This document shows, piece after piece, positions 1 to 64,000 of a stretch of DNA of 64,000 nucleotides. This stretch comes from [Leptolyngbya] sp. PCC 7376. Lineage in GTDB: Bacteria > Cyanobacteriota > Cyanobacteriia > Cyanobacteriales > MRBY01. The DNA lies in the NCBI RefSeq assembly GCF_000316605.1, contig NC_019683.1, positions 852,036 to 916,035 on the forward strand, given 5' to 3'. The notes under the pieces are model-generated. The model saw nothing but the letters and a program-made list of their open reading frames with translations. It had not been told where the DNA came from and made no database searches. How positions within the stretch are numbered: position 1 is the first letter of the stretch; each line of letters opens with the position of its first letter. A program made the translations under genes and the position numbers.

Positions 1-1
1 T

Positions 2-949
2 GTACTTGGCGAAGGTCAAATTTTGGCGCAGGTCAAAAAAGCCCATAAACTTGGCCAAAAGCACAAAGGTCTAGGGCGGCTCCTCGACAAGATGTTTAAA
101 CAGTCCATCACTGCTGGAAAGCGAGTACGCAGCGAAACCAATATCGGTACAGGTGCCGTTTCAATCAGTTCTGCAGCAGTTGAGTTGGCGCAAATGAAAG
201 TGCCAGATCTATCCACTCAAAAGATTGCCATTGTTGGTGCAGGTAAAATGTCTCGTCTTTTGGTACAGCACCTCCTGTCTAAAGGTGCTGAGGATATCAC
301 CATCGTGAACCGTTCCGAGCGCGGCGCGAAAGAATTAGCGAAGAAATTCCCCAACGCGAGTCTTCAGTTAGAGCTACTCCCCGAAATGCTCAATATCACT
401 GAAAAATCTGACATTGTCTTTACTAGTACAGGTGCAACTCAGCCCATTATCGATAAAGCAAAGCTGGAAACTCTTGACCTCGAAAAATTAATGCTCATCG
501 ATATTTCTGTACCGCTTAATGTGGCAGCAGACGTTGAAGAGTTAGAAACAGTACAACTCTTTAATGTAGATGCGCTCAAAGAAGTAGTTGCGCAAAACCA
601 AGCCTCCCGCCGCAAAATGGCAGAAGAAGCAGAAACTCTCCTTGAAGAAGAAGTCTCGAAATACATGAGCTGGTGGCAATCTCTCGAAACAGTACCAACC
701 ATTAGTTCTTTGCGCAGTAAGGTTGAGAGCATTCGAGAGCAGGAACTCGAAAAAGCATTGTCTCGCTTAGGGTCTGAGTTTGAAGAGAAGCACCAAGAAG
801 TTATTGAAACTTTGACTCGCGGTATCGTCAACAAAATTCTCCACGAGCCGATGGTTCAACTCCGTGCCCAGAAGGATATTGAGGCGCGTCGGGTTTGTAT
901 GAATTCGCTCCAAATGCTCTTTAATCTCGAAACAGAAGAGGCTGTTTAG
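2..949 (+). CDS. hemA: Glutamyl-tRNA reductase, C-terminal part (5' end outside window)
   Basis: Glutamyl-tRNA reductase makes glutamate-1-semialdehyde from Glu-tRNA, the first committed step of tetrapyrrole (chlorophyll, haem, bilin) synthesis. The reading frame is open from base 2 ([10 protein letters not shown]), which matches the conserved VLGExQIxxQVK segment after the catalytic domain, so the start lies upstream of the window and the TTG at 23 is not a real start. The visible part holds the NADPH-binding Rossmann segment ([17 protein letters not shown]) and the helical dimerisation domain, which ends in a long charged helix. About 316 residues are visible of a protein usually near 430. 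hemE, a later gene of the same pathway, lies at 27.2 kb but is not linked in an operon. Confidence 0.95.
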
Positions 950-1070
950 ACCCATTTAAGGGCACAGTCACGCCGAATTTTCAGGATTGAAAGGTTTATT
1001 AGGCTAGGGGTTTTCGGTAGCATATTCTACGGAAGCTCCAGCTTTTTTATTGTGAATCGGAGAGTGGTTA

Positions 1071-1643
1071 ATGTTAGTAGCTCGTTTGAGACAAATCGGA
1101 AAACAGGCGATCGCCGCAGTATTAGTGCTGTGTTGTAGCTTAGGCCTAATCGCTTGTGGTGATGGCATAGGGAGTTTACAGAGCTATAGCAGTGAAACCT
1201 ATGGCTATGAGTTTTTGTATCCCAATGGTTGGATTCCAGTCAATGTCGAAAATGCAAAGACGGGCGTTGACGTTGTATTTCGAGATTTAATCGAATATTC
1301 CGAAAATCTCAGCGTCATTATTAGTGATGTACCTGTCGAAAAAAATCTCACAGATCTGGGCAGTCCTACCGATGTTGGTTATCGCTTTATGCAAGAAGCG
1401 AGTCAGAATAGCGATCGCCAACCTGAACTTATCCGTGCGGAAGAACGTTCCGATGATGCGGGACAAACCTATTACATCCTCGAATATCAAGTTGCCCTAC
1501 CCAATGGTCAAATCCGCCATGACCTTGCCACCGTTGCCGTAAAATTTGGCAAACTCTATAGCTTTAATCTTTCGACCTTACAAGAACGTTGGGATGACGT
1601 AGATGGGCTGTTTAATACAATCATCAAATCCTTCAAACTCTAA
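1071..1643 (+). CDS. CyanoP, PsbP-family photosystem II lipoprotein
   Basis: This 190-residue protein has a lipoprotein signal peptide with lipobox L-I-A-C and the acylated cysteine at residue 29, so it should sit on the lumenal face of the thylakoid membrane. The mature part begins with the PsbP-like pattern YGYEFLYPNGWIPV and ends with the family-typical region DGLFNTIIKSFKL. Cyanobacterial PsbP homologues assist photosystem II assembly rather than being fixed oxygen-evolving subunits as in plants. The start ATG follows GGAGAG by a few bases. It stands alone between hemA and maf on the same strand. Family assignment is firm; the precise role is from family knowledge. Confidence 0.85.
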   Translation: MLVARLRQIGKQAIAAVLVLCCSLGLIACGDGIGSLQSYSSETYGYEFLYPNGWIPVNVENAKTGVDVVFRDLIEYSENLSVIISDVPVEKNLTDLGSPTDVGYRFMQEASQNSDRQPELIRAEERSDDAGQTYYILEYQVALPNGQIRHDLATVAVKFGKLYSFNLSTLQERWDDVDGLFNTIIKSFKL

Positions 1644-1772
1644 TATCCATTGAATCTGACATTATCTATAACCAACAGCGACAAACCATTAGGTAAACAG
1701 CTTTCGCAAACTACTCCCACTTTTTCTTTCTCAACCTCTCCCTCTGCTAACGAAAACATTTAGAAAAGAGCA

Positions 1773-2357
1773 ATGGAATTAGTCCTCGCCTCAGCCTCTC
1801 CGGCCCGCCGTCGCCTATTGCAGGGAATCGGTATTAATCCAATTGTGCATGTCAGTAACTTCGATGAAGACCAAATTAAAGAGTCTGACCCCGCCCGACT
1901 TGTAGAAGCCTTAGCCCTAGCAAAAGCGGAAACCGTGGCCAAACAACGGCAAAATGCCCTGATTTTGGGCTGTGACTCTGTATTACTGGTGCAAGGCGAG
2001 ATTCTTGGGAAACCAGAGTCTCCCGCAGAGGCGATCGCCCGTTGGCAGTCCATGCGTGGCAGTTATGGTGTCCTCTATACTGGTCATGCTTTAGTCGATC
2101 AAAACCAACAGCGGACCCTCGTTCGTCATGGCATGACTAAAGTTCATTTTGCAAAGATCGATGATGCCACCATTAAGGCTTACGTCGCGAGTGAAGAACC
2201 CCTTCAATGCGCTGGCTGCTTTGCCCTAGAAGGGAAAGGTGGTTTATTCATTGAAAAACTAGAAGGCTGTCACAGCAACGTAATTGGCCTAAGTCTGCCA
2301 CTACTCCGCAAAATGTTTGTGGAATTAGGGCATGATATCAGCAAGCTATGGAGCTGA
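1773..2357 (+). CDS. maf: Maf-type nucleotide pyrophosphatase
   Basis: The 194-residue protein opens with the Maf signature [14 protein letters not shown], which binds the nucleotide phosphates, and contains the conserved [17 protein letters not shown] segment. Maf proteins hydrolyse (modified) nucleoside triphosphates such as dTTP, UTP or methylated nucleotides and are linked to house-cleaning and septum formation. The length is normal for the family (about 190-200). The start ATG at 1773 fits the N-terminal motif exactly. Substrate choice between Maf subfamilies cannot be read safely from this sequence. Confidence 0.88.
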
Positions 2358-2523
2358 ACACCAAATCAGTGTTTACATTTACTGCGACTTTTCTGAAGGA
2401 TCCTTTTTTTTGGGCTACTCTGAAGAGAAATCGCCAACCCACAAGAGAAATATCAAAATGGTGTCCCCCTGAAACTGACTCCAACTGAGGATTTTCAGGT
2501 GAACAAGAGGAGAATTACAGTAC

Positions 2524-5500
2524 ATGCCTGCTAGCAACGAATTTAAAAAAGCCTTGCGTTCAGGAGATCTCCCCGAAGCTTTTGTAATGGCGATGGGGAA
2601 AGCAACCGAGCTAAACATTACAACCAAAGTTGTGAAAGCTGATGGCAGCGTTGTCGAAGATTACGACCCTGCCCAATGTTTAGAAACACGCCTCGATATC
2701 CTCAATGGCACTATCGAAAATTTGGTTGGCGAAGAATTTGTTGGCAATGGCAAATATATCGAGTTACAGGAGTTTCACCAGCAGCAGGTGGCCCTCGGTA
2801 ATCGTAAAATCCAAGAAAATTTCCAAAGTCTACAGGAACTCTTTCGACTCCTCGTTACCCTTCAGCAATATAACCGCCTCACAAATGCTGAGCAGCCTCT
2901 AGATCTGACTTTCCTTGAAGCGCCACGATATCAATTGCCACCCGAAAAGGTAATCACAACGCTGCAAGAACAAGTTTCTATCCTCGAAACAATTCAAGAG
3001 AAATCTACGACAACCACAGTAAGAACTGAAACTCCTCCCGTAGCGACACCAGAATCAAAATCAGAACTGGAAGTAGCACCGACGACTCTAGAACAAGTAC
3101 CCAGTACGACTCATGAGTCAGTAGTAGCGACGAGCCCTACGACTCCAGAACAAGCTAGCGAAGCTCCAGAGAGTGAAGAAAATAATCTGCTTAGAAATGC
3201 GGCGATCACCACGGGTGTTGCAGGAACAGCTGCCGCAGTGAAACAAGCAATTGATTCTAGTGCAAAAAAAGCAGATGCTGACGATGGAGAAACCTTAGAT
3301 TTCCTCGATAGTTTTGCCGCATTAGATTTAGACGACGCACCTGCACCCTTTTCCGATGTCGAAATCGATGACTGGGAAACCCCACAGGAAATGAGCCCTG
3401 CTCAGCGTCTCTCCCAAGCCGCTAGTAGTGAAACCTATATTCCGACGTTATCTGATTTTGAGCGGGATGATGAAGGGGCAACTGACGAACTCGATGATTT
3501 ACTTGATGATGGTTTAGACGATCTGTTAGAAAATGATGTTGACCCGGTAGCACTAGAAGAAGAAAAGAGTCTTGAGCCTGATGAGCTTTTGGCTGATGAC
3601 AATGATGATGCGGCGATCGCCGAAAACGAAGCGATTACAGAGTCGGAAGAAGCAAGTGTCGAGTTTGATGAATTTGCGGCTATCTCTGAAGAGGATCTAC
3701 CAGAAGAAGTCCTCGGCGATCTACTCCACGAGCCCGAAGAGCCAGATGGTGAAATCACAGCTATTTCTCTTGGGCCAAAATCCATACTCTCCGAGTCACC
3801 AGATACTGATGCTGAAGATTTAGATGATCTATTGCCCGATACAGATCCAGTAATGGATATGCCTATAGAGGAAGAAGGCGAGTTAAATGATATTTCGGAT
3901 GTAGAGTCCACTGAGAAACTAAACATTGAAGCTACCTCGGAGGCAGTAGATTTAAGTGATATCAACATCCCAGAAGAGGCAGCCATTGCCTTAGAATCCG
4001 ACGCGGAAGAGGAGGAAAGTGAAGGCTCTTCGGCAACTATCCCCCAAGACAACACAATGTCTCATGAGGCGATCGCCTTAGAACCCCAAGCACCACCAGT
4101 TGATGAGTTATTAGAAGCAGCAACAGCCGTTACTCCAGAGGTTACAGAGAAACTTTTAGAAGAAACTCTTGAAGCACCAACTGACACTGAACCAGAAAAA
4201 GAACTAGAGACCGCATCAGTCCAAGAAGCAGAGGCCGCACAAGTTGCAGCGAAGCCAATTGACGATGAGGAACTCTTAAATTTCATCGGTGAAGATTGGC
4301 AATTCCACCCTGATGTTGCTGAGATTAGTTCTTTAGACGACATGCCAGAAGATGGGCCAGTCTTGGTGAAGCCTCTATCAGAGGAAGAATTAGAAGCACT
4401 TGAAGATATTGATGAAGATATCGATTTACTGTCTTCTGCAATCGACGACGATTGGGAGCCTTTAAATATAGATAGTAGTCATACTCAGAATTTAGAAAGC
4501 TTTGACTTAATCCTCAATGAGGACGAGCAATCAGTAGTACCTTCGGGAGCTACTCCCAATAGTGACGCAAGAGAAGAAGTTGCACATTCCTCAGGTCTTG
4601 ATAATTGGGAAGCAGTGGGCAGTATTGCGGAGGTTACTCCCAATACTGATTCAGGAACAGCAACGAGTGAACTCTCACCCATTGATGTGTATTTAGGCGA
4701 TCTGGATTTAGGTGAAAGTGCTCTTGATCCTCTACCAATACAAGAAATAGAAGACGAGGCGATCGCCCCAGAAACTCCCCTAGTAGAAGCAGAAGAAGAA
4801 GAAGAGACTGTCGAAGTAGCAGCTCCTCCGACAGAAACTGAGGAGATTGCAATAGAGCCAGAAAGTCTCGATGATGTACCAGAGATGGATGAGCCAGAGG
4901 CTGGATCTGAGATTATCGATCCCTTTGCAACTGATACTCAAGAAGATATTTCTGATGAACTCGTGTCTGAAGCAGCAGAGAGTTTAGAGTCAGTTTCCCC
5001 AGCTCTCAGTGACATAGAAATCCCAGAAATAGAAGCTGAGCTAGATATTGAGAATCCTATCGATGCCATTGATTTGGAAGATGTCGCAGCAGATCTTGAG
5101 ACAAATTTACCGTCAGAAGCCATAGCGGATTTGGGTTCGGAAGAGATTTCAGCAAGTCCTGAAGCTTTAGACATTCCCGAAATAGATACGGATCTAGAGC
5201 GAGAAACTAAAGATGCTGGCAATGATATTAATCTTGAGGACATGTCCGCAGATATTGGTATTAATCGGCCATCAGAAATAGCGGATTTGGATTTAGAGAC
5301 AGATACTTCTTTAGCTGAGCTGGAAGCTCAATCCGCAGCACTTGATGAAATTACAGAGTTTGCAACGCTTAGTGACAGCCAAGAAGAAGAGGCCGCGATC
5401 GCCGACATGGATGCCTCAACATTGTCTGAGCTGAGCGACGAAGCAATCACAAACCTAGACTTTACAGCTGAAACTATCTCCGACCCCTTTGGTGAAGTCA

Positions 5501-7059
5501 GTGATGATAGTGGCATAGACTCAGACTTTGATCCATTGACATCATCAGACTTAGCATCTCTAGACTTGGATGATTTAGAGAATGATGTAGAGCTAGGTTT
5601 AGGAGAAGATAGCCTCGATCTATCCGTTGGTAGCCTAGGTGAATTGGCAAGTCCAAGTCCGTTTGGCTTGGGAGATGATTCAATTGGTAGCGTTGATCTT
5701 GAGATGGATCCATCCGATGCGGCGATCGCCATGGATATCGAGACTGATCCCTTTGCAGCTCTTAATGTGGGCGAAGATGATTTAGGTACAGCAGACTTAG
5801 AAAATATCGACTTAGGCACAATTGAAGATCCCTTCGCCGTAGACGATGAAGAAGCCGCCAGCTTATTAGATACGGATTTAGATTTAGAGAATCTAGACCT
5901 CAGCGATGACCTTTCCCTAGAGATGAGTACAGCAGATTTAGATGAACTCTCCCTAGAAGATACAGCACAGGATTTAGGGCTAGGTGATGAACCGATGCAG
6001 GCGATCGCCTCCCCAGATGACTTAGAACTTGAGGGTTTACTCGACATTGATGCTCTAGAATCCATGCCCGATGATAGTGACGCCATCACAGCAGAGGCAG
6101 ATCTATTAGACTCAGAAGTTCTCCAGTCATTAGCAGAGCTGGATCAATCCACAGCGAATTTAGACTCAGGGAATTTACTCGACGACTTTGGTGGCCAAAA
6201 TGATGACGATATTTTAGGTGAAGCTCCGATAGTATCTCCCTCAGATAATCTCGAAGAGGAATTAAATCTCGATCCTTTGGCTATGGCTGATATGGGTGGG
6301 CTTGAAAATGAACTCACAGACTCAGGTGATTGGGGAGATTTAGGCTTAGATTTAGAGACAACAGATGCTCTTTCTAGTCTTCAGGAAGATAGCGCCACAA
6401 CCACAGACGATTCTCTCGAAACTCCATCCACAGATCTCGATTGGGCAGAACTAAATTTAGATATTGGGTTAGATGGGACCTTAGCAGAAGCACCAAATAC
6501 CGACCTCAATGATTTAGAAGACACGCCAATCGACCTGGAATTTGATCTCGGTGGTCTAAATGCTGATATTTCGACATCCGACGACGGAGCTCCTCTCGCA
6601 GGGATGGATGTAGAAACCGAAGATTGGCAACAGCTAGACCTTGATGACCAGGCTTCTCCAGCCGGACTCAGCACTCAAGAAACAGGCTGGGAAAGTTTAG
6701 CGACGGGTGCAGTATCTGAAACAGCAACAGAAAAATCTGATGATTGGGCGATCGCCGGGCTAGATGGCCTAGAAAATCTGAACGACAACGACCTTAGTGG
6801 ACTCGAAAACTTTGATGTTGAAGCCCTCTCTGCAGCGGAAGAATCCCTAGATAACACAACAACATCAGAGGATAAAGACTGGGAAATCGGAGGACTCGAT
6901 AATCTAGAAAATCTTAGCGATAATGATCTCGATAATCTCGGAAACTTTAACATTGATGCCCTAGAACTCAGCGATGATGACAGCGACTTTAGCTTATTTG
7001 GAGATGATAAGGATGATGGCACTGACCTAAACCCGTTCTTAGATAATCAAAACTCCTAA
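2524..7059 (+). CDS. Giant acidic protein of unknown function, 1511 residues
   Basis: I do not recognise this protein. It has a compact N-terminal region (about residues 1-140, helical, with KKALRSGDLPEAFVMAMGKA and a coiled-coil-like ELQEFHQQQVALGNRKIQ), a short hydrophobic Ala/Gly-rich stretch near 224-243 that is marginal as a membrane segment, and then more than 1200 residues dominated by D, E, L, S and T with very few basic residues. The C-terminus holds two similar repeats about 45 residues apart, anchored on W1408 and W1453, each reading D-W-x-I-x-G-L-D-x-L-E-N-L. It starts 21 bases after an AGAGGAGA ribosome site. Two unknown genes follow on the same strand at 34 and 80 bases, suggesting a shared transcript. 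The tail is probably disordered and anionic. Confidence 0.85.
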   Translation: MPASNEFKKALRSGDLPEAFVMAMGKATELNITTKVVKADGSVVEDYDPAQCLETRLDILNGTIENLVGEEFVGNGKYIELQEFHQQQVALGNRKIQENFQSLQELFRLLVTLQQYNRLTNAEQPLDLTFLEAPRYQLPPEKVITTLQEQVSILETIQEKSTTTTVRTETPPVATPESKSELEVAPTTLEQVPSTTHESVVATSPTTPEQASEAPESEENNLLRNAAITTGVAGTAAAVKQAIDSSAKKADADDGETLDFLDSFAALDLDDAPAPFSDVEIDDWETPQEMSPAQRLSQAASSETYIPTLSDFERDDEGATDELDDLLDDGLDDLLENDVDPVALEEEKSLEPDELLADDNDDAAIAENEAITESEEASVEFDEFAAISEEDLPEEVLGDLLHEPEEPDGEITAISLGPKSILSESPDTDAEDLDDLLPDTDPVMDMPIEEEGELNDISDVESTEKLNIEATSEAVDLSDINIPEEAAIALESDAEEEESEGSSATIPQDNTMSHEAIALEPQAPPVDELLEAATAVTPEVTEKLLEETLEAPTDTEPEKELETASVQEAEAAQVAAKPIDDEELLNFIGEDWQFHPDVAEISSLDDMPEDGPVLVKPLSEEELEALEDIDEDIDLLSSAIDDDWEPLNIDSSHTQNLESFDLILNEDEQSVVPSGATPNSDAREEVAHSSGLDNWEAVGSIAEVTPNTDSGTATSELSPIDVYLGDLDLGESALDPLPIQEIEDEAIAPETPLVEAEEEEETVEVAAPPTETEEIAIEPESLDDVPEMDEPEAGSEIIDPFATDTQEDISDELVSEAAESLESVSPALSDIEIPEIEAELDIENPIDAIDLEDVAADLETNLPSEAIADLGSEEISASPEALDIPEIDTDLERETKDAGNDINLEDMSADIGINRPSEIADLDLETDTSLAELEAQSAALDEITEFATLSDSQEEEAAIADMDASTLSELSDEAITNLDFTAETISDPFGEVSDDSGIDSDFDPLTSSDLASLDLDDLENDVELGLGEDSLDLSVGSLGELASPSPFGLGDDSIGSVDLEMDPSDAAIAMDIETDPFAALNVGEDDLGTADLENIDLGTIEDPFAVDDEEAASLLDTDLDLENLDLSDDLSLEMSTADLDELSLEDTAQDLGLGDEPMQAIASPDDLELEGLLDIDALESMPDDSDAITAEADLLDSEVLQSLAELDQSTANLDSGNLLDDFGGQNDDDILGEAPIVSPSDNLEEELNLDPLAMADMGGLENELTDSGDWGDLGLDLETTDALSSLQEDSATTTDDSLETPSTDLDWAELNLDIGLDGTLAEAPNTDLNDLEDTPIDLEFDLGGLNADISTSDDGAPLAGMDVETEDWQQLDLDDQASPAGLSTQETGWESLATGAVSETATEKSDDWAIAGLDGLENLNDNDLSGLENFDVEALSAAEESLDNTTTSEDKDWEIGGLDNLENLSDNDLDNLGNFNIDALELSDDDSDFSLFGDDKDDGTDLNPFLDNQNS

Positions 7060-7093
7060 AATATCCGCGTCACTCCCTGTCTAAATACCTGCC

Positions 7094-7987
7094 ATGACTA
7101 CCGCCTTCGAAAGATTACAAACCCAAACCAATAAGCCTTCAGGCTCCATTGAGTCCAGCCCGCGTCAGTTACCCCAACAACTCCACGAGTTTGTGCGATC
7201 GCTCGGCAGTGTATTGGCTGACGTCTCGGCTCTCGAAGTCAACACCATGGTGGTTGAACAGATTAATGGCAACAAATTTATTCCCTGGGAAGTTTATCGT
7301 GATATTTATCCCATTTCTCGCGTTTATCTAGAACAGCAAGGTTATCACCCAACGCTTCACAAGCCATATCTTGATCTGCGATCGCAACTCGAACTGCAAT
7401 ATTCCCTGTTACTGACCGATCCAAGTTCTGCTTTTTATGACCCCAGTGTGTTGGAAAATATCCGCGAAATGTCGCCGATTCTGACGGATCCGACCATTGA
7501 CTCAATGGATTTGCCGACGAGATTACCCGACCCGATTAATCCCACCGATGCAGCAGAAGTTACACGCGTTCGCCAACTGCTCAATAGTGGTAGTTTTCTC
7601 TGTCACCTCCGCAAAATCAGTGAACTAAAAGCCGCTCTCGACAATCGTAATCGTCGTCTTATTCGCCAAGCTATTTCCCTAACGAATACCCCATCCTCCC
7701 AAGCTGAAGATGACATCAATCCCACAAGCACTGAAACTGTTTTAAATGATGTCATCTATGCCCAAACTGTTATCCAGCTCGATGGTGACATCGTTAATCG
7801 CTACGCCGAAGAATTATTCCGTCATCCCTATAAAGAAAGCATTTTAGAAATTCACCGTGCTAGCCTTGAAACCAGCGAAAAACAATGGCGGGGACTAATG
7901 GGTTTTATTATTGAAATTATCCAGTCCACGATTAATCGGGGCAATCTCGGTAGTCAAAAACGGCGAGCACGAAAGAAAAACAAGTAG
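7094..7987 (+). CDS. Conserved-looking protein of unknown function, 297 residues
   Basis: Unrecognised soluble protein with no signal peptide or membrane segment. It has a mixed helical sequence with a central part rich in conserved-looking aromatic and proline residues (FIPWEVYRDIYPISRVYLEQQGY) and a strongly basic C-terminus (QKRRARKKNK). It begins 34 bases after the giant acidic gene and is followed 80 bases later by a two-helix membrane protein. The basic tail next to a gene for a highly acidic protein makes a physical partnership thinkable, but this is inference only. The reading frame is certain from length and codon usage; no function is assigned. Confidence 0.8.
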   Translation: MTTAFERLQTQTNKPSGSIESSPRQLPQQLHEFVRSLGSVLADVSALEVNTMVVEQINGNKFIPWEVYRDIYPISRVYLEQQGYHPTLHKPYLDLRSQLELQYSLLLTDPSSAFYDPSVLENIREMSPILTDPTIDSMDLPTRLPDPINPTDAAEVTRVRQLLNSGSFLCHLRKISELKAALDNRNRRLIRQAISLTNTPSSQAEDDINPTSTETVLNDVIYAQTVIQLDGDIVNRYAEELFRHPYKESILEIHRASLETSEKQWRGLMGFIIEIIQSTINRGNLGSQKRRARKKNK

Positions 7988-8067
7988 CCATTTCATTGCT
8001 CTAACTCATCTTTAATATTTTTATTTTTCTATCGCCACACTATTTTTCCTAGTCTTTGCCACCGCTA

Positions 8068-8760
8068 ATGCCAGTTAAACAGTCTGACTTTCTCGCCCAA
8101 AACTACATCTCTTTGGAGTCCGAGGAGAGCGAGCAAGGCGATCATTTAGTCTATGGTGTGGCGTTTGACTTGACACAACATTCCTTACCAAGGTTATTAG
8201 AGATTAAAGCGGTTGGAAGACGGTTAAAATTTTCGCGAAACTTTGTTCTAGCGTGGCAACAATATGCGCTTTTTCAAGAGAATTCTGGAGTTTTGCAGCG
8301 TGCTTGGTCTTTTACCTTGACTTATGAATCACAGGGCGTATTACAAACATTAGTCACTCGTGATGGTGAAATCGTAAATCAGATCTGCGCAGATATTTTG
8401 CCTCATCCAGTTCTGTATCAACAGCTCAGAGAAGTACATCTTTGGATGATGGATCAGCTCCTCGGAAAACTCGGTCTACGTCGTCCGCGTGGTCGATGGA
8501 TTAATGCAGCAGCTTGGTCGGCGGCGATCACCTTGATTGTCATTCTTGCACTCCTTAATGCAGGTACAGTCTTAAGTCAGCCACTATTGCTCTTACCGCT
8601 ATTGCTAGCCATTGGCATCTTAAAATGGCTTTTCGATAAGCTACTTCGCCATTCACTACTGCAAATCCAAGGTTTATTAGTGAAGCAAATGCTCTGGGGT
8701 CATTTGGCAGGCGATCGCCACAAACAACAAAAAGGGCTGCGATATCTCCGTCGACTTTAA
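8068..8760 (+). CDS. Membrane protein of unknown function, 230 residues
   Basis: Unrecognised protein with an N-terminal soluble region of about 145 residues and two adjacent hydrophobic helices (near INAAAWSAAITLIVILALLNAG and QPLLLLPLLLAIGILKWLF) followed by a basic tail ending in LRYLRRL. I chose the ATG at 8068; a TTG four codons upstream is in frame but less likely. It is the third gene of a collinear run that starts with the 1511-residue acidic protein. The downstream neighbour is an IS630-type element, so the transcript probably ends near here. Confidence 0.75.
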   Translation: MPVKQSDFLAQNYISLESEESEQGDHLVYGVAFDLTQHSLPRLLEIKAVGRRLKFSRNFVLAWQQYALFQENSGVLQRAWSFTLTYESQGVLQTLVTRDGEIVNQICADILPHPVLYQQLREVHLWMMDQLLGKLGLRRPRGRWINAAAWSAAITLIVILALLNAGTVLSQPLLLLPLLLAIGILKWLFDKLLRHSLLQIQGLLVKQMLWGHLAGDRHKQQKGLRYLRRL

Positions 8761-8865
8761 AAGTCAAAGACAATATCACAGCTCTAAGAATGATGAATTT
8801 GATTTGCTGGTAAATATTTATCGGCTAAATTCGCCGAACCTTAGCTAGCAGCTAAGTACAAACTA

Positions 8866-8890
8866 TAGCAGGCAAGGAGTGGGTTAAGAC
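8866..8890 (+). repeat. Left terminal inverted repeat of the IS630-type element
   Basis: Begins TAGCAGGCAAGGAGTGGG and pairs with the right end at 24 of 25 positions; the single difference is at the sixth base. Confidence 0.9.
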
Positions 8891-8922
8891 AGAATAGGAT
8901 AGAAGCAATAAACATAGATGCC

Positions 8923-9797
8923 ATGCCTGCTCCCCATAGTCTTGATTTACGCCTAAAAGCTGTTGCCGCCTTCGATAAAGGTGAACGAAAAAGTGATATC
9001 TGTCGCTTCTTTGGTATTAGCCGAAATACGCTAGACCTGTGGCTGAAACGACGAGAGAAAATCGGTTCAGTCGCTCCGAAGACAGATTACCGTCGAGGCC
9101 CTCAACCGAAGATTAATGATCTAGATGCTTTTCGTGCTTTTGCAGAGGAATATGGGCATCTAACCCAGAAGGAAATGGCGGAGAAATGGCCAGAGTCTAT
9201 TAGTGATGCATCCAGACGTGAAGCTCTACGGAAAATTGAATTTACTCGAAAAAAAAGACCTATCGATATCAAGAGAGAGATAAAGAATTAGAAAAAGCAT
9301 TTGTGGCACAACTGAAGCAGTATGGCCAAGAACGACTCGTATATATCGATGAAAGTGGATTTGATAATACCTTAGATTATGGGTATGGCTACTGCCATAA
9401 GTCAGAGAGGTTTATCGCAGAGAAGTTAGGTCATCGTACAGAACGAGTTAGCGTGATTGGAGGATGGCGAGAGGGAGAGCAGATAGCACCGATGGTATTT
9501 GAGGGCTATGCCAACAGCGCCTTAGTTTGCCAATGGGTAGAGGATTGCTTAGTGCCAGAGTTGATTCCGGGTCAAATTATTATTCTGGATAATGCCAGTG
9601 TTCATCCAAAGGAAAGAATACAAACGTTGGTGGCGAAGGCAGGATGTGAAGTGATGTTTTTGCCACCCTACTCACCACACCTGAACAAGATAGAGAAGTT
9701 TTGGGGGAGATTGAAGAAGAAGGAGGTAAGTAAGCTCGTCAAGGAGACTGAGGATTTGTTCGATGCCATCAGAGTCGCTTTTCGCTCTGTGTCTTAA
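8923..9797 (+). CDS. IS630-family transposase, two frames joined by -1 frameshift
   Basis: Frame one (8923-9291) encodes the helix-turn-helix DNA-binding half (LDLRLKAVAAFDKGERKSD, FFGISRNTLDLWLKR). Frame two (open through 9797, with a possible internal GTG at 9303) encodes the DDE catalytic half: YIDESGF (first D), ILDNASVHP (second D) and NKIEKFW (E). A run of eight A at 9249-9256 provides the slippery heptamer A-AAA-AAA; a -1 slip there joins the frames into a protein of about 291 residues, the usual size. This is how many cyanobacterial IS630 elements express transposase, so the split is probably programmed and not damage. Both halves look intact, hence the element may be active. Confidence 0.88.
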
Positions 9798-9815
9798 CCC
9801 ACTCCTTGCTTGCTA
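9791..9815 (-). repeat. Right terminal inverted repeat of the IS630-type element
   Basis: Reverse complement of the left end with one mismatch; it contains the transposase stop codon TAA at 9795-9797. Confidence 0.9.
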
Positions 9816-9827
9816 TAGATACTAAAT

Positions 9828-10541
9828 CTAGACAGTGACTCGAGATGGTAGCTCTAAACAGTAACCTGCACCATAAACCGTTTTAATAAATTTCGGGTGA
9901 CGTGGGTCGGGTTCTAGCTTCGTACGGAGATGGCGAATATGTACACGGATCGTCTCAATATCATCCGAAGGATCGTAGCCCCACACTTCTTTCAGAATTT
10001 CGCTGGGAGAAATTGTCTGACCGTGACGCTGCAATAAACAGTGCAGCAGCTCAAATTCTAAATGCGTAAGTTTGACTGTGTCATCAAACCAGATCACCTC
10101 AAACCGTTCCGGGATAAGAGTCAAAGGGCCATAATTTAAAATTTCTGAATGTTTTGCAGCTTGGGGAATGCGATCACTCCGACGAAGTAGAGCACGCACT
10201 CTCACCAACATTTCCTCTACTTCGAAAGGCTTTGTCAGATAGTCATCTGCGCCTGCGTTAAAGCCATCAACTTTGTCTTGAGTCTGGCCCAATGCTGTCA
10301 ACATCAAAACTGGGATATCAGAAATTCGCTCATCACGACGAATACGTTGGCAGACAGTGAAACCATCTACTTTTGGCAACATTAAATCCAACATCACCAA
10401 ATCTGGTTGCAATTGAACAGCCAAAGCTTGCCCTTTCAGACCATCCTCGGCACGGTTTACGTCATATCCTGCCAACTCCAGATTAATCGCAACTAATTCT
10501 GCGATCGCCGGATCATCATCAATAATTAAAATTCGAGGCAT
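9828..10541 (-). CDS. rpaA: Response regulator RpaA (OmpR/PhoB type)
   Basis: This 237-residue regulator has an N-terminal receiver domain (acidic pocket IDDD, phosphoacceptor in [11 protein letters not shown], switch Thr in MLTALG, conserved Lys in DYLTKPFE) and a C-terminal winged-helix DNA-binding domain ([21 protein letters not shown]). The sequence closely fits cyanobacterial RpaA, the master output regulator of the circadian clock that is phosphorylated by SasA and also influences phycobilisome energy distribution. It differs clearly from RpaB in its N-terminus. I chose ATG 10541 ([10 protein letters not shown]) over the GTG eight codons upstream because it matches the family start. The IS630 element ends 12 bases beyond its stop codon without damage to the gene. 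Confidence 0.88.
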
Positions 10542-10776
10542 TACCACCAAACCCAAGCTACTCACTCCATCTTAGAAGTAAATATTGGGGAAGTTACGCC
10601 TTGCCCGCAAAAAACTTTGGCAAAAGACCAGACAAACCCATGAAATTCGACTAAAATCAGCTATTTTCCACGGTTTTAGGTCATCACAGACTATTAAGCA
10701 AAGAATCACAAAACGAGAAGGAATATTAACTTTTGTGTAATCTCTCTCAGGTAGCCGCTTGAATCTTTAGTTTTTT

Positions 10777-12000
10777 TTAAGGTGAAAGGCGCGCTTTCTT
10801 CGCTCTATTTTTTGTGTACCACGCTGAAATTTCTGGACACCAAGCCTCAAAATGTTGATATAGCAGCTCACAGAGTTTTTGAGCTTCGAGTTGTGCGTCT
10901 CTCTTCCACCGTAGATCAAGTAGATGCATCAGTGAGCGAACATTACAGCTCATCACAAAATGTTGCCGTGCATCAAAAGGAATTAAGCTGCGAGCATGCT
11001 CTTCTGCTAGGCCTTCATCAATACGCTGACGATATCTCTCACAGGCATCCAGACACCATTTTTTATCCTCATTACGCTGCTTCTCAGAATAGAGATATTT
11101 TTTCCCTTGACGATTATCGTAGTTACCGACAGGCCTCAAGTAAAAGACATCTTCGACATCTCGTTTCCCTTCAGCGGCATCAATAATGCGTTGCCCAGTG
11201 TACCGGAAGGAATTATGGACAACAGTGCCATTCGCCACAAAATTATGCCAAGGTCCCTGCATTTCGATGTCATAGGTAAGCACTTGGGTCAAATACTGCA
11301 CATCTTCAACAGTTGCGATCGAAGCTGTCTGGGTTTTATCACAAATGATAACCTGGCAAGATTTTGTCATCTTGACTTGGGCATTATTAGCTTGACTAGA
11401 GCCTTCTAATCCCACTGCTGCAGCCATTGTGTGCCAGCCTTCAGTGGTGAGAATTCGGTGTTCTGTGGTGCAATCAAGATAACTGCCATTACTCAGAGTT
11501 AAACGGTAAACCGGCTGGGCGCCACTGCAAATAACGCTCTGGATTTTGCCGGTGGTAAAAGCTTGCTGTGTTTCGTCAAAAACAATAATCTCAAGGGTTT
11601 TAAAAATATCTGGGTCTGCAGCGCCCAGCTCATATAAGGCTTTGATACTGCGGCTCGTAGGCAATCCTTTCTCTGTATGTTTCAGGGCGATCGCCGTTTC
11701 CCCAGCTAAACACTGCACATCAAAACTCACTCCGACCCGATGGGTGCGGATTTGCTGCATCAGAGAATGGGGAAAATAACCCACGTTAAATACAATTTGA
11801 GGATGTTCAATTGGGCCATAATGGCCTCTTCCACCAGCTAAAAGATGCTTAATTACTAGCTCTCCAGCCTTTTTTTCATCAGGAAAAGTATTCCGTTGTT
11901 CCCAAACGAATTCTTCACAATAGTCTTGGTGCATCGCGCTCCAAATCGTTTGTTGAGGGTTCGGGGTAGACCGGAGGACTTCAACGCGAAACTTATCCAT
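10777..12000 (-). CDS. thyX: Flavin-dependent thymidylate synthase with in-frame mini-intein
   Basis: ThyX makes dTMP from dUMP using FAD, NADPH and methylene-tetrahydrofolate. The 407-residue open frame is ThyX interrupted by an intein: residues 1-96 and 264-407 together form a normal-length protein of about 240 residues. The ThyX motif R-T-H-R-V-G-V-S-F-D-V-Q is cut just before S-F-R-Y-T-G-Q-R, i.e. at the active-site loop, the kind of position favoured by inteins. The first extein residue after the insert is Ser264, suitable as the C-extein nucleophile. dcd, another dTMP-pathway gene, lies 1 kb upstream on the same strand. Without splicing the enzyme should be inactive. Confidence 0.92.
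   Translation of the reverse strand: MDKFRVEVLRSTPNPQQTIWSAMHQDYCEEFVWEQRNTFPDEKKAGELVIKHLLAGGRGHYGPIEHPQIVFNVGYFPHSLMQQIRTHRVGVSFDVQCLAGETAIALKHTEKGLPTSRSIKALYELGAADPDIFKTLEIIVFDETQQAFTTGKIQSVICSGAQPVYRLTLSNGSYLDCTTEHRILTTEGWHTMAAAVGLEGSSQANNAQVKMTKSCQVIICDKTQTASIATVEDVQYLTQVLTYDIEMQGPWHNFVANGTVVHNSFRYTGQRIIDAAEGKRDVEDVFYLRPVGNYDNRQGKKYLYSEKQRNEDKKWCLDACERYRQRIDEGLAEEHARSLIPFDARQHFVMSCNVRSLMHLLDLRWKRDAQLEAQKLCELLYQHFEAWCPEISAWYTKNRAKKARLSP
11212..11712 (-). other. Mini-intein inside ThyX (167 residues, no homing endonuclease)
   Basis: ThyX residues 97-263. The insert begins with the splicing block A pattern C-L-A-G-E-T; has block B (LDCTTEHRILT with the T-x-x-H motif); a block F-like region (VLTYDIEMQGPWHNFVANG); and ends V-V-H-N, the block G penultimate His and terminal Asn, directly before Ser. 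At 167 residues it has room only for the Hint splicing fold, with no LAGLIDADG endonuclease between blocks B and F. It should therefore splice but not home. Splicing is predicted from intact catalytic residues, not shown. Confidence 0.9.
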
Positions 12001-12191
12001 AGAGCAAATACAAAAAGGGTGACTGAATTAAAAGTAGAGAGGATTAATAAAAGGGATTTTTGCAATAACGAAGATCTTGAGACGCTTATTGTGATTGCGA
12101 CTCATGCACTCCCAAAATTAGCATCGATATGAGAGAAGAGTGAACAACCATAATATTTGGAGAAAATCCGCAAACTTTTTTAGTACGAGAT

Positions 12192-12992
12192 TTATTCTTC
12201 AAAAAGTTCAATAAAACTTGAACGATTGCCAGAAGGTTCACGCTCTAAGTCATATCCTAGCTGTTCTGCTTGGGCACGAATTTCGGCAGAATCTGGATTT
12301 TGCAGATCATGACAAATATCCCAGTACAGAGCATCAGATTCTTCTAAACCAGTGGCAGCAGAGATTTGCGGTGAACCGCCACTGATGTGATGTAAGAAAT
12401 ATTCACCAGATTTCTCAATTACGAGAGGTCTTTCCGTTGAGCAGAGCACTTTAGTTGGGTTTAAGTTTGTTTCCCAGCGAAGAGCGGCCGGATCATCTTC
12501 AGGAAATACTTTTTTAACCACTTCTAAATCGTAAAGACGCTCTTCTCGCACTGTTCGCTCAAGGGAAACAAACGTATAAAAAATTTCAGTACAGAACCCT
12601 TCGTAACAGTAATCGGTGAGAGGAGTGAGATTGTTGTCGCTAATCGCGGTTTTGAGGGCTTCATCACGCATCATGCCAACTTCATCAATCTCCATGGTAA
12701 TCGGAGTAGTTTCAGCAGGCTGCTCAATTGCAGCTTCTATCTCTAGTTCTGTGGGCTGCTCTTTTGGCTCAGAGGAGGAAGTTTGTGATGGTGGTGACTC
12801 TGAAGAAGTGGAATCCATCTCGGCAGGGAATTCTTCTGTGGCGATCACCGCCATTACAAGTTCTTCTGTCGCCGCACCTTGAGACAAGTCTTGTATATCG
12901 GTTGATGTTGCGGGTTCATTATAGCCAAGGGTTAACACTGACAGACTTAGGATAATCAACCCAGCATTTATTTGAGGAGAAAGAAAAGACAT
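12192..12992 (-). CDS. Exported protein of unknown function, 266 residues
   Basis: Unrecognised. The N-terminus has a hydrophobic stretch (AGLIILSLSVLTLGY) consistent with a signal peptide or anchor, followed by a low-complexity acidic linker rich in E, S, T and P (about residues 30-100) and then a compact region of about 160 residues with several cysteines (YCYEGFC, VLCSTE, WDICHD) that could form disulfides in the periplasm. It lies between thyX and dcd on the same strand, with gaps of about 190 and 55 bases. The downstream cysteine-bearing domain is probably the functional part; no family is claimed. Confidence 0.75.
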   Translation of the reverse strand: MSFLSPQINAGLIILSLSVLTLGYNEPATSTDIQDLSQGAATEELVMAVIATEEFPAEMDSTSSESPPSQTSSSEPKEQPTELEIEAAIEQPAETTPITMEIDEVGMMRDEALKTAISDNNLTPLTDYCYEGFCTEIFYTFVSLERTVREERLYDLEVVKKVFPEDDPAALRWETNLNPTKVLCSTERPLVIEKSGEYFLHHISGGSPQISAATGLEESDALYWDICHDLQNPDSAEIRAQAEQLGYDLEREPSGNRSSFIELFEE

Positions 12993-13046
12993 TCGTTAAT
13001 TTTGGTTTTTGATTCAATACGCACAAAGCGTCCCAGAATTTTAGAC

Positions 13047-13643
13047 TTAAACCCTAGGAAGCGTGACCTTACCTTCTTGGTTTTGGTATTTGCCGCCGCG
13101 ATCGCTATAGGTTGTATTACACGGCTCTCCCTCGAAAAACAGAAGCTGTACAACCCCTTCATTAGCGTAAATCCGGCAATCAGTACTTGATGCATTACTA
13201 AATTCCAAGGTGATTGCCCCTCGCCAGGATGCTTCCAGAGGAGTGGTATTGGCAATCAGACCAACACGAGCATAAGTCGATTTTCCTAAACAAATTGCAG
13301 TGACGTTGGGAGGCATCTGAATTTTTTCGAGAGACACACCAAGGCCATAGGAATTGGCAGGGATAATGAAATAGTCACCATATTCATCTCGCTGAAGGGC
13401 AACGGCCTCCAAATTTTTGGGGCTAAAGGCTTTGGGATTAACGACAGTGCCGGGAATGTGGCGGAAGATGAGAAATTCTTCGGGACTGAGGCGAATATCA
13501 TAGCCATAACTGGACAAACCATAACTAAGGGCTGGAACCGTGCTGTTCTCATCGAGCTGAATTTGGCGAATGAGAGTCGGCTCAAAGGGTGTAATCATGC
13601 CATGTTTAGCTTGGTCTAAAATCCAAATGTCATTTTTGAGCAT
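13047..13643 (-). CDS. dcd: dCTP deaminase
   Basis: Dcd deaminates dCTP to dUTP, feeding dUMP and hence ThyX. The 198-residue protein has the family features YGLSSYGYDIRLSP, the substrate-loop segment GKSTYARVGLIANTTPLE with the catalytic Glu, WRGAITLEFSN, and the C-terminal YANEGVVQLLF motif. I chose ATG 13643 (MLKNDIWILDQAKHGMI), which is preceded by GAGGGA at good spacing and matches cyanobacterial homologues; a further 30 in-frame codons upstream lack support. The gene is divergent from petM. Confidence 0.92.
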   Translation of the reverse strand: MLKNDIWILDQAKHGMITPFEPTLIRQIQLDENSTVPALSYGLSSYGYDIRLSPEEFLIFRHIPGTVVNPKAFSPKNLEAVALQRDEYGDYFIIPANSYGLGVSLEKIQMPPNVTAICLGKSTYARVGLIANTTPLEASWRGAITLEFSNASSTDCRIYANEGVVQLLFFEGEPCNTTYSDRGGKYQNQEGKVTLPRV

Positions 13644-13813
13644 AGTTCCCTCAGCAAGAAATTCGACATCATATAATCGCATGTCTATCGGCGATCGCGC
13701 CAATGGTTTATCCAAGAGCGTCCAGTTAGGCACAAATGCCCTGCACTGTTTTAGAATACGTCTTGTGAGAAACTGTTTTTAATAAATTTCTATCGCCCTA
13801 AGGAGTTCCACCA

Positions 13814-13933
13814 ATGAGTGCAGAAAGCATGATGTTTAATGGCTTCATTATTGCCATGACTACTGTGATGTTCGGTCTAGCGTGGGGATTCGTTATCCTC
13901 AAAATCCAGAATGGTGCTAGCAAGGCTAAATAG
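13814..13933 (+). CDS. petM: Cytochrome b6f complex subunit PetM
   Basis: A 39-residue single-helix membrane protein beginning MSAESMMFNGFIIAM and containing the strongly conserved FGLAWGFVILKIQ segment of PetM (subunit VII). It is a peripheral small subunit of the cytochrome b6f complex that carries electrons between the photosystems. AAGGAG lies about seven bases before the ATG. It is divergent from dcd and 71 bases upstream of a psb28-like gene on the same strand, so two photosynthesis genes may share a transcript. Confidence 0.93.
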   Translation: MSAESMMFNGFIIAMTTVMFGLAWGFVILKIQNGASKAK

Positions 13934-14004
13934 GTTTACTTACCTAGATTGTTAGGATAGGGGTTGCGTAAGTTAATCTCTGCCCCTACTCCCTGCGATC
14001 GCCA

Positions 14005-14499
14005 ATGTTTAAGAATTTTCCTTTTTTCAATCGCGATAAAAATCAAAGCTCTGCCAGCGAAGCGCCACAACCTGACTCAGCAGAGAACTCGGCGATCGCC
14101 CCAGAAGCAGAAAAAGATATAACGCCTCGCATCGAATTTTTTAACGGCATTACTGAAGATTTAAGCAACGTTAGTCTCCGGCGTGATCCTCGCACCGGCC
14201 TCAAGTCCGTCGAAATGATCTTTGAGCAACTCAACGCACTAGAACGCTTCCAAAGCTTTACCAGCGGCTTTAAAGGTGTTGTGAGCCTCATTGACGAAGA
14301 AGGTGATATCGCCGTCACTCCATCCAGTTGTCGCATTATTTTTGGTGGTGATGAAGGTGATGACCTCCGGGGCGTCATTTGTCGTTTTGAAATTGACCAA
14401 GAGAACCATTGGGAGCGTTTTATCCGCTTTATGAATCGCTATGCTGACGCCAATGGGTTTGCCTACGGAGAAACAGAAGCACCGACAGCAAACTCTTAA
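14005..14499 (+). CDS. Psb28-family photosystem II assembly factor with N-terminal extension
   Basis: Residues from about 43 onward match the Psb28 fold: IEFFNGITEDLSNVSLRRDPRTG at the start and WERFIRFMNRYADANG near the end. Psb28 proteins bind photosystem II assembly intermediates (CP47 module). Cyanobacteria often have two copies; the divergence here suggests the Psb28-2 branch, though I cannot decide this by eye. The first 42 residues form an acidic, Ala/Ser-rich extension (FPFFNRDKNQSSASEAP) that is absent from the usual protein of about 110-130 residues and may be a disordered tail. The start at 14005 is the first ATG in frame. Confidence 0.8.
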   Translation: MFKNFPFFNRDKNQSSASEAPQPDSAENSAIAPEAEKDITPRIEFFNGITEDLSNVSLRRDPRTGLKSVEMIFEQLNALERFQSFTSGFKGVVSLIDEEGDIAVTPSSCRIIFGGDEGDDLRGVICRFEIDQENHWERFIRFMNRYADANGFAYGETEAPTANS

Positions 14500-14984
14500 C
14501 TTCCCTTATTTATCTTTCCAACGCCAAACAAATCACATTGCCAATAGCATCAATCCCCTTATTAATTAACCGTCTCTAATCTGGGCAGAGAAATAAGGCG
14601 ATCGCCGCAGATTCATGGTTAATACGGATGCTGATCTTGCAATCTATGCGCAACCAAGCATCACTTTATTCTGAAACCGCATAGCCGACGAGCAGAAAGT
14701 AACAAAAACTACGATTTTTACAAGAAAAGAGTGTGATTCTGTTGCCAACTTATGGAAGTAATTCAATAAATTTACTGAGACAGCGTTGCGAAAGACTAAT
14801 TCAGTTTTAAGCCACTAATCTAACTAGTAACTTCATTGATCCTTTGCTTACATAACCACACAGACTCTAATTATCTTTAATCTCTTAAAAACATGAAGGA
14901 TTAAGACATATTAGATACAAAAAGTTTTAGTTTGTGCGGTTAGGTCTTAAGACATCAGAAATCACTTTTTTTGGAAGGTAAAAA
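14500..14984. promoter_or_regulatory. 485-base leader and promoter region of nrtP
   Basis: No gene is visible. The region is AT-rich in its right half, holds one HIP1 octamer near 14600 and one perfect NtcA-type site (14699-14712). A ribosome site TTGGAAGG lies nine bases before the nrtP start. The distance from the NtcA site to the start (about 270 bases) would imply a long 5' untranslated region. Confidence 0.5.
14699..14712. promoter_or_regulatory. NtcA-type binding site (GTA-N8-TAC)
   Basis: The sequence GTAACAAAAACTAC is an exact match to the NtcA consensus GTA-N8-TAC. NtcA activates nitrogen assimilation genes of cyanobacteria under ammonium limitation, and the next gene is the nitrate permease. 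I did not find a clear -10 box at the usual distance of about 22 bases, so the role is probable but not certain. Confidence 0.55.
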
Positions 14985-16583
14985 ATGCTCGGAGAAATGT
15001 GGTCATTTAAGGGGAGATACAAAATCCTCCATATGACATGGTTCGCGTTCTTCTTGTCATTTGTGGTCTGGTTTAATTTCCCTCCCTTTGCCACCACAAT
15101 TGGTCAAGAATTTGGCTTAACAAAGCCTCAGCTCGGCACCATCGGTCTTTGTAACGTTGCATTGACTGTCCCCGCGCGGGTCATCATCGGTATGTTGCTG
15201 GACAAGTACGGTCCGAGGTTAACCTACTCAATCCTGCTCATGTACGCAGCGATCCCTTGTATTATCTTCGCGACGGCACAAAGCTTCAACCAGCTTGTTA
15301 TTGGCCGTTTGCTCATGGGTATCGTCGGTGCAGGTTTCGTAATCGGTATTCGGATGGTTGCGGAATGGTTCCCTCCTAAGGATGTTGGTACTGCTGAAGG
15401 TATTTATGGTGGTTGGGGTAACTTTGGTTCTGCATTCTCCGCATTTACCATGGTCATCTTTGCTGTAGCTCTATCTTTCCTACCCGGTGCATTCAACTTC
15501 GGTGAAGCTCAAACTTTTAAAGTTCTTTTCTTCCCCGCATTTGAAACGGCAATCTTAAATTGGCGTGTGGCGATCGCCGGCACAGGTATCATTGCAGCCC
15601 TCTACGGTGCTTTGTACCTTGTCAGCGTCACGGATACTCCTCCCGGAAAAGAATACAAGCGTCCTGAAAAGGCTCGCGGTATCGAAGTAACAACCAAGCG
15701 TGATTTCTGGTTCCTCATGGCGATGAACCTTCCCCTCAACCTAATTTTGATGGTGTTAGCTTGGCGTCTACAGAAAGTTGGTTTCCTCGATAACACTGGC
15801 ATAACCATTGCAATCCTAGCCATTGTTGGTCTCTATCTATTCCAGTCTTGGAACTGCTGGGAAGTGAATAAAGACCTGATGACAGGTAAGAAGCGCTATG
15901 CGCCAGAAGACCGTTATGAGTTTATGCAAGTGGCAATGCTTGAGCTGACTTACATCGTGAACTTCGGTTCTGAGTTGGCAGTTGTAACGATGCTTCCCGC
16001 ATTTTTTGAAGGCACCTTCGACAGCGTTGACAAAGCAGCAGCCGGTATTATCGCGTCGAGTTACGCGTTCATGAACCTTGCCTCTCGTCCCGGTGGCGGT
16101 ATCATCTCCGACAAGTTGGGCAGTCGTAAATGGACAATGGTTGTCCTCACAGGCGGTATGGGTATTGGTTACCTCTTGATGAGTACCGTGAATGGTGCTT
16201 GGCCAATTCCTTTGGCAGTACTACTCACAATGGCTTGTTCCTTCTTCGTACAATCTTCTGAGGGTGCAACTTTCGCGATGGTTCCCCTTGTTAAGCGTCG
16301 GATTACTGGTCAAATCGCTGGTAACGTTGGTGCTTACGGTAACGTCGGTGCGGTTGCTTACCTCACAACTCGTCTTCTCTTGACTGAAAACTCTGGTGCT
16401 GCAAATGGTGGTGAGCCTGTGATGTCTGCAGTCAATGCTGGGTTCTTCCAAGTCCTCGGTATTGGTGGCTTGATTGTTGCCTTCCTCTGTATCTTCTTCA
16501 TGAAAGAGCCTAAGGGTTCCTTTGCGGAGTTCCATGAAGGTGAAGAAGTCTTCGAATCTTCTGCTGAAGAGGCAACTTACTAG
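14985..16583 (+). CDS. nrtP: Nitrate/nitrite permease NrtP (major facilitator, NNP family)
   Basis: A 532-residue inner-membrane protein with about 12 hydrophobic helices. The NNP-family features are visible: FAFFLSFVVWFNFPPF in helix 1, the loop motif DKYGPRLTY, and the nitrate signature regions AGFVIGIRMVAEWFP...GWGNFG and, in the second half, GRR-like ASRPGGGIISDKLGSR. It imports nitrate and nitrite by proton symport. This single-polypeptide system replaces the NrtABCD ABC transporter in many marine cyanobacteria. narB follows on the same strand, but a strong terminator separates them, so narB may have its own promoter. An NtcA-type site lies upstream. Confidence 0.93.
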   Translation: MLGEMWSFKGRYKILHMTWFAFFLSFVVWFNFPPFATTIGQEFGLTKPQLGTIGLCNVALTVPARVIIGMLLDKYGPRLTYSILLMYAAIPCIIFATAQSFNQLVIGRLLMGIVGAGFVIGIRMVAEWFPPKDVGTAEGIYGGWGNFGSAFSAFTMVIFAVALSFLPGAFNFGEAQTFKVLFFPAFETAILNWRVAIAGTGIIAALYGALYLVSVTDTPPGKEYKRPEKARGIEVTTKRDFWFLMAMNLPLNLILMVLAWRLQKVGFLDNTGITIAILAIVGLYLFQSWNCWEVNKDLMTGKKRYAPEDRYEFMQVAMLELTYIVNFGSELAVVTMLPAFFEGTFDSVDKAAAGIIASSYAFMNLASRPGGGIISDKLGSRKWTMVVLTGGMGIGYLLMSTVNGAWPIPLAVLLTMACSFFVQSSEGATFAMVPLVKRRITGQIAGNVGAYGNVGAVAYLTTRLLLTENSGAANGGEPVMSAVNAGFFQVLGIGGLIVAFLCIFFMKEPKGSFAEFHEGEEVFESSAEEATY

Positions 16584-16604
16584 ATTTGTTTGAGACTTTT
16601 AGGC

Positions 16605-16656
16605 AATACCTACAAAATTCCAATCCATTCTGATTGAGTTTTGTAGGTATTTTTTG
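16605..16656 (+). terminator. Rho-independent terminator after nrtP
   Basis: Arms AATACCTACAAAA (16605-16617) and TTTTGTAGGTATT (16639-16651) pair perfectly over 13 bp around a 21-base loop and are followed by a T run. Confidence 0.85.
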
Positions 16657-16959
16657 GCATCAAAAGAAAGTATTTATCTAGGAAATAGACGAGCAGAAAT
16701 CTCCATTCTCTGTATCTTGATGAGACCTAATCAGTTGAATAAAGAAAGGTCATCCCTGATACTTGATAACCTCTGTATAATTTTAAAATAAGTGTCTTTT
16801 TAGATAAGATAATTAGATCAAGTTAATATTTCAGTCTCATTTTTCCAGAAAAGTTTAAGTAAGATCAAATAGTAGAATCATTTAGTTTTAGCGATTAAGT
16901 AATGGGCTAGCTACTAGTGCAATTATTTTTCTCTTGATCTTTTAATTGAGTTGTAAGCA
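16657..16959 (+). promoter_or_regulatory. Leader and promoter region of narB
   Basis: About 300 AT-rich bases without a gene. A near match to the NtcA consensus, GTAGAATCATTTAG at 16872-16885 (one mismatch, final C to G), lies 74 bases before the narB start. GAGTTGTAAGCA precedes the ATG; the ribosome site is weak. Independent NtcA control of narB is therefore plausible only. Confidence 0.35.
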
Positions 16960-19203
16960 ATGGATCAGCAAAAAGCAAAAACCCTTTGTCCCTACTGTGG
17001 TGTCGGTTGTGGTTTAGAAGTATCGAAGGTAGATAAGCCGGGTCGTCCTCCTCTGAAAGTCATGGGTGATCGCCAACATCCTTCTAGTCTGGGAAAGGTG
17101 TGCGTAAAGGGTGCGACTATTGCTGATTCCCTCGATAAAGATCGTTTGCTTTATCCAATGTATCGGCGATCGCTAGATGATCCCTTTGAAAGGGTGAGCT
17201 GGGATCGAGCGTTTGATCTCATTGCGGATCGCATTCAAACCGTGAAAGAAGAAATCGGTGTTGAAGGTGTTGCAATGTATGGTTCCGGCCAACTGCAAAC
17301 AGAAGACTATTACACTGCCCAGAAATTATTAAAAGGCTGTCTCGGGACCAATAATTTTGATGCAAACTCCCGCCTCTGCATGTCCTCCGCTGTTGCGGGC
17401 TATATCCAGAGTTTTGGCGCTGATGGACCTCCGCCTTGTTACGAAGATCTAGAGCTGACAGATTGCGCCTTCATCATTGGCAGCAATACTGCAGATTGTC
17501 ACCCTATTATTTTTAATCGCCTCAACCAACACATTAAGCATTCAAACGCGAAGATGGTTGTGGTTGATCCCCGTCGCACGAAAACAGCAGAAGCGGCAGA
17601 TTTGCATCTCGCAATCAAGCCTGGCACCGACATCGATCTGCTCAATGGGATTGCTCACCTCCTTCTCAAGTGGGAGCGCATTGATACATTCTTTATCGAT
17701 GAATGCACCAGAGATTTTTCAAAGTTTGCCACGTTGGTTCAAAGCTATACACCAGAAACGGTCGCTAGACGCTGCGGCATTCGGATTGATCATTTAGAGC
17801 AAGCCGCTAAATATTGGGCTAAAGCAAATAGTGTGCTGTCAATTTGGTCGATGGGCATTAATCAGTCTTCGGAAGGTACAGCAAAAGTACGCACCCTAAT
17901 TAACCTGCACCTGATGACGGGTGAGATTGGCAAGCCAGGTGCTGGGCCTTTTTCGTTAACAGGTCAACCAAATGCAATGGGTGGTCGTGAGGCTGGTGGC
18001 TTAGCGCATTTGCTACCGGGTTATCGCCTCGTAAAGAATCCAGAACATCGTCAAGCTCTCGAACAGGCTTGGGATCTGCCGAGCAATTCGATTTCGCCTG
18101 TACCAGGTAAAGATGCTTGGTCAATGATTACGGGTTTAGAGACGGGTGATGTAGGGATGCTTTGGGTAGTCGCCACAAATCCCGCAGTCAGTATGCCGGA
18201 TCTAGAGCGCACCAAAGCGGCTTTGTTAAAGTCAGAATTTACGATTTGTCAGGATGCCTATTACCCCACGGAAACGGCCAATTATTCTCACTTGCTTTTA
18301 CCGGCATTGCAGTGGGGCGAGAAAACAGGCACGATGACAAACTCCGAACGGGTTGTCACTTATTGTCCGCAATTCCGCGATCGCCCCGGTGAGGCTTGGG
18401 CTGACTGGGAAATTTTTGCGGAGGTAGGCCGTCGTTTAGGGTACACGAAACAATTCCGCGCGGTGTCTTCGGCAGAGGTTTACGATGAATTTATTCAGCT
18501 GACCGGCGATCGCCCCTGCGACATGACGGGGTTAAGCCATGAACGATTAGCGACGGATGGCCCCATCCAATGGCCTTGTCCAGCGTCGGAATTTGAAGAG
18601 AAGGATGAGAAGGAAGTCGAAAAAGATAATCGCGGTTTACTGAAAAAAATCCTTGGTCAAGATGCTCCTCTCCAAGGTAAGCGACTCTATACCGATGGCC
18701 GTTTTTATACGCCTGATGGTCGGGCTAGATTTGCGGCTTATCATTCCCGTGGTTTGGCCGAGCCGCCCGATACAGATTTCCCATTTGTGCTGACGATTGG
18801 TCGTTTGTATGGCCATTGGCATACGATGACTCGCACTGGCCGCATTCCCAGAATCATGAAGATGCATCCAAAGCCTTTCCTCGAAATTCACCCACGGGAT
18901 GCCCAACGTCTAGGTGTGGCTGAGGGAGAAATGATTGAGGTGAGATCACGGCGAGGTTCGGCTAAATTCCCTGCCCTAATCACCAAAAATATTACCCCTG
19001 GCACTGTCTTTGCACCGATGCACTGGGGTGAACTATGGGGTGAAGATACTGAAGCGAATAATCTCACTCACCCGGAATCTTGTCCTGTTTCTCTCCAACC
19101 GGAACTAAAAGCTTGTGCAGTTCAAGTACTCAAGGTGCGATCGCCACTCGTAGAGTCCCAAGAAGATAGCCAAAAGCCAGCCGAAGTTCTCCAACAAGTT
19201 TAG
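16960..19203 (+). CDS. narB: Ferredoxin-nitrate reductase NarB
   Basis: A 747-residue cytoplasmic molybdoenzyme that reduces nitrate to nitrite with electrons from ferredoxin. The N-terminus carries the [4Fe-4S] motif [12 protein letters not shown] with the fourth ligand in LGKVCVKG. The middle and C-terminal parts have molybdopterin-binding features ([50 protein letters not shown], and the terminal domain [19 protein letters not shown]). Length and order match cyanobacterial NarB. It follows nrtP, completing uptake and first reduction; nirA is not in the window. Its stop codon overlaps the stop of the convergent helicase-like gene. Confidence 0.95.
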
Positions 19204-21341
19204 GGAGATTTTAGCTCTAAAGTGCAATCTTGGGCACTTTGAATGAGTGGTAAAAGTGGCCCCATTTGCTCATTGCCATTGACGCTGAGATCACTGTGAC
19301 ACAAATAAATTCGTTCTGAACAGCGTCCGATTAGATCCTGCACAATACGTTGGAGTCGCTGTTGATTTTGGGTGGTTTCTGCAGCGATTGACCAAGGTTC
19401 ACCATCCCAATCCCGCTGGAATACACCATAACCAAACAGAGTTGCAGCACCACCTTTTTCCCAAAGTCTTGACCCTGCATCAAGCCAAAATTGATAACAA
19501 TGGCGCAATCTAGCGGAACGATATTGGAAAATTGTGGCGAGGGTAATAGCGGGTTTGGTGTTGCGATTAAAGGCAAATTGGGGACGCGGATTGGTTGAGA
19601 TGAGATCACCTTGCAAGAGCTTGATCAGCTCGGGAAGACGAGATGTTTCAGGCTCAGTCGGATGGCAGCGGCGATCACCCTTATAGAAATGCTGACAAGT
19701 TTCGGTAAGCTCACGCAAAGTTGCAGATTGTTCGTAATTTAAGCTCAAACGGTCTACAAAGAAATAACGAATGGCTTGGTCTAAGGTTGTTAAAATACCG
19801 AGCGGTGACATGTCGAGTTCTGCTTTTTGCTCCTCAATCCATTGCCGGATTTCTTCGTAGGCAGTAGTGACTTGATAGCCAAGGCGATCGCCCCGTGGCA
19901 TGGTATTTGCAGGTAAAAGCTTGGGATGCTCGGGGTCTGGTTGATAGCAATAATCTACAAGTAATCCCGCTCGCACTGGATCAATGAGGTATTCATTTTC
20001 AGCCGTTTGGGAAAGCATAATTAGCAACTCTGCCACTTCACTGGTTTGGATCAATCGACCACAGTGAGGATAGAGCAAAGCAAGTAATGTCACCGGCGAT
20101 CGCCCCCAGGGAGAACTATAGAGCGGGCGTTGTTCACTGAGAGGTTCTACCAAAATCGATGCCACACCCAAACTTTGCATCAAGGTATAACGAGCAACTT
20201 CGTCTAAACCAGGAGCAATAATCGCAATCTCTTCCGGTAGAACTTTTTCGTCTTTAATCAGCCGTTGGATTTCTGTGATGACATTTTGCAACAAGCTCGT
20301 GCGGGATAGCGATTGGATCGATTGGACAGCTTTAGGTAAGGGTTCACTAAAACCGGGTTGCGTTAACTGAGTTTGCAATATTTCTCCCAAACTCTCCGCC
20401 AATCCAGCCTTTTTTGCTATCGAAATCTCTTCACAACGCGTTGCCAATGTCCCTAAATAATTTGGGTCAGCATTTAAGCCCAGACGAGTTTGACCATCAG
20501 GATTTGTGGTGAACATCGCAGCACAATCAGCATCCAGAAAAACATCGCATAAATCTTTGGCGATCGCCGGATAATCATGGACATCATCTGCCCAAATCGA
20601 ATCAAATCTTTCAATCAATTGACCTTGATACGTAGCGTTTGGCAGTAAATATCGCCAGTACAACTCGTAAATAATGCCGTAGGTTAAGAAGCTTCGCTCT
20701 AGACACCAATCCCGCCATTTCAACAATAAATCTGTCGCTTCAGCTGTCACCATTGCCAGTAAATCATCCTGACCATAAACCACCGAGCCACTAAGCACCG
20801 ATAATTGTCCAGCTTCCAGCCGCTCCCCAATCTCTTCCGGAGCAACACCTGCTGCCCCCGCCAATTGCAATAAATCCAATAACCGTCGCACTAAACGTCC
20901 CAGCGATCGCCCACTGAGATTAAGCTCCCACTCTTCAAATGTTGGCTCCCACAGCTCCGTCGCATATTTTTGTTCTAGCTCTGGCCGTAATCGCAGCGAA
21001 AAAGCAGGCTTCAGGGCGATCGCCCCACAGATAATTGGAAAAAATAGTTCCACCTCATCTGCCATAAAACCTAAAGGCGTTTTACTCACCACATTGCCTT
21101 CGCCTTGTAATGAACGCTGAATTGCGTCAGCCAACTCCCGCTGAGTTCGATTCGTCGCCGCAAATACCAGCATTGACTGTTGAGTTTTGCTCTTTGCAAA
21201 GGTGGGAGATTTCTGAGTGGGCATTTTGGATTTCAAGTCATGATGCCGTTGAATTTCCGCCACCAAACGAGTTGTTTTTCCACTACAAGATTTCCCCTTG
21301 AGCCAAAACTGTTTACTGCCTAAATTCCGTACCTTTACCAT
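19200..21341 (-). CDS. Superfamily-1 helicase-like P-loop protein, 713 residues
   Basis: The N-terminus holds a Walker A motif G-K-S-C-S-G-K-T (residues 16-23). It is followed by a motif Ia-like [17 protein letters not shown] and a Walker B-like [14 protein letters not shown], which corresponds to the DEAQD box of UvrD/RecB-type helicases but with D-D-V-H-D. Later segments ([34 protein letters not shown]-like region) resemble the second RecA domain of AddB/RexB-type proteins, but clear motifs V and VI are missing. It may be a degenerate helicase or a nuclease-complex subunit. I chose ATG 21341 over the TTG at 21356. It is divergent from pcxA and its end overlaps narB by three bases. Confidence 0.7.
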
Positions 21342-21452
21342 AACGACGATCAACAAATCCTAAATTGCAGTTGCTCAACCCAAACCATTGCAAACCCAAC
21401 GATTCGCTACAATAATGAACCCATATTGCCTAGGTTTTTCTGATGGTATCCT

Positions 21453-22754
21453 ATGAAATTTAATACCTTCGTCAAAAAAGCCCGAAGTTGGTTTTACGAC
21501 ACCCCAGACCGTGCTTTAGACCAAGCATATCGCGCTGTCCTCACCATCAAGGCAATCGAAGATGAGCATTTTCAGGGCAAAGTCGTTTCGAGTCGAAATG
21601 CCGAGTATAGCGATAGTGTCATTAACTATTTCCAGAGTGAAGTCCGCAAACAATTGAAGCTCGCTCAGGTGCGCCTTCGGGAATTTCGGTCATTTAAAAC
21701 GGTGATCGCAGTTTCAGAAGAGACAATTAATAAAAAATCCAGCAATATTTATTATCCCGAGGTCACGGATAAACCAGCCATCGTGATCGAAAAGCTGCGA
21801 TTTATCGATGAAGTGACAGAGCGATATGGTCGTCCTCTATCAAAACAATCTGTTGCCTTGATTAATGTTGATCAACAGTCGATGGCGACAATGTCTGAGG
21901 GAGGTGCAGAGGCGCTAGCAAACGAACGCCAAAAAGCTGATACTGCCATGGATAAAACGGGGTTAGTGCCGCGTTCAATTGTGCGCACTTTTGGTCGAAT
22001 TCAACAAGAAATCGATCCGAAATCCCAAGAAGCAGAAGAAGATGTTGTTAAAAAGTTTCGGCGATCGCGCAATAAAACGGCAGTTTCCATCAAGTTCTTA
22101 TTGATGTTGGTCATCATTCCGTTGCTAGTGCATCAACTCTCAAAAATTGCGATTACCCCTTTCGTCGAAGAGCATTTTTTTACAGAGGCCAGTCCTGCTC
22201 TCTTCGCCAATACTGACCTTGAAGATGATGCCTTTGAAGAATTAGAACATTATCGTGCCAGCCTTGAAATGCGTTCTTTTGTGGGTTTAGCGCCAACCTT
22301 AGACGAAACGCAGATGAAGGAAAAAATCAAAGAAAAGGCAGGGGAGATTGCCGTTCAATATCGAGATCGCAGTTTTAATGCCTACGAAAATATTTTTGCG
22401 GATATCTGTTCATTTTTTGCGTTCGTTGTCGTACTGATATTTAGCCAGAGAGAAATTGCCGTCCTCAAAAGCTTTCTCGATGAAGTCATATACGGTTTGA
22501 GTGATTCAGCAAAGGCTTTTCTAATTATTCTGTTTACCGATATTTTTGTGGGATACCACTCGCCTCACGGTTGGGAAATTGTCCTAGAAAGCGTCGCCAA
22601 ACATTTCGGTATTGCCGAAAGTCGTGATTTTAATTTCCTCTTTATTGCAACCTTTCCGGTCATCCTCGACACGGTTCTCAAATATTGGATTTTCCGTTAT
22701 CTCAATCGTATTTCACCATCAGCGGTTGCCACCTACCGCAACATGAATGAATAA
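21453..22754 (+). CDS. pcxA: Proton extrusion protein PcxA (CemA/CotA family)
   Basis: A 433-residue protein of the CemA/PcxA family, which supports light-dependent proton extrusion across the plasma membrane and thereby inorganic carbon and nitrate uptake. The soluble N-terminal half (KFNTFVKKARSWFYDTPDRALDQAY) is followed by the conserved membrane part: LLMLVIIPLLVHQLSK, NIFADICSFFAFVVVLIFS, DEVIYGLSDSAKAFLIILFTDIFVGYHSPHGWE and the end FPVILDTVLKYWIFRYLNR. Length matches cyanobacterial PcxA, longer than plastid CemA. The neighbourhood with nitrate uptake genes fits a role in ion homeostasis, but no operon is formed. Confidence 0.92.
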   Translation: MKFNTFVKKARSWFYDTPDRALDQAYRAVLTIKAIEDEHFQGKVVSSRNAEYSDSVINYFQSEVRKQLKLAQVRLREFRSFKTVIAVSEETINKKSSNIYYPEVTDKPAIVIEKLRFIDEVTERYGRPLSKQSVALINVDQQSMATMSEGGAEALANERQKADTAMDKTGLVPRSIVRTFGRIQQEIDPKSQEAEEDVVKKFRRSRNKTAVSIKFLLMLVIIPLLVHQLSKIAITPFVEEHFFTEASPALFANTDLEDDAFEELEHYRASLEMRSFVGLAPTLDETQMKEKIKEKAGEIAVQYRDRSFNAYENIFADICSFFAFVVVLIFSQREIAVLKSFLDEVIYGLSDSAKAFLIILFTDIFVGYHSPHGWEIVLESVAKHFGIAESRDFNFLFIATFPVILDTVLKYWIFRYLNRISPSAVATYRNMNE

Positions 22755-22773
22755 AATATCAGCTAAAAAAGAG

Positions 22774-22805
22774 AGGCGATCGCTAAATTATTGTGGCGAT
22801 CGCCT
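22774..22805. terminator. Bidirectional terminator made of two HIP1 octamers
   Basis: AGGCGATCGC (22774-22783) and GCGATCGCCT (22796-22805) are perfect inverted arms between two convergent genes; each arm is built on a HIP1 core. A-rich and T-rich flanks are modest. Confidence 0.6.
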
Positions 22806-22839
22806 TCATTTTGCTCCAGTTGATTTCAGTAAATTAGCC

Positions 22840-23862
22840 CTACATATCTTTCAATGTGAATAATTTACGAATCGGCTTTGAAGAGCGTGTCTCTAAAGAC
22901 GTCACTAATTCAAAGTCACCGGGCGCAAACCCACCATCGGGCGCTTCAATAATGAGCGTATATGTGCCAACTTCCCGATCCAGCTCTGCTGTCTCTCGGA
23001 AGACAAATTCAGGCTCGGGGAGCTCTCCTTCATCATCTCCCAGGTAACGGAGAATAAACGTAATCTCAGAATCACCACGGGTACGAGCGACATTCGCCTG
23101 AAAACTTGGAATCTCTGCCGAAAAACTCAGGAATCCAATCCCAGTAGAAAGTTCAGCCGCATGTTCCTCACAATAATCTTCCACATCATCAGTACCCTCA
23201 CAGACCTTGACTTCAGAGACACTATTATGTAGACCCGCATTATCAATCTCGTCGCCATTCCGATTTGTAACATCCTCAGGATCTGTCCACACAGAAAACT
23301 TACGGTCAGACTTCAAAGCTGTCTTATTACCAATCTCTTCTGGAATTAGCGTAATCCGATAATTACCCGGTTGTAACTCCAGATCTTTTAGCGTAAATAG
23401 CAATGACTCTTCACCCTGCGATACATCAAAAACCTCATTAAAGACTTCTGATTCTTCATTAGGTTCAGGCCAATAGTCGAGGGTAATCCTCATTTTTTCA
23501 GCGGTGTCACTTTGTAGGAAAGTGGCGCTAACAGAAATCTCTTGAGACTGCTCTAAAAACGCAATCTCATGCTGCTCACAAACACCATTAGTGGGAGTAG
23601 AGCAAGCTGCCACACCAGACAAACTAACGGAGGTATCTTCTGCAACGAGAATGGCTGCAAACCACAAAATAATGCACAAAAATATTTTGAGGAATTTAGA
23701 TTTCAGGAAGGATAGACGCTCTTCAATTTTCGGTTGTAGAGGGGGAAGCACTAAGACTATTGAAATAATAGTGAGTGCAAAACCGATAACATTACCGCCG
23801 ATGACAAGAATCAGCCCGATGAGCACACCGAGTACAACAAGAATCCACTGAACAAATTTCAT
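22840..23862 (-). CDS. Membrane-anchored extracytoplasmic protein of unknown function, 340 residues
   Basis: Unrecognised. Three hydrophobic stretches open the protein: VQWILVVLGVLIGLILVIGG, VIGFALTIISIVLVLPP and, after a charged turn, KIFLCIILWFAAILVA. The remaining 270 residues are strongly acidic and look like two beta-rich repeats that end similarly: QPGNYRITLIPEE in the first and VGTYTLIIEAPDGGFAPGDFEL in the second. Cysteine pairs (ACSTPTNGVC, CEGTDDVEDYC) could form disulfides outside the cell membrane. The layout suggests two immunoglobulin-like lobes held at the membrane. It is convergent with pcxA. Confidence 0.72.
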   Translation of the reverse strand: MKFVQWILVVLGVLIGLILVIGGNVIGFALTIISIVLVLPPLQPKIEERLSFLKSKFLKIFLCIILWFAAILVAEDTSVSLSGVAACSTPTNGVCEQHEIAFLEQSQEISVSATFLQSDTAEKMRITLDYWPEPNEESEVFNEVFDVSQGEESLLFTLKDLELQPGNYRITLIPEEIGNKTALKSDRKFSVWTDPEDVTNRNGDEIDNAGLHNSVSEVKVCEGTDDVEDYCEEHAAELSTGIGFLSFSAEIPSFQANVARTRGDSEITFILRYLGDDEGELPEPEFVFRETAELDREVGTYTLIIEAPDGGFAPGDFELVTSLETRSSKPIRKLFTLKDM

Positions 23863-24072
23863 TTTTTATACATGGGTTAAGGTAAACAGCCACATCTATC
23901 GAGAAAACACATATATTACCCAAAAATTATAGGTGTTACTGTTCTACACGACTTAGCATCTTTTGTTGCTAGAGCTAACAATTGAAAAAAAAGGTTATTC
24001 ATGGCGATCGCCTGTCCTATGAGGCAGGTCTATCAGATCACCAAGCAATAATTAAGTTCACTAGATAAGTAT

Positions 24073-24471
24073 TCAAGATTGAGCTTCAGAAATTAATGCA
24101 GCGACTTTCTCTCGAATTTGATCGCGTACTTTGTGAAATGTCTCTAAAGGTTTGCCATCTGGATCTTCTAAATCCCAATCTTCAAATACATCGCGAGTTA
24201 GCCATGCTTCCGGCAGACTTACACCACAGCCACACATCGAAATCACCACATTGAAATCCTCAGCATTAAAGTCGCCAAGGGCATCAGACGTCTGGGAAGT
24301 GAGGTCGATTCCAATATCTGACATCACTTGAATTGCCGTAGGATGCACTCGACTCGCCTCTAACCCAGACGAGACCACTTCAATTTTGCCTGCACCTAAT
24401 GTCTTTGCAAAACCTTCCGCCATCTGGGAACGGCAAGAGTTTCGACGGCAGACAAACATCACTTTTTTCAT
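24073..24471 (-). CDS. arsC: Arsenate reductase, low-molecular-weight phosphatase fold
   Basis: ArsC reduces arsenate to arsenite so that it can be exported. The 132-residue protein has the phosphatase-type P-loop FVCRRNSCRSQMAEGFA with the nucleophilic Cys (C-x5-R) and a further conserved cysteine pair in VVISMCGCGVSLPEAW; DWDLEDPDGKPLE supplies the catalytic Asp loop. The pattern matches the glutathione/glutaredoxin-linked cyanobacterial ArsC known from Synechocystis. Just upstream on the same strand is a decayed acr3 efflux gene, so the arsenite produced may lack its usual exporter here. Confidence 0.9.
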   Translation of the reverse strand: MKKVMFVCRRNSCRSQMAEGFAKTLGAGKIEVVSSGLEASRVHPTAIQVMSDIGIDLTSQTSDALGDFNAEDFNVVISMCGCGVSLPEAWLTRDVFEDWDLEDPDGKPLETFHKVRDQIREKVAALISEAQS

Positions 24472-24558
24472 AGGTTCGACAGATAGTTAAAAAAATTATT
24501 TACAGGAACTCATACAACGAGAGTCTAGCAAAGTTGCTTTTTCAGGTTGGCGTGAGAA

Positions 24559-24690
24559 TCAAGCTGCAGTACGCTTACAAAATTCCACCAACATCAATAT
24601 GACTGGTGCTGCAATTAAAACACCCACAACCATTGTTAAAGCCGCTCCAGAATTTAACCCACATAAAATAACCGCTGTGGCGATCGCCTC
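24559..24690 (-). pseudogene. C-terminal remnant of an Acr3 arsenite efflux gene
   Basis: On the minus strand 43 codons between in-frame stops encode [20 protein letters not shown] and then a hydrophobic end reaching EFCKRTAA. The G-L-N-S-G-A-A-L-x-x-V-V-G-V-L pattern is typical of the last helices of Acr3-type arsenite carriers. A stop codon directly precedes it and no further Acr3 sequence is visible upstream, where the divergent desaturase gene and its promoter begin. It lies 87 bases before arsC in the order expected of a cyanobacterial ars operon, so it is best read as a truncated exporter. Confidence 0.7.
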
Positions 24691-25054
24691 TCACTTTCCT
24701 CATCAAAAGATATACAGCGCTTACGCAGCAGAGAACTAGGGTCTCTTATTTCCCAATAAAAATAAGCGCTGAAATAACGAAATTACGTTGAGCTGCATCA
24801 ATCCTGGTATCAATTAATCTCCACTAAAAATCTTTTCATCTAATAACTATGGGCAATATTTTGGACTTTTCTGCACAAGCTCAAAATAGTGTCCCTGTAA
24901 TTCCGTTACAATGGGACGCTTCGAGCAAAATTCAAATAGGTCATCCCTCGGTATCCCTTGTTCCTTAGATATTCTCGTTCCAAATATTGATCTTACAACT
25001 TGCTCAACCCTTAAAACTCTTATTTATTAAAAGAATAAGCAGAACATTTTTTGA
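24691..25054. other. AT-rich gene-poor stretch between acr3 remnant and desaturase
   Basis: Contains the desaturase promoter region. One 39-codon frame (24849-24968, plus strand, MGNILDFSAQAQNSV...) is open but lacks a ribosome site and family resemblance; it is not called as a gene. No inverted repeat or IS end is evident. Confidence 0.4.
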
Positions 25055-26134
25055 ATGGATAACACAATAAAAAAATCAGATTTCATACTACAACCTTATA
25101 TGAGAAGCCATAACCTAAAGGCAACATATCAGGTTCTAAATACCTTAGTTCCTTATATCTTTCTCTGGTTTTTAGCTTTTCAGTTATCCAAAATTTCTAT
25201 CTTATTTTTACCGCCAATTATCTTATTACTTGTGTTGCTATCGTTACGCGGCTTCTCTTTAATGCATGATTGTGGACACAACTCTCTCTTTACCTCTAAA
25301 CGCGCCAATAGAATAGTTGGCTTTGTGCTGGGTGTTCTCAATGCCATGCCTCAATATTGGTGGTCGAGGGATCATGCTTATCATCACAAAACAAATGGAG
25401 ATTGGGAGCAATATCGAGGTATTGGAGATTTTTTGTCGACGGACGAATATAAGGCTCTAAGTTCATTTGGCCAAAAAGTTTATAGACGAACCAGACATCC
25501 TTGGATGGTTTTACCTGGTGGTTTTTTCTATTTGGCTTTTAAACCAAAGATTATTCTTGTCGCAGGTTCCTATGATTTTATTCGTCATTGGTTGGCTTGC
25601 ATACAAGCAAATTCTTCGGCAACATTCTCAAGTGTAGTCGATTCACATCAGCCAAAACAGTGGGGTTCTGCTGCCGAATTTTGGGATGTACTTTTGAACA
25701 ATATTTGTGTCGTTTCTAGTTGGATCATTCTTTGCCATTTTCTTGGTACATCTTTCTTCTTAAGTGTCTATTCAATGGTTTTGATGTTCTCTGCAGCAGC
25801 TTTAATTTGTATCTTTTTTATTCAGCATAATTTTGAAGACACTTATGCTCATAACACAGAGGGTTGGGATTATTTATGCGGTGCAGTAGAAGGAAGTAGT
25901 TATTTGAAAATGCCGGTGATACTCAATTGGTTTACTGCAGATATTGGATACCATAGTATTCACCACCTTTCCGAAAGAATCCCCAACTATAATTTGAAAG
26001 CTTGCCATCAGAAAAATGCTCATCTTCTTGGCAATATGAAGACCGTTCAAATCAAAGATATTTTGCACTGCGCTAAATTTATTCTGTGGGATTCTGATTC
26101 TGAGCAGCTAGTCTCTATTGATGAATATTGCTAG
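25055..26134 (+). CDS. Membrane fatty acid desaturase
   Basis: A 359-residue di-iron membrane desaturase. The three histidine boxes are visible: H-D-C-G-H (SLMHDCGHNSLF), H-x-x-H-H (DHAYHHKTNGDW) and H-x-x-H-H (DIGYHSIHHLSERIPNY), plus QHNFEDTYAH before box 3. Hydrophobic helices flank them. The pattern around boxes 2 and 3 is closer to the bacterial acyl-lipid desaturase group typified by Bacillus Des than to the usual cyanobacterial DesA, DesB or DesC, so the regiospecificity is open. Its coding sequence looks more AT-rich than its neighbours and lacks HIP1 octamers, and it interrupts the arsenic cluster; both suggest recent acquisition. Confidence 0.85.
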   Translation: MDNTIKKSDFILQPYMRSHNLKATYQVLNTLVPYIFLWFLAFQLSKISILFLPPIILLLVLLSLRGFSLMHDCGHNSLFTSKRANRIVGFVLGVLNAMPQYWWSRDHAYHHKTNGDWEQYRGIGDFLSTDEYKALSSFGQKVYRRTRHPWMVLPGGFFYLAFKPKIILVAGSYDFIRHWLACIQANSSATFSSVVDSHQPKQWGSAAEFWDVLLNNICVVSSWIILCHFLGTSFFLSVYSMVLMFSAAALICIFFIQHNFEDTYAHNTEGWDYLCGAVEGSSYLKMPVILNWFTADIGYHSIHHLSERIPNYNLKACHQKNAHLLGNMKTVQIKDILHCAKFILWDSDSEQLVSIDEYC

Positions 26135-26214
26135 ATCAAATCCATTTGGCCTGAACATTTTTACAATCTTGAGCCTTGTTTTTTTCTTAACTAATTCCTT
26201 AATCTGAGTTACTC

Positions 26215-26244
26215 GCAATAAAAGGGCGATCGCCCTTTTATTGC
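26215..26244. terminator. Perfect 30-bp palindromic terminator with central HIP1 site
   Basis: Left arm GCAATAAAAGGGCGA is exactly complementary to the right arm, giving a 30-bp palindrome centred on GCGATCGC between the convergent desaturase and arsR genes. The A/T tracts within the arms allow termination in both directions. Confidence 0.75.
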
Positions 26245-26250
26245 AGTGCT

Positions 26251-26565
26251 CTAACAACAGGGCTCAGCAGGTGTAAATTGACTATTTTTATAGTCTGAGA
26301 GATAAGATTCTAGGGTTGCAAACTGTTGAACATTGAGACGGTAATACATCCAACGCCCCTGTTGACGGGCAATCACAAGATTGGCATCTTTGAGATTTTT
26401 CAAATGAAATGATAGCTTCGATTGACTGGTATCCAGTGCTTCACACAATTCACAGACACAGAGTTCTTTAGATTGCAATAACTCCACGATTCGAATGCGC
26501 AGCGGATCAGATAAAGCTCGAAAACCTTGCCAAATTTCAACGGGACTTTGAACTAGTGCTTGCAT
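26251..26565 (-). CDS. arsR: ArsR-type metalloid-responsive repressor
   Basis: A 104-residue winged-helix repressor of the ArsR/SmtB family. The metal-site motif E-L-C-V-C-E-L (ELCVCELCEAL) is the classical arsenite/antimonite sensor in helix 3, and a further Cys pair ends the protein (AEPCC). The recognition helix lies in DTSQSKLSFHLKNLKDANLV, followed by the wing QGRWMYYRLN. Such proteins repress ars genes until arsenite binds. It is on the same strand as arsC and the acr3 remnant, but 1.6 kb away, with the desaturase gene between them on the opposite strand. Confidence 0.88.
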   Translation of the reverse strand: MQALVQSPVEIWQGFRALSDPLRIRIVELLQSKELCVCELCEALDTSQSKLSFHLKNLKDANLVIARQQGRWMYYRLNVQQFATLESYLSDYKNSQFTPAEPCC

Positions 26566-26645
26566 AACAGAAAAGATAAGTGGCCGAATAGATAGCAGTT
26601 CTAATTACTCATTCTAAAAAGCGATCGCCCGATCGATATCAATTC

Positions 26646-26668
26646 TCAAGAATTACGTTATATCTTGA
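26646..26668. promoter_or_regulatory. Inverted repeat, possible ArsR operator
   Basis: TCAAGA (26646-26651) and TCTTGA (26663-26668) are perfect inverted half sites 11 bases apart, 81 bases upstream of the arsR start. ArsR-family repressors bind such dyads in their own promoters. Candidate only. Confidence 0.4.
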
Positions 26669-26720
26669 CTAGATTTAGAATCTCGCTAAAGAAAAAGACG
26701 GCGATCGCCAACCCCAAGGA

Positions 26721-27149
26721 TCAATCCTCGCCCGGTTCCAATACCTGCACTTCGACAACTTTCGCATCGACAGTGTCAGCGTCGACCTCAACCGCATCAA
26801 CTACAGACACATCGACAGTTCCAGTTGGCGTTTGTCTTTGGAAAGCTTTATCGACAACCTGTACAACTTCACCACAGCTAGGACAGCGGGCAATCGAATT
26901 ATTCAAACCACTAAACGTGTGGCTACAAACAGGACAATCATCCTCAATAATATTGCGCTTTAGCCACCACTGAAAGCCTAAAATACCGAGGACAATCGTC
27001 ACTGGAATCAACAAAATCAGCACAATAAAGCCATTGACAATCCAGCCTAGACCAACTGAAGTCAACAAAGCCGCTATCAGGAGAAAGGTAAAAAAACAAC
27101 CTAAACCGGAAGATTTGAACTGAATATTACGAGAGAAGGGATCGTTCAC
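26721..27149 (-). CDS. Two-helix membrane protein with zinc ribbon, unknown function
   Basis: The 142-residue protein has two hydrophobic helices (GLGCFFTFLLIAALLTSVGLG and NGFIVLILLIPVTIVLGILG), then a cytoplasmic zinc-ribbon pattern C-P-V-C ... C-P-S-C (DDCPVCSHTF, ARCPSCGEVV), and a Val/Asp-rich acidic tail (VDVSVVDAVEVDADTVDAKVVEVQV) that repeats V-D-A/V. No catalytic motif is visible. It is divergent from hemE. The ribbon suggests binding to a partner protein or nucleic acid near the membrane; function unknown. Confidence 0.7.
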   Translation of the reverse strand: MNDPFSRNIQFKSSGLGCFFTFLLIAALLTSVGLGWIVNGFIVLILLIPVTIVLGILGFQWWLKRNIIEDDCPVCSHTFSGLNNSIARCPSCGEVVQVVDKAFQRQTPTGTVDVSVVDAVEVDADTVDAKVVEVQVLEPGED

Positions 27150-27252
27150 AACACTTCTTAATAATTGTTAACCGCATACTTTCATCACTCAAGTTTATTT
27201 TACAAACCGAGATGATAAGCTTACAAATGCACAAAAATTATTTTAATAAATC

Positions 27253-28305
27253 ATGTCGGAAAGCAATAATACACCTCTGCTATTGAGGGCTGCACGAGGG
27301 GAGAAAGTAGAACGTACTCCGGTATGGATGATGCGCCAAGCAGGGCGTTACATGAAAATTTATCGTGATCTCCGTGAAAAGTATCCGAGCTTCCGTGATC
27401 GCTCTGAAAATCCGGATCTCGCGATTGAGATTTCCCTGCAACCTTGGCATGCTTTCAAGCCAGACGGCGTGATTATGTTCTCTGACATTTTGACTCCGTT
27501 ACCCGGCATGGGCATTGATTTTGACATTGTCGAAAGCAAAGGTCCCCAAATTACGGATCCCATCCGGACAAAGGAACAGGTAGATGCAATGACACCTTTC
27601 CACCCTGAAGAATGTCTTCCCTTCATTAAGACAATTCTCAATACCCTCCGTGACGAAGTGAAGGATGAGGGTACTGTGCTCGGTTTTGTTGGTGCGCCTT
27701 GGACCTTGGCGGCTTATGCAATTGAGGGTAAGAGCTCTAAGAATTATGCTGTGATCAAGAATATGGCGTTCTCTGAGCCTGCGATTCTCCACAGTTTCCT
27801 TGGAAATATTGCTGATGCGATCGCCAAGTATGTTTGCTACCAGATCGAGTGTGGCGCACAGGTTATCCAAATGTTTGATTCTTGGGCAGGACAGCTTAGC
27901 CCCCAGGACTACGACATTTTTGCGTTGCCTTATCAGAAGCGTGTGATTGATCAGGTAAAAGAAAAGTATCCTGATTTTCCTTTGATTCTCTACATTAGCG
28001 GTAGTGCTGGTGTGCTGGAACGCATGGGCAAAACAGGCGTTGATATCATCAGCGTTGACTGGTCTGTAGACATGCTTGATGCGAAAAAGCGTCTCGGCAG
28101 CGACATTATTCTTCAGGGTAATATCGACCCTGGCGTGCTCTTCGGCTCCCAAGAGTTCATTAAGAGTCGCATTATCGATACAGTGAAAAAGGTTGGCGAC
28201 CAAGGTCACATTCTTAACCTCGGCCACGGTGTACTCGTTGGTACTCCAGAAGATAATGTGCGTTTCTTCTTCGAGACTTGCAAAAACGTTCAGAGTTTCC
28301 TTTAA
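27253..28305 (+). CDS. hemE: Uroporphyrinogen III decarboxylase
   Basis: HemE removes four carboxyl groups from uroporphyrinogen III to give coproporphyrinogen III. The 350-residue protein starts with the conserved [13 protein letters not shown] signature and contains the substrate-binding segments [29 protein letters not shown], and [15 protein letters not shown], ending with [17 protein letters not shown]. Length and motifs are those of a normal active enzyme. It is a single gene followed by a clear terminator. Confidence 0.97.
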
Positions 28306-28404
28306 GGCGATCGCCTCCCATGGAACATCACGTTTCCCATATGGCTAGCCCAACGAAACTCTATCTAACATAGAGTCTGTCAATAATATTGCTTTTCTAA
28401 CCTT

Positions 28405-28444
28405 AAAAAGCGCCCTAGGAATTTAATCTCTAGAGCGCTTTTTT
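28405..28444 (+). terminator. Rho-independent terminator after hemE
   Basis: AAAAAGCGC (from 28405) pairs with GCGCTTTTT (ending near 28443); internal CCTAG/CTAGA extend the structure. Confidence 0.8.
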
Positions 28445-28522
28445 CATGGTTATTTATCCTGTTTGCTCGACCGTAATTTAACACTCAGATTAAATTGCCA
28501 TCACTAGCGTCAACGGAAGAAT

Positions 28523-29563
28523 TTATCCTTCTTCATCTGTATGATCGAGAAGATCACAAGATTCAGCCTTTAGCTCTCGTTCCATCAAAGTCGTCACAGC
28601 TTCCATTGGTGTAATCCGACCTTTCAATACACGGAAAATTTGGCGCGAAATTGAAATCGGAATACCTTCGCGATTAGCAAGGTCAATTAAAACATAGGTT
28701 GTATTCACACCTTCCGCAGTACTGCCAAGCTCTTCAAGAATTTGCTTCAGTTCTTTTCCTTGCGCCAAACCATGGCCAACACGGTGATTGCGGCTAAGGG
28801 GACTCATACATGTTGCAAGCATATCGCCTAAACCTGCTAGACCGAGAAAAGTCTCTGGTTGGCCACCAAAATGCGTACCAATTCGAATGATTTCAGGCAG
28901 AGCACGGGTGATGAGGGCTGATTTTGCATTTGTTCCAAGATTTAGCCCTTCGCAAATACCGACGCCAATGGCAATCACGTTTTTCAAAGTACCGCCAAGC
29001 TCTGTACCGACGGGATCATTATTGGTGTAAACCCGAAAACAGTTAGAAGAAAATAATTCTTGAATGGCGATCGCCGCCGCTTCATCCTTACTAGCGACGA
29101 CTGTTGCAGCGGGTAAACCAGCCTCGATTTCCTTAGAAAGGTTGGGGCCAGAGAGTACAACAATCGGGTTATTAGGGAAAGTTTCTTGCCAGATTTGCGA
29201 GGGAGTACGGGTTGTTTTGGGTTCTAAGCCTTTGGTCGCAGTCACAATGATCGTATCTTCGGAGATCGACAAGGCTTTGAGCTTTACTGCCACATCCGAT
29301 ACGCCCTTCATCGAAATAGCGGACACAATCACATCTGCATCGGCGATCGCCTCATCGAGTTCAAGTTCACCTCGACGCGACCAATTCCTAAGGTCATGGT
29401 CATTAATGGAAGCGAGAGTTGACAGAGCTGAGCCCCAAGCACCGGCACCCAGAACTGTAATAGTCTTGCGATTGGTATTCACCTCTTTGGGGCGTTTTTT
29501 TGGGATAGCAGGATTTGTAATGAATGTTTTCTGAGTCGTAACCGTGGGAGTAAGAATTGACAT
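28523..29563 (-). CDS. gpsA: Glycerol-3-phosphate dehydrogenase [NAD(P)+]
   Basis: GpsA reduces dihydroxyacetone phosphate to glycerol-3-phosphate, the precursor of phospholipids and, in this locus, of glucosylglycerol. The Rossmann motif T-V-L-G-A-G-A-W-G-S-A-L starts near residue 35; ATKGLEPKTTRTPSQIW and VLSGPNLSKEIEAGLP, LGGTLKNVIAIGVGI and GLGDMLATCMSPLSRNHRVG are family motifs. A 34-residue N-terminal extension precedes the fold. Between the cofactor loop and the second strand the usual N-x-x-Y-L-P-G segment is absent (RNWSRRGELELDEAI), a shortening I recall from cyanobacterial homologues. It lies downstream of glpD and ggpS on the same strand. Confidence 0.9.
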   Translation of the reverse strand: MSILTPTVTTQKTFITNPAIPKKRPKEVNTNRKTITVLGAGAWGSALSTLASINDHDLRNWSRRGELELDEAIADADVIVSAISMKGVSDVAVKLKALSISEDTIIVTATKGLEPKTTRTPSQIWQETFPNNPIVVLSGPNLSKEIEAGLPAATVVASKDEAAAIAIQELFSSNCFRVYTNNDPVGTELGGTLKNVIAIGVGICEGLNLGTNAKSALITRALPEIIRIGTHFGGQPETFLGLAGLGDMLATCMSPLSRNHRVGHGLAQGKELKQILEELGSTAEGVNTTYVLIDLANREGIPISISRQIFRVLKGRITPMEAVTTLMERELKAESCDLLDHTDEEG

Positions 29564-29688
29564 TTTTATGTAGTAACAACTTGAGTAATGTGATTTATTA
29601 AAAAAATGGGAATGGGAAGAAAAGCGGTTTGGGAAAATCGCTAGGTCATAACTAACTTCAATGGCTAAACCATGAATTCTTGAGTTTT

Positions 29689-31410
29689 TTAGGAATAAAC
29701 TTTGGGCGGGGTCACATTCTGCACATCAAAGGTTGTGCTAGGCTCGGCTTCTATACAGAAGTCCGGCAGACAATTGCGTCGGATAAAAGCACGGTAATCA
29801 GCTACTTGGCGATCGCATTTTGCCTGGTCAAAACCGCAATGCCGTTGCAGCGTATCCACAATTACCGGTAGAGCATCGTAACCATAATTTGCCAACATCG
29901 TTAGGGTTGTTCGACGGCGGCAAATATCTTCAATGGTGAAAGCCAGTTCCGCCTCAATGGCATATACCACCTGGGCTTTAATATCTGGGAGACTCGCAAC
30001 AATAGGTTCGCTAAGATCGGGAGCTTTATCCACCAATGCGAGGACATTTATGGCCTGGGCACCATAAATACGGCAGAGATGCTGCACTGAGTGACGTTCT
30101 ACCTTCCCTTGATATCGCTGAATTAAGGTTTCAATCTGGGCCGAGTCTGCGGCGATCGCCCCAGGAAGAGGGCGCTTTCGGGTAGAACACTGAGGAGCTG
30201 TCCGCTTCAGCTTCTTATAAACGACATTCACCATTTCTTCGCCAACTTGACGGTAGGTCGTTAACTTACCACCAATCAAAGAGACTAGATTCTTTACTCC
30301 TTCAGGAGTGTGGTCAAATACGACATGACTTCGAGTAATGCTACTCGGGTTGCGATCGCCTACATAGGGAAGAGGTCGCACACCAGAATAGGTGAAAGTC
30401 ACATCCTCGCGGGTCAGCTGAGCTGATGGTAGAACACGGTTAGTCTCTGCCAATAAATAATCAACTTCGGCATTACTCGCTTTAATCTCATCCAAACTGC
30501 CATCGTATTTGATGTCTGTCGTGCCAATGAGGTATTTACCAAGCCACGGAATAATAAAATAAGGACGATTATCACTCGCCGCTTCTACATAAAGAGCGGA
30601 ACCCGGCGCACCAGGAAAAGGCTCAACAACGATATGACTGCCTTTTGTACCACCCATTTTACGCTCACGGCTCAGGGGTTTCTCCCCACCATCGCCCTTA
30701 CCGAGGCGGCAAATCTCATCTACCCAAGGGCCCGATGTATTTACAATCACACTCGCACTCGCATCAATCGTAAATGTCTCATCGGACAATTGATCTTTGC
30801 AGGTAATGGACGTAATCTCTGACGAGCGATCGCCCATTTGCAGTTCTGTTACTGCTGCATAATTGAGCATTGTTGCCCCAGCAGTTTGAGCATCGAGAAC
30901 ATTCTCTAAACACAACCGCTCAGCATACTCAGCCTGTCCGTCATAATATTGCGCAGCACCAACGATATCCTGCGATCGCACTGTCCGAAATAATTGACTA
31001 AACTTTTTTGCACCAAGCATTCGGTGAGCAGGAACAGTCTTATCCAAACTCAGCAGATCGTAGAGAATCATTCCGGCTTGCACTAACCAATATCCCCGTG
31101 CTGCTCCTTTATACAAAGGAATTGTCATTTGCAAAGGGTGAACCAGATGGGGAGCAGTGCGTAGTAAAACTTCCCGTTCTTGAAGCGATTCTCGCACTAG
31201 CGGAAATTCCAGATATTCAAGATAGCGTAAACCGCCGTGGATTAAGCGGGTGGAGCAACAGGTCGAACCTCTAGCAAAGTCTCCTTTTTCGAGCAAAATA
31301 GTCTTCAGACCACGCAGCGCCGCATCGCGTGCAATACCAACACCGTTAATGCCACCGCCAATAATAATTAGGTCATAGTTTGTACTTTGTATCGTTTTAA
31401 AATCTCGCAT
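29689..31410 (-). CDS. glpD: FAD-dependent glycerol-3-phosphate dehydrogenase
   Basis: A 573-residue flavoprotein that oxidises glycerol-3-phosphate to dihydroxyacetone phosphate at the membrane, passing electrons to quinone. The FAD-binding motif DLIIIGGGINGVGIARDAA opens the protein; GDFARGSTCCSTRLIHGGLRYLE is the signature of the family; the C-terminal helical domain (RYQGKVERHSVQHLCRIYG) is complete. It follows ggpS by 223 bases on the same strand, an arrangement I associate with Synechocystis. In the cluster it drains glycerol-3-phosphate produced by GlpK from recovered GG, opposing GpsA. Confidence 0.93.
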   Translation of the reverse strand: MRDFKTIQSTNYDLIIIGGGINGVGIARDAALRGLKTILLEKGDFARGSTCCSTRLIHGGLRYLEYLEFPLVRESLQEREVLLRTAPHLVHPLQMTIPLYKGAARGYWLVQAGMILYDLLSLDKTVPAHRMLGAKKFSQLFRTVRSQDIVGAAQYYDGQAEYAERLCLENVLDAQTAGATMLNYAAVTELQMGDRSSEITSITCKDQLSDETFTIDASASVIVNTSGPWVDEICRLGKGDGGEKPLSRERKMGGTKGSHIVVEPFPGAPGSALYVEAASDNRPYFIIPWLGKYLIGTTDIKYDGSLDEIKASNAEVDYLLAETNRVLPSAQLTREDVTFTYSGVRPLPYVGDRNPSSITRSHVVFDHTPEGVKNLVSLIGGKLTTYRQVGEEMVNVVYKKLKRTAPQCSTRKRPLPGAIAADSAQIETLIQRYQGKVERHSVQHLCRIYGAQAINVLALVDKAPDLSEPIVASLPDIKAQVVYAIEAELAFTIEDICRRRTTLTMLANYGYDALPVIVDTLQRHCGFDQAKCDRQVADYRAFIRRNCLPDFCIEAEPSTTFDVQNVTPPKVYS

Positions 31411-31633
31411 GAATTCCAGAATTTGATTTCAGCAGTGGGAGCATCTTGTCTACATGCCTACCCTCTATAGTCGTATCTAAAAAAGCGCTTGATTGTTGAC
31501 TTCGTATTTAAAAGTTGGAAAGAAAAATGTAGGGCAAGAGGGAATAAAATCGAGACGCGCAAGAAATTGGCGATCGCCTCAGATTATTAAACTCACAATA
31601 AAGATGAATTGAACCGAAATTATCCCTACAGTC

Positions 31634-33178
31634 CTAGGACAACGCCAAATCTTCCTCTAGTCTGGCGGCAGCCTTTGTCGCCTCCTTATCCTTCTGCGCC
31701 AACATCGCTGCGACCTTAGCCTCACGGAACATATGATTCGCCCACTGCTGCACGTCATACTGTTGGATTGTCTTAGACATCGCCGCCATACGATGCTGTT
31801 GCTCTTCAAGAGTCATATCCAGCGCTGTATCAATAGACTCATCCATACGCTTGGTCGCATAGGGATTGGTCAAAATCGCATCAGGCAACTGCACCGCAGA
31901 CCCTGCAAATTCCGAGAGAATAAGCGAGCCATTATCAGTCCCATGGGCAATGACATATTCTTTTGCCACAAGATTTAGGCCATCTCGCAGTGGCGTGATC
32001 CAAGCAATATCAGCAACAGCAAAAAGCGCCAGTAGCTCTTCATAAGTTAAAGCACCAGTAAACAGACGAATAGGTGACCAATTGAGCTTGGCAAACCGAC
32101 CGTTAATCCGGCCAACCAACCGTTCAATTTCACTCTGAGCATTCTTGTAAACCCGCATTCCAGAAGCTGCCTTAGCTGCAGCCACCACCAAATTCACCTT
32201 GGTTTGCAACTCAGGACGGCGCTCTAACAAACGTTCATAACAGAGCAACATTTCTTTCGTACCTTTCACATAGTCGACTCGACCAGCCGAAAGAATTAAT
32301 TTATTACCACCCAGTTCCTCACGAATTTCAGCAATTCGGTTTTGTACATGATCTTGCTCAACTTGCTTACGAATTTGAGCAGGATTAGTACCAACCGGAA
32401 ACGCATCCAACTTTGTTAACTGATTGTTATAACGAATCTGCGTCGTCATTGTTGGCTCCGCCAAAGCTGTACCAGATAAGGTAAAGGAGTTGGCGTCAAC
32501 AGGCTGCTCCTCAACAATCTCCACAGGACAGAGACTCTTCGCCACGGCCACAAAGTTTTGTACATAGCGAGGCAAGTGGAAACCACAGAGGTCACAACAA
32601 AGAAGACTCTCAACGATCGCCTCACGCCAAGGCAATATATTGAAAATATCAACGCTAGGGAAAGGCGTGTGATGGAAAAATGCAATCTTCGCATTAGGCT
32701 TGCGCTGACGAATGAAATAAGGCGTCAACCACAGATTGTAATCATGCACCCAAAATAATGCATCATCATCCGCATTCTCACAGGCCGCCTCTGCAAACAT
32801 TTCATTAATTTGCTTGAAATTTTCCCAATCTGAGGACTCATAGGCAAATTGCCAAGGGAAAGAGTGCAAAATTGGCCAAAATGCTTCCTTAGATGTTACG
32901 TGATAAAAATTCTTAACCTGATCTGCGGAGAGAGGGATGCGATGAACAACCGAGTTTTCCCGTCCGGGGAAGACCATCTTGGATTGAAATGAATCCTTCT
33001 GTTTTGCGGAGATTTGCTTCCATGCAACCCATGTACTCTGTTCAGCACCAGAAAAGAAACTCTTCAGGGTAGGCATGATGCCATTAGGGCTTTTTTTATC
33101 GCGATAAACTGTTTTACCGTTTTCACGCACCTCGTCATAAGGTTCACGGTGGTAGAGAATTACAAGAGAAGATGTCAT
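31634..33178 (-). CDS. ggpS: Glucosylglycerol-phosphate synthase
   Basis: GgpS transfers glucose from ADP-glucose to glycerol-3-phosphate, making glucosylglycerol-phosphate, the key step of the main osmolyte of moderately salt-tolerant cyanobacteria. The 514-residue protein has the GT20 (trehalose-phosphate synthase) fold: FWVHDYNLWLTPYFIRQRKPNAKI-type segment, FFHHTPFPSVDIFNILPWR, SAGRVDYVKGTKEML and WITPLRDGLNLVAKEYV. The start is ATG 33178; GGAGG lies 12 bases upstream. The genomic context (glpD, gpsA, ggpP, ggtABCD, gghA) decides for GgpS against trehalose-phosphate synthase. In Synechocystis the gene is salt-induced and the enzyme is salt-activated. Confidence 0.93.
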   Translation of the reverse strand: MTSSLVILYHREPYDEVRENGKTVYRDKKSPNGIMPTLKSFFSGAEQSTWVAWKQISAKQKDSFQSKMVFPGRENSVVHRIPLSADQVKNFYHVTSKEAFWPILHSFPWQFAYESSDWENFKQINEMFAEAACENADDDALFWVHDYNLWLTPYFIRQRKPNAKIAFFHHTPFPSVDIFNILPWREAIVESLLCCDLCGFHLPRYVQNFVAVAKSLCPVEIVEEQPVDANSFTLSGTALAEPTMTTQIRYNNQLTKLDAFPVGTNPAQIRKQVEQDHVQNRIAEIREELGGNKLILSAGRVDYVKGTKEMLLCYERLLERRPELQTKVNLVVAAAKAASGMRVYKNAQSEIERLVGRINGRFAKLNWSPIRLFTGALTYEELLALFAVADIAWITPLRDGLNLVAKEYVIAHGTDNGSLILSEFAGSAVQLPDAILTNPYATKRMDESIDTALDMTLEEQQHRMAAMSKTIQQYDVQQWANHMFREAKVAAMLAQKDKEATKAAARLEEDLALS

Positions 33179-34200
33179 TTAGAGTTAAACCTCCAAGGTC
33201 TATATTGCACACATCACTCAACCTCGGGGATTCGATGCGCGTCATACAGACACAAATCGAGTCACAGCGACAAGGGAGCAAATGCTCTGAGCACAACAAA
33301 AAAACTGTCATTCAGTTACAGGGAAGCTCTGCAAATCCACTGATACTCAACGAACAGAAATTACTGGGATAGGTCTAACAGATGCGATCACAACCATAGA
33401 CAACTACAGAATTCCTGCCAACTCTATGAAGTTGACAACATCAATGGGTGCAATGGCTAAAGAACTGACGATATTTCACTAAACTTCTATGTCGAAAGCG
33501 AACTGATGATGAACACTGCGACTAAGATGATAGAAGAACTCATTGAAAACTCACATCAAAACACAAGAAGTAGGATGAAATGAAACACTATTCTTTGCAA
33601 AAATAGTATCGGGAGCAAACAATACTAAGAATCTGAGATTTATACTCATTTTTTATTAAAAAGACAATTTAAACATCAGTGAAATAACGTTTTTTTGTTT
33701 TGTCATGCAATAACCCTAACACATTTTTTTGATTGTGTAAAACACAATCAATGGCTTCAAAAAGCTCAAAACTAGGGTCGCAATTTCACTTTTGGATATT
33801 TTTTTAAACTTGTTTTATAACTGCGCTCAAAAGCTTAATTTATTATTAAAAATATTTTCAAGAGTGATTCTCACAAGCTAATAAAAAGCATATAAGCATT
33901 ACCAAGAAAAGATTACAGGCTTGCGAAAAGTTTAAATCGCATCACCTTTTTTTCTTTTTTTGGGAGAAAATGTATTGCAAAGAAAACTACTTTTCGGATT
34001 ATTTCGAAGCTCAATGTTTATGAATTCACTATGTTAGAATCGCTCGAAATAGTTCAACTTAAAAGTAGTATTTTTTACCATTCCTACTATTGGCCTACGT
34101 CTATCGATAGATGTTCGACAACTTTCACCTGCGTAGTGGGTTGGAGCGGAAATATTACTGGGTGTTGAATCGTTCTTGTTGATTTTGCCGAAGAGAATTT
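33179..34200. promoter_or_regulatory. 1-kb divergent regulatory region between ggpS and gghA
   Basis: No convincing gene. It becomes very AT-rich from about 33640 to 34080, contains no HIP1 octamer, and carries a perfect 10-bp inverted repeat at 33729-33751 and the self-complementary decamer CTATCGATAG at 34101-34110. A 33-codon minus-strand frame (33245 down to 33144) overlaps the ggpS start and might be a leader peptide. No homologue of the Synechocystis regulator GgpR could be recognised. Confidence 0.55.
33729..33751. promoter_or_regulatory. Perfect inverted repeat in the ggpS-gghA region, operator candidate
   Basis: Arms TTGATTGTGT and ACACAATCAA are exactly complementary, 10 bp each, around AAA. 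The T run lies on the 5' side when read on the plus strand and becomes an A run on the minus strand, so it does not fit a terminator in either direction. A dimeric repressor or activator site is the better reading. Confidence 0.5.
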
Positions 34201-36762
34201 ATGCCAGCTCGTATGAAACTAGAGGAAACTGAAACTCAAGCGTTATTGGAATGGACCGCGGCGATCGCCGACTCAGAGGAAAGCTATTTTCAACAGGATC
34301 AGCGGCTAGCAATGCGCTTAGGAGCTCATTATCGCCAAGATGGTTTGACGGAAGTGGGATTCTGGACACCCGAAATTGCGGGGGAAGTGATCCAAACTAA
34401 CCGTGATGTCTTTCTTGAAGTGTTTACACCACTGGAGCCGATTGATTTTCAGGCATCGGAACAGAAGGTTAAGTTCCGTCGAGATTGTGTCGAGTTACCA
34501 CAGCAGGGAGAATTTTTCTGGGGCGTTATATCTGGGATGCAGGCTGGCACAAGAACTCAGATGGGTTCGCTCTATTGGTTAAGGTATTACAATCACCTTC
34601 AAGATCAAGTCTCAACCATTGTCGACCCCCTCGCTTATTCCATGCCCTATGGTGTGTTTGCGCCAGCAGAACTCTACGACATGGAGAAGGTGCAACGGGA
34701 AAGATCAGATTTAGGGTATTTTCGAGACCACTCACAAGTTATTGACACCAAAGTGCCAGCATTTGAGCGGCCCATCCTTGAGAAACCAGATGAAGAGTTG
34801 CCTCGTGTACCATCTCCTCTGAATATCTTGCAATTGCATATTAAGACGGCATCGCCAGAAGGAACATTTGCTGGATTAACAAGAGTGTATCAGCGCATTT
34901 CCGATAAGTTAGCGGCGGGAGAAGAGTTGACACCTGCAGAGCAGAATTATGTCAATTACGATGCAGTGCAACTGTTGCCCATTGAACCAACCATTGAATA
35001 TCGCCTTGAGGGGGATAATCATCACCACCAATTTTTTGCGATCGAATCTAATGAGGTCATTGAAGCTGGTCAGTTAGAGTCGGGTTTAGAAGTCGACATT
35101 ACGTTACGAAAGGCCAAAACCCAGAACTGGGGCTACGATGTTCCCATTACTGGCTCCGCAGCGATCAATCCCACGATTATGGAGTCGTTGCGACCGGATG
35201 AACTGATTGATTTTATTGCAACACTCCACAATTTTTCGGGTGGGCCGATGCAAGTTATCTATGACCTTGTGTATGGTCATGCGGATAATCAAGCACTCGA
35301 ACTGATTAGTAAGCAATATTTGAAAGGCCCGAATATGTATGGGCAAGACCTCAATCATCAGTTTCCTCAGGTGCGAGCGATCTTATTAGAGTTACAGCGG
35401 CGCCGGATTAATAGCGGTGCCGACGGCATTCGCATTGATGGGGGTCAGGATTTTCGTTTCTTTAATCCTCTATCCGGACGAGTCGAACAGGATGATGCTT
35501 ATCTGCTAGGGATGAGTGATGTGATCCAAGAAATCGGCGATCGCCAGCGGTTACTGTTCACGATTTTTGAAGATGGGCGACCATGGCCGGATGAAGGCTG
35601 GGAGATGTCTTCGACCTACCGTGATTTGATTGAGCTGCGTCCCGAATCTTATCAGTGGGGGCCACTGATTTTTGCTCACAATACCCCGACTCTAAAAGGG
35701 TTTTGGGATTATAAATGGAATCGTATTACCGAGGTGATGTTTAAAGGTGATCGTTGGATTACGGGCTGTGCAAACCATGACACTGTGCGCCGAGGCAACC
35801 AAATTGATATCGAGACGAGTGACATTAACTGGTTCCTTGGTGAGACTCACGCAGAAGTCATTCGCAATGCCTATGACAATCCAGCAACGACCATGTGGGT
35901 TCATTGCTTTATGCCTGGCTTGCCGATGGACTTTATTAATGCTCTGGTGCGGGCACCTTGGGGATTTTTCCGCAATACCGATGAGCTATACGGCGTAAAG
36001 GTTGCAGCAGAGGAAGTAGGATTTCTCGATTGGCAAATCACGCCAGCACTCTATGCAGAGCCTTGGTCATTTAAACAGCTTAAAGAGTTGGGATTTAATG
36101 AGCTGGATGACCTAAAACGCTTTATGAAAGCACTCAATGAAGCCTTAGTGATTACCGACTATGACCTGAGTAAAACGGCGGAGATTTGCCAACAATGTAT
36201 CGGGGAAGAAGACGGAGCTTGCCCAGTGGAGCCACTAGAAGAGATTGGCGATACAGAGCATCAAAAATTCCTGGATCATCTTACTGTGCCAAAGCTCAAA
36301 ACGATTGCGTTGGCGTTTATGGAGGATGGTCACGAAACTTGTCGTGTCTCTCATTACGAAGACCAAGTTGATTCTCAGCAGAGCAGTTTTAATCTACTAC
36401 TGCGGCAATATCGTCGAGACCATCCTTGGTTACGAGACAATCTACAGGAGCGCGATCGCTTTAACCGTATTAGTGCATTTGGCATCACGGTCTTTTATGG
36501 CTTACGAACAGAATTTGTGGAGCCCGAATCAGACAAAATTCCAGAACAAATTGCCATGGTGGTACATATGGGAGGCGAACCCACAACAGTTACCCTCGCA
36601 GATTGGCTACAACTGGATCTCAGTCAATGGCGCGTGGCGATCACCACTCCAGGTTTAGAAATTGAGAGTACGGCAGAAGCTTTACGAGTATTTGAATTAA
36701 AAGATAGTCAGGGTTTGATACTCGAAGCAATCCCCCCCGCGGGTGACGAAAAAACAACGTAG
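34201..36762 (+). CDS. gghA: Glucosylglycerol hydrolase, GghA type, copy 1
   Basis: This 853-residue protein fits the GghA family (Synechocystis Slr1670), which splits glucosylglycerol into glucose and glycerol. The GH13-type barrel motifs can be traced: region I YDLVYGHADN, region II GADGIRIDGGQDF with the probable nucleophile D413, region III IFEDGRPWP with acid/base E457, and region IV CANHDTVRRGNQ with D527. It carries about 30 extra residues near 175-205 (KVPAFERPILEKPDEELPRV) absent from the second copy, plus a longer C-terminus. It starts the plus-strand half of the GG cluster. Probably cytoplasmic; no signal peptide. Family call is by motif and context. Confidence 0.82.
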   Translation: MPARMKLEETETQALLEWTAAIADSEESYFQQDQRLAMRLGAHYRQDGLTEVGFWTPEIAGEVIQTNRDVFLEVFTPLEPIDFQASEQKVKFRRDCVELPQQGEFFWGVISGMQAGTRTQMGSLYWLRYYNHLQDQVSTIVDPLAYSMPYGVFAPAELYDMEKVQRERSDLGYFRDHSQVIDTKVPAFERPILEKPDEELPRVPSPLNILQLHIKTASPEGTFAGLTRVYQRISDKLAAGEELTPAEQNYVNYDAVQLLPIEPTIEYRLEGDNHHHQFFAIESNEVIEAGQLESGLEVDITLRKAKTQNWGYDVPITGSAAINPTIMESLRPDELIDFIATLHNFSGGPMQVIYDLVYGHADNQALELISKQYLKGPNMYGQDLNHQFPQVRAILLELQRRRINSGADGIRIDGGQDFRFFNPLSGRVEQDDAYLLGMSDVIQEIGDRQRLLFTIFEDGRPWPDEGWEMSSTYRDLIELRPESYQWGPLIFAHNTPTLKGFWDYKWNRITEVMFKGDRWITGCANHDTVRRGNQIDIETSDINWFLGETHAEVIRNAYDNPATTMWVHCFMPGLPMDFINALVRAPWGFFRNTDELYGVKVAAEEVGFLDWQITPALYAEPWSFKQLKELGFNELDDLKRFMKALNEALVITDYDLSKTAEICQQCIGEEDGACPVEPLEEIGDTEHQKFLDHLTVPKLKTIALAFMEDGHETCRVSHYEDQVDSQQSSFNLLLRQYRRDHPWLRDNLQERDRFNRISAFGITVFYGLRTEFVEPESDKIPEQIAMVVHMGGEPTTVTLADWLQLDLSQWRVAITTPGLEIESTAEALRVFELKDSQGLILEAIPPAGDEKTT

Positions 36763-36872
36763 CGAGAGATATCTTGAAGAATGGGGCGATTCGTAGAAAT
36801 GCTGTTTAGCGTTGGCGATCGCCCCTAGTTTCTGATAGAGCCTCCTCTATTGTCGTTTCCCCCAATGATCGT

Positions 36873-39233
36873 GTGACTACTGCATCTCAAATTCAACTAA
36901 TCGAAGATCAGACCCAAGGCCTTTTAGCTTGGGCTAAGACCATTGAGAGCAATAACAATGAGTCATTTTCTGCTGCGCAACAACTTGTCCGTAAATTAGG
37001 AGCACATTATCGCACTGATGGGCTGACAGAGTTTGGCTTTTGGGTACCGGAAGCGCAAGAGAAAAACTTTTATCTAGAAGTATTTACGCCGCTCAATCCC
37101 ATCGATTTTCGATCATCTAATCAAGACATTTCTTGTCGCCGCGATCGCCTTCTTCTGCCACGTCAAGGGGAATTTGTGTGGGGTGTTGTGGCTGGGCTAA
37201 AAGCAGGCGATCGCCAAACTGCTGGCTCATTTTATTGGCTCCGGCCAGACAATTCGGAACAGCCTGAAACTATTGTGCGGGATATTTTGGCATACTCATT
37301 ACCCTATGGGATTTTCGCGCCAGCAGAACTCTACGACATGGAACAATTGCAGGGTGATCGCCGTGATCTTGAGTATTTTCAGCAACATCCCACAGTCAAG
37401 CCACCTACTCACATTTTGCAGATTCATGTCGGCACAGCATCCAAAGAAGGAACATTTGAAGGCTTAACCCGCATTTACCAAAATCTGTCTCAGAAATTAG
37501 CGCAGAAACAAACCCTCACCCCTGCGGAAAAAAATTATGTGGGTTTTGATGCGATCGAGTTATTGCCCATTGAACCCACCATCGAATACTTACCGGACAG
37601 CGATGTTACCAATCAGCGCTTTTGGCAGATAACTGAAGCATCAGATCAATCCGTGCAAATTAAATTGCAAAAACCTGATGTCAAAAATTGGGGTTACGAT
37701 GACCCAATTCTCGGAGCGGCAGCGGTTAGTCCTTCCCATTTGAGTAGTTTACGCCCAGCAGAAATTGTGGATTTTATTGCCACTCTCCACAATTTTTCCC
37801 AGGGGCCAATCCAAATTATTTTTGACCTTGTTTATGGTCATATCCACAATCAAGGGCAGCTACTGATTCCGCCGCTATTTTTTCGTGGCGACAATATGTA
37901 TGGTCAGGATACAAACCAACAGCATCCAATGGTACGGGCAATTTTACTGGAGTTGGAACGACGCAAACTCAATCTCGGCGCAGATGGTATTCGTGTGGAT
38001 GGCGGACAAGATTTTCAGATCGACGATGAATCTGGCAATCTCGACTACGACACAGATTTTCTCCTAGCAATGGGAAGAGTGGAACAGACCATTGGCAATA
38101 CCAACCGTAAAATTTTGGCGATTTATGAAGATGGACGACCATGGCCAGAGGAAGGCTGGGAAGAGAATGCGACTTATCGTCATTTAATCGAGCAACAATC
38201 TGATTGTTTCCAGTGGGGGCCACTCATTTTTGAGCACAATACGCCAACGTTACAGGGCTTTTGGGTACAAAAATGGGAGGATGTTTCCCGGACAATGTGG
38301 GAGGGCGATCGCTGGATCGCTGGCTATGCGAACCATGACACCGTGCGCAAAGGCAATCAAATCGATACGAGGGCAACCCGCATTAATGAGTTTTTGGGGG
38401 AAACACTGCCAGAGATTTTACGCAATGGTTACGATAATCCCGCGACGCAACTATGGATGCATGGTTTTAGCCCGGGAATACCAATGGATTTCCTCAATGC
38501 TTTGATGCATGTGCCCTGGGGATTTTTCCGCAATACAGATGATCTTTATGGCGTGAAAGTCGCAGCGGAAGAAATTGGTTTTCTATATTGGCAAGTGACG
38601 CCGGAACTCTATGAAAAGCCATGGGCATTCCGTCATTTAAAAGAGTTTGGTTTTAGTACGCTCAAACAAGCTCGCCGTCTCCTAAAAACAATAGAAAAGG
38701 CGATCGCCACATTAGATTATGACCTCGAAAAAATTGCAGAATTTTGTCGGGCAGAACTGTCTCTGAATTATCCGCGCCTGAGCGATCTCGATGTTCCCCA
38801 ACTGAAACTGATTGCCTCAGCATTTGTGGAAGATGGTCACGAAATCTCACGGGTGCACCATTTTGTCGATAGCGTGCCAGGCGATCGCTGCAACTTTAAC
38901 TTTCAAGTGCGGCAATATCGCAAAGCTCATCCTTGGTTACGGGAAAATCTTTACTTTGGGCAGGGCGATCATTTTCACCATATGTCCGACGATAAACGAA
39001 CAGTCTTCTACGGCATTCGGACCAATCCCGAGACACAACAGCAAGTCGCCATCGCTGTACACATGGCTGGTGCACCGATGACAGTGACCCTTGGGTCATG
39101 GCTCTGTCTCGATTTATCGCAATGGCATCTGGCGATCGCCACTCCGGCTCTAACGATCACGAAAACGACTGACTTAGAGGGACTCCAGCTCCGCAATGGT
39201 GAAGGCTTTATCATCACAACAGAGCCACCTTAG
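36873..39233 (+). CDS. gghA: Glucosylglycerol hydrolase, GghA type, copy 2
   Basis: A 786-residue paralogue of the preceding protein, collinear along its whole length (for example RLGAHYRQDGLTEVGFW against KLGAHYRTDGLTEFGFW). The catalytic residues are conserved: D376 in GADGIRVDGG, E419 in IYEDGRPWP and D489 in YANHDTVRKGNQ. The GTG at 36873 is taken as start since it aligns with the N-terminus of copy 1. It lies 110 bases after copy 1 and 105 before glpK, whose product uses the released glycerol. Two intact but quite divergent copies suggest specialisation, for instance for different substrates or conditions. Confidence 0.82.
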   Translation: MTTASQIQLIEDQTQGLLAWAKTIESNNNESFSAAQQLVRKLGAHYRTDGLTEFGFWVPEAQEKNFYLEVFTPLNPIDFRSSNQDISCRRDRLLLPRQGEFVWGVVAGLKAGDRQTAGSFYWLRPDNSEQPETIVRDILAYSLPYGIFAPAELYDMEQLQGDRRDLEYFQQHPTVKPPTHILQIHVGTASKEGTFEGLTRIYQNLSQKLAQKQTLTPAEKNYVGFDAIELLPIEPTIEYLPDSDVTNQRFWQITEASDQSVQIKLQKPDVKNWGYDDPILGAAAVSPSHLSSLRPAEIVDFIATLHNFSQGPIQIIFDLVYGHIHNQGQLLIPPLFFRGDNMYGQDTNQQHPMVRAILLELERRKLNLGADGIRVDGGQDFQIDDESGNLDYDTDFLLAMGRVEQTIGNTNRKILAIYEDGRPWPEEGWEENATYRHLIEQQSDCFQWGPLIFEHNTPTLQGFWVQKWEDVSRTMWEGDRWIAGYANHDTVRKGNQIDTRATRINEFLGETLPEILRNGYDNPATQLWMHGFSPGIPMDFLNALMHVPWGFFRNTDDLYGVKVAAEEIGFLYWQVTPELYEKPWAFRHLKEFGFSTLKQARRLLKTIEKAIATLDYDLEKIAEFCRAELSLNYPRLSDLDVPQLKLIASAFVEDGHEISRVHHFVDSVPGDRCNFNFQVRQYRKAHPWLRENLYFGQGDHFHHMSDDKRTVFYGIRTNPETQQQVAIAVHMAGAPMTVTLGSWLCLDLSQWHLAIATPALTITKTTDLEGLQLRNGEGFIITTEPP

Positions 39234-39338
39234 CAACGGGCGATCGCGTCAAACTATCAATAATTTTTTTAAAATACCTAACTTTTTTTATAAATCCCCT
39301 TTATCACAACCTTTAGTAACCATTCATTTGGGAGACAA

Positions 39339-40847
39339 ATGACAAACTCAAAATATGTGATGGCCTTGGATCTCGGTACCACTGGTAACCGTGCCTTAAT
39401 TTTTAATGGAGCAGGCGAAATTGTTGCCCAAACCTACAAAGAATTGCCTCAGCATTACCCTCAGCCAGGTTGGGTAGAACACGACGCAATGGACATTTGG
39501 AATGACACCCAAAGCGTTATGCAGCAGGCAATTAAAGACAATAATATTGACCCAGCTGAAATTGCAGCGATTGGTTTAACAGTCCAGCGTGAAACTTGTT
39601 TACTTTGGGATAAAACCACAGGCAAACCGCTCCATAATGCTATCGTTTGGCAGGATCGTCGTACCGCAGATTTTTGTCAGAAACTCAGTGCAGCAGGTAA
39701 AGCCAGCGAGATTTATGACAAGACAGGCTTAGTGCTGGATGCCTATTTTTCTGCAACAAAACTAAATTGGTTATTGGATTGGGCGAAGGAAAATAGCGAC
39801 GTTAATCCTGAAAATATTCTTGCCGGAACTGTAGACACTTGGGCACTTTGGAATCTCACAGGCGGTAAAGTCCACGCGACGGATCACAGTAACGCCAGTC
39901 GGACAATGCTCCTCAATATCCAAACTCAAAATTGGGATCCAGAATTGCTGGATATGTTTGGCATCCCGGCACACATCATGCCCAAGGCGCAATCGAGTTT
40001 GGGTGTTTTTGGCTATACAGCTCCAGCATTAGTCGGTGCAGAAATTCCCATTACCGCTATCTTCGGTGATCAACAAGCAGCGCTTTATGCCCACGGTTGC
40101 GATCGCCCCGGTTTGTTGAAATGTACCTATGGCACGGGTGCGTTCCTCGTTGCTCACACTGGCGATCAAATCCCGCGATCGCAGCACAAACTTTTAAGCA
40201 CCATTGCTTGTACTCAGCCTAATGCCGATAAAAGTGCGACCAATGTGGGCTATGCCTTAGAAGGCAGTATGTTTACGGCGGGTGCTTGTATCCAATGGCT
40301 ACGGGATGGCCTCGAAATTATTAAATCTGCCAGTGAAACAGAAGGCCTCGCTTTATCTGTTTCCGATAATGGCGGCGCGTATTTTGTCCCGGCCCTGAGC
40401 GGTTTAGGCGCCCCCCACTGGGACATGGCAGCTCGCGGCGCTTTCCTTGGCATTACGCGCGGTGTCGAAAAAGCTCACATGGTAAGGGCTGTCCTTGAGG
40501 CGATCGCCTACCAAGCAAAAGAAGTAGTTGATGCCATTAACGAAGATTCTGGGACACCAATCACCACCTTAAAAGTTGACGGCGGCGCTTGTAATAACGA
40601 TTTTCTGATGCAATTTCAAGCTGATGTGTTGGGTATTCCCGTCGAACGTCCCGCCGTACTCGATGCCACAGCCCAAGGTGCTGCATTTGCCGCTGGTCTA
40701 GCGGTTGGATTTTGGGAGAGCTACGAAAAACTGGTGGGCGATCGCCAGATCGATAAAGTCTTTACTCCCGGTGAAGGAGCTGAAGCTGCTCAGGCCAATT
40801 TTGCCACTTGGCAGAAAGCTGTCGAACGCGCCAAAGATTGGGTTTGA
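39339..40847 (+). CDS. glpK: Glycerol kinase
   Basis: GlpK phosphorylates glycerol to glycerol-3-phosphate. The 502-residue FGGY-family protein has ALDLGTTGNRALIF at the start, the glycerol-site residues in TVQRETCLLWDKTTGKPLHNAIVWQDRRT, GDQQAALYAHGC, and ALEGSMFTAGACIQWLRD; the FGGY signature 2 region is in LKVDGGACNNDFLMQFQAD. It follows the two GG hydrolases, so its main substrate here is presumably glycerol freed from glucosylglycerol. A GGGAG ribosome site precedes the ATG. Downstream is a hairpin (40862-40910) before ggpP. Confidence 0.95.
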   Translation: MTNSKYVMALDLGTTGNRALIFNGAGEIVAQTYKELPQHYPQPGWVEHDAMDIWNDTQSVMQQAIKDNNIDPAEIAAIGLTVQRETCLLWDKTTGKPLHNAIVWQDRRTADFCQKLSAAGKASEIYDKTGLVLDAYFSATKLNWLLDWAKENSDVNPENILAGTVDTWALWNLTGGKVHATDHSNASRTMLLNIQTQNWDPELLDMFGIPAHIMPKAQSSLGVFGYTAPALVGAEIPITAIFGDQQAALYAHGCDRPGLLKCTYGTGAFLVAHTGDQIPRSQHKLLSTIACTQPNADKSATNVGYALEGSMFTAGACIQWLRDGLEIIKSASETEGLALSVSDNGGAYFVPALSGLGAPHWDMAARGAFLGITRGVEKAHMVRAVLEAIAYQAKEVVDAINEDSGTPITTLKVDGGACNNDFLMQFQADVLGIPVERPAVLDATAQGAAFAAGLAVGFWESYEKLVGDRQIDKVFTPGEGAEAAQANFATWQKAVERAKDWV

Positions 40848-40861
40848 TTTTTTCAACTCTT

Positions 40862-40910
40862 TGGTCTAAAAATCCCTCTTTATAAAGGGGGATTTAGAGA
40901 GATCAGACCA
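40862..40910 (+). terminator. Nested inverted repeat between glpK and ggpP
   Basis: Inner arms AAATCCCTCTTTATA / AAAGGGGGATTT and outer arms TGGTCT (40862-40867) / AGACCA (40905-40910). The A/T-rich C5/G5 hairpin resembles a dispersed cyanobacterial repeat and could terminate or attenuate the transcript. Confidence 0.55.
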
Positions 40911-40937
40911 TCAAAACTATTGAATTAACAGAGGTTT

Positions 40938-42203
40938 ATGACTTTTTCTCCGCTCCATGAGCAATCTTATTCGCTAGACCATGAAGCGTTTATCAAAACC
41001 CTTGCAACAACAGAAAATCTCCTCATTATCCAAGATTTAGACGGGGTCTGTATGGACTTGGTCAAAGATCCGCTGACCCGAAAAATTAGTCCCGATTATA
41101 TTCGTGCAACTCAGCAATTTGACGATCATTTCTTTGTGCTGACTAATGGTGAACATGAAGGGCGAAGAGGTGTGAATCGCATTGTCGAAAAAGCGTTTGT
41201 TGATGACAGTACAGTCTCCTATTTACCAGGATTAGCAGCGGGTGGTGTGCAGTGGCAAACTCGCACAGGTAATATTTCTCATCCCGGCGTCAGCGATGCA
41301 GAACTCGTCTTTTTGGCGAAAGTCCCCATGCTAATCACGCAGCGTCTCGAAGAATTTTTCGTTGAATACAGCGATTATTTTCCTGAAGCCAAATGCAAAG
41401 CGCTCGTTCAAGCCGCAGTGCTAGATAACATCGTTTCTCCCACTGCGAACCTCAATGTTTTAGCAGAACATCTTCAAGATAATCTAGATATTTATCTCGC
41501 CCTACAACAGGCGATCGCCGCGTTAACGGATGAGCTATTAGAGAAAGCCACAGAACAAGGGTTAGAGGATAGCTTTTTTGTCCATTACGCGCCGAACCTC
41601 GGACGAGATGAACAGGGTAAAGAGATTGTGCGATTTGCGGCAGAGCATGATTCAGGGACAACGGATTTTCAGTTCATGTTGCGCGGCGCAGTAAAAGAGG
41701 CAGGTGTCCCTGTTTTGCTGAATCATTACTACCACCAACGGACTGGCACTTATCCTCTCGGTGCCAACTTTAATGCCCGCCAAGCTCCCCAGGAAAATAG
41801 CGCGTTACTGCAACTCATTAAGGACAATTTTGATCCGGCTCTGATGCCTTTAATGATTGGCGTGGGTGATACGGTCACCAGTCAAGTGGAAGGGGATATC
41901 GTCAGACGTGGGGGAAGCGATCGCCTCTTTTTAGAACTTATTCAAGCGATTGGTGCCTGGGCGAATAGCGGCAATCTTGTCACTTATATCGATAGCTCTC
42001 AAGGCGAACTCAAAAATCGAACACCGCTGCAACTGGAGACCGTAGATGGTCAAACAAAAGTTATCGCTGGTGTGACCGATCCAGAAGATCCTTTAAGGAT
42101 TAATATGGCGTTCCCCGGAGGCTTTAAACAATATACAGCGGCCTTCCAGCAAGCAGCCCAGGGTCGATTCAACCAGATATCTTTAGCAACTTCTAATCCG
42201 TAG
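40938..42203 (+). CDS. ggpP: Glucosylglycerol-phosphate phosphatase
   Basis: GgpP (also called StpA) dephosphorylates glucosylglycerol-phosphate to the osmolyte GG. The 421-residue protein shows the HAD motif I in LLIIQDLDGVCMDLV (nucleophile D in DLDG) and the motif HFFVLTNGEHEGRRG; motif IV-like acid residues occur in MIGVGDTVTSQVEGD. Length and the DLDGVCM context match the cyanobacterial enzyme. It lies 11 bases upstream of the GG transporter ATPase gene, clearly an operon. Its partner enzyme GgpS is encoded divergently 7.8 kb away. Confidence 0.93.
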   Translation: MTFSPLHEQSYSLDHEAFIKTLATTENLLIIQDLDGVCMDLVKDPLTRKISPDYIRATQQFDDHFFVLTNGEHEGRRGVNRIVEKAFVDDSTVSYLPGLAAGGVQWQTRTGNISHPGVSDAELVFLAKVPMLITQRLEEFFVEYSDYFPEAKCKALVQAAVLDNIVSPTANLNVLAEHLQDNLDIYLALQQAIAALTDELLEKATEQGLEDSFFVHYAPNLGRDEQGKEIVRFAAEHDSGTTDFQFMLRGAVKEAGVPVLLNHYYHQRTGTYPLGANFNARQAPQENSALLQLIKDNFDPALMPLMIGVGDTVTSQVEGDIVRRGGSDRLFLELIQAIGAWANSGNLVTYIDSSQGELKNRTPLQLETVDGQTKVIAGVTDPEDPLRINMAFPGGFKQYTAAFQQAAQGRFNQISLATSNP

Positions 42204-42214
42204 AGACTTCCGAT

Positions 42215-43303
42215 ATGGCAAGCGTAACGTTTGAACAAGTCACAAAAAAATTTGATGATTATGTGGCGGTCAATAATCTCAATCTGGAAATTGCTGATGG
42301 GGAATTTCTTGTTTTTGTGGGGCCTTCTGGCTGCGGTAAAACCACGTCACTGCGACTACTGGCTGGTCTAGAAACGGTTAGTTCTGGCAACATCTGGATC
42401 GGCGATCGCCCGGTCAACAATCTATCGCCAAAGGATCGGGATATTGCGATGGTGTTTCAATCCTATGCTCTGTACCCCCACATGAGCGTCTTCGAAAATA
42501 TGGCGTTTAGCTTGCAATTACAGGGAACCTCGAAGGCCGATATCAAGAAACGAGTCATCAGTGCAGCAGCGCAACTGGGTATCGAGCAATTGTTGCACCG
42601 TAAACCAAAAGAATTATCCGGCGGACAACGGCAACGGGTAGCAGTGGGACGGGCGATCGTTCGTCAACCGGCAGTGTTTTTGATGGATGAGCCTCTATCG
42701 AACCTTGATGCGAAATTACGGGTACAGGCGCGCAAAGAGATTAGTAAGTTGCAGCACGACCTCAACACAACTTTTATTTACGTCACCCACGACCAAGTGG
42801 AAGCAATGACGATGGGCGATCGCATTGCGGTGATGAAAGATGGCATTTTGCAGCAGGTGGATACCCCCGCCAATCTCTATAACAATCCCGCTAATAAATT
42901 TGTGGCGAGTTTCATCGGTAGCCCAGCCATGAACTTTTTTGAGATTGAGCAGACCACCGAAGCCGGCAATCCTGTCCTCAAAATTGGTGAGCAAACGCTT
43001 CCCATTCCCGACTCTATCAATTTTGGCGATCGCCCTGTTACCCTCGGCATTCGTCCAGAAAATATTTATCACCCCCAATATTTACCGCCAGACATCCATA
43101 GCATCAAAATCTCAGCCATAGTTAATCTCATCGAGATGATGGGTAACGAGTTGATTATCTATTTAGAAACCCCTGACAATATCGAATTTGTCGCGCGCAT
43201 TGATCCCCGCGCGGAAGTGAAAGAAGGCGAAGAATTATTTTTATTGTTCGATATGGAGCGGCTCTACTTCTTTGATCGCGAGATGGAAACAGTACTGAAC
43301 TAA
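42215..43303 (+). CDS. ggtA: Glucosylglycerol ABC transporter, ATPase
   Basis: The 362-residue ATPase has Walker A GPSGCGKTT, Q-loop FQSYALYPHM, signature LSGGQRQRVAVGRA, Walker B VFLMDEPLSNLDAKLR and switch His in YVTHDQVEAM, then a C-terminal OB-type regulatory domain as in UgpC/MsmK-type sugar importers. In cyanobacteria GgtA powers uptake of glucosylglycerol (and sucrose, trehalose) and limits leakage. It follows ggpP by 11 bases and precedes ggtB by 66 bases (to the ATG). Confidence 0.93.
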   Translation: MASVTFEQVTKKFDDYVAVNNLNLEIADGEFLVFVGPSGCGKTTSLRLLAGLETVSSGNIWIGDRPVNNLSPKDRDIAMVFQSYALYPHMSVFENMAFSLQLQGTSKADIKKRVISAAAQLGIEQLLHRKPKELSGGQRQRVAVGRAIVRQPAVFLMDEPLSNLDAKLRVQARKEISKLQHDLNTTFIYVTHDQVEAMTMGDRIAVMKDGILQQVDTPANLYNNPANKFVASFIGSPAMNFFEIEQTTEAGNPVLKIGEQTLPIPDSINFGDRPVTLGIRPENIYHPQYLPPDIHSIKISAIVNLIEMMGNELIIYLETPDNIEFVARIDPRAEVKEGEELFLLFDMERLYFFDREMETVLN

Positions 43304-43369
43304 GCATTTACGCTTATCGTGTTAGACAAATACCCTTTTAAAATCTCGTTTAAATTTTTAAATCCGATA

Positions 43370-44677
43370 ATGAACACCCTATTTTCAAACCTCAATTCCC
43401 AAGCTAAATATTTAACACCTATGCTGGCAGGATCAATATTGCTCGCCAGTTGCCAACCCAGCGAACAAGCAAATGGTGGCAGTGGTGATAGTGACAAACC
43501 CCAAGTCACAATTCTTGGCGTCTTAATCGGTGAACAACAGGAAAAGCTTGAAGCAGCCCTTGCTCCCTTTACCGAAGAAACAGGCATTGAAGTGGTTTAC
43601 GAAGGCACTGATTCCTTTGCAACAACTCTCCCTATTCGCGTAGATTCGGGCAATGCACCAGATCTAGCCATGTTTCCCCAACCGGGTTTAATGGCAGATT
43701 TTGCTCGTGAGGGTGCGATGGTTCCCCTAACAGAATTTATGACCAACGAAGATTTGGGCACAGCCTATGATCAAGCATGGATAGATCTTGGCACTGTCGA
43801 TGGCGATGTTTATGGCGCTTGGTATCGCGCTTCTGTAAAAAGTTTGGTGTGGTACAACCCAGAGCAGTTTGAGGCCAATGGTTATGAAGTGCCAGAAAGT
43901 TGGGAAGAAATGCTGGCGTTGAGCGATCGCCTCGTTGAGGAAGGCAAAACCCCTTGGTGTCTCGGCATGGAAAGTGGTGATGCCACAGGTTGGGTTGGCA
44001 CAGATTGGGTGGAAGAGATTATGCTCCGCACTGCTGCTCCAGAAACCTATGACCAATGGATTAATCACGAAATTCCATTTAATGATCCAGCGGTCAAAAA
44101 TGCGGTTGAGACTTTTGGTGAGATTGTCCGCAATGAAGACTATATTTACGGCGGAATAGTCGGGGCTTTAAGTACGCCTTTTGGAGATTCAATTCAAGGA
44201 TTATTTGGTGAAGAACCGAATTGCTATCTTCATAAGCAAGCGAATTTTATTGCTTCATTTTTACCAGAAGAAATCGACACTTCTAGTGAAGTTGGTATTT
44301 TCCCATTGCCTGGTATCGACTCTGAATATGGCTTGCCCATCTTGGTGGCAGGCGACGTTTTTGGGATGTTTAACGATACGCCTGAGGCACGCCAGTTGAT
44401 GGAATACATCACGACAAAAGTGCCCCATGAAGTTGCAGCAGGATTGGGTGGTTATATTTCCCCTCGCAAGGATGTGGACTTCACGCTTTATCCCGACGAT
44501 TTGACGCGGGTACAGGCGGAGATTTTGGAAAATGCTGATGTGATTCGGTTTGATGGATCGGACATGATGCCCGGTGCAGTGGGTACTGGCACATTCTGGT
44601 CTGGCATGGTGGATTATGTCGGCGGCACGGATGCGGAAACTGTGCTCGATAATATCGAGGCGAGCTGGCCTGAGTAA
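43370..44677 (+). CDS. ggtB: Glucosylglycerol ABC transporter, binding lipoprotein
   Basis: Extracytoplasmic binding protein of the sugar type (SBP family 1). From ATG 43370 the signal peptide runs into lipobox L-A-S-C (GSILLASCQPSEQ), so it is membrane-anchored. Mature motifs: VTILGVLIGEQQEKLEAALAPF, GNAPDLAMFPQPGLMADFA, and TPFGDSIQGLFGEEPNCYLH. The frame also has a GTG at 43319, 17 codons further upstream, which would lengthen the signal peptide unnaturally. It captures GG for GgtCD. Confidence 0.9.
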   Translation: MNTLFSNLNSQAKYLTPMLAGSILLASCQPSEQANGGSGDSDKPQVTILGVLIGEQQEKLEAALAPFTEETGIEVVYEGTDSFATTLPIRVDSGNAPDLAMFPQPGLMADFAREGAMVPLTEFMTNEDLGTAYDQAWIDLGTVDGDVYGAWYRASVKSLVWYNPEQFEANGYEVPESWEEMLALSDRLVEEGKTPWCLGMESGDATGWVGTDWVEEIMLRTAAPETYDQWINHEIPFNDPAVKNAVETFGEIVRNEDYIYGGIVGALSTPFGDSIQGLFGEEPNCYLHKQANFIASFLPEEIDTSSEVGIFPLPGIDSEYGLPILVAGDVFGMFNDTPEARQLMEYITTKVPHEVAAGLGGYISPRKDVDFTLYPDDLTRVQAEILENADVIRFDGSDMMPGAVGTGTFWSGMVDYVGGTDAETVLDNIEASWPE

Positions 44678-44712
44678 ATAGATTTTCCGTAGGGGCTTAA
44701 CTTGAAAATTAA

Positions 44713-44764
44713 GATCCCCCCTAGCCCCCCTTAATAAGGGGGGAAGGCGCTAGCCGGGGGGATC
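44713..44764. repeat. Nested C/G-run hairpin between ggtB and ggtC
   Basis: Outer arms GATCCCCCC (from 44713) and GGGGGGATC (to 44764) enclose a second pair CCCCCCTTA / TAAGGGGGG and a TAGC/GCTA pair. It resembles the hairpin after glpK and may adjust the ratio of binding protein to permease transcript. No long T run follows, so full termination is doubtful. Confidence 0.6.
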
Positions 44765-44820
44765 GAAAGTTATCGAACTCTTGATTGAGTCATCTGTAGA
44801 GGCAAAATTGTGGGGAAGTA

Positions 44821-45798
44821 ATGGAAATTTTGTATCGAATTGGGTCAGTCTTGTTGGCGATCGCCCTGGGATGCGGAGGCGTAATTGGCTTATTCTATGG
44901 CGCAAATTTAGCGATTAACGCCTTGCCGAAACCGTGGAACCGCCATCTGTTGCCCTGGGTGTATATTTCTCCGGCCTTGGCTCTGTTATCTGGCTATTTG
45001 ATTTTGCCCACGCTTCAAACCATTTACCTAAGTTTTTATGACGGGCGATCACAGAATTTCGTTGGTCTAAAAAACTATATTTTTGCCTTTACCGATAAGG
45101 CTATGTTGGTGGCCTTTAAAAATAATTTGCTGTGGCTGGTGCTGGTAACCGGAGTCAGCGTCAGTTTGGGCTTAGTCATTGCGGTGCTCGTCGATAAGGT
45201 GAAATACGAAGCGATCGCCAAATCCCTCATTTTTCTACCGATGGCAATTTCCTTTGTGGGAGCCAGTGTTATCTGGAAATTTATCTATGCCTATAAACCA
45301 GCGGGCGATGACCAAATCGGTTTGCTTAATGCCGTAGTGGTGAGTTTAGGGTTTGAGCCTGTCGGATGGCTGGTGGAAAAATCGGTCAATAATTTTGCCC
45401 TAATCGCAATCATGATTTGGCTCTATACCGGCTTTTGTATGGTGATTCTCTCGGCGGCGGTGAAAGGCATTCCCGAAGATGTAATCGAAGCCGCCAAGAT
45501 TGACGGGGCAAATAGTTGGCAAATTTTCTTTCGCATTACCATTCCGATGATTCGCTCAACAATTTTGGTGGTGAGTACGACGGTGGTGATTTTGGTGCTA
45601 AAAGTTTTCGATATTGTCTTCGTGATGACAGGCGGTAACCAAGGTACAGAAGTGATTGCCAGTCGCATGATCAAAGAAATGTTCAACTTCCGCAATTTTG
45701 GACGAGGGTCGGCGATCGCCGTAATTTTGTTGATTTTGATTATCCCCGTGATGGTAGGCAATATTCGTCGATTTCGAACACAGGAGCGTTTACGGTAA
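44821..45798 (+). CDS. ggtC: Glucosylglycerol ABC transporter, permease 1
   Basis: A 325-residue inner-membrane permease of the MalF type with six to seven hydrophobic helices and the conserved EAA loop KGIPEDVIEAAKIDGANSWQIFFRITIPMI, which docks on the ATPase. The N-terminal helix (RIGSVLLAIALGCGGVIGLFYG) is extra relative to shorter homologues. Its stop overlaps the ggtD start by one base (TAATG), so the two permeases are translationally coupled. Confidence 0.9.
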   Translation: MEILYRIGSVLLAIALGCGGVIGLFYGANLAINALPKPWNRHLLPWVYISPALALLSGYLILPTLQTIYLSFYDGRSQNFVGLKNYIFAFTDKAMLVAFKNNLLWLVLVTGVSVSLGLVIAVLVDKVKYEAIAKSLIFLPMAISFVGASVIWKFIYAYKPAGDDQIGLLNAVVVSLGFEPVGWLVEKSVNNFALIAIMIWLYTGFCMVILSAAVKGIPEDVIEAAKIDGANSWQIFFRITIPMIRSTILVVSTTVVILVLKVFDIVFVMTGGNQGTEVIASRMIKEMFNFRNFGRGSAIAVILLILIIPVMVGNIRRFRTQERLR

Positions 45799-46664
45799 TG
45801 CCAGCAGTTAAACAAAAACAAGCCTTTTGGCAGAAAACGCCTATCCATATCGCGATTGTGGCGATCGCCTTTTTATGGACATTGCCGAGTGTAGGCTTAT
45901 TAATTAGCTCCCTCAGAAAACGGGACGATATGCTTGATACTGGCTGGTGGACTGTCTTCCAACATCCCTTTGAGCTGACGCAATATCATCTCGGCAATTA
46001 CGTCGACGTGGTTAATGCCCAGGGTATGGGTCAGTCTTTTCTGAATAGCTTGACCATTTCTATTCCTGCCACAATTATTCCCATTGCGATCGCCTGTTTT
46101 GCGGCCTATGCCTTTGCTTGGATGAAATTTCCGGGACGACAAGCACTTTTTATTCTGGTGGTCTGTCTTTTGGTAGTCCCCCTACAAACGACATTAATTC
46201 CTGTGCTACGCGTATATCGAGATTTGGGATTATCCAATAGTTTTCTGGGGATTTGGCTAGCTCATACAGGTTATGGTTTACCTCTCGGCATTTATCTGTT
46301 GCGGAACTATATCGGTGCTTTACCGCGTGATTTAATCGAAGCGGCTCAAGTGGATGGCGCATCTCACCTCAAGATTTTCACGAAATTGATTGTGCCACTC
46401 TCAATGCCGGCGATCGCCTCCTTTGCCGTCTTTCAATTTCTCTGGGTCTGGAATGATTTGCTCATTGCCTTGGTTTATCTCGGAGGAACGCCCGATGTTG
46501 CACCCGTAACAATTCAGCTCACAAATCTCGTCGGTTCCCGTGGTCAAGATTGGCATCTGCTCACCGCTGGCGCTTTTATCTCCATGACAGTTCCATTGAT
46601 GGTCTTTTTCGGGTTACAACGCTATTTTGTCCGTGGCATTCTCGCTGGCTCTGTGAAGTCATAA
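45798..46664 (+). CDS. ggtD: Glucosylglycerol ABC transporter, permease 2
   Basis: A 288-residue MalG-type permease that pairs with GgtC. Six hydrophobic helices are visible, with the EAA loop GALPRDLIEAAQVDGASHLKIFTKLIVPLSMP. The N-terminus IAIVAIAFLWTLPSVGLLISSLR and the C-terminal GLQRYFVRGILAGSVK are typical. Last gene of the plus-strand GG operon; the next gene (VOC protein) starts 87 bases downstream and may or may not be co-transcribed. Confidence 0.9.
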   Translation: MPAVKQKQAFWQKTPIHIAIVAIAFLWTLPSVGLLISSLRKRDDMLDTGWWTVFQHPFELTQYHLGNYVDVVNAQGMGQSFLNSLTISIPATIIPIAIACFAAYAFAWMKFPGRQALFILVVCLLVVPLQTTLIPVLRVYRDLGLSNSFLGIWLAHTGYGLPLGIYLLRNYIGALPRDLIEAAQVDGASHLKIFTKLIVPLSMPAIASFAVFQFLWVWNDLLIALVYLGGTPDVAPVTIQLTNLVGSRGQDWHLLTAGAFISMTVPLMVFFGLQRYFVRGILAGSVKS

Positions 46665-46751
46665 TTTGCACTCGATAATTCACCACTTTATAAATCGACG
46701 CTATTGTTAGTACATTAAAACTACTTTTTTTGAGTGATTGGAGCAAAAGCT

Positions 46752-47129
46752 ATGCCTAACCACGGAAAACTCGATTACGTCGAATTCGCGACCCAAGACA
46801 TCAAATCAACCCAACAGTTTTTCGAGCGTGCTTTCGCTTGGTCTTTTAATGCTTTTGGCGATGACTATATTGCTTTTACCAAAGAAGGTCTTGATGGTGG
46901 ATTTTTCTCCGCTGAATCAGTTTCTACGAGCGATCATGGTTCACCATTACTCGTCTTCTATAGTGAAAATTTAGAGGCGACCCAAACAAAAGTTGTTGAC
47001 GCTGGTGGCAAAATCATCCGTGAAATTTTTGCATTTCCGGGTGGTCGTCGATTCCATTTTTCTGAACCCGGTGGCAACGAATTGGCCGTTTGGTCTGATG
47101 TCGATGCCGGGGATAAGAAAATCGATTAA
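46752..47129 (+). CDS. VOC-superfamily (glyoxalase/bleomycin-resistance fold) protein
   Basis: A 125-residue protein with the paired beta-alpha-beta-beta-beta modules of the VOC fold: LDYVEFATQDIKSTQQFFERAF in the first, and PLLVFYSENLEATQTKVVDAGGKII with RRFHFSEPGGNELAVWS in the second. Such proteins bind a metal or small electrophile; the reaction here is unknown. I prefer ATG 46752, which has GGAG eight bases before it, over the in-frame GTG at 46734. It ends convergently with the PNPOx-fold gene, sharing bases of the stop codons. Confidence 0.82.
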   Translation: MPNHGKLDYVEFATQDIKSTQQFFERAFAWSFNAFGDDYIAFTKEGLDGGFFSAESVSTSDHGSPLLVFYSENLEATQTKVVDAGGKIIREIFAFPGGRRFHFSEPGGNELAVWSDVDAGDKKID

Positions 47130-47674
47130 CACGAAAATATTGCCTGAAGTTCTTCGAGATTAAGTCGAGTTTTGGTATCGACCAATTGTTCTTCAACAGT
47201 GAGGCGATCGCCCGTTACCCAGACTTTATCAGGCGTGAATTTATACATACGACGGCAGGAGTCGTCTAAATAATCTTTTGCGAGACGAGGATTAGGGCGT
47301 TTGGCGCGTTGGTCAAATAATTTCAGAACAGCTTGTAATTCTGATTCATCGGTGAATTCTGTCGCAACGCCTGAGAAATAAACGGCTTTCACTTTTGCAG
47401 CATCAAACAGCGTAATCATTGCGCACCCTTGATTTTCAACCAAATTTTGGGAATGTTGGGCGGCGATCGCCGAAGACCAGTACAGATTTAACTCCTGATC
47501 GAATACATAAAATAATGGCGTTGACCAAGGCATTCCATCAGTAGACGAAGTCGCAAGAGTGCAATAAATTTGTTCGGTAATTAGGGAAGAAGCAAGGGCG
47601 ATCGCCTCAGGATTTTCCGACTCAACGGTATTTACCCAGCCATTGGCAGCCATAGCGATTTGCGATTCTGACAT
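47126..47674 (-). CDS. Pyridoxamine-phosphate-oxidase-fold (FMN-binding) protein
   Basis: A 182-residue split-barrel protein with SSLITEQIYCTLATSSTDGMPWSTPLFYVFDQELNLYWSS, the typical flavin-binding beta strands of this family, and VKAVYFSGVATEF further on. Members bind FMN, F420 or haem and have varied roles; no substrate can be assigned. ATG 47674 is chosen, preceded by AGGGTGAAG; the upstream TTG at 47692 is unlikely. Confidence 0.8.
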   Translation of the reverse strand: MSESQIAMAANGWVNTVESENPEAIALASSLITEQIYCTLATSSTDGMPWSTPLFYVFDQELNLYWSSAIAAQHSQNLVENQGCAMITLFDAAKVKAVYFSGVATEFTDESELQAVLKLFDQRAKRPNPRLAKDYLDDSCRRMYKFTPDKVWVTGDRLTVEEQLVDTKTRLNLEELQAIFSC

Positions 47675-47743
47675 AAACTTCACCCTAAACAATTTTGTTA
47701 CGATGCAAACTAATCTTTACTGTAGCGAGTTTGCCAAAGATCA

Positions 47744-48181
47744 ATGCCCACTTATCCTGCCTCAGCCAACGCTATTGTTGATGTCAAAATCGATAAGCCT
47801 ATTATCTTTTTCGACGGGGAATGCAATCTCTGCAATGGTTTTGTGGATTTCATCCTAAACATTGATCCAACCCAAAAGTTTTATCTCGCACCGTTACAGG
47901 GTTCCACCGCTAAGCAATATTTACCGCCTCTCCCCAACAAACAAGAAGACTGGGCGATCGCCTATTTTGATGGCCAGAAAACCTATCATGCCTCCGAAGC
48001 TTGCCTCGAAATTTGCAAAGAACTAGGTGGCATCTGGTCAATTTTTGCTCTTACCCAACCTTTGCCCATCAGCTTTCGGGATTTTGTTTACAGCATCATC
48101 GCCACCAATCGCTATAACTGGTTTGGCCAAACCGCCTGTCGCACCATGACCTTTGATGGGCGATCGCCATTCCTTCCCTAG
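47744..48181 (+). CDS. DCC-family (DUF393) thiol-disulfide-like protein
   Basis: The 145-residue protein has the family start IIFFDGECNLCNGFVDFILNID, with C-x-x-C in a thioredoxin-like position, and the second half feature LTQPLPISFRDFVYSIIATNRY ending near GQTACRTM. DCC proteins are predicted thiol-disulfide oxidoreductases of unclear partner. The start ATG is 52 bases inside a short gap divergent from the PNPOx gene. Family is clear; function is from family prediction only. Confidence 0.85.
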   Translation: MPTYPASANAIVDVKIDKPIIFFDGECNLCNGFVDFILNIDPTQKFYLAPLQGSTAKQYLPPLPNKQEDWAIAYFDGQKTYHASEACLEICKELGGIWSIFALTQPLPISFRDFVYSIIATNRYNWFGQTACRTMTFDGRSPFLP

Positions 48182-48284
48182 ACCTTAATCTCCCTGAATC
48201 CCAACAAATTCCGGTCAATCTTCCGATACTATGATGTAGGCAAAAAATCTGCCCAGCAAATAACAAAAATTGGAGGCAACAAAG

Positions 48285-49628
48285 GTGGCAACTCGCGTCA
48301 TTATCGTGCGTCACGGACAAAGTACTTACAACGCTCTCAAAATGATTCAAGGACGTTGTGACGAATCAGTACTCACCGACAAAGGTATCGCCGATGCCAC
48401 AACCGTGGGCAAAACCCTCAATGGCATCAACTTTGCCGCCATCTATTGCAGTCCCCTCCAACGCGCTACGCAAACCGCTAAAACAATTCACGCTCAACTC
48501 GGTGAGGGTAATCCTGCTCCCATTCCTGCTGAAGGGTTACGGGAAATCGATTTACCCAATTGGGAAAAAATGCCCAAAACCGAGGTTGCCGAGAAATTCC
48601 CCGAAGAATATCGCCTTTGGCATGAAAGTCCTGCCGAATTTTCCATGACTCTCGCCGATGGCACAGAACATTTCCCAGTCAAAAGTCTCTATGACCAAGC
48701 CAAAGGTTTTTGGGAAGAAATTCTAGCCAAACACAAAGACGAAACCATTCTCATTGTTGCCCACAATGGCATTAACCGTTGCCTGATCATGAGTGCATCT
48801 GGCATTGCACCCACCAAATACCAAAGCATTCAACAATCCAACTGCTGTATTAACGTCATCAATTTTAAAGGTGGTCTGGGCGAAACAGTTCAGTACGAAT
48901 CCCTCAACCAAACCGCTCACCTCGGCGTAAAAATTCCCTCTTTCCGTCCCGGTCATGAAGGTCTACGAATTTTGTTGGTGCGTCACGGCGAAACCAATTG
49001 GAATAAAGAAGGCCGGTTCCAAGGTTCTAAGGATATTCCTCTCAACGACAATGGTCGTGCCCAAGCTGCCAAAGCACAGGAATTTCTCAAGGATGTTGAG
49101 TTACATTTTGCGATGAGTAGCTCTTTAAGTCGCCCTAAGGAAACTGCCGAAATCATTCTCAAAGCTGAAGCCCATGCAGGTATTCCTCTCGATACTCATG
49201 ATGAACTAATTGAAATTGGCCATGGTCTTTGGGAAGGCAAGCTAGAAGCGGAAATCGAAGCAGGTTTCCCCGGTATGCTCGAAGAATGGCAATCAACTCC
49301 CGAAACCGTTCAGATGCCAGAAGGGGAAAATATCCAAGGCGTTTGGGATCGTGCGAATACGGCTTGGGATGAAATCGTTGCTAAGTATGCGACTAAGCCA
49401 AATCAAGTCGGTATTGTCGTCGCTCACGATGCAATCAATAAAGTGGTGATGTGTCGGCTAATGGGTCTGCAACCCAAAGATATCTGGGCAATCAAACAAG
49501 GTAACTGTGCGGTCACTGTAATTGATTACCTCAAGGGTCCTGAAAGTGAGGCAATTGTCCAAGCAATGAATATTACTTCTCATCTCGGCTTCGGTGTTAT
49601 TGACAAGACTGCTGCTGGCGCACTTTAA
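48285..49628 (+). CDS. Two-domain histidine phosphatase (phosphoglycerate-mutase-like)
   Basis: The 447-residue protein is two tandem histidine-phosphatase domains. Domain 1 starts ATRVIIVRHGQSTYNA, domain 2 (from about residue 225) LRILLVRHGETNWNKEGRFQG; both keep the R-H-G triad and distal elements (IVAHNGINR, VVAHDAINK). Such fused proteins occur in cyanobacteria and are annotated as phosphoglycerate mutase; related single or fused members act as phosphoserine or other phosphatases, so the substrate is open. GTG 48285 is chosen since GGAGG lies eight bases before it; the TTG at 48270 overlaps that ribosome site. Confidence 0.85.
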   Translation: MATRVIIVRHGQSTYNALKMIQGRCDESVLTDKGIADATTVGKTLNGINFAAIYCSPLQRATQTAKTIHAQLGEGNPAPIPAEGLREIDLPNWEKMPKTEVAEKFPEEYRLWHESPAEFSMTLADGTEHFPVKSLYDQAKGFWEEILAKHKDETILIVAHNGINRCLIMSASGIAPTKYQSIQQSNCCINVINFKGGLGETVQYESLNQTAHLGVKIPSFRPGHEGLRILLVRHGETNWNKEGRFQGSKDIPLNDNGRAQAAKAQEFLKDVELHFAMSSSLSRPKETAEIILKAEAHAGIPLDTHDELIEIGHGLWEGKLEAEIEAGFPGMLEEWQSTPETVQMPEGENIQGVWDRANTAWDEIVAKYATKPNQVGIVVAHDAINKVVMCRLMGLQPKDIWAIKQGNCAVTVIDYLKGPESEAIVQAMNITSHLGFGVIDKTAAGAL

Positions 49629-49650
49629 AAAACGAGTAGAAAAATAAAAG

Positions 49651-49668
49651 AGGTGATCACCTTTTTCT
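49651..49668 (+). terminator. Terminator after the two-domain phosphatase gene
   Basis: Palindrome AGGTGATCACCT (49651-49662) followed by TTTT; a second half copy (GAGGTGATCA then a T run) lies about 40 bases further at 49690-49705. Confidence 0.55.
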
Positions 49669-49801
49669 CTCTTTCATGTGAGTTATGAGGTGATCATTTT
49701 TTTGGTTAAGGTAATTTTTTATTTGTCAGGCTTGTAATCTTGATAGTTAGGCTTTACTAACAACTGCGAAGCAAAAATGTAAAAGGAAATTTACGTCACA
49801 T

Positions 49802-51220
49802 ATGACAATACAACGAGCTAAAGGAGTCACTGAATCCGAACGTTACTTAAATAAACTTTGTGAACATACATTTTTATCCCTCTGGAGTTATCCAGGAGTA
49901 TATAGAGATCAAAAAGCAGGACAAAGTATAGATGGAAAGGAAGTTTGTGATTTACTTGTTGTTTTTCAAAATCATATTATTATCTTTTCAGACAAAAATT
50001 GTGTTTTCCCCAACACTGGAGATCTCCAACTTGATTGGAATCGCTGGTTCAAAAAAGCTATCAAGAAATCAGCAGAACAAGCATGGGGAGCAGAAAGATG
50101 GATTAGGAAACATCGTGATCGACTTTTCTTAGACCGAGCATGTAAAGAACATTTCCCTTTAGAAATACCGGATATGTCACTAATTAAGTTTCATTTAGTT
50201 GTTGTTGCACATGGTGAATCTTCACGCTGTATTCAAGAGCTTGGAGGTAATGGAAGTTTGATGATCGACTCTTCCATCAAAGGAAATCAGCATTTTGCTA
50301 ATGGTACAAACCTCTCTTGTTTTACCGTCGGAGATCTCGACCCAGCTAAAACATTTATACATGTATTAAATGATACATCTCTCGATATAGTCATGAAAAC
50401 AGTGGATACTATTTCTGACTTTATTTTGTACCTTTCAAAGAAAGAGCTTTTCCTTCGTTCAGATATATCAGTACGTGCAGAAGGCGAAGAAGATCTCTCA
50501 GCTTACTATTTAGAGCACATGAATTCTAATGGTGAACACGATTTTCAACTTCCATTAGATGATCAAAATAACCTAAGTCATCTCATGTTCTCTGGGGGGT
50601 TTTGGATACGCTTTAATCAAAGACCTGAACGACAAGACCAAATAAAGGCAGATGAGATTAGCTATCTTTGGGATAGCATTATCGAAAGAATTAGTAAGGA
50701 TGTGATTGAGGCAACTATTAGCTCTTCAACACCTTCTAGTACTCAAGAAGCAGAAATTGCTTTACGCATCCTAGCAAAGGAAACACGATTTAAAAGACGT
50801 ACTCTATCTCAAGCACTTTTTAATCTTGTTGATTTGGCCCCACTCGATAAACGAGCAACACGCTATGTATGTGATTCTAATTCAGCAGAAATGTGCTACG
50901 TTTTCACGACTTTACCTAATAACCCAAATTCTATGAGTTATGAAGAGTATAGACAGGACAGGGAGGCGATCTTAGGATTATGCTGTCATTCTGTTAAATT
51001 GCAGTTCCCCAGTATTCACTATGTAGTTGGAATAGCCACTGAACCAGGTTCGCATAATTCAGGACGATCCTATGATTTGATCTACTTAGATGTAGCAAAT
51101 TGGACAGAGAAGGATTATGAACTAGCACAACAAATCTCTCAAGAATTCAACATCTTACAAAATTTGAACCAGTCAATCGTTCACAATAGTGAGTATCCGA
51201 ATGTAAATCTTGACGACTAA
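49802..51220 (+). CDS. Orphan protein with nuclease-like N-terminus, 472 residues
   Basis: I know no characterised relative. Residues 10-120 look like a PD-(D/E)XK-type core: a helix with E14 (SERYLNKLCEHTFLSLWSY), then KEVCDLLVVFQNHIIIFSDK, where an Asp precedes two hydrophobic strands and a Lys, as in NERD-like nucleases, followed by the striking LQLDWNRWFKKAIKKSAEQAWGAERWI. The residue two before the Lys is Ser rather than Glu/Asp, so activity is uncertain. The remaining 350 residues have no obvious domain. The gene is AT-rich compared with its neighbours, nearly free of HIP1, and stands alone, all signs of transfer; a defence or mobile-element role is inference. Confidence 0.75.
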   Translation: MTIQRAKGVTESERYLNKLCEHTFLSLWSYPGVYRDQKAGQSIDGKEVCDLLVVFQNHIIIFSDKNCVFPNTGDLQLDWNRWFKKAIKKSAEQAWGAERWIRKHRDRLFLDRACKEHFPLEIPDMSLIKFHLVVVAHGESSRCIQELGGNGSLMIDSSIKGNQHFANGTNLSCFTVGDLDPAKTFIHVLNDTSLDIVMKTVDTISDFILYLSKKELFLRSDISVRAEGEEDLSAYYLEHMNSNGEHDFQLPLDDQNNLSHLMFSGGFWIRFNQRPERQDQIKADEISYLWDSIIERISKDVIEATISSSTPSSTQEAEIALRILAKETRFKRRTLSQALFNLVDLAPLDKRATRYVCDSNSAEMCYVFTTLPNNPNSMSYEEYRQDREAILGLCCHSVKLQFPSIHYVVGIATEPGSHNSGRSYDLIYLDVANWTEKDYELAQQISQEFNILQNLNQSIVHNSEYPNVNLDD

Positions 51221-51275
51221 CGTTGTGAGCGCGAAGACTCAAAGAAACGCTTTTTCAATATCTCCAAAGCAAAAT

Positions 51276-51488
51276 TTAAAACGGTGGGATCTGCTCCATT
51301 AGGTGATCAAAATCTGTGAGACCGGCGATCGCCCCACAAGATATCGCTAAAAATAGAAGGCCAACAACGCCTTGAGTTGGAGAAATTGCCACATGGGCAA
51401 AGGCAGAATAGCTCCAGGCGATCACCCCACAAAATAGGCCAGCCGCACTCCCAAGACAGAATCGTCTTAATGGTGTATTTAATTTCAT
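51276..51488 (-). CDS. Small membrane protein of unknown function
   Basis: About 70 residues from ATG 51488 (MKLNTPLRRFCLGS), with two hydrophobic helices (AAGLFCGVIAWSYSAFAHVAI and GVVGLLFLAISCGAIAGL) and a short acidic end (TDFDHLMEQIPPF). The frame is open to 51566, and an in-frame ATG at 51521 is an alternative start. No function can be assigned. Confidence 0.55.
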   Translation of the reverse strand: MKLNTPLRRFCLGSAAGLFCGVIAWSYSAFAHVAISPTQGVVGLLFLAISCGAIAGLTDFDHLMEQIPPF

Positions 51489-51728
51489 CGCTTTCACTAC
51501 TATTCCATTAATTATTTCCATTTTACTGTCGAAAACTATTGGTGGAAATTTGTGCGACCACACCATTTGATAAAGCCTAAATAAAAAAGGGCGATCGTCT
51601 AAAGATCGTCAGAAAAAAAGGTGAGATCGTCTCTTTTCCCTACACAATTCCTCAAAAAAATAAACCGTCTCAATCTCCCACTGGATAATCGAGAAGGTTT
51701 ATTTTTCGATTGAAATGAAGATATCGCT

Positions 51729-52814
51729 TTACGATTCGAGTGCAGCCAATAGCTTTTCGCCTATTGCTTTGCAACCTAGTAACTCCATTCCTTCCGACAT
51801 AATGTCACCAGTGCGGAAACCTTGATCAAGAACAGTCTGTACTGCAGCTTCAATCTTACTCGCAGCTTCAGGTTGATCGAGGGAATAACGCAACATCATC
51901 GCTGCACTGAGTACCATTGCCAAAGGATTGGCTTTATCTTCACCAGCAATATCTGGTGCAGAACCATGCACAGGTTCATAAACACCAGGAGCTTCTGCAC
52001 CCAAACTTGCGGAAGGAAGCATACCGATACTCCCCGTTAACATCGCTGCTGCGTCAGACAAAATATCACCAAACAAATTACCAGTCACAATCGTGTCGAA
52101 CTGCTTTGGGGCACGAATGAGTTGCATTGCTGCGTTATCGACATACAAGTGAGACAGTTCCACATCGCTATATTCTTCTGCCATGAGATTGACGCGATCG
52201 CGCCACAACTGCGACACATCGAGCACATTCGCTTTATCGACAGAGCAGAGTCGGCTGTTACGCTTCTGGGCAATTTCAAAAGCAACTTTTGCAATGCGAT
52301 CTACTTCGGACTGGTCATAGACCATCGTATTAAAACCGCGCTTTTCACCTGTTTCTGTTTCAGCAATGCCTTTGGGTTTCCCGAAATAAATGCCGCCAGT
52401 CAGTTCGCGAACCACCATAATATCTACACCTTCCACCACATCGCGCTTAAGGGAAGACGCATCAATTAACTGAGGCAAAATCGTTGCGGGACGAAGATTA
52501 GCGAAAAGTCCGAGGCCAGCTCGCAAACCTAATAAACCTGTTTCAGGGCGTTTCTCGCGAGGCAAATTATCCCATTTATAGCCACCGATCGCAGCAAAGA
52601 GAACAGCATCACTTTTCTTGCAAATCTCAAGGGTTTCTGCGGGTAGAGGATCGCCAGTAGCATCAATCGCCGCGCCACCCATTAGCGCCTTAGTGAAGTT
52701 AAACTCTAGATCAAATTTTTTGCCGATACTATTGAGTACATCCACCGCCACTGTAATAATTTCGGGGCCAATGCCATCGCCGGGAAGTAGGGTAATACTG
52801 TATTGCTGGGTCAT
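51729..52814 (-). CDS. leuB: 3-isopropylmalate dehydrogenase
   Basis: LeuB oxidises and decarboxylates 3-isopropylmalate in leucine synthesis. The 361-residue protein (from ATG 52814, [19 protein letters not shown]) has [14 protein letters not shown], the substrate-binding arginines, [12 protein letters not shown], the catalytic Tyr in TMVYDQSEV, and the metal-binding region [34 protein letters not shown] is the NAD signature. Normal length. A frame extension to 52877 upstream is not needed. Single gene. Confidence 0.96.
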
Positions 52815-52960
52815 AAAAAAAGTTTGATCTAGATATTTTTGCAACTGTTTATCATATCGGTTTTTGGAAAAGTTCAATGCAAGGATTCATTGCAACAAAA
52901 TTTGCATCGAATTCCAACTATCAAAAAATGCAGCAATAAATATGTAGAGAAAATCTTTTC

Positions 52961-55021
52961 CTATTCAATCTCTGGTGCAAGTTCACAGGTTTTTTTCAGA
53001 AAATTGGCAAATGCCTGGATAACCTGTTCAATCAAGATTGGCTTTGTCAAAAAATCATTCATCCCAGCTTCAAGGGAGGCTTGACGGTCGGACTCTAGAG
53101 CATTCGCAGTTAGAGCAATGATATAAGGCTGATAGTATGACCCTTCTCGAATTAGACGAGTGGTACTGATACCATCCAGCTCAGGCATTTGTACGTCCAT
53201 TAGGATGACATCATAGGCTTCTTTTTTTAAGTGATCTAAAACCTCCACACCATTATTCGCAATATCTACTGTCACTCCTAGTTTCCCTAGAATCAGTAAC
53301 ATCACCTTTTGATTGACTCGATTATCTTCTGCAAGCAATACTTTTAACTGCGCAAAGTCAAAGCTTTCATGCTCTTTTAGCAGGGGCATCGATGTCGCAT
53401 TTTGACGGTTTACGTCACTAACAGAGGTGGCAAGAAAAGTGAAGTAGAAGGTTGCACCATGCTCCTGGGGATACATTTGCGTTTCTATTTCTGGATGCCA
53501 ACCGACAGGCGGAGAACCAGCAATATTGCCTTTACTATTGACCCATATAGTGCCGCCCATCAACTCAACAAGACTTTTACTAATCACTAGCCCTAAACCA
53601 GTGCCACCATATTTGCGGTTAATTGATTCATCAGCCTGGGTAAAAGGTTGAAATAATTTTGCAAGGCGATCGCCTGCAATTCCAATGCCAGAATCTTGGA
53701 TTTTGACAGTAATGCAATATTCTTTCTCTTCAGATTCTTTCTCTCCATCCAGACAAATTGCAGATGTCGAAATCGCAACGCCTCCTGACGTCGTAAATTT
53801 CACAGCATTCCCAAGCAAATTTAAAAGAATTTGACGCAAACGCACCGCATCCCCTTCAAAAGCGCTGAACTCATGAATACTAGATTCATAAGTAAGCCAC
53901 AATTTTTTCTTTTGAACCTGTGTGGAGAGAAGATTAATCGCAGATTGCACCACCTCATCCCAGACAACAGGCTGAAACTCTAAAGTCAACTTACCAGACT
54001 CAATTTTCGAGAAGTCGAGAATATCATTAATAATCGTCAGTAAAGTATCCCCACTATCACGAATAGTCATGACTAAATCTCTTTGTTTTCTCGACAAATC
54101 AGTCGTCTCCAAAAGTTGAGCAATTCCGAGAACACCATTCATAGGCGTACGAATCTCATGGCTCATATTAGCCAAAAAATCAGCCTTTGCCTTTGTTGCC
54201 TGTTCTAGTTTTTCATTCAGTGAAGAGAGCTCTTGATTACGTTTTTCCAACTTTTTATAAATTTTTTCCTTCTCAATCAATTCTGTCTCAAGATTGTTTG
54301 TCTTTTCTTGTATCTTCTGCGCCATGAAATCAAATGCAGCAGACACTTGAACTAATTCATCAGAGCCCATCAAGCCTGTTCTGACGTTCAAATTACCTTT
54401 TGCTAAATCATTACTAGCATTAACAAGTTTTGAGATACGTCGCGTCAGTGCCAGTTCAAAAAATGACCATAGTCCAATATAAAATAAAATCAGTAAACTA
54501 TTAGCAAATACAGTTCGCCTTAAAGCATTATTAAAAGCAACTCTCTTTGCATCAGTTAAATCATATTTTAGAAACAAAATCCCAACACGAGAGGGTTTCA
54601 ACTCAGAAGGCAGCCTTTCCAAGAAAAATGGATAAAATGCGAGTATTCTGTTTCTATTTTCAACAAAGAAAACATCTCCTGAAATAGTCTTTCTTGTCGC
54701 CTCAACATATTCAAGATACTCGACAATCTCGGTTTGAGACAGTGGCTTTTCTTGTAGAGAAAAATCATTAGCTTCTTGAATTATATTTTGATGATCAAGA
54801 ACAGCAATCAGCTGTAATTGTGGGTCGTTACCCAGCTGACTAATAATTCCAGCCTTAGTACTAAGCACATGATTCTCGCGATTCAAATCAGTTAATACTT
54901 GAGTTGTCTGAGCAGCAATAAGCTGAATATATTCTTGAGAATGCTCTTCAGTCTCGCGATAAGTTTCGGAAATCTCTCTTTGAAAAGAAAATACTCCGAT
55001 TACACTACCACAGAAGATCAA
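52961..55021 (-). CDS. Hybrid sensor histidine kinase
   Basis: Architecture (numbered from TTG 55021): partial first membrane helix, extracytoplasmic sensor of about 150 residues, second helix near 172-192 (FANSLLILFYIGLWSFFEL), HAMP 193-245, coiled coil, HisKA with phospho-His288 (ANMSHEIRTPMNG), HATPase with N box NLLGNAVKFT and G boxes DSGIGI and GGTGLGL, and a C-terminal receiver with D609 (ILMDVQMPELDG) and LTKPI. The first helix is only complete if translation starts further upstream: the frame is open to an ATT at 55090 with GAGG nine bases before it, giving KISIPVILIFCGS. It follows a binding-protein gene by about 20-90 bases, so both likely form one sensing unit. Confidence 0.88.
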   Translation of the reverse strand: MIFCGSVIGVFSFQREISETYRETEEHSQEYIQLIAAQTTQVLTDLNRENHVLSTKAGIISQLGNDPQLQLIAVLDHQNIIQEANDFSLQEKPLSQTEIVEYLEYVEATRKTISGDVFFVENRNRILAFYPFFLERLPSELKPSRVGILFLKYDLTDAKRVAFNNALRRTVFANSLLILFYIGLWSFFELALTRRISKLVNASNDLAKGNLNVRTGLMGSDELVQVSAAFDFMAQKIQEKTNNLETELIEKEKIYKKLEKRNQELSSLNEKLEQATKAKADFLANMSHEIRTPMNGVLGIAQLLETTDLSRKQRDLVMTIRDSGDTLLTIINDILDFSKIESGKLTLEFQPVVWDEVVQSAINLLSTQVQKKKLWLTYESSIHEFSAFEGDAVRLRQILLNLLGNAVKFTTSGGVAISTSAICLDGEKESEEKEYCITVKIQDSGIGIAGDRLAKLFQPFTQADESINRKYGGTGLGLVISKSLVELMGGTIWVNSKGNIAGSPPVGWHPEIETQMYPQEHGATFYFTFLATSVSDVNRQNATSMPLLKEHESFDFAQLKVLLAEDNRVNQKVMLLILGKLGVTVDIANNGVEVLDHLKKEAYDVILMDVQMPELDGISTTRLIREGSYYQPYIIALTANALESDRQASLEAGMNDFLTKPILIEQVIQAFANFLKKTCELAPEIE

Positions 55022-55109
55022 GATTACTGGAATCGAAATCTTTAATGGTAATGGGAAAAATTTCAGAATTTTATTACTAAAGTATCTAATTCAAAAAATC
55101 CTCAACTCT

Positions 55110-56135
55110 TTAGAAAACAACGTTTCGAACAAAACTATCATCTAAAATATTAGCTGGTTCGATCGACTGAGAAATCAGATTATTATCCAGCATTATCTGG
55201 ATCAGCTTTTCCATTCCTTGAACTAAAGCAGGATCTGTTTGATCCAGTAGCTCTTGATTCTCCTGAAGACTAGGTTGTTGCAAACCATCAAAGGAATTCA
55301 GCATTTGTTCTGCTGTCACACCAGTTCTTTTTGCCATTAATACGGCGGCTTCTCCGGGATTTTGATTGAAATATTCTAAAGCTTTAAATCGTCCATTAAC
55401 TAAAGCTTGAACTGTTTCTCGATCTGTTTTTATTCTGCCAGTATTGATAACGAGTGTATCTACAATTTCCCCAGGAATTTGACTACTATCAAATAAAATA
55501 GGTGCCTCTTGAGCCAATAAATTGAGCATCGGTTTCCCAAAGGTAACAACTGCATCAACATATCCTGTATTGTATGCACTTTCATGCTCGGTGGTTTCTA
55601 GAGAAATAATTTCGATATCCTGTATCTGCATATTATTTTCCTCTAAAGCTCTCGCTAGAAAGAATGCACCTAATGCTGTGGACTCAACGCCGACTTTCTT
55701 TCCTTTCAAGTCTTGCATATTACTCATGCCAGGCTTGCCTAAAATAGCATCACCACCGTGGGAGATATCCATGATTCCCACTATTTTTATATTTTTCTGG
55801 GTTGTTGCTAACACAATAGCTTGATCGATCGAAAGCCCAGCACCTTCAATCTCGTTGTGACGATAAGCTCTTACTTCTTCAGTGCCTGAAGGATAATCCA
55901 CTAAATGAATAGGTTTGTCTCCATAATACCCAAGTTCTCGTGCGAGGTAGAGTGTTTCATAGCCAGGCCATAGATTAGCTCCAATACGCAAAGGTTGTGC
56001 AGCTGGCTGCGTACAATTACTAAGCGTCAATGAAAAAAAGAGCCCTATCAACAGACAAGAAATTACTTTAATGACTTTTTTATGGGATATGTCAAAATAG
56101 TCATTTTTCAAAAAAAATAATCGCTTTTTTTCCAT
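55110..56135 (-). CDS. NMT1/SsuA-type periplasmic binding lipoprotein
   Basis: A 341-residue binding protein with signal peptide and probable lipid Cys41 (FSLTLSNC; the Asn before Cys is unusual). The mature part has the NMT1/TauA-like start LRIGANLWPGYETLYLARELGYY, the ligand-region NIKIVGIMDISHGGDAILGKPG, LKGKKVGVESTALGAFFLARAL and YVDAVVTFGKPM. Relatives bind sulfonates, nitrate, or thiamine precursors. No permease or ATPase gene accompanies it; instead a hybrid kinase follows on the same strand. It is therefore more likely a ligand receptor for that kinase than a transporter component. Confidence 0.82.
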   Translation of the reverse strand: MEKKRLFFLKNDYFDISHKKVIKVISCLLIGLFFSLTLSNCTQPAAQPLRIGANLWPGYETLYLARELGYYGDKPIHLVDYPSGTEEVRAYRHNEIEGAGLSIDQAIVLATTQKNIKIVGIMDISHGGDAILGKPGMSNMQDLKGKKVGVESTALGAFFLARALEENNMQIQDIEIISLETTEHESAYNTGYVDAVVTFGKPMLNLLAQEAPILFDSSQIPGEIVDTLVINTGRIKTDRETVQALVNGRFKALEYFNQNPGEAAVLMAKRTGVTAEQMLNSFDGLQQPSLQENQELLDQTDPALVQGMEKLIQIMLDNNLISQSIEPANILDDSFVRNVVF

Positions 56136-56504
56136 GAAGCACTCTGTTTGAATTTTCTCCTATAAATATTTTAGAAAATCTATGGGAAACTCAAAACAAA
56201 GATCAATATTTAGTAATAAATACATTTATAGTTGGGCTGAGATAAATCTCATATAAGATCAACTCTATTTTTTCTCAAATGCGTCCTAGCCAAAGCTCTA
56301 GAAAATTTATTGATAGTACTGGTAGTAGCTAATCTCTTATTATTTTCAGAAAATCTGAAATTTGATTCAATATTTTAAATCCCATGGCGATCACTTCGCG
56401 ACAGAAATGCAGGCTTCCATGCATTCTAATTCTCTAGAGACAATCAGCACAGTAAAAATAGCCAATGCTAAACTAGTTCTATCGTTTCAGTTTGATCAGC
56501 TCCT
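56136..56504. promoter_or_regulatory. AT-rich divergent intergenic region
   Basis: No gene seen. It holds the promoters of the binding-protein/kinase pair (leftward) and the small membrane protein (rightward) and one operator-like dyad at 56343-56359: TTTCAGA and TCTGAAA around AAA. Confidence 0.4.
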
Positions 56505-56699
56505 GTGAATCATTCCACCTCTTCTAATATCTTGACACTGTTTATCACCTGCCTGGTTTCTTTTCTAGCGCTGTGGATTCTGCGAGGTATGGGTCTCCCT
56601 CCTTTTACGATGATTCCAGGAGGCATTATTAATATCATGTTACTTTTGACCATTCTTTCTGGTATTTTTTATGGTCTGAACTGGACAAGAAATTATTAG
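56505..56699 (+). CDS. Small two-helix membrane protein, unknown function
   Basis: A 64-residue protein with two hydrophobic helices (ILTLFITCLVSFLALWIL and GGIINIMLLLTILSGIFYGL) and a conserved-looking loop GMGLPPFTMIPGG between them. Start GTG 56505. The stop codon is nine bases before the HI0933-type flavoprotein start and the latter's ribosome site AGGGAG begins within it, so the two are co-translated. Confidence 0.65.
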   Translation: MNHSTSSNILTLFITCLVSFLALWILRGMGLPPFTMIPGGIINIMLLLTILSGIFYGLNWTRNY

Positions 56700-56707
56700 G
56701 GAGATTA

Positions 56708-57943
56708 ATGACCAAATTAATTGTGATTGGTGGTGGGGCTGCTGGTTTTTTTGGGGCGATCGCCGCAGCTCGTAGCAACCCAAAATTGCAAGTCATTTTA
56801 TTAGAAGCAGGAAAAGATTTTTTAGGGAAAGTCCGTATTTCTGGCGGGGGACGCTGTAATGTCACTCACCATTGTTTCGACCCGGTAGAACTCACAAAAG
56901 CCTACCCTCGGGGCAGTCGCGAATTGCGAGGGGCATTTAGTCAGTTTCAGCCGAAGGATATGATCGCTTGGCTCAAAGCCGAAGGGATTGCGCTCAAAAC
57001 AGAAGCGGATGGGCGGATGTTCCCAACCACGGATGATTCGGCAACAATCGCCAATTGTCTCAAACAGGCTGCAATCCAGGCAGGGATACAGTTACGCACT
57101 TTCAGTGCCGTAAAATCCATTGATAAAAATGAGGCAGATCAATTCATCATTTCTTTGGGAGCTGGAGACAAACTCACAGGCGATCGCTTACTAATTGCGA
57201 CGGGCAGTCATCCGTCTGGTCATGGATTTGCAAAAACTTTAGGTCATAAGATTCTTGAGCCAAAACCCTCATTATTTACGTTCCAAATTAAAGATTCTCG
57301 TTTAGCAAATTTGTCAGGGGTCAGTGTTCCCCATGCCATTGCCAGTATCAAAATCAATAAGAAAAAAAAGCTCGAACATAGTGGCCCTTTACTCATTACC
57401 CATTGGGGATTAAGTGGCCCAGCCGTCCTGAAATTATCAGCATGGGGGGCCAGAGTTCTTGCGGACCATCAATATAAAATGCCCCTTACCGTGAATTTTT
57501 TACCAGAAGAAAATCCAGAGACTTTACGTCAGAAAATCCAGCAATTCAAAGCTCAAAATCCAAAGAAGAAAATCAATACATTTTCACCGATTGATATCCC
57601 AAAAAGATTATGGCAAAGTTTTGTGAGCTACGCGGCGATCGCCTCTGAACAAAATTGGGCAGATTTATCAAAGAAACAATTAAATATCATCATTCAAGAA
57701 GTTACTCAAGGACATTATCAAATCCAAGGAAAAGGTGTTTTCAAAGATGAATTTGTCACTTGCGGTGGCGTAACACTTAAAGAAATTAATTTTAAAACGA
57801 TGGAAAGTCGCGTTTGTCCCAATCTTTATTTTGCTGGAGAAGTGCTAGATATTGATGGAATTACTGGCGGTTTTAATTTTCAAAGTGCATGGACTACAAG
57901 CTGGATCGCAGGTAAGGCGATCGCCACATCAACGTCACTTTAG
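56708..57943 (+). CDS. HI0933/BaiN-family FAD flavoprotein
   Basis: The 411-residue protein has the dinucleotide-binding motif V-I-G-G-G-A-A-G-F-F-G, the family signature SGGGRCNVTHH, GRMFPTTDDS, LLIATGSHPSGHGF and the C-terminal CGGVTLKEINFKTMESR with YFAGEVLDIDGITGGFNFQ. These are hallmarks of the HI0933-like (aminoacetone oxidase/BaiN) flavoproteins, whose natural substrate is poorly known. Length is normal. It is coupled to the small membrane protein upstream and convergent with the Ycf37-like gene. Confidence 0.9.
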   Translation: MTKLIVIGGGAAGFFGAIAAARSNPKLQVILLEAGKDFLGKVRISGGGRCNVTHHCFDPVELTKAYPRGSRELRGAFSQFQPKDMIAWLKAEGIALKTEADGRMFPTTDDSATIANCLKQAAIQAGIQLRTFSAVKSIDKNEADQFIISLGAGDKLTGDRLLIATGSHPSGHGFAKTLGHKILEPKPSLFTFQIKDSRLANLSGVSVPHAIASIKINKKKKLEHSGPLLITHWGLSGPAVLKLSAWGARVLADHQYKMPLTVNFLPEENPETLRQKIQQFKAQNPKKKINTFSPIDIPKRLWQSFVSYAAIASEQNWADLSKKQLNIIIQEVTQGHYQIQGKGVFKDEFVTCGGVTLKEINFKTMESRVCPNLYFAGEVLDIDGITGGFNFQSAWTTSWIAGKAIATSTSL

Positions 57944-57966
57944 ATCTTTTCTTCCCAATAAAAAAG

Positions 57967-57992
57967 AGCCAAATTAATTCTGGCTCCTAGTC
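57967..57992. terminator. Terminator between flavoprotein and ycf37-like genes
   Basis: GAGCCA (57967-57972) and TGGCTC (57982-57987) pair around a 9-base AT loop, with A-rich sequence on the left and T-rich sequence on the right; fits both convergent genes. Confidence 0.6.
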
Positions 57993-58033
57993 TTTTCAAC
58001 TATTAATTTAATCGTCAAGTCAAACAAAAATTT

Positions 58034-58567
58034 CTACGAGGATGTTGCAAAACGCTTACGGAGAGATTCAGCACGTTTCTTCGCTGTTTTATTCTCAGGT
58101 TCCGTTTCTAAAACTTTTTCATAAGTTTCGAGTGCCTTCGCTGTCAGTTGCTTTTTCTCGTAAATATTCGCCAAGTTATTGAGTGCAGTAGGGTAGTCTG
58201 GCAAAGCTTTTAGAGCTGCTTTATATTGACGAATAGCGAGATCATATTGTTCTTGAGCAAAGTAAGCATAGCCGAGAGCATTGTAAATTAAGGCTTTATT
58301 TTCTGCTTCTAATTCATCTTCATCTTTAAGCGCTTTTTTCAAAAGTTGAGCTGCTTGTACATGAAGCTTTTTATCGAGGTAAAGACTGCCTAATTCATAA
58401 TATTCTTTTGCTGTACCGGGTTCTTTTTGCAGTTTTTTGCGCAACTTATCGTAGGTGCTTTCAATACGGCGGGTCTTAATGATTTCACGCAATAATAAAA
58501 TAGCAAGGATGCCTAATAGTCCTACAAGAATCGATAGATAAAAAACCGGTAAGGAAGCAGTATCCAT
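58034..58567 (-). CDS. ycf37: Ycf37-like TPR protein, photosystem I biogenesis
   Basis: The 177-residue protein has one N-terminal membrane helix (FYLSILVGLLGILAILLLREI) followed by three tetratricopeptide repeats (AKEYYELGSLYLDKKLHVQAAQLL, NALGYAYFAQEQYDLAIRQYKAAL, NNLANIYEKKQLTAKALETYEKVL) and a basic end (KRAESLRKRF). The length and order match Ycf37, which helps assemble or stabilise photosystem I in Synechocystis and plastids. The TPR fold is certain; the symbol rests on overall resemblance. Confidence 0.72.
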   Translation of the reverse strand: MDTASLPVFYLSILVGLLGILAILLLREIIKTRRIESTYDKLRKKLQKEPGTAKEYYELGSLYLDKKLHVQAAQLLKKALKDEDELEAENKALIYNALGYAYFAQEQYDLAIRQYKAALKALPDYPTALNNLANIYEKKQLTAKALETYEKVLETEPENKTAKKRAESLRKRFATSS

Positions 58568-58649
58568 AACAAAAAATTGACGTTTAAATATTTTTTATAT
58601 TAATAAGACAGCTACAAAAAAGTAGCAGTTTTGCTAGTCTATCAGTTCT

Positions 58650-59432
58650 TTAGGGGAGTCCCCAATGATTGATACGATCCTGTAACCATCCGCTTTCTCG
58701 CCATTCTGCCATTAGGGTCTGGATTTCGTCGTAGAGACTTTGGTGCTGGTTACCTTTCGGGAGGGCGATCGCCAAAGCATTTCCTTCAAGCCATGCGGGC
58801 AACAATCGATAATTTGGATATTCTTGTGTCCACCCAGTCAACACGGAATGATCACCAGCAAAGGCATCAGCCTGATTATTTTCGAGCAGCGCTAAAGCTT
58901 CTTGGTAAGAATTCACCGGGATTAATGTGGTAGACGGGAAATAACTCTGGACAGCGGCGATCGCCTCGGAAGAATTGAGAACTGCGACCCTTTGTGTTGT
59001 GATTTGGTGGGCTTCACTTAATCCAGCTTGTTTTGTGACAAACCCAAGCCCATCGAGATAATAGTAAGCACTAAAATCTACTAGCCTTTGGCGCGACGCA
59101 TTCACACCCAATTGGGCAACAACTAAATCTAGGTCACCCTGTAATAACAAATCCAAACGCTCTTGGTTTTTGACAGGAATCAATTCAATCTGCGATGCAT
59201 CCCCCAACAGTTCGGTGGCGAGGCGACGGGCAATATCAATTTCTAAGCCTTGCAATTCTCCTGTTCCATCCCGAAAGGCTAGGGGACGAACATTTTCTTT
59301 TACTGCAATTTGAATTGTGCCGCGCTCCTGAATGTCTTCGAGAGGAGTCGCAAACAATGGGTTGGTCATAAAAATGGAGGCGATCGCCGCACCCAAACAA
59401 CTTACAGATTTATGCAGGGAAAACAAGCTCAT
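58650..59432 (-). CDS. Polar amino acid-type binding protein
   Basis: A 260-residue exported solute-binding protein of family 3. A signal peptide (GAAIASIFMTNPLFA) precedes GTIQIAVKENVRPLAFRDGTGELQGLEIDIARRLA, the family signature region, followed by the two-lobed core with DLVVAQLGVNASRQRLVDFS and the end ALPKGNQHQSLYDEIQTL. It would bind an amino acid or similar small solute in the periplasm. No permease genes adjoin it, so it probably serves a distant transporter. A terminator separates it from the ribosomal genes. Confidence 0.85.
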   Translation of the reverse strand: MSLFSLHKSVSCLGAAIASIFMTNPLFATPLEDIQERGTIQIAVKENVRPLAFRDGTGELQGLEIDIARRLATELLGDASQIELIPVKNQERLDLLLQGDLDLVVAQLGVNASRQRLVDFSAYYYLDGLGFVTKQAGLSEAHQITTQRVAVLNSSEAIAAVQSYFPSTTLIPVNSYQEALALLENNQADAFAGDHSVLTGWTQEYPNYRLLPAWLEGNALAIALPKGNQHQSLYDEIQTLMAEWRESGWLQDRINHWGLP

Positions 59433-59443
59433 CTACCTCCAAC

Positions 59444-59472
59444 AAAAAACCCCGAAATAACTTCCAGGGTTC
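59444..59472 (-). terminator. Terminator of the rpmI-rplT operon
   Basis: Read on the minus strand: GAACCC pairs with GGGGTT over a 14-base loop and is followed by TTTTTT. Confidence 0.7.
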
Positions 59473-59518
59473 TCGTATAGTTCTATCAAAAGATCTTTAA
59501 TTGTGATTTTGCCACAAC

Positions 59519-59869
59519 CTAGGCGCTCTTGGCGACTTCGACGATCTTGGTGAAAGCTGCGGGATCAACAACAGCAAGCTCAGCGAGCATCTTACGGTTA
59601 ATCTCAATGTTGGATTGCTTTAGCTGGTAAGTCAGCTTGCTGTATGAAATACCATTCATACGAGCTGCTGCGTTTACACGAACGATCCACAGGCGACGGA
59701 AATCACGCTTCTTCTTACGGCGATCGCGGTAAGCATTACGGAGCGCTTTCATAACCTGCTGATTAGCAGTGCGGAAGAGCTTAGAGTGAGAACCTCTAAA
59801 ACCTTTCGCTAATTTAAGGATTTTTTTACGGCGCTTACGGGCGACGTTACCGCGCTTAACTCTTGGCAT
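59519..59869 (-). CDS. rplT: 50S ribosomal protein L20
   Basis: The 116-residue basic protein begins [23 protein letters not shown] and includes [23 protein letters not shown] and [13 protein letters not shown], the standard L20 sequence. It binds 23S rRNA early in 50S assembly and in some bacteria represses its own operon. It follows rpmI by 94 bases on the same strand. Confidence 0.97.
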
Positions 59870-59963
59870 AAGGTGTACCTAAAAAATATAAAGAGTAGAA
59901 ATAAAAATAAAAACTTAGTTTTTGGCTATGTTTTTAACTATCCACGAGCCGTTCCTAAAAGAT

Positions 59964-60167
59964 TTAGGAGTAGGGCATCATGAGGCGTACTGCCTTCTCA
60001 TCGGTCTCATGGACAAGAGCCGCACCAGAAAGACGACGACGCTTCTGCTCAGAGCTCTTGTGGTTGAGGAGGTGATTCTTGAAAGCTTTACGACGAGTGA
60101 TTTTTTTGCCGCTTCCCGTCACTTTAAATCGCTTCGCAGCAGCGCGACGTGTTTTTAGTTTAGGCAT
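59964..60167 (-). CDS. rpmI: 50S ribosomal protein L35
   Basis: The 67-residue protein starts [27 protein letters not shown] and has the L35 feature [19 protein letters not shown]. The ATG at 60167 is fixed by the conserved N-terminus; the frame is open 20 codons further but without support. First gene of the rpmI-rplT operon. Its first codons and upstream region occur a second time at about 60717-60976 as part of a decayed tandem duplication. Confidence 0.96.
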
Positions 60168-60409
60168 ATAAATTTCTATAAATCGACACAGCTTACAATA
60201 ATAGCCTCTATATGCTCGATCCTTCAAGGGTTACAATCAAATTCTTTAATATTTTTTGGATTTTGCCTGTGAGTTTTATTGTGACTGGATTAGAGATCTC
60301 AGCAAGATCGAGACTCACTCTATTTGTAGTACTCAGTACAGCTACACAGACCAAGACAGTAGACTGTGGGGATGGTTTATTTTTAGATTGCTATTTCCGC
60401 ACAGTTCCA

Positions 60410-60716
60410 TGTATTTTACTGAGATCCCTTAATCAAATGGTCGATCAACCTATTATTGTGGCGATCGCCACAATAATATGCATACTACTTACTTTCGTTT
60501 TCCTCAATTTTTACTTGACTGAGTGAAATATAGTTAGAAGCCATTGAAGCTGTTCTTGCCTGAATGTTTTCTCCAATTTTTCCTTGGCTGAGTGAAACAG
60601 AGTTAGAAGCCATTGAAGCTGTTCTTGTCTGAATGTTTTCTCCAATTTTTCCTTGGCTGAGTGAAATAGAGTTAGAAGCCATTGAAGCCGTTCTTGTCTG
60701 AATGTTCATCTTTCTG
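60410..60716 (+). pseudogene. Broken 5' fragment of the EamA transporter gene
   Basis: ATG 60410 corresponds to the real start at 60977, but the frame stops at codon 8. Related sequence continues (for example P-I-F-P-W-L-S-E-T-E-L-E-A against P-I-F-I-R-L-S-E-T-E-L-G-A) in three tandem 69-bp units and ends near 60716. Too short and interrupted to encode a transporter. Confidence 0.78.
60502..60708. repeat. Three tandem 69-bp units
   Basis: CTGAGTGAAA recurs at 60519, 60588 and 60657, a period of exactly 69 bases (23 codons). The units (60502-60570, 60571-60639, 60640-60708) differ at few positions and derive from the EamA codons around PIFIRLSETELGANA. The first unit is the most divergent. 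Confidence 0.92.
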
Positions 60717-61155
60717 GTGATGTTTAATTTAGACATAATTGATTTCCATCAATCGACACAACTTACGATAGTAGTCTCTATATCCTCGATCTCTTAAAAA
60801 TCACATCTAATTTTTTATGTTTTTTTGATTCTGTCTTAGGGTTTTATGGTGACAGGTTTAGAAGCCTCAGACGGATAGACGATAACTCCCTTTGTATTCC
60901 TCAGTACAGTCAAACAGACCAAGACAGTAGACTGTGGGATGGTTTATTTTGCGGTTTTTTATCCTGAGCGCATTCCATGCAGTCTTCTGAGCTCTCTCAA
61001 TCTAAAGAACGGTCAGCCTATATTTTGGCGATCGCCACCCTTACCTTTGCGTTAATTGCCATTTCATTCGCCCCCATTTTCATTCGACTGAGTGAAACAG
61101 AGCTGGGTGCTAATGCAACGATATTTAACCGGATGTTTATCTTTTTGCTGGTGTT
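60717..61155. repeat. Tandem duplication, copy B (rpmI start remnant, intergenic, EamA 5' part)
   Basis: Begins with a remnant of the rpmI start on the minus strand (M-S-K-L at 60736 against M-P-K-L in rpmI), then a 240-base intergenic segment and the functional EamA start. Intergenic lengths agree closely: 242 bases in copy A and 240 here. Confidence 0.8.
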
Positions 61156-61921
61156 TGGATTTGGACGATTCTTAGCGCGCGGACAACAGGAAGAAGACGA
61201 AGCCGAGACTACAACACAAGACATCACGACATCCCAATGGTGGTTGCTTGGTGGAGTGGGGGTCATTTCAATTATTTCGTTGGTGCTCTGGGCTATTTCG
61301 CTTCAATACACTACCGTCGCCAAATGTATGCTGCTCAATAATCTCACCCCCATTTTTACGAGCTTGGGGAGTTGGCTCTTGTTTGGCAAAAAGTTTGATC
61401 GCAGATTTCTCATCGGTATGGCGATCGCCCTCACAGGAGCATTAGCACTAGGATTTGAAGATTTAAAAGGTGGCGAAGGACTATTGATTGGGGATATTTT
61501 GGCAATTTTGTCAGCGGTATTTCTCGGCACTTATTTTCTGATGGTGGAGCAACTACGCAGTAACTTTGACGCGACTACGATTCTGCTTTGGCGTTGTGGC
61601 GTTGGCAGTGCAATGCTTGTACCTCTCGTTTTTTTCACAGAAGGACAGTTTTTCCCAACAACAAAAATCGCAATTATTGCTGTATTGGGATTGGGAATTC
61701 TCTGCGAAGGCTTTGGCCAGAGATTGATTGCAGCCTGTATGGATCAATTGTCCTGTAGCTTTGTGTCGCTCTTTCTCTTACTTGAACCCATCGTTAGTGC
61801 ACTGTTAGCCTGGGCAATTTTCACGGAGGCTTTGGGCTTCACAACATGGCTCGGATTTGCGGTGGTCCTCACAGGGATTTATCTGGCACAGTCTAGTAGT
61901 GCAGCGGTCCAAGAAGCATAA
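60977..61921 (+). CDS. EamA/DMT-family transporter
   Basis: A 314-residue inner-membrane protein with about ten hydrophobic helices in two EamA repeats: first from ILAIATLTFALIAISFAPIFIRLSE to LLNNLTPIFTSLGSWLLFGKK, second from LLIGDILAILSAVFLGTYFLMVEQL to LFLLLEPIVSALLAWAIFTEAL. DMT transporters export or import metabolites; the substrate is not predictable. The full gene has its start region duplicated upstream as a decayed copy. It is read away from rpmI. Confidence 0.88.
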   Translation: MQSSELSQSKERSAYILAIATLTFALIAISFAPIFIRLSETELGANATIFNRMFIFLLVFGFGRFLARGQQEEDEAETTTQDITTSQWWLLGGVGVISIISLVLWAISLQYTTVAKCMLLNNLTPIFTSLGSWLLFGKKFDRRFLIGMAIALTGALALGFEDLKGGEGLLIGDILAILSAVFLGTYFLMVEQLRSNFDATTILLWRCGVGSAMLVPLVFFTEGQFFPTTKIAIIAVLGLGILCEGFGQRLIAACMDQLSCSFVSLFLLLEPIVSALLAWAIFTEALGFTTWLGFAVVLTGIYLAQSSSAAVQEA

Positions 61922-61990
61922 AACTATTTGCCATCACCTTCATCAGGATTTGTTAGAGTCGGACTGATTTGATATCCAGTTCGATTTTTT

Positions 61991-63673
61991 ATGACATTAC
62001 GGCGATCGCTCTCTTTCGGTTTCGCACTCATCATGGCTTGTGTGCTGACTATTCTGTCTCACAGTCCAGCACTGGCAAATTTTGGTGTATTCAATGTTTT
62101 GCTACCAGAGTCTGACCTCGCCAATGTTTTGCCGAATGATGGCACAGAATTGGTAATTGAACGGTGTGTGTATCTTGATGGTCGCTGTGTGTTTAAAGTG
62201 GCAGCACCACGCTCTGAGCTGGATACTCGCCTCAACTACATTCAAAAGCAACTGAATCGAGTCAAGCGACTTTACCGAGAAGGAGCAGAGAGCAATTTGG
62301 TCGTGCGTCAAAATGTGGAGGGCAATTTCAATAATATTGTTATCGATATTAACGGTGAATCGTTGCGACTAATGACGGTTACTCGTTGGGATGCGAAGTT
62401 ACAAGGGGATACCATTCCAGACCGAACCACCCAAATTATTGATCAGGTAGAAGCCAGTTTAGGTCGTAGTCGCGATGAAAGGCTTCCTACTTTTCTCAAA
62501 CGCCAGGGAATTTTAGCTGCTGGCGTTTTCGGGGTGGTGATCGTCTTAAATTTGGTTGGACGAGCTTGGTACAACAAATTAGAGAAACGCCGAAAACATG
62601 AGGAAGCCTTCCCTCAAAATAAAAACCTCATTTCAACCCAACTCACTCTGCGCCAATTCCATAATGTCCAAGAGGTGCAATACCGTCTCTGCCAACTCCT
62701 CCAGTGGGGGGCGATCGCCACAGCCCTTTTTATTAACATTGGCCTCTTTCCTCAAACTCGTATTGCTCAAGTTTGGCTGCTGAGGATTTTTCAGTATCCG
62801 CTCATTATTGCGTTCATCACCATTGCGGCCTATCTCGCCATCCGCATTAGCTATGCCCTCATCGCCAAGGCCAATCAATTTTTTACAGCTGGTGCCCTCG
62901 ATGCCTTTGCTTTCATCACCCAGGAGTCAAATCAACGGCTACAACTCCGGGTCAATACCTTTTCACAAGTGGCACGCAGTATCGTCACATTTATTATTTT
63001 GGCGATCGCCCTGCTGGTCTTTTTCTGGATTTTACACATAGATATTGCCCCAATCCTCGCAGGTGCTGGGATTATCGGTATCGTCATTTCCTTCGCGGCT
63101 CAGAATTTACTCAAAGACATCATCAACGGCTTTTGCATTATTTTCGAAGACCAATATGCTGTCGGTGATGTGATTAATGTTGGTGAGGTAGCGGGGTTTG
63201 TGGAACAAGTAAATCTACGCATTACCCAACTCCGCGATGAAGAGGGTCGTCTAATCACTATTCCCAACAGCGAAGTCCGTATTGTCGCCAACCTCACTAA
63301 CGAATGGTCACGAGCTAGCCTCAATATCCCAGTTGCCTACCAAACCGATGTCGATCAAGCCCTCAAAGTCATCAATAAAACAGCTTGGGAAATGCGTGAA
63401 GATAAATTTTGGAGCACATTAATCCTTGAAGACCCACTGCTTTTAGGTGTAGATAACTTTAATGAGCGAGGCATGGTCATCAAATTATGGATTAAAACCC
63501 TACCACTCAAACAATGGGATGTTGCCCGCGAATATCGCCGTCGTTTAAAGTACGCCTTTGAAGCTGTCGATATTCAGATGCCAACCATTCAAAATGAAAT
63601 CTGGCTGAAGCAAATGCCCAATAATAAGAGTGGCGATAGCTCAGAACAACTCAACATCTTTCAGAAAAAATAA
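61991..63673 (+). CDS. MscS-family mechanosensitive channel protein
   Basis: A 560-residue protein: signal peptide (ending near SHSPALA), a periplasmic domain of about 140 residues, then several membrane helices and the MscS core. The pore helix and following beta domain are clear: AGAGIIGIVISFAAQNLLKDIINGFCIIFEDQYAVGD, then ITIPNSEVRIVANLTNEWSRA. It is larger than E. coli MscS and resembles the plant/cyanobacterial extended type. It would release solutes on hypo-osmotic shock, which fits an organism that accumulates glucosylglycerol. Confidence 0.9.
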   Translation: MTLRRSLSFGFALIMACVLTILSHSPALANFGVFNVLLPESDLANVLPNDGTELVIERCVYLDGRCVFKVAAPRSELDTRLNYIQKQLNRVKRLYREGAESNLVVRQNVEGNFNNIVIDINGESLRLMTVTRWDAKLQGDTIPDRTTQIIDQVEASLGRSRDERLPTFLKRQGILAAGVFGVVIVLNLVGRAWYNKLEKRRKHEEAFPQNKNLISTQLTLRQFHNVQEVQYRLCQLLQWGAIATALFINIGLFPQTRIAQVWLLRIFQYPLIIAFITIAAYLAIRISYALIAKANQFFTAGALDAFAFITQESNQRLQLRVNTFSQVARSIVTFIILAIALLVFFWILHIDIAPILAGAGIIGIVISFAAQNLLKDIINGFCIIFEDQYAVGDVINVGEVAGFVEQVNLRITQLRDEEGRLITIPNSEVRIVANLTNEWSRASLNIPVAYQTDVDQALKVINKTAWEMREDKFWSTLILEDPLLLGVDNFNERGMVIKLWIKTLPLKQWDVAREYRRRLKYAFEAVDIQMPTIQNEIWLKQMPNNKSGDSSEQLNIFQKK

Positions 63674-63709
63674 CGTTGAGACAATCCTGAGGTAGTTAGT
63701 CGCTGAAAC

Positions 63710-64000
63710 TTATTCAGTAGTTACCCGGAAGCGAATAAAGCCGTATGAGTTTGGTGGCGTTCCAGGCGCGGTAGCACCATCAATCTGACTAGGTGTCGTC
63801 GTCGAATCGACAATTTGGATGACGACAGCACCAGTAGTATTTGTTGATCCAGAGTCCACATTAGTTGAGCCACGTTGACACAATGTTGAAGGAACAGGCG
63901 CAATACCTGGCGGGTAAAATGACCCGCGATCACCATCTAGATAGCTATCAGACAAACCACTCGTTGCATTCAGCAAAGTCCCTGCCTCCGGTGAAGTTGG
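63710..64000 (-). CDS. C-terminus of an exported or surface-type protein (5' end outside window)
   Basis: A frame open from the window edge to a stop at 63710, 96 codons. The sequence is rich in G, S, T, P and D with no basic stretches (SDSYLDGDRGSFYPPG, DSGSTNTTGAVVIQI, PPNSYGFIRFRVTTE), typical of bacterial surface or repeat-domain proteins with beta-strand ends. No family can be named from this fragment. It is convergent with the MscS gene, 36 bases apart. Confidence 0.65.
   Translation of the reverse strand, partial: PTSPEAGTLLNATSGLSDSYLDGDRGSFYPPGIAPVPSTLCQRGSTNVDSGSTNTTGAVVIQIVDSTTTPSQIDGATAPGTPPNSYGFIRFRVTTE

What the first reader, a model, noticed from the sequence alone, without database searches (positions are those of the whole stretch)
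28523..46664. Complete glucosylglycerol synthesis-uptake-degradation cycle in one 18-kb divergent locus
gpsA, glpD, ggpS (minus) and two gghA, glpK, ggpP, ggtABCD (plus) cover precursor supply, synthesis, dephosphorylation, re-uptake, hydrolysis and glycerol recycling. In Synechocystis these functions are, as far as I recall, spread over several loci. Clustering of both the making and the breaking branch suggests coordinated salt-dependent control from the shared 1-kb region.
Basis: partly seen in the sequence, partly recalled or inferred. Interest (0 to 1): 0.65.

Follow-up and report, generated by a model that had tools for sequence, protein, structure and literature searches.

The report
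Clustered glucosylglycerol osmolyte gene locus
This stretch of a salt-tolerant cyanobacterium's chromosome holds nearly all the known genes for making, re-importing and breaking down its osmotic-protection sugar; the pathway and most of this gene clustering are already described, and published data on relatives suggest that the making and breaking genes are switched on together, not oppositely.

Summary
In detail: eleven complete genes at 28523-46664 encode GpsA, GlpD, GgpS (minus) and GghA1, GghA2, GlpK, GgpP, GgtABCD (plus), divergent from a 1,022-bp gap. The novelty and the opposite-control idea do not hold. ggpS divergent from gghA occurs in 22 of 41 ggpS genomes of the sampled order and 42 of 80 gghA loci. 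Co-location is in print, with matching locus tags for Leptolyngbya sp. PCC 7376, almost certainly this organism. Added here: ggpP, linked in 6 of 6 held genomes of the genus, and ggtABCD, linked in 3 of 6. Published data on relatives: gghA and glpK rise with ggpS in salt (Synechocystis); plus-arm ggpP moves with minus-arm ggpS/glpD (PCC 7002). The strands do not separate making from breaking. Futile cycling is probably limited by salt inhibition of GghA, a step known only from Synechocystis. The gap shows no clearly conserved DNA beyond ggpS's ribosome-binding site. The open point is GghA2: catalytic motifs kept, purifying selection, but a changed loop after the catalytic aspartate.

The parts
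28523..29563 (-). gpsA, NAD(P)H glycerol-3-phosphate dehydrogenase (glycerol 3-phosphate supply); a paralogue of a second gpsA elsewhere in the genome
   Evidence: NF011212 504.5 bits against cut-off 377; second copy 75% identical
29689..31410 (-). glpD, FAD-dependent glycerol-3-phosphate dehydrogenase
   Evidence: PRK12266 378.9/360; DAO and DAO_C
31634..33178 (-). ggpS, glucosylglycerol-phosphate synthase (GT20)
   Evidence: TIGR02398 853.7/569
33179..34200 (.). 1,022-bp divergent intergenic region, GC 35%; the only clear block shared with congeners is at the ggpS ribosome-binding site
   Evidence: promoter-like matches in 28200-47200 are not above chance
33144..33311 (-). 55-aa ATG ORF overlapping the ggpS start, placed like Synechocystis GgpR (ssl3076); its sequence is not conserved, so coding is doubtful
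34201..36762 (+). gghA1, glucosylglycerol hydrolase (GHL5), the copy next to ggpS
   Evidence: PF14872 1339.7 bits; tree
36873..39233 (+). gghA2, diverged tandem GHL5 paralogue with GH13-like fold and motifs
   Evidence: PF14872 1055.7 bits; tree; selection and motif test; model and fold search
39339..40847 (+). glpK, glycerol kinase, the only match to that model in the genome
   Evidence: TIGR01311 673.4/590.35
40938..42203 (+). ggpP (stpA), glucosylglycerol-3-phosphate phosphatase
   Evidence: TIGR02399 527.5/365.5
42215..43303 (+). ggtA, ABC transporter ATPase
   Evidence: UgpC subfamily 455.6/432; beside ggtB in all six held genomes of the genus
43370..44677 (+). ggtB, solute-binding protein, probable lipoprotein by eye (start corrected from 43319)
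   Evidence: SBP_bac_1; stops just upstream of this start in 4 of 5 congeners; ATG at 43370
44821..45798 (+). ggtC, ABC permease
   Evidence: BPD_transp_1; matches at E <= 1e-60 in 11 of 41 genomes, the window's own included
45798..46664 (+). ggtD, ABC permease
   Evidence: BPD_transp_1

Best explanation
This is the glucosylglycerol (GG) osmolyte locus of a salt-tolerant cyanobacterium, very probably Leptolyngbya sp. PCC 7376. It is the widespread ggpS | gghA cluster with glpD, glpK and gpsA, enlarged in this genus by ggpP, in some members by ggtABCD and a second gghA. Shown here: gene content, order, family membership, and distribution in relatives. Inferred from work on orthologues: GpsA/GlpD/GlpK set the glycerol 3-phosphate pool, GgpS and GgpP make GG, GgtABCD recovers leaked GG, GghA splits GG to glucose and glycerol, and GlpK may recycle the glycerol. 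Both arms are probably induced together by salt. Futile cycling is then probably limited at enzyme level, chiefly by salt inhibition of GghA, so that a stock of inactive GghA is ready for a salt drop. The features that make this locus fuller than the model organism's are re-location and duplication of known genes, not a new regulatory design.
For: Family assignments above curated cut-offs. ggpS divergent from gghA in 22 of 41 ggpS genomes of the sampled order and 42 of 80 gghA loci; with glpD 27, with glpK 16, with glpD and gpsA 16, with all three 8 of those 80. ggpP linked to ggpS in 6 of 6 genomes of the genus. ggtABCD linked in 3 of 6. Locus tags in print for PCC 7376 match the order found here. 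Synechocystis transcript changes in salt (log2): ggpS 3.85, gghA 2.95, glpK 2.71, ggpP 1.48 (PMC8670252 passages). GghA inhibited by salts in vitro (PMC6753628 passages). ggpS, glpD and stpA change together in PCC 7002 (PMC3468840 passages).
Against: No expression or enzyme data for this organism. In PCC 7002, the closer relative, ion control of GgpS seems minor and transcriptional induction dominates (PMC6753628), so the opposite-ion-control model of Synechocystis may apply here only through GghA. A Synechocystis glpK mutant made as much glycerol as wild type, which the authors read as glpK perhaps not assimilating glycerol under those conditions (PMC5002435). gghA transcript values of PCC 7002 are not in the passages I saw. 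Transporter and GghA2 substrates cannot be told from sequence. No clearly conserved regulatory DNA in the gap, and promoter- and terminator-like matches were fewer than in shuffles, so transcription units are unknown. PMC3826126 detected hexosylglycerol in all ten strains profiled, PCC 7376 among them, though only five have annotated synthesis genes, so detection does not prove this pathway active.
Confidence: 0.85

Rival explanations
1. One reading: the divergent 1-kb region is a switch that drives the two arms in opposite directions with salinity.
For: Divergent layout with one shared gap. In Synechocystis the gghA and ggpS promoters share this region (PMC7567884; PMC6753628). In PCC 7002 ggpS control is mainly transcriptional.
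Against: Orthologous gghA and glpK rise with ggpS in salt. In PCC 7002 ggpS, glpD and stpA, whose counterparts here lie in both arms, change together. In Synechocystis probes for all four GG clusters rose after NaCl. The plus arm holds the synthesis gene ggpP.
Confidence: 0.05
2. GghA2 has moved to another job (another glycoside, or turnover of GG while GghA1 is salt-inhibited), so the locus is more than a duplicated GG cycle.
For: Long stem branch (0.71 against 0.23 for GghA1). Of 201 columns invariant in 17 other GHL5 rows, 24 are changed in all three GghA2 rows and 44 in at least one, with a shared block just after the DGGQDF motif. Orthologous pairs have dN 0.13 and 0.29 with dS 1.7 and 2.9, so the gene is under purifying selection.
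Against: GH13-like motifs GIRxDGGQDF, I(F/Y)EDGRPW and NHDTVR are intact. The gene stays in the GG locus in the 4 of 6 genomes that have it. Per row GghA2 loses 30-36 of 201 such columns, much like another tandem copy, 37 of 238 (L016), so this may be ordinary divergence. dS is near saturation, and the changed loop is low-confidence in the model.
Confidence: 0.25
3. The clustering is incidental, with unrelated transcription units and no selective meaning.
For: In 3 of 6 genomes of the genus ggtABCD lies elsewhere and other genes interrupt the cluster, so full linkage is not required. Several gaps of 66-143 bp in the plus arm leave room for separate promoters.
Against: ggpS | gghA recurs across distant cyanobacterial groups, and ggpP stays linked in 6 of 6 of the genus.
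Confidence: 0.05

Closest known systems
Leptolyngbya sp. PCC 7376 GG genes Lepto7376_0792-0796 (PMC10873239, Fig. 1 legend)
   Same: ggpS 0792, two gghA 0793 and 0794, ggpP 0796: the order found here, with one tag (0795) where glpK lies; almost certainly this locus
   Different: The passages I saw do not mention gpsA, glpD, glpK or ggtABCD beside it
Synechocystis sp. PCC 6803 GG clusters (PMC7567884, PMC8670252)
   Same: ggpS-glpD divergent from gghA-glpK with a shared promoter region
   Different: ggpP-ggtA and ggtBCD are two further, separate clusters; one gghA; gpsA not named in the passages I saw
Picosynechococcus sp. PCC 7117 (L054, same contig as G029/L004) and Synechococcus sp. PCC 7002 (tags A2841-A2851 in PMC10873239)
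   Same: In PCC 7117: gpsA-glpD-ggpS | gghA1 ... gghA2-glpK-ggpP. In PCC 7002: ggpP, two gghA and ggpS within eleven tags
   Different: In PCC 7117 about 7 kb of other genes between gghA1 and gghA2, including an MFS_2 symporter, and ggtABCD elsewhere. In PCC 7002 the transporter is A2036-A2039
Limnothrix sp. RL_2_0 MAG locus (L055; G106/L010)
   Same: glpD-ggpS | gghA-glpK-ggpP-ggtABCD, same order and orientation
   Different: No gpsA and no second gghA found at the locus
Marinobacter ggpPS-ggp pair (PMC10873239)
   Same: Synthesis and breakdown of GG side by side
   Different: Fused phosphatase-synthase and a GH13_18 phosphorylase instead of a GHL5 hydrolase

Membership tests
Cyanobacterial GG synthesis pathway (GgpS + GgpP) | GgpS and GgpP above curated cut-offs | tested here: met
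   TIGR02398 853.7/569; TIGR02399 527.5/365.5
Cyanobacterial GG synthesis pathway (GgpS + GgpP) | Enzyme activity and salt-dependent GG accumulation | not testable with these tools
   PMC3826126 reports hexosylglycerol in all ten strains profiled, PCC 7376 among them, without isomer identity
GghA / GHL5 hydrolase | PF14872 over nearly the full length | tested here: met
   1339.7 and 1055.7 bits against 23.7
GghA / GHL5 hydrolase | GH13-like barrel with Asp/Glu/Asp motifs (motif roles recalled, from no call) | tested here: met
   Motifs in both copies. GghA2 model pLDDT 82.2; Foldseek top hit trehalohydrolase 2bhz_A E 3.1e-15; VIA Z 23.4, rmsd 3.7, 505 aligned to branching enzyme 8zqa_B. Only GghA2 was modelled
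GghA / GHL5 hydrolase | Hydrolysis of GG, inhibited by salt | not testable with these tools
   Known for Synechocystis GghA (PMC6753628); not measured for either protein here
Ggt ABC transporter | ATPase, binding protein and two permeases orthologous to known Ggt | tested here: inconclusive
   General family models met. GgtC matches in 10 other genomes at 67-95% identity. No Ggt-specific model, and no direct alignment to named Synechocystis Ggt proteins
ggpS | gghA divergent cluster | ggpS and gghA divergent and adjacent, with glpD and glpK | tested here: met
ggpS | gghA divergent cluster | Small ORF (GgpR) over the ggpS promoter | tested here: inconclusive
   55-aa ORF at 33144-33311 in the right place, but no similar peptide seen at the 21 other divergent loci; PMC6753628 also says clear GgpR homologues are missing

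The most novel reading that the evidence does not exclude
GghA2 is a specialised second GG hydrolase whose loop after the catalytic aspartate is rebuilt so that it works on another glycoside or stays active at high ion levels. That would give this genus continuous GG turnover in salt, which ion inhibition of ordinary GghA should prevent.
Probability: 0.2. Interest if true: 0.45.

Novelty: already known. Interest (0 to 1): 0.2.

Why it matters
The locus is a compact, natural set of GG genes and a convenient source for GG production or for moving the trait to another strain. It also corrects a natural reading: a divergent synthesis/degradation locus need not be a transcriptional toggle. If GghA2 proves different, it could help explain the strong label exchange between GG and glycogen pools reported for PCC 7002, which also has two gghA (PMC6753628; PMC10873239).

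Tried and rejected
Rfam on the whole window: no match at gathering scores. PDB sequence search with GghA1: none at E <= 0.001; with GgpS: 23 sequences, mostly trehalose-phosphate synthases. Conserved regulatory DNA in the gap: BLASTN against the gaps of the 21 other divergent loci gave only matches of 13-18 bases at E 0.63. MAFFT identity to three congeners stayed at or under the maximum of 20 shuffles in 9 of 9 comparisons, but four of the nine came within 0.02 of that maximum (L007 whole gap and gghA side, L004 both sides), so weak conservation is not excluded. Promoter-like sites 20 against 30.5 in shuffles, terminator-like 16 against 20.3. GgpR-like ORF: position fits, sequence does not recur. 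The idea that gpsA was added only in this genus was dropped, since gpsA is in the cluster in 16 of 80 loci. Rows dropped: 2 of 43 matching genomes had only sub-cut-off ggpS hits (G006, G124) and were not taken further, and weak second hits in other genomes were ignored, hits under 30% of the query and under 80 bits, ggtA hits under 50% and ggtB/C/D hits under 40% identity, as generic ABC genes. The GghA tree has 27 rows; the GghA2 of G053 (L051) was left out by me. The 80 loci are the best 80 of 286 and include second gghA copies and short contigs, so their counts are lower bounds per genome.
Full report
What is there. The window is part of one 5,125,950-base contig. Between 28523 and 46664 lie eleven complete genes. 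On the minus strand: gpsA, glpD, ggpS. On the plus strand: gghA1, gghA2, glpK, ggpP, ggtA, ggtB, ggtC, ggtD. GpsA, GlpD, GgpS, GlpK and GgpP exceed curated NCBIfam cut-offs, and both GghA copies match PF14872 over nearly their full length. The transporter subunits match general ABC families; the name Ggt rests on orthology and context. The genome has one match to the glycerol kinase model, a second gpsA elsewhere at 75% identity, and two GHL5 genes, both here, 56% identical to each other. The likely GgtB start is 43370.

Which organism. PMC10873239 gives Lepto7376_0792 (ggpS), 0793 and 0794 (gghA) and 0796 (ggpP) for Leptolyngbya sp. PCC 7376 in a figure legend (passages seen). Four genes in that order, with one tag left for glpK, is what the window shows. 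The identity is therefore an inference, a strong one; no tool named the genome.

Is the order general? I searched 148 genomes drawn from the order: 43 had a ggpS match and 41 were above cut-off, the window's own included. I took the DNA around ggpS in the 40 others. ggpS is divergent from an adjacent gghA in 22 of 41; in one more (L026) gghA is adjacent in another orientation. Those 41 genomes plus G007, a genome without ggpS, were searched for ggpP and gghA. ggpP: 40 of 42, misses G063 and G007. gghA: 39 of 42, misses G052, G068 and G007. The other 106 of the 148 genomes were not searched for these. All 6 held genomes of the genus have ggpP, and it lies in the ggpS locus in all 6, up to about 17 kb away. 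In the 35 ggpS genomes outside the genus, ggpP was within 5 kb of ggpS in 1 (G064) and within 20 kb in one more (G082), by the coordinates; fragmented assemblies may hide others. ggtABCD is in the locus in 3 of 6 genomes of the genus (window, G072, G106) and elsewhere in 3 (G029, G053, G089). A close ggtC was found in 11 of 41 genomes; in the 5 of these outside the genus it is on another contig than ggpS or more than 1 Mb away by the listed coordinates.

Titled loci. A scan of genome contigs with a 20-row GghA alignment gave the best 80 of 286 loci. ggpS is divergent from gghA in 42 of 80, or 38 of the 65 with at least 3 kb upstream; with glpD in 27, with glpK in 16, with glpD and gpsA in 16, with all three in 8 of 80, among them Picosynechococcus PCC 7117, Petrachloros mirabilis, Vasconcelosia minhoensis and Leptothoe kymatousa; ggpP in 3 of 80; ggtC in 1 of 80, Limnothrix RL_2_0. 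So the core is widespread and the addition of uptake genes is rare in this sample.

Regulation in print, all on orthologues. Synechocystis: ggpS, glpD, gghA, glpK, ggpP, ggtA, ggtB and ggtD rise with salt (PMC8670252, passages). The gghA-glpK cluster shares its promoter region with ggpS-glpD, LexA binds upstream of all four GG clusters, and ggpS and ggpP transcripts both fall after a salt drop (PMC7567884, passages). GghA is inhibited by salts in vitro, and a model of opposite ion control of GgpS and GghA is proposed in PMC6753628 (passages). PCC 7002: ggpS, glpD and stpA rise up to fourfold at high salinity and fall four- to sevenfold at low salinity; the osmolyte transporter falls 3- to nearly 100-fold at low salinity (PMC3468840, abstract and passages). 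The gghA values of PCC 7002 are not in those passages. These results go against opposite control of the two arms. Two results qualify the mechanism that I prefer: in PCC 7002 ion control of GgpS seems minor and its transcription dominates (PMC6753628), and a Synechocystis glpK mutant released as much glycerol as wild type (PMC5002435, passages). I therefore hold salt inhibition of GghA as probable, not shown, and GlpK's recycling role as likely but unproven.

The shared gap. The 1,022-bp gap aligns to the gaps of L007, L004 and L006 at 47.0, 44.0 and 44.1% identity; the maxima of 20 shuffles are 47.2, 48.2 and 48.2%. The six promoter-proximal comparisons also stayed under the shuffled maxima, but three of them only just (L007 gghA side 53.9 against 54.2%; L004 51.7 against 53.4% and 52.3 against 52.6%). 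In the alignment of window, L007, L004, L005 and L006 the best 20-column stretch has 8 identical columns and lies at the ribosome-binding site of ggpS. G106's gap was compared by BLASTN only. A 55-aa ORF overlaps the ggpS start as GgpR does in Synechocystis, but no similar peptide recurs. This does not exclude short or degenerate sites.

GghA2. Four of 6 genomes of the genus carry two gghA (window, G072, G029, G053); G089 and G106 have one. The tree puts GghA2 of the window, G072 and G029 in one supported group next to the GghA1 group of five genomes of the genus (100/100 for each; their union only 80/57), on a stem of 0.71 against 0.23. Of 201 columns invariant in 17 other GHL5 rows, 44 are changed in at least one of three GghA2 rows and 24 in all three; several shared changes follow the DGGQDF motif. 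For comparison, the second copy of L016 loses 37 of 238 and L043 17 of 218, while single GghA2 rows lose 30, 36 and 30 of 201. dN of orthologous GghA2 pairs is 0.13 and 0.29 with dS 1.7 and 2.9. An AlphaFold2 model (pLDDT 82.2, pTM 0.89) matches GH13-type trehalohydrolases and branching enzymes. The changed loop lies in a low-confidence part of the model, so I draw no structural conclusion about it.

Evolution. The ggpS and gghA trees put G106 with the f8 genomes G036/G078 and not with the rest of its own genus; G036/G078 look like Synechocystis, since their GghA begins almost as the slr1670 primer in PMC5002435 implies (my own reading). In the ggtC tree window, G072 and G106 group together, weakly (82/88), apart from the three genomes with unlinked ggt. 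Whether the full cluster is ancestral to the genus or was shared by transfer is open.

Novelty. The pathway, its enzymes, the divergent core and the co-located ggpS, gghA and ggpP of PCC 7376 are in print. I did not find ggtABCD linkage to ggpS described in the listings of searches or in the passages seen; these cover only open-licence PubMed Central papers, and of most listed papers I saw only the listing. This is a fuller example of a known cluster.

Noticed in passing
L004:3601-5046, L006:9828-11270: An MFS_2 sugar transporter gene lies in the GG locus of exactly the three congeners (G029, G053, G089) whose ggtABCD is elsewhere; window, G072 and G106 lack this orthologue, while all six genomes have a 56-62% identical relative elsewhere. 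A possible swap of uptake systems within the locus.
   Followed up: partly
window 36873-39233: GghA2 is a fast-evolving but constrained GHL5 paralogue with a changed loop behind the catalytic-Asp motif.
   Followed up: partly
L010 / L055 (G106, Limnothrix RL_2_0 MAG): Its ggpS and gghA group with Synechocystis-like genomes although the genome is placed in the window's genus; transfer or a placement problem.
   Followed up: no
L135 (G072): About 1 kb of extra DNA between ggtC and ggtD, which overlap by one base in the window.
   Followed up: no
L142 (G089 ggtC): One in-frame TGA reported within the matched ggtC; pseudogene or sequence error not distinguished.
   Followed up: no
L099 (Leptolyngbya sp. 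BC1307): ggpS | gghA-glpK-ggpP in a genome titled outside the window's genus: ggpP linkage may not be confined to it.
   Followed up: no
window 24073-24471 and 26251-26565: By eye (no search run): a low-molecular-weight phosphatase/arsenate-reductase-like ORF and an ArsR-like regulator near the locus.
   Followed up: no
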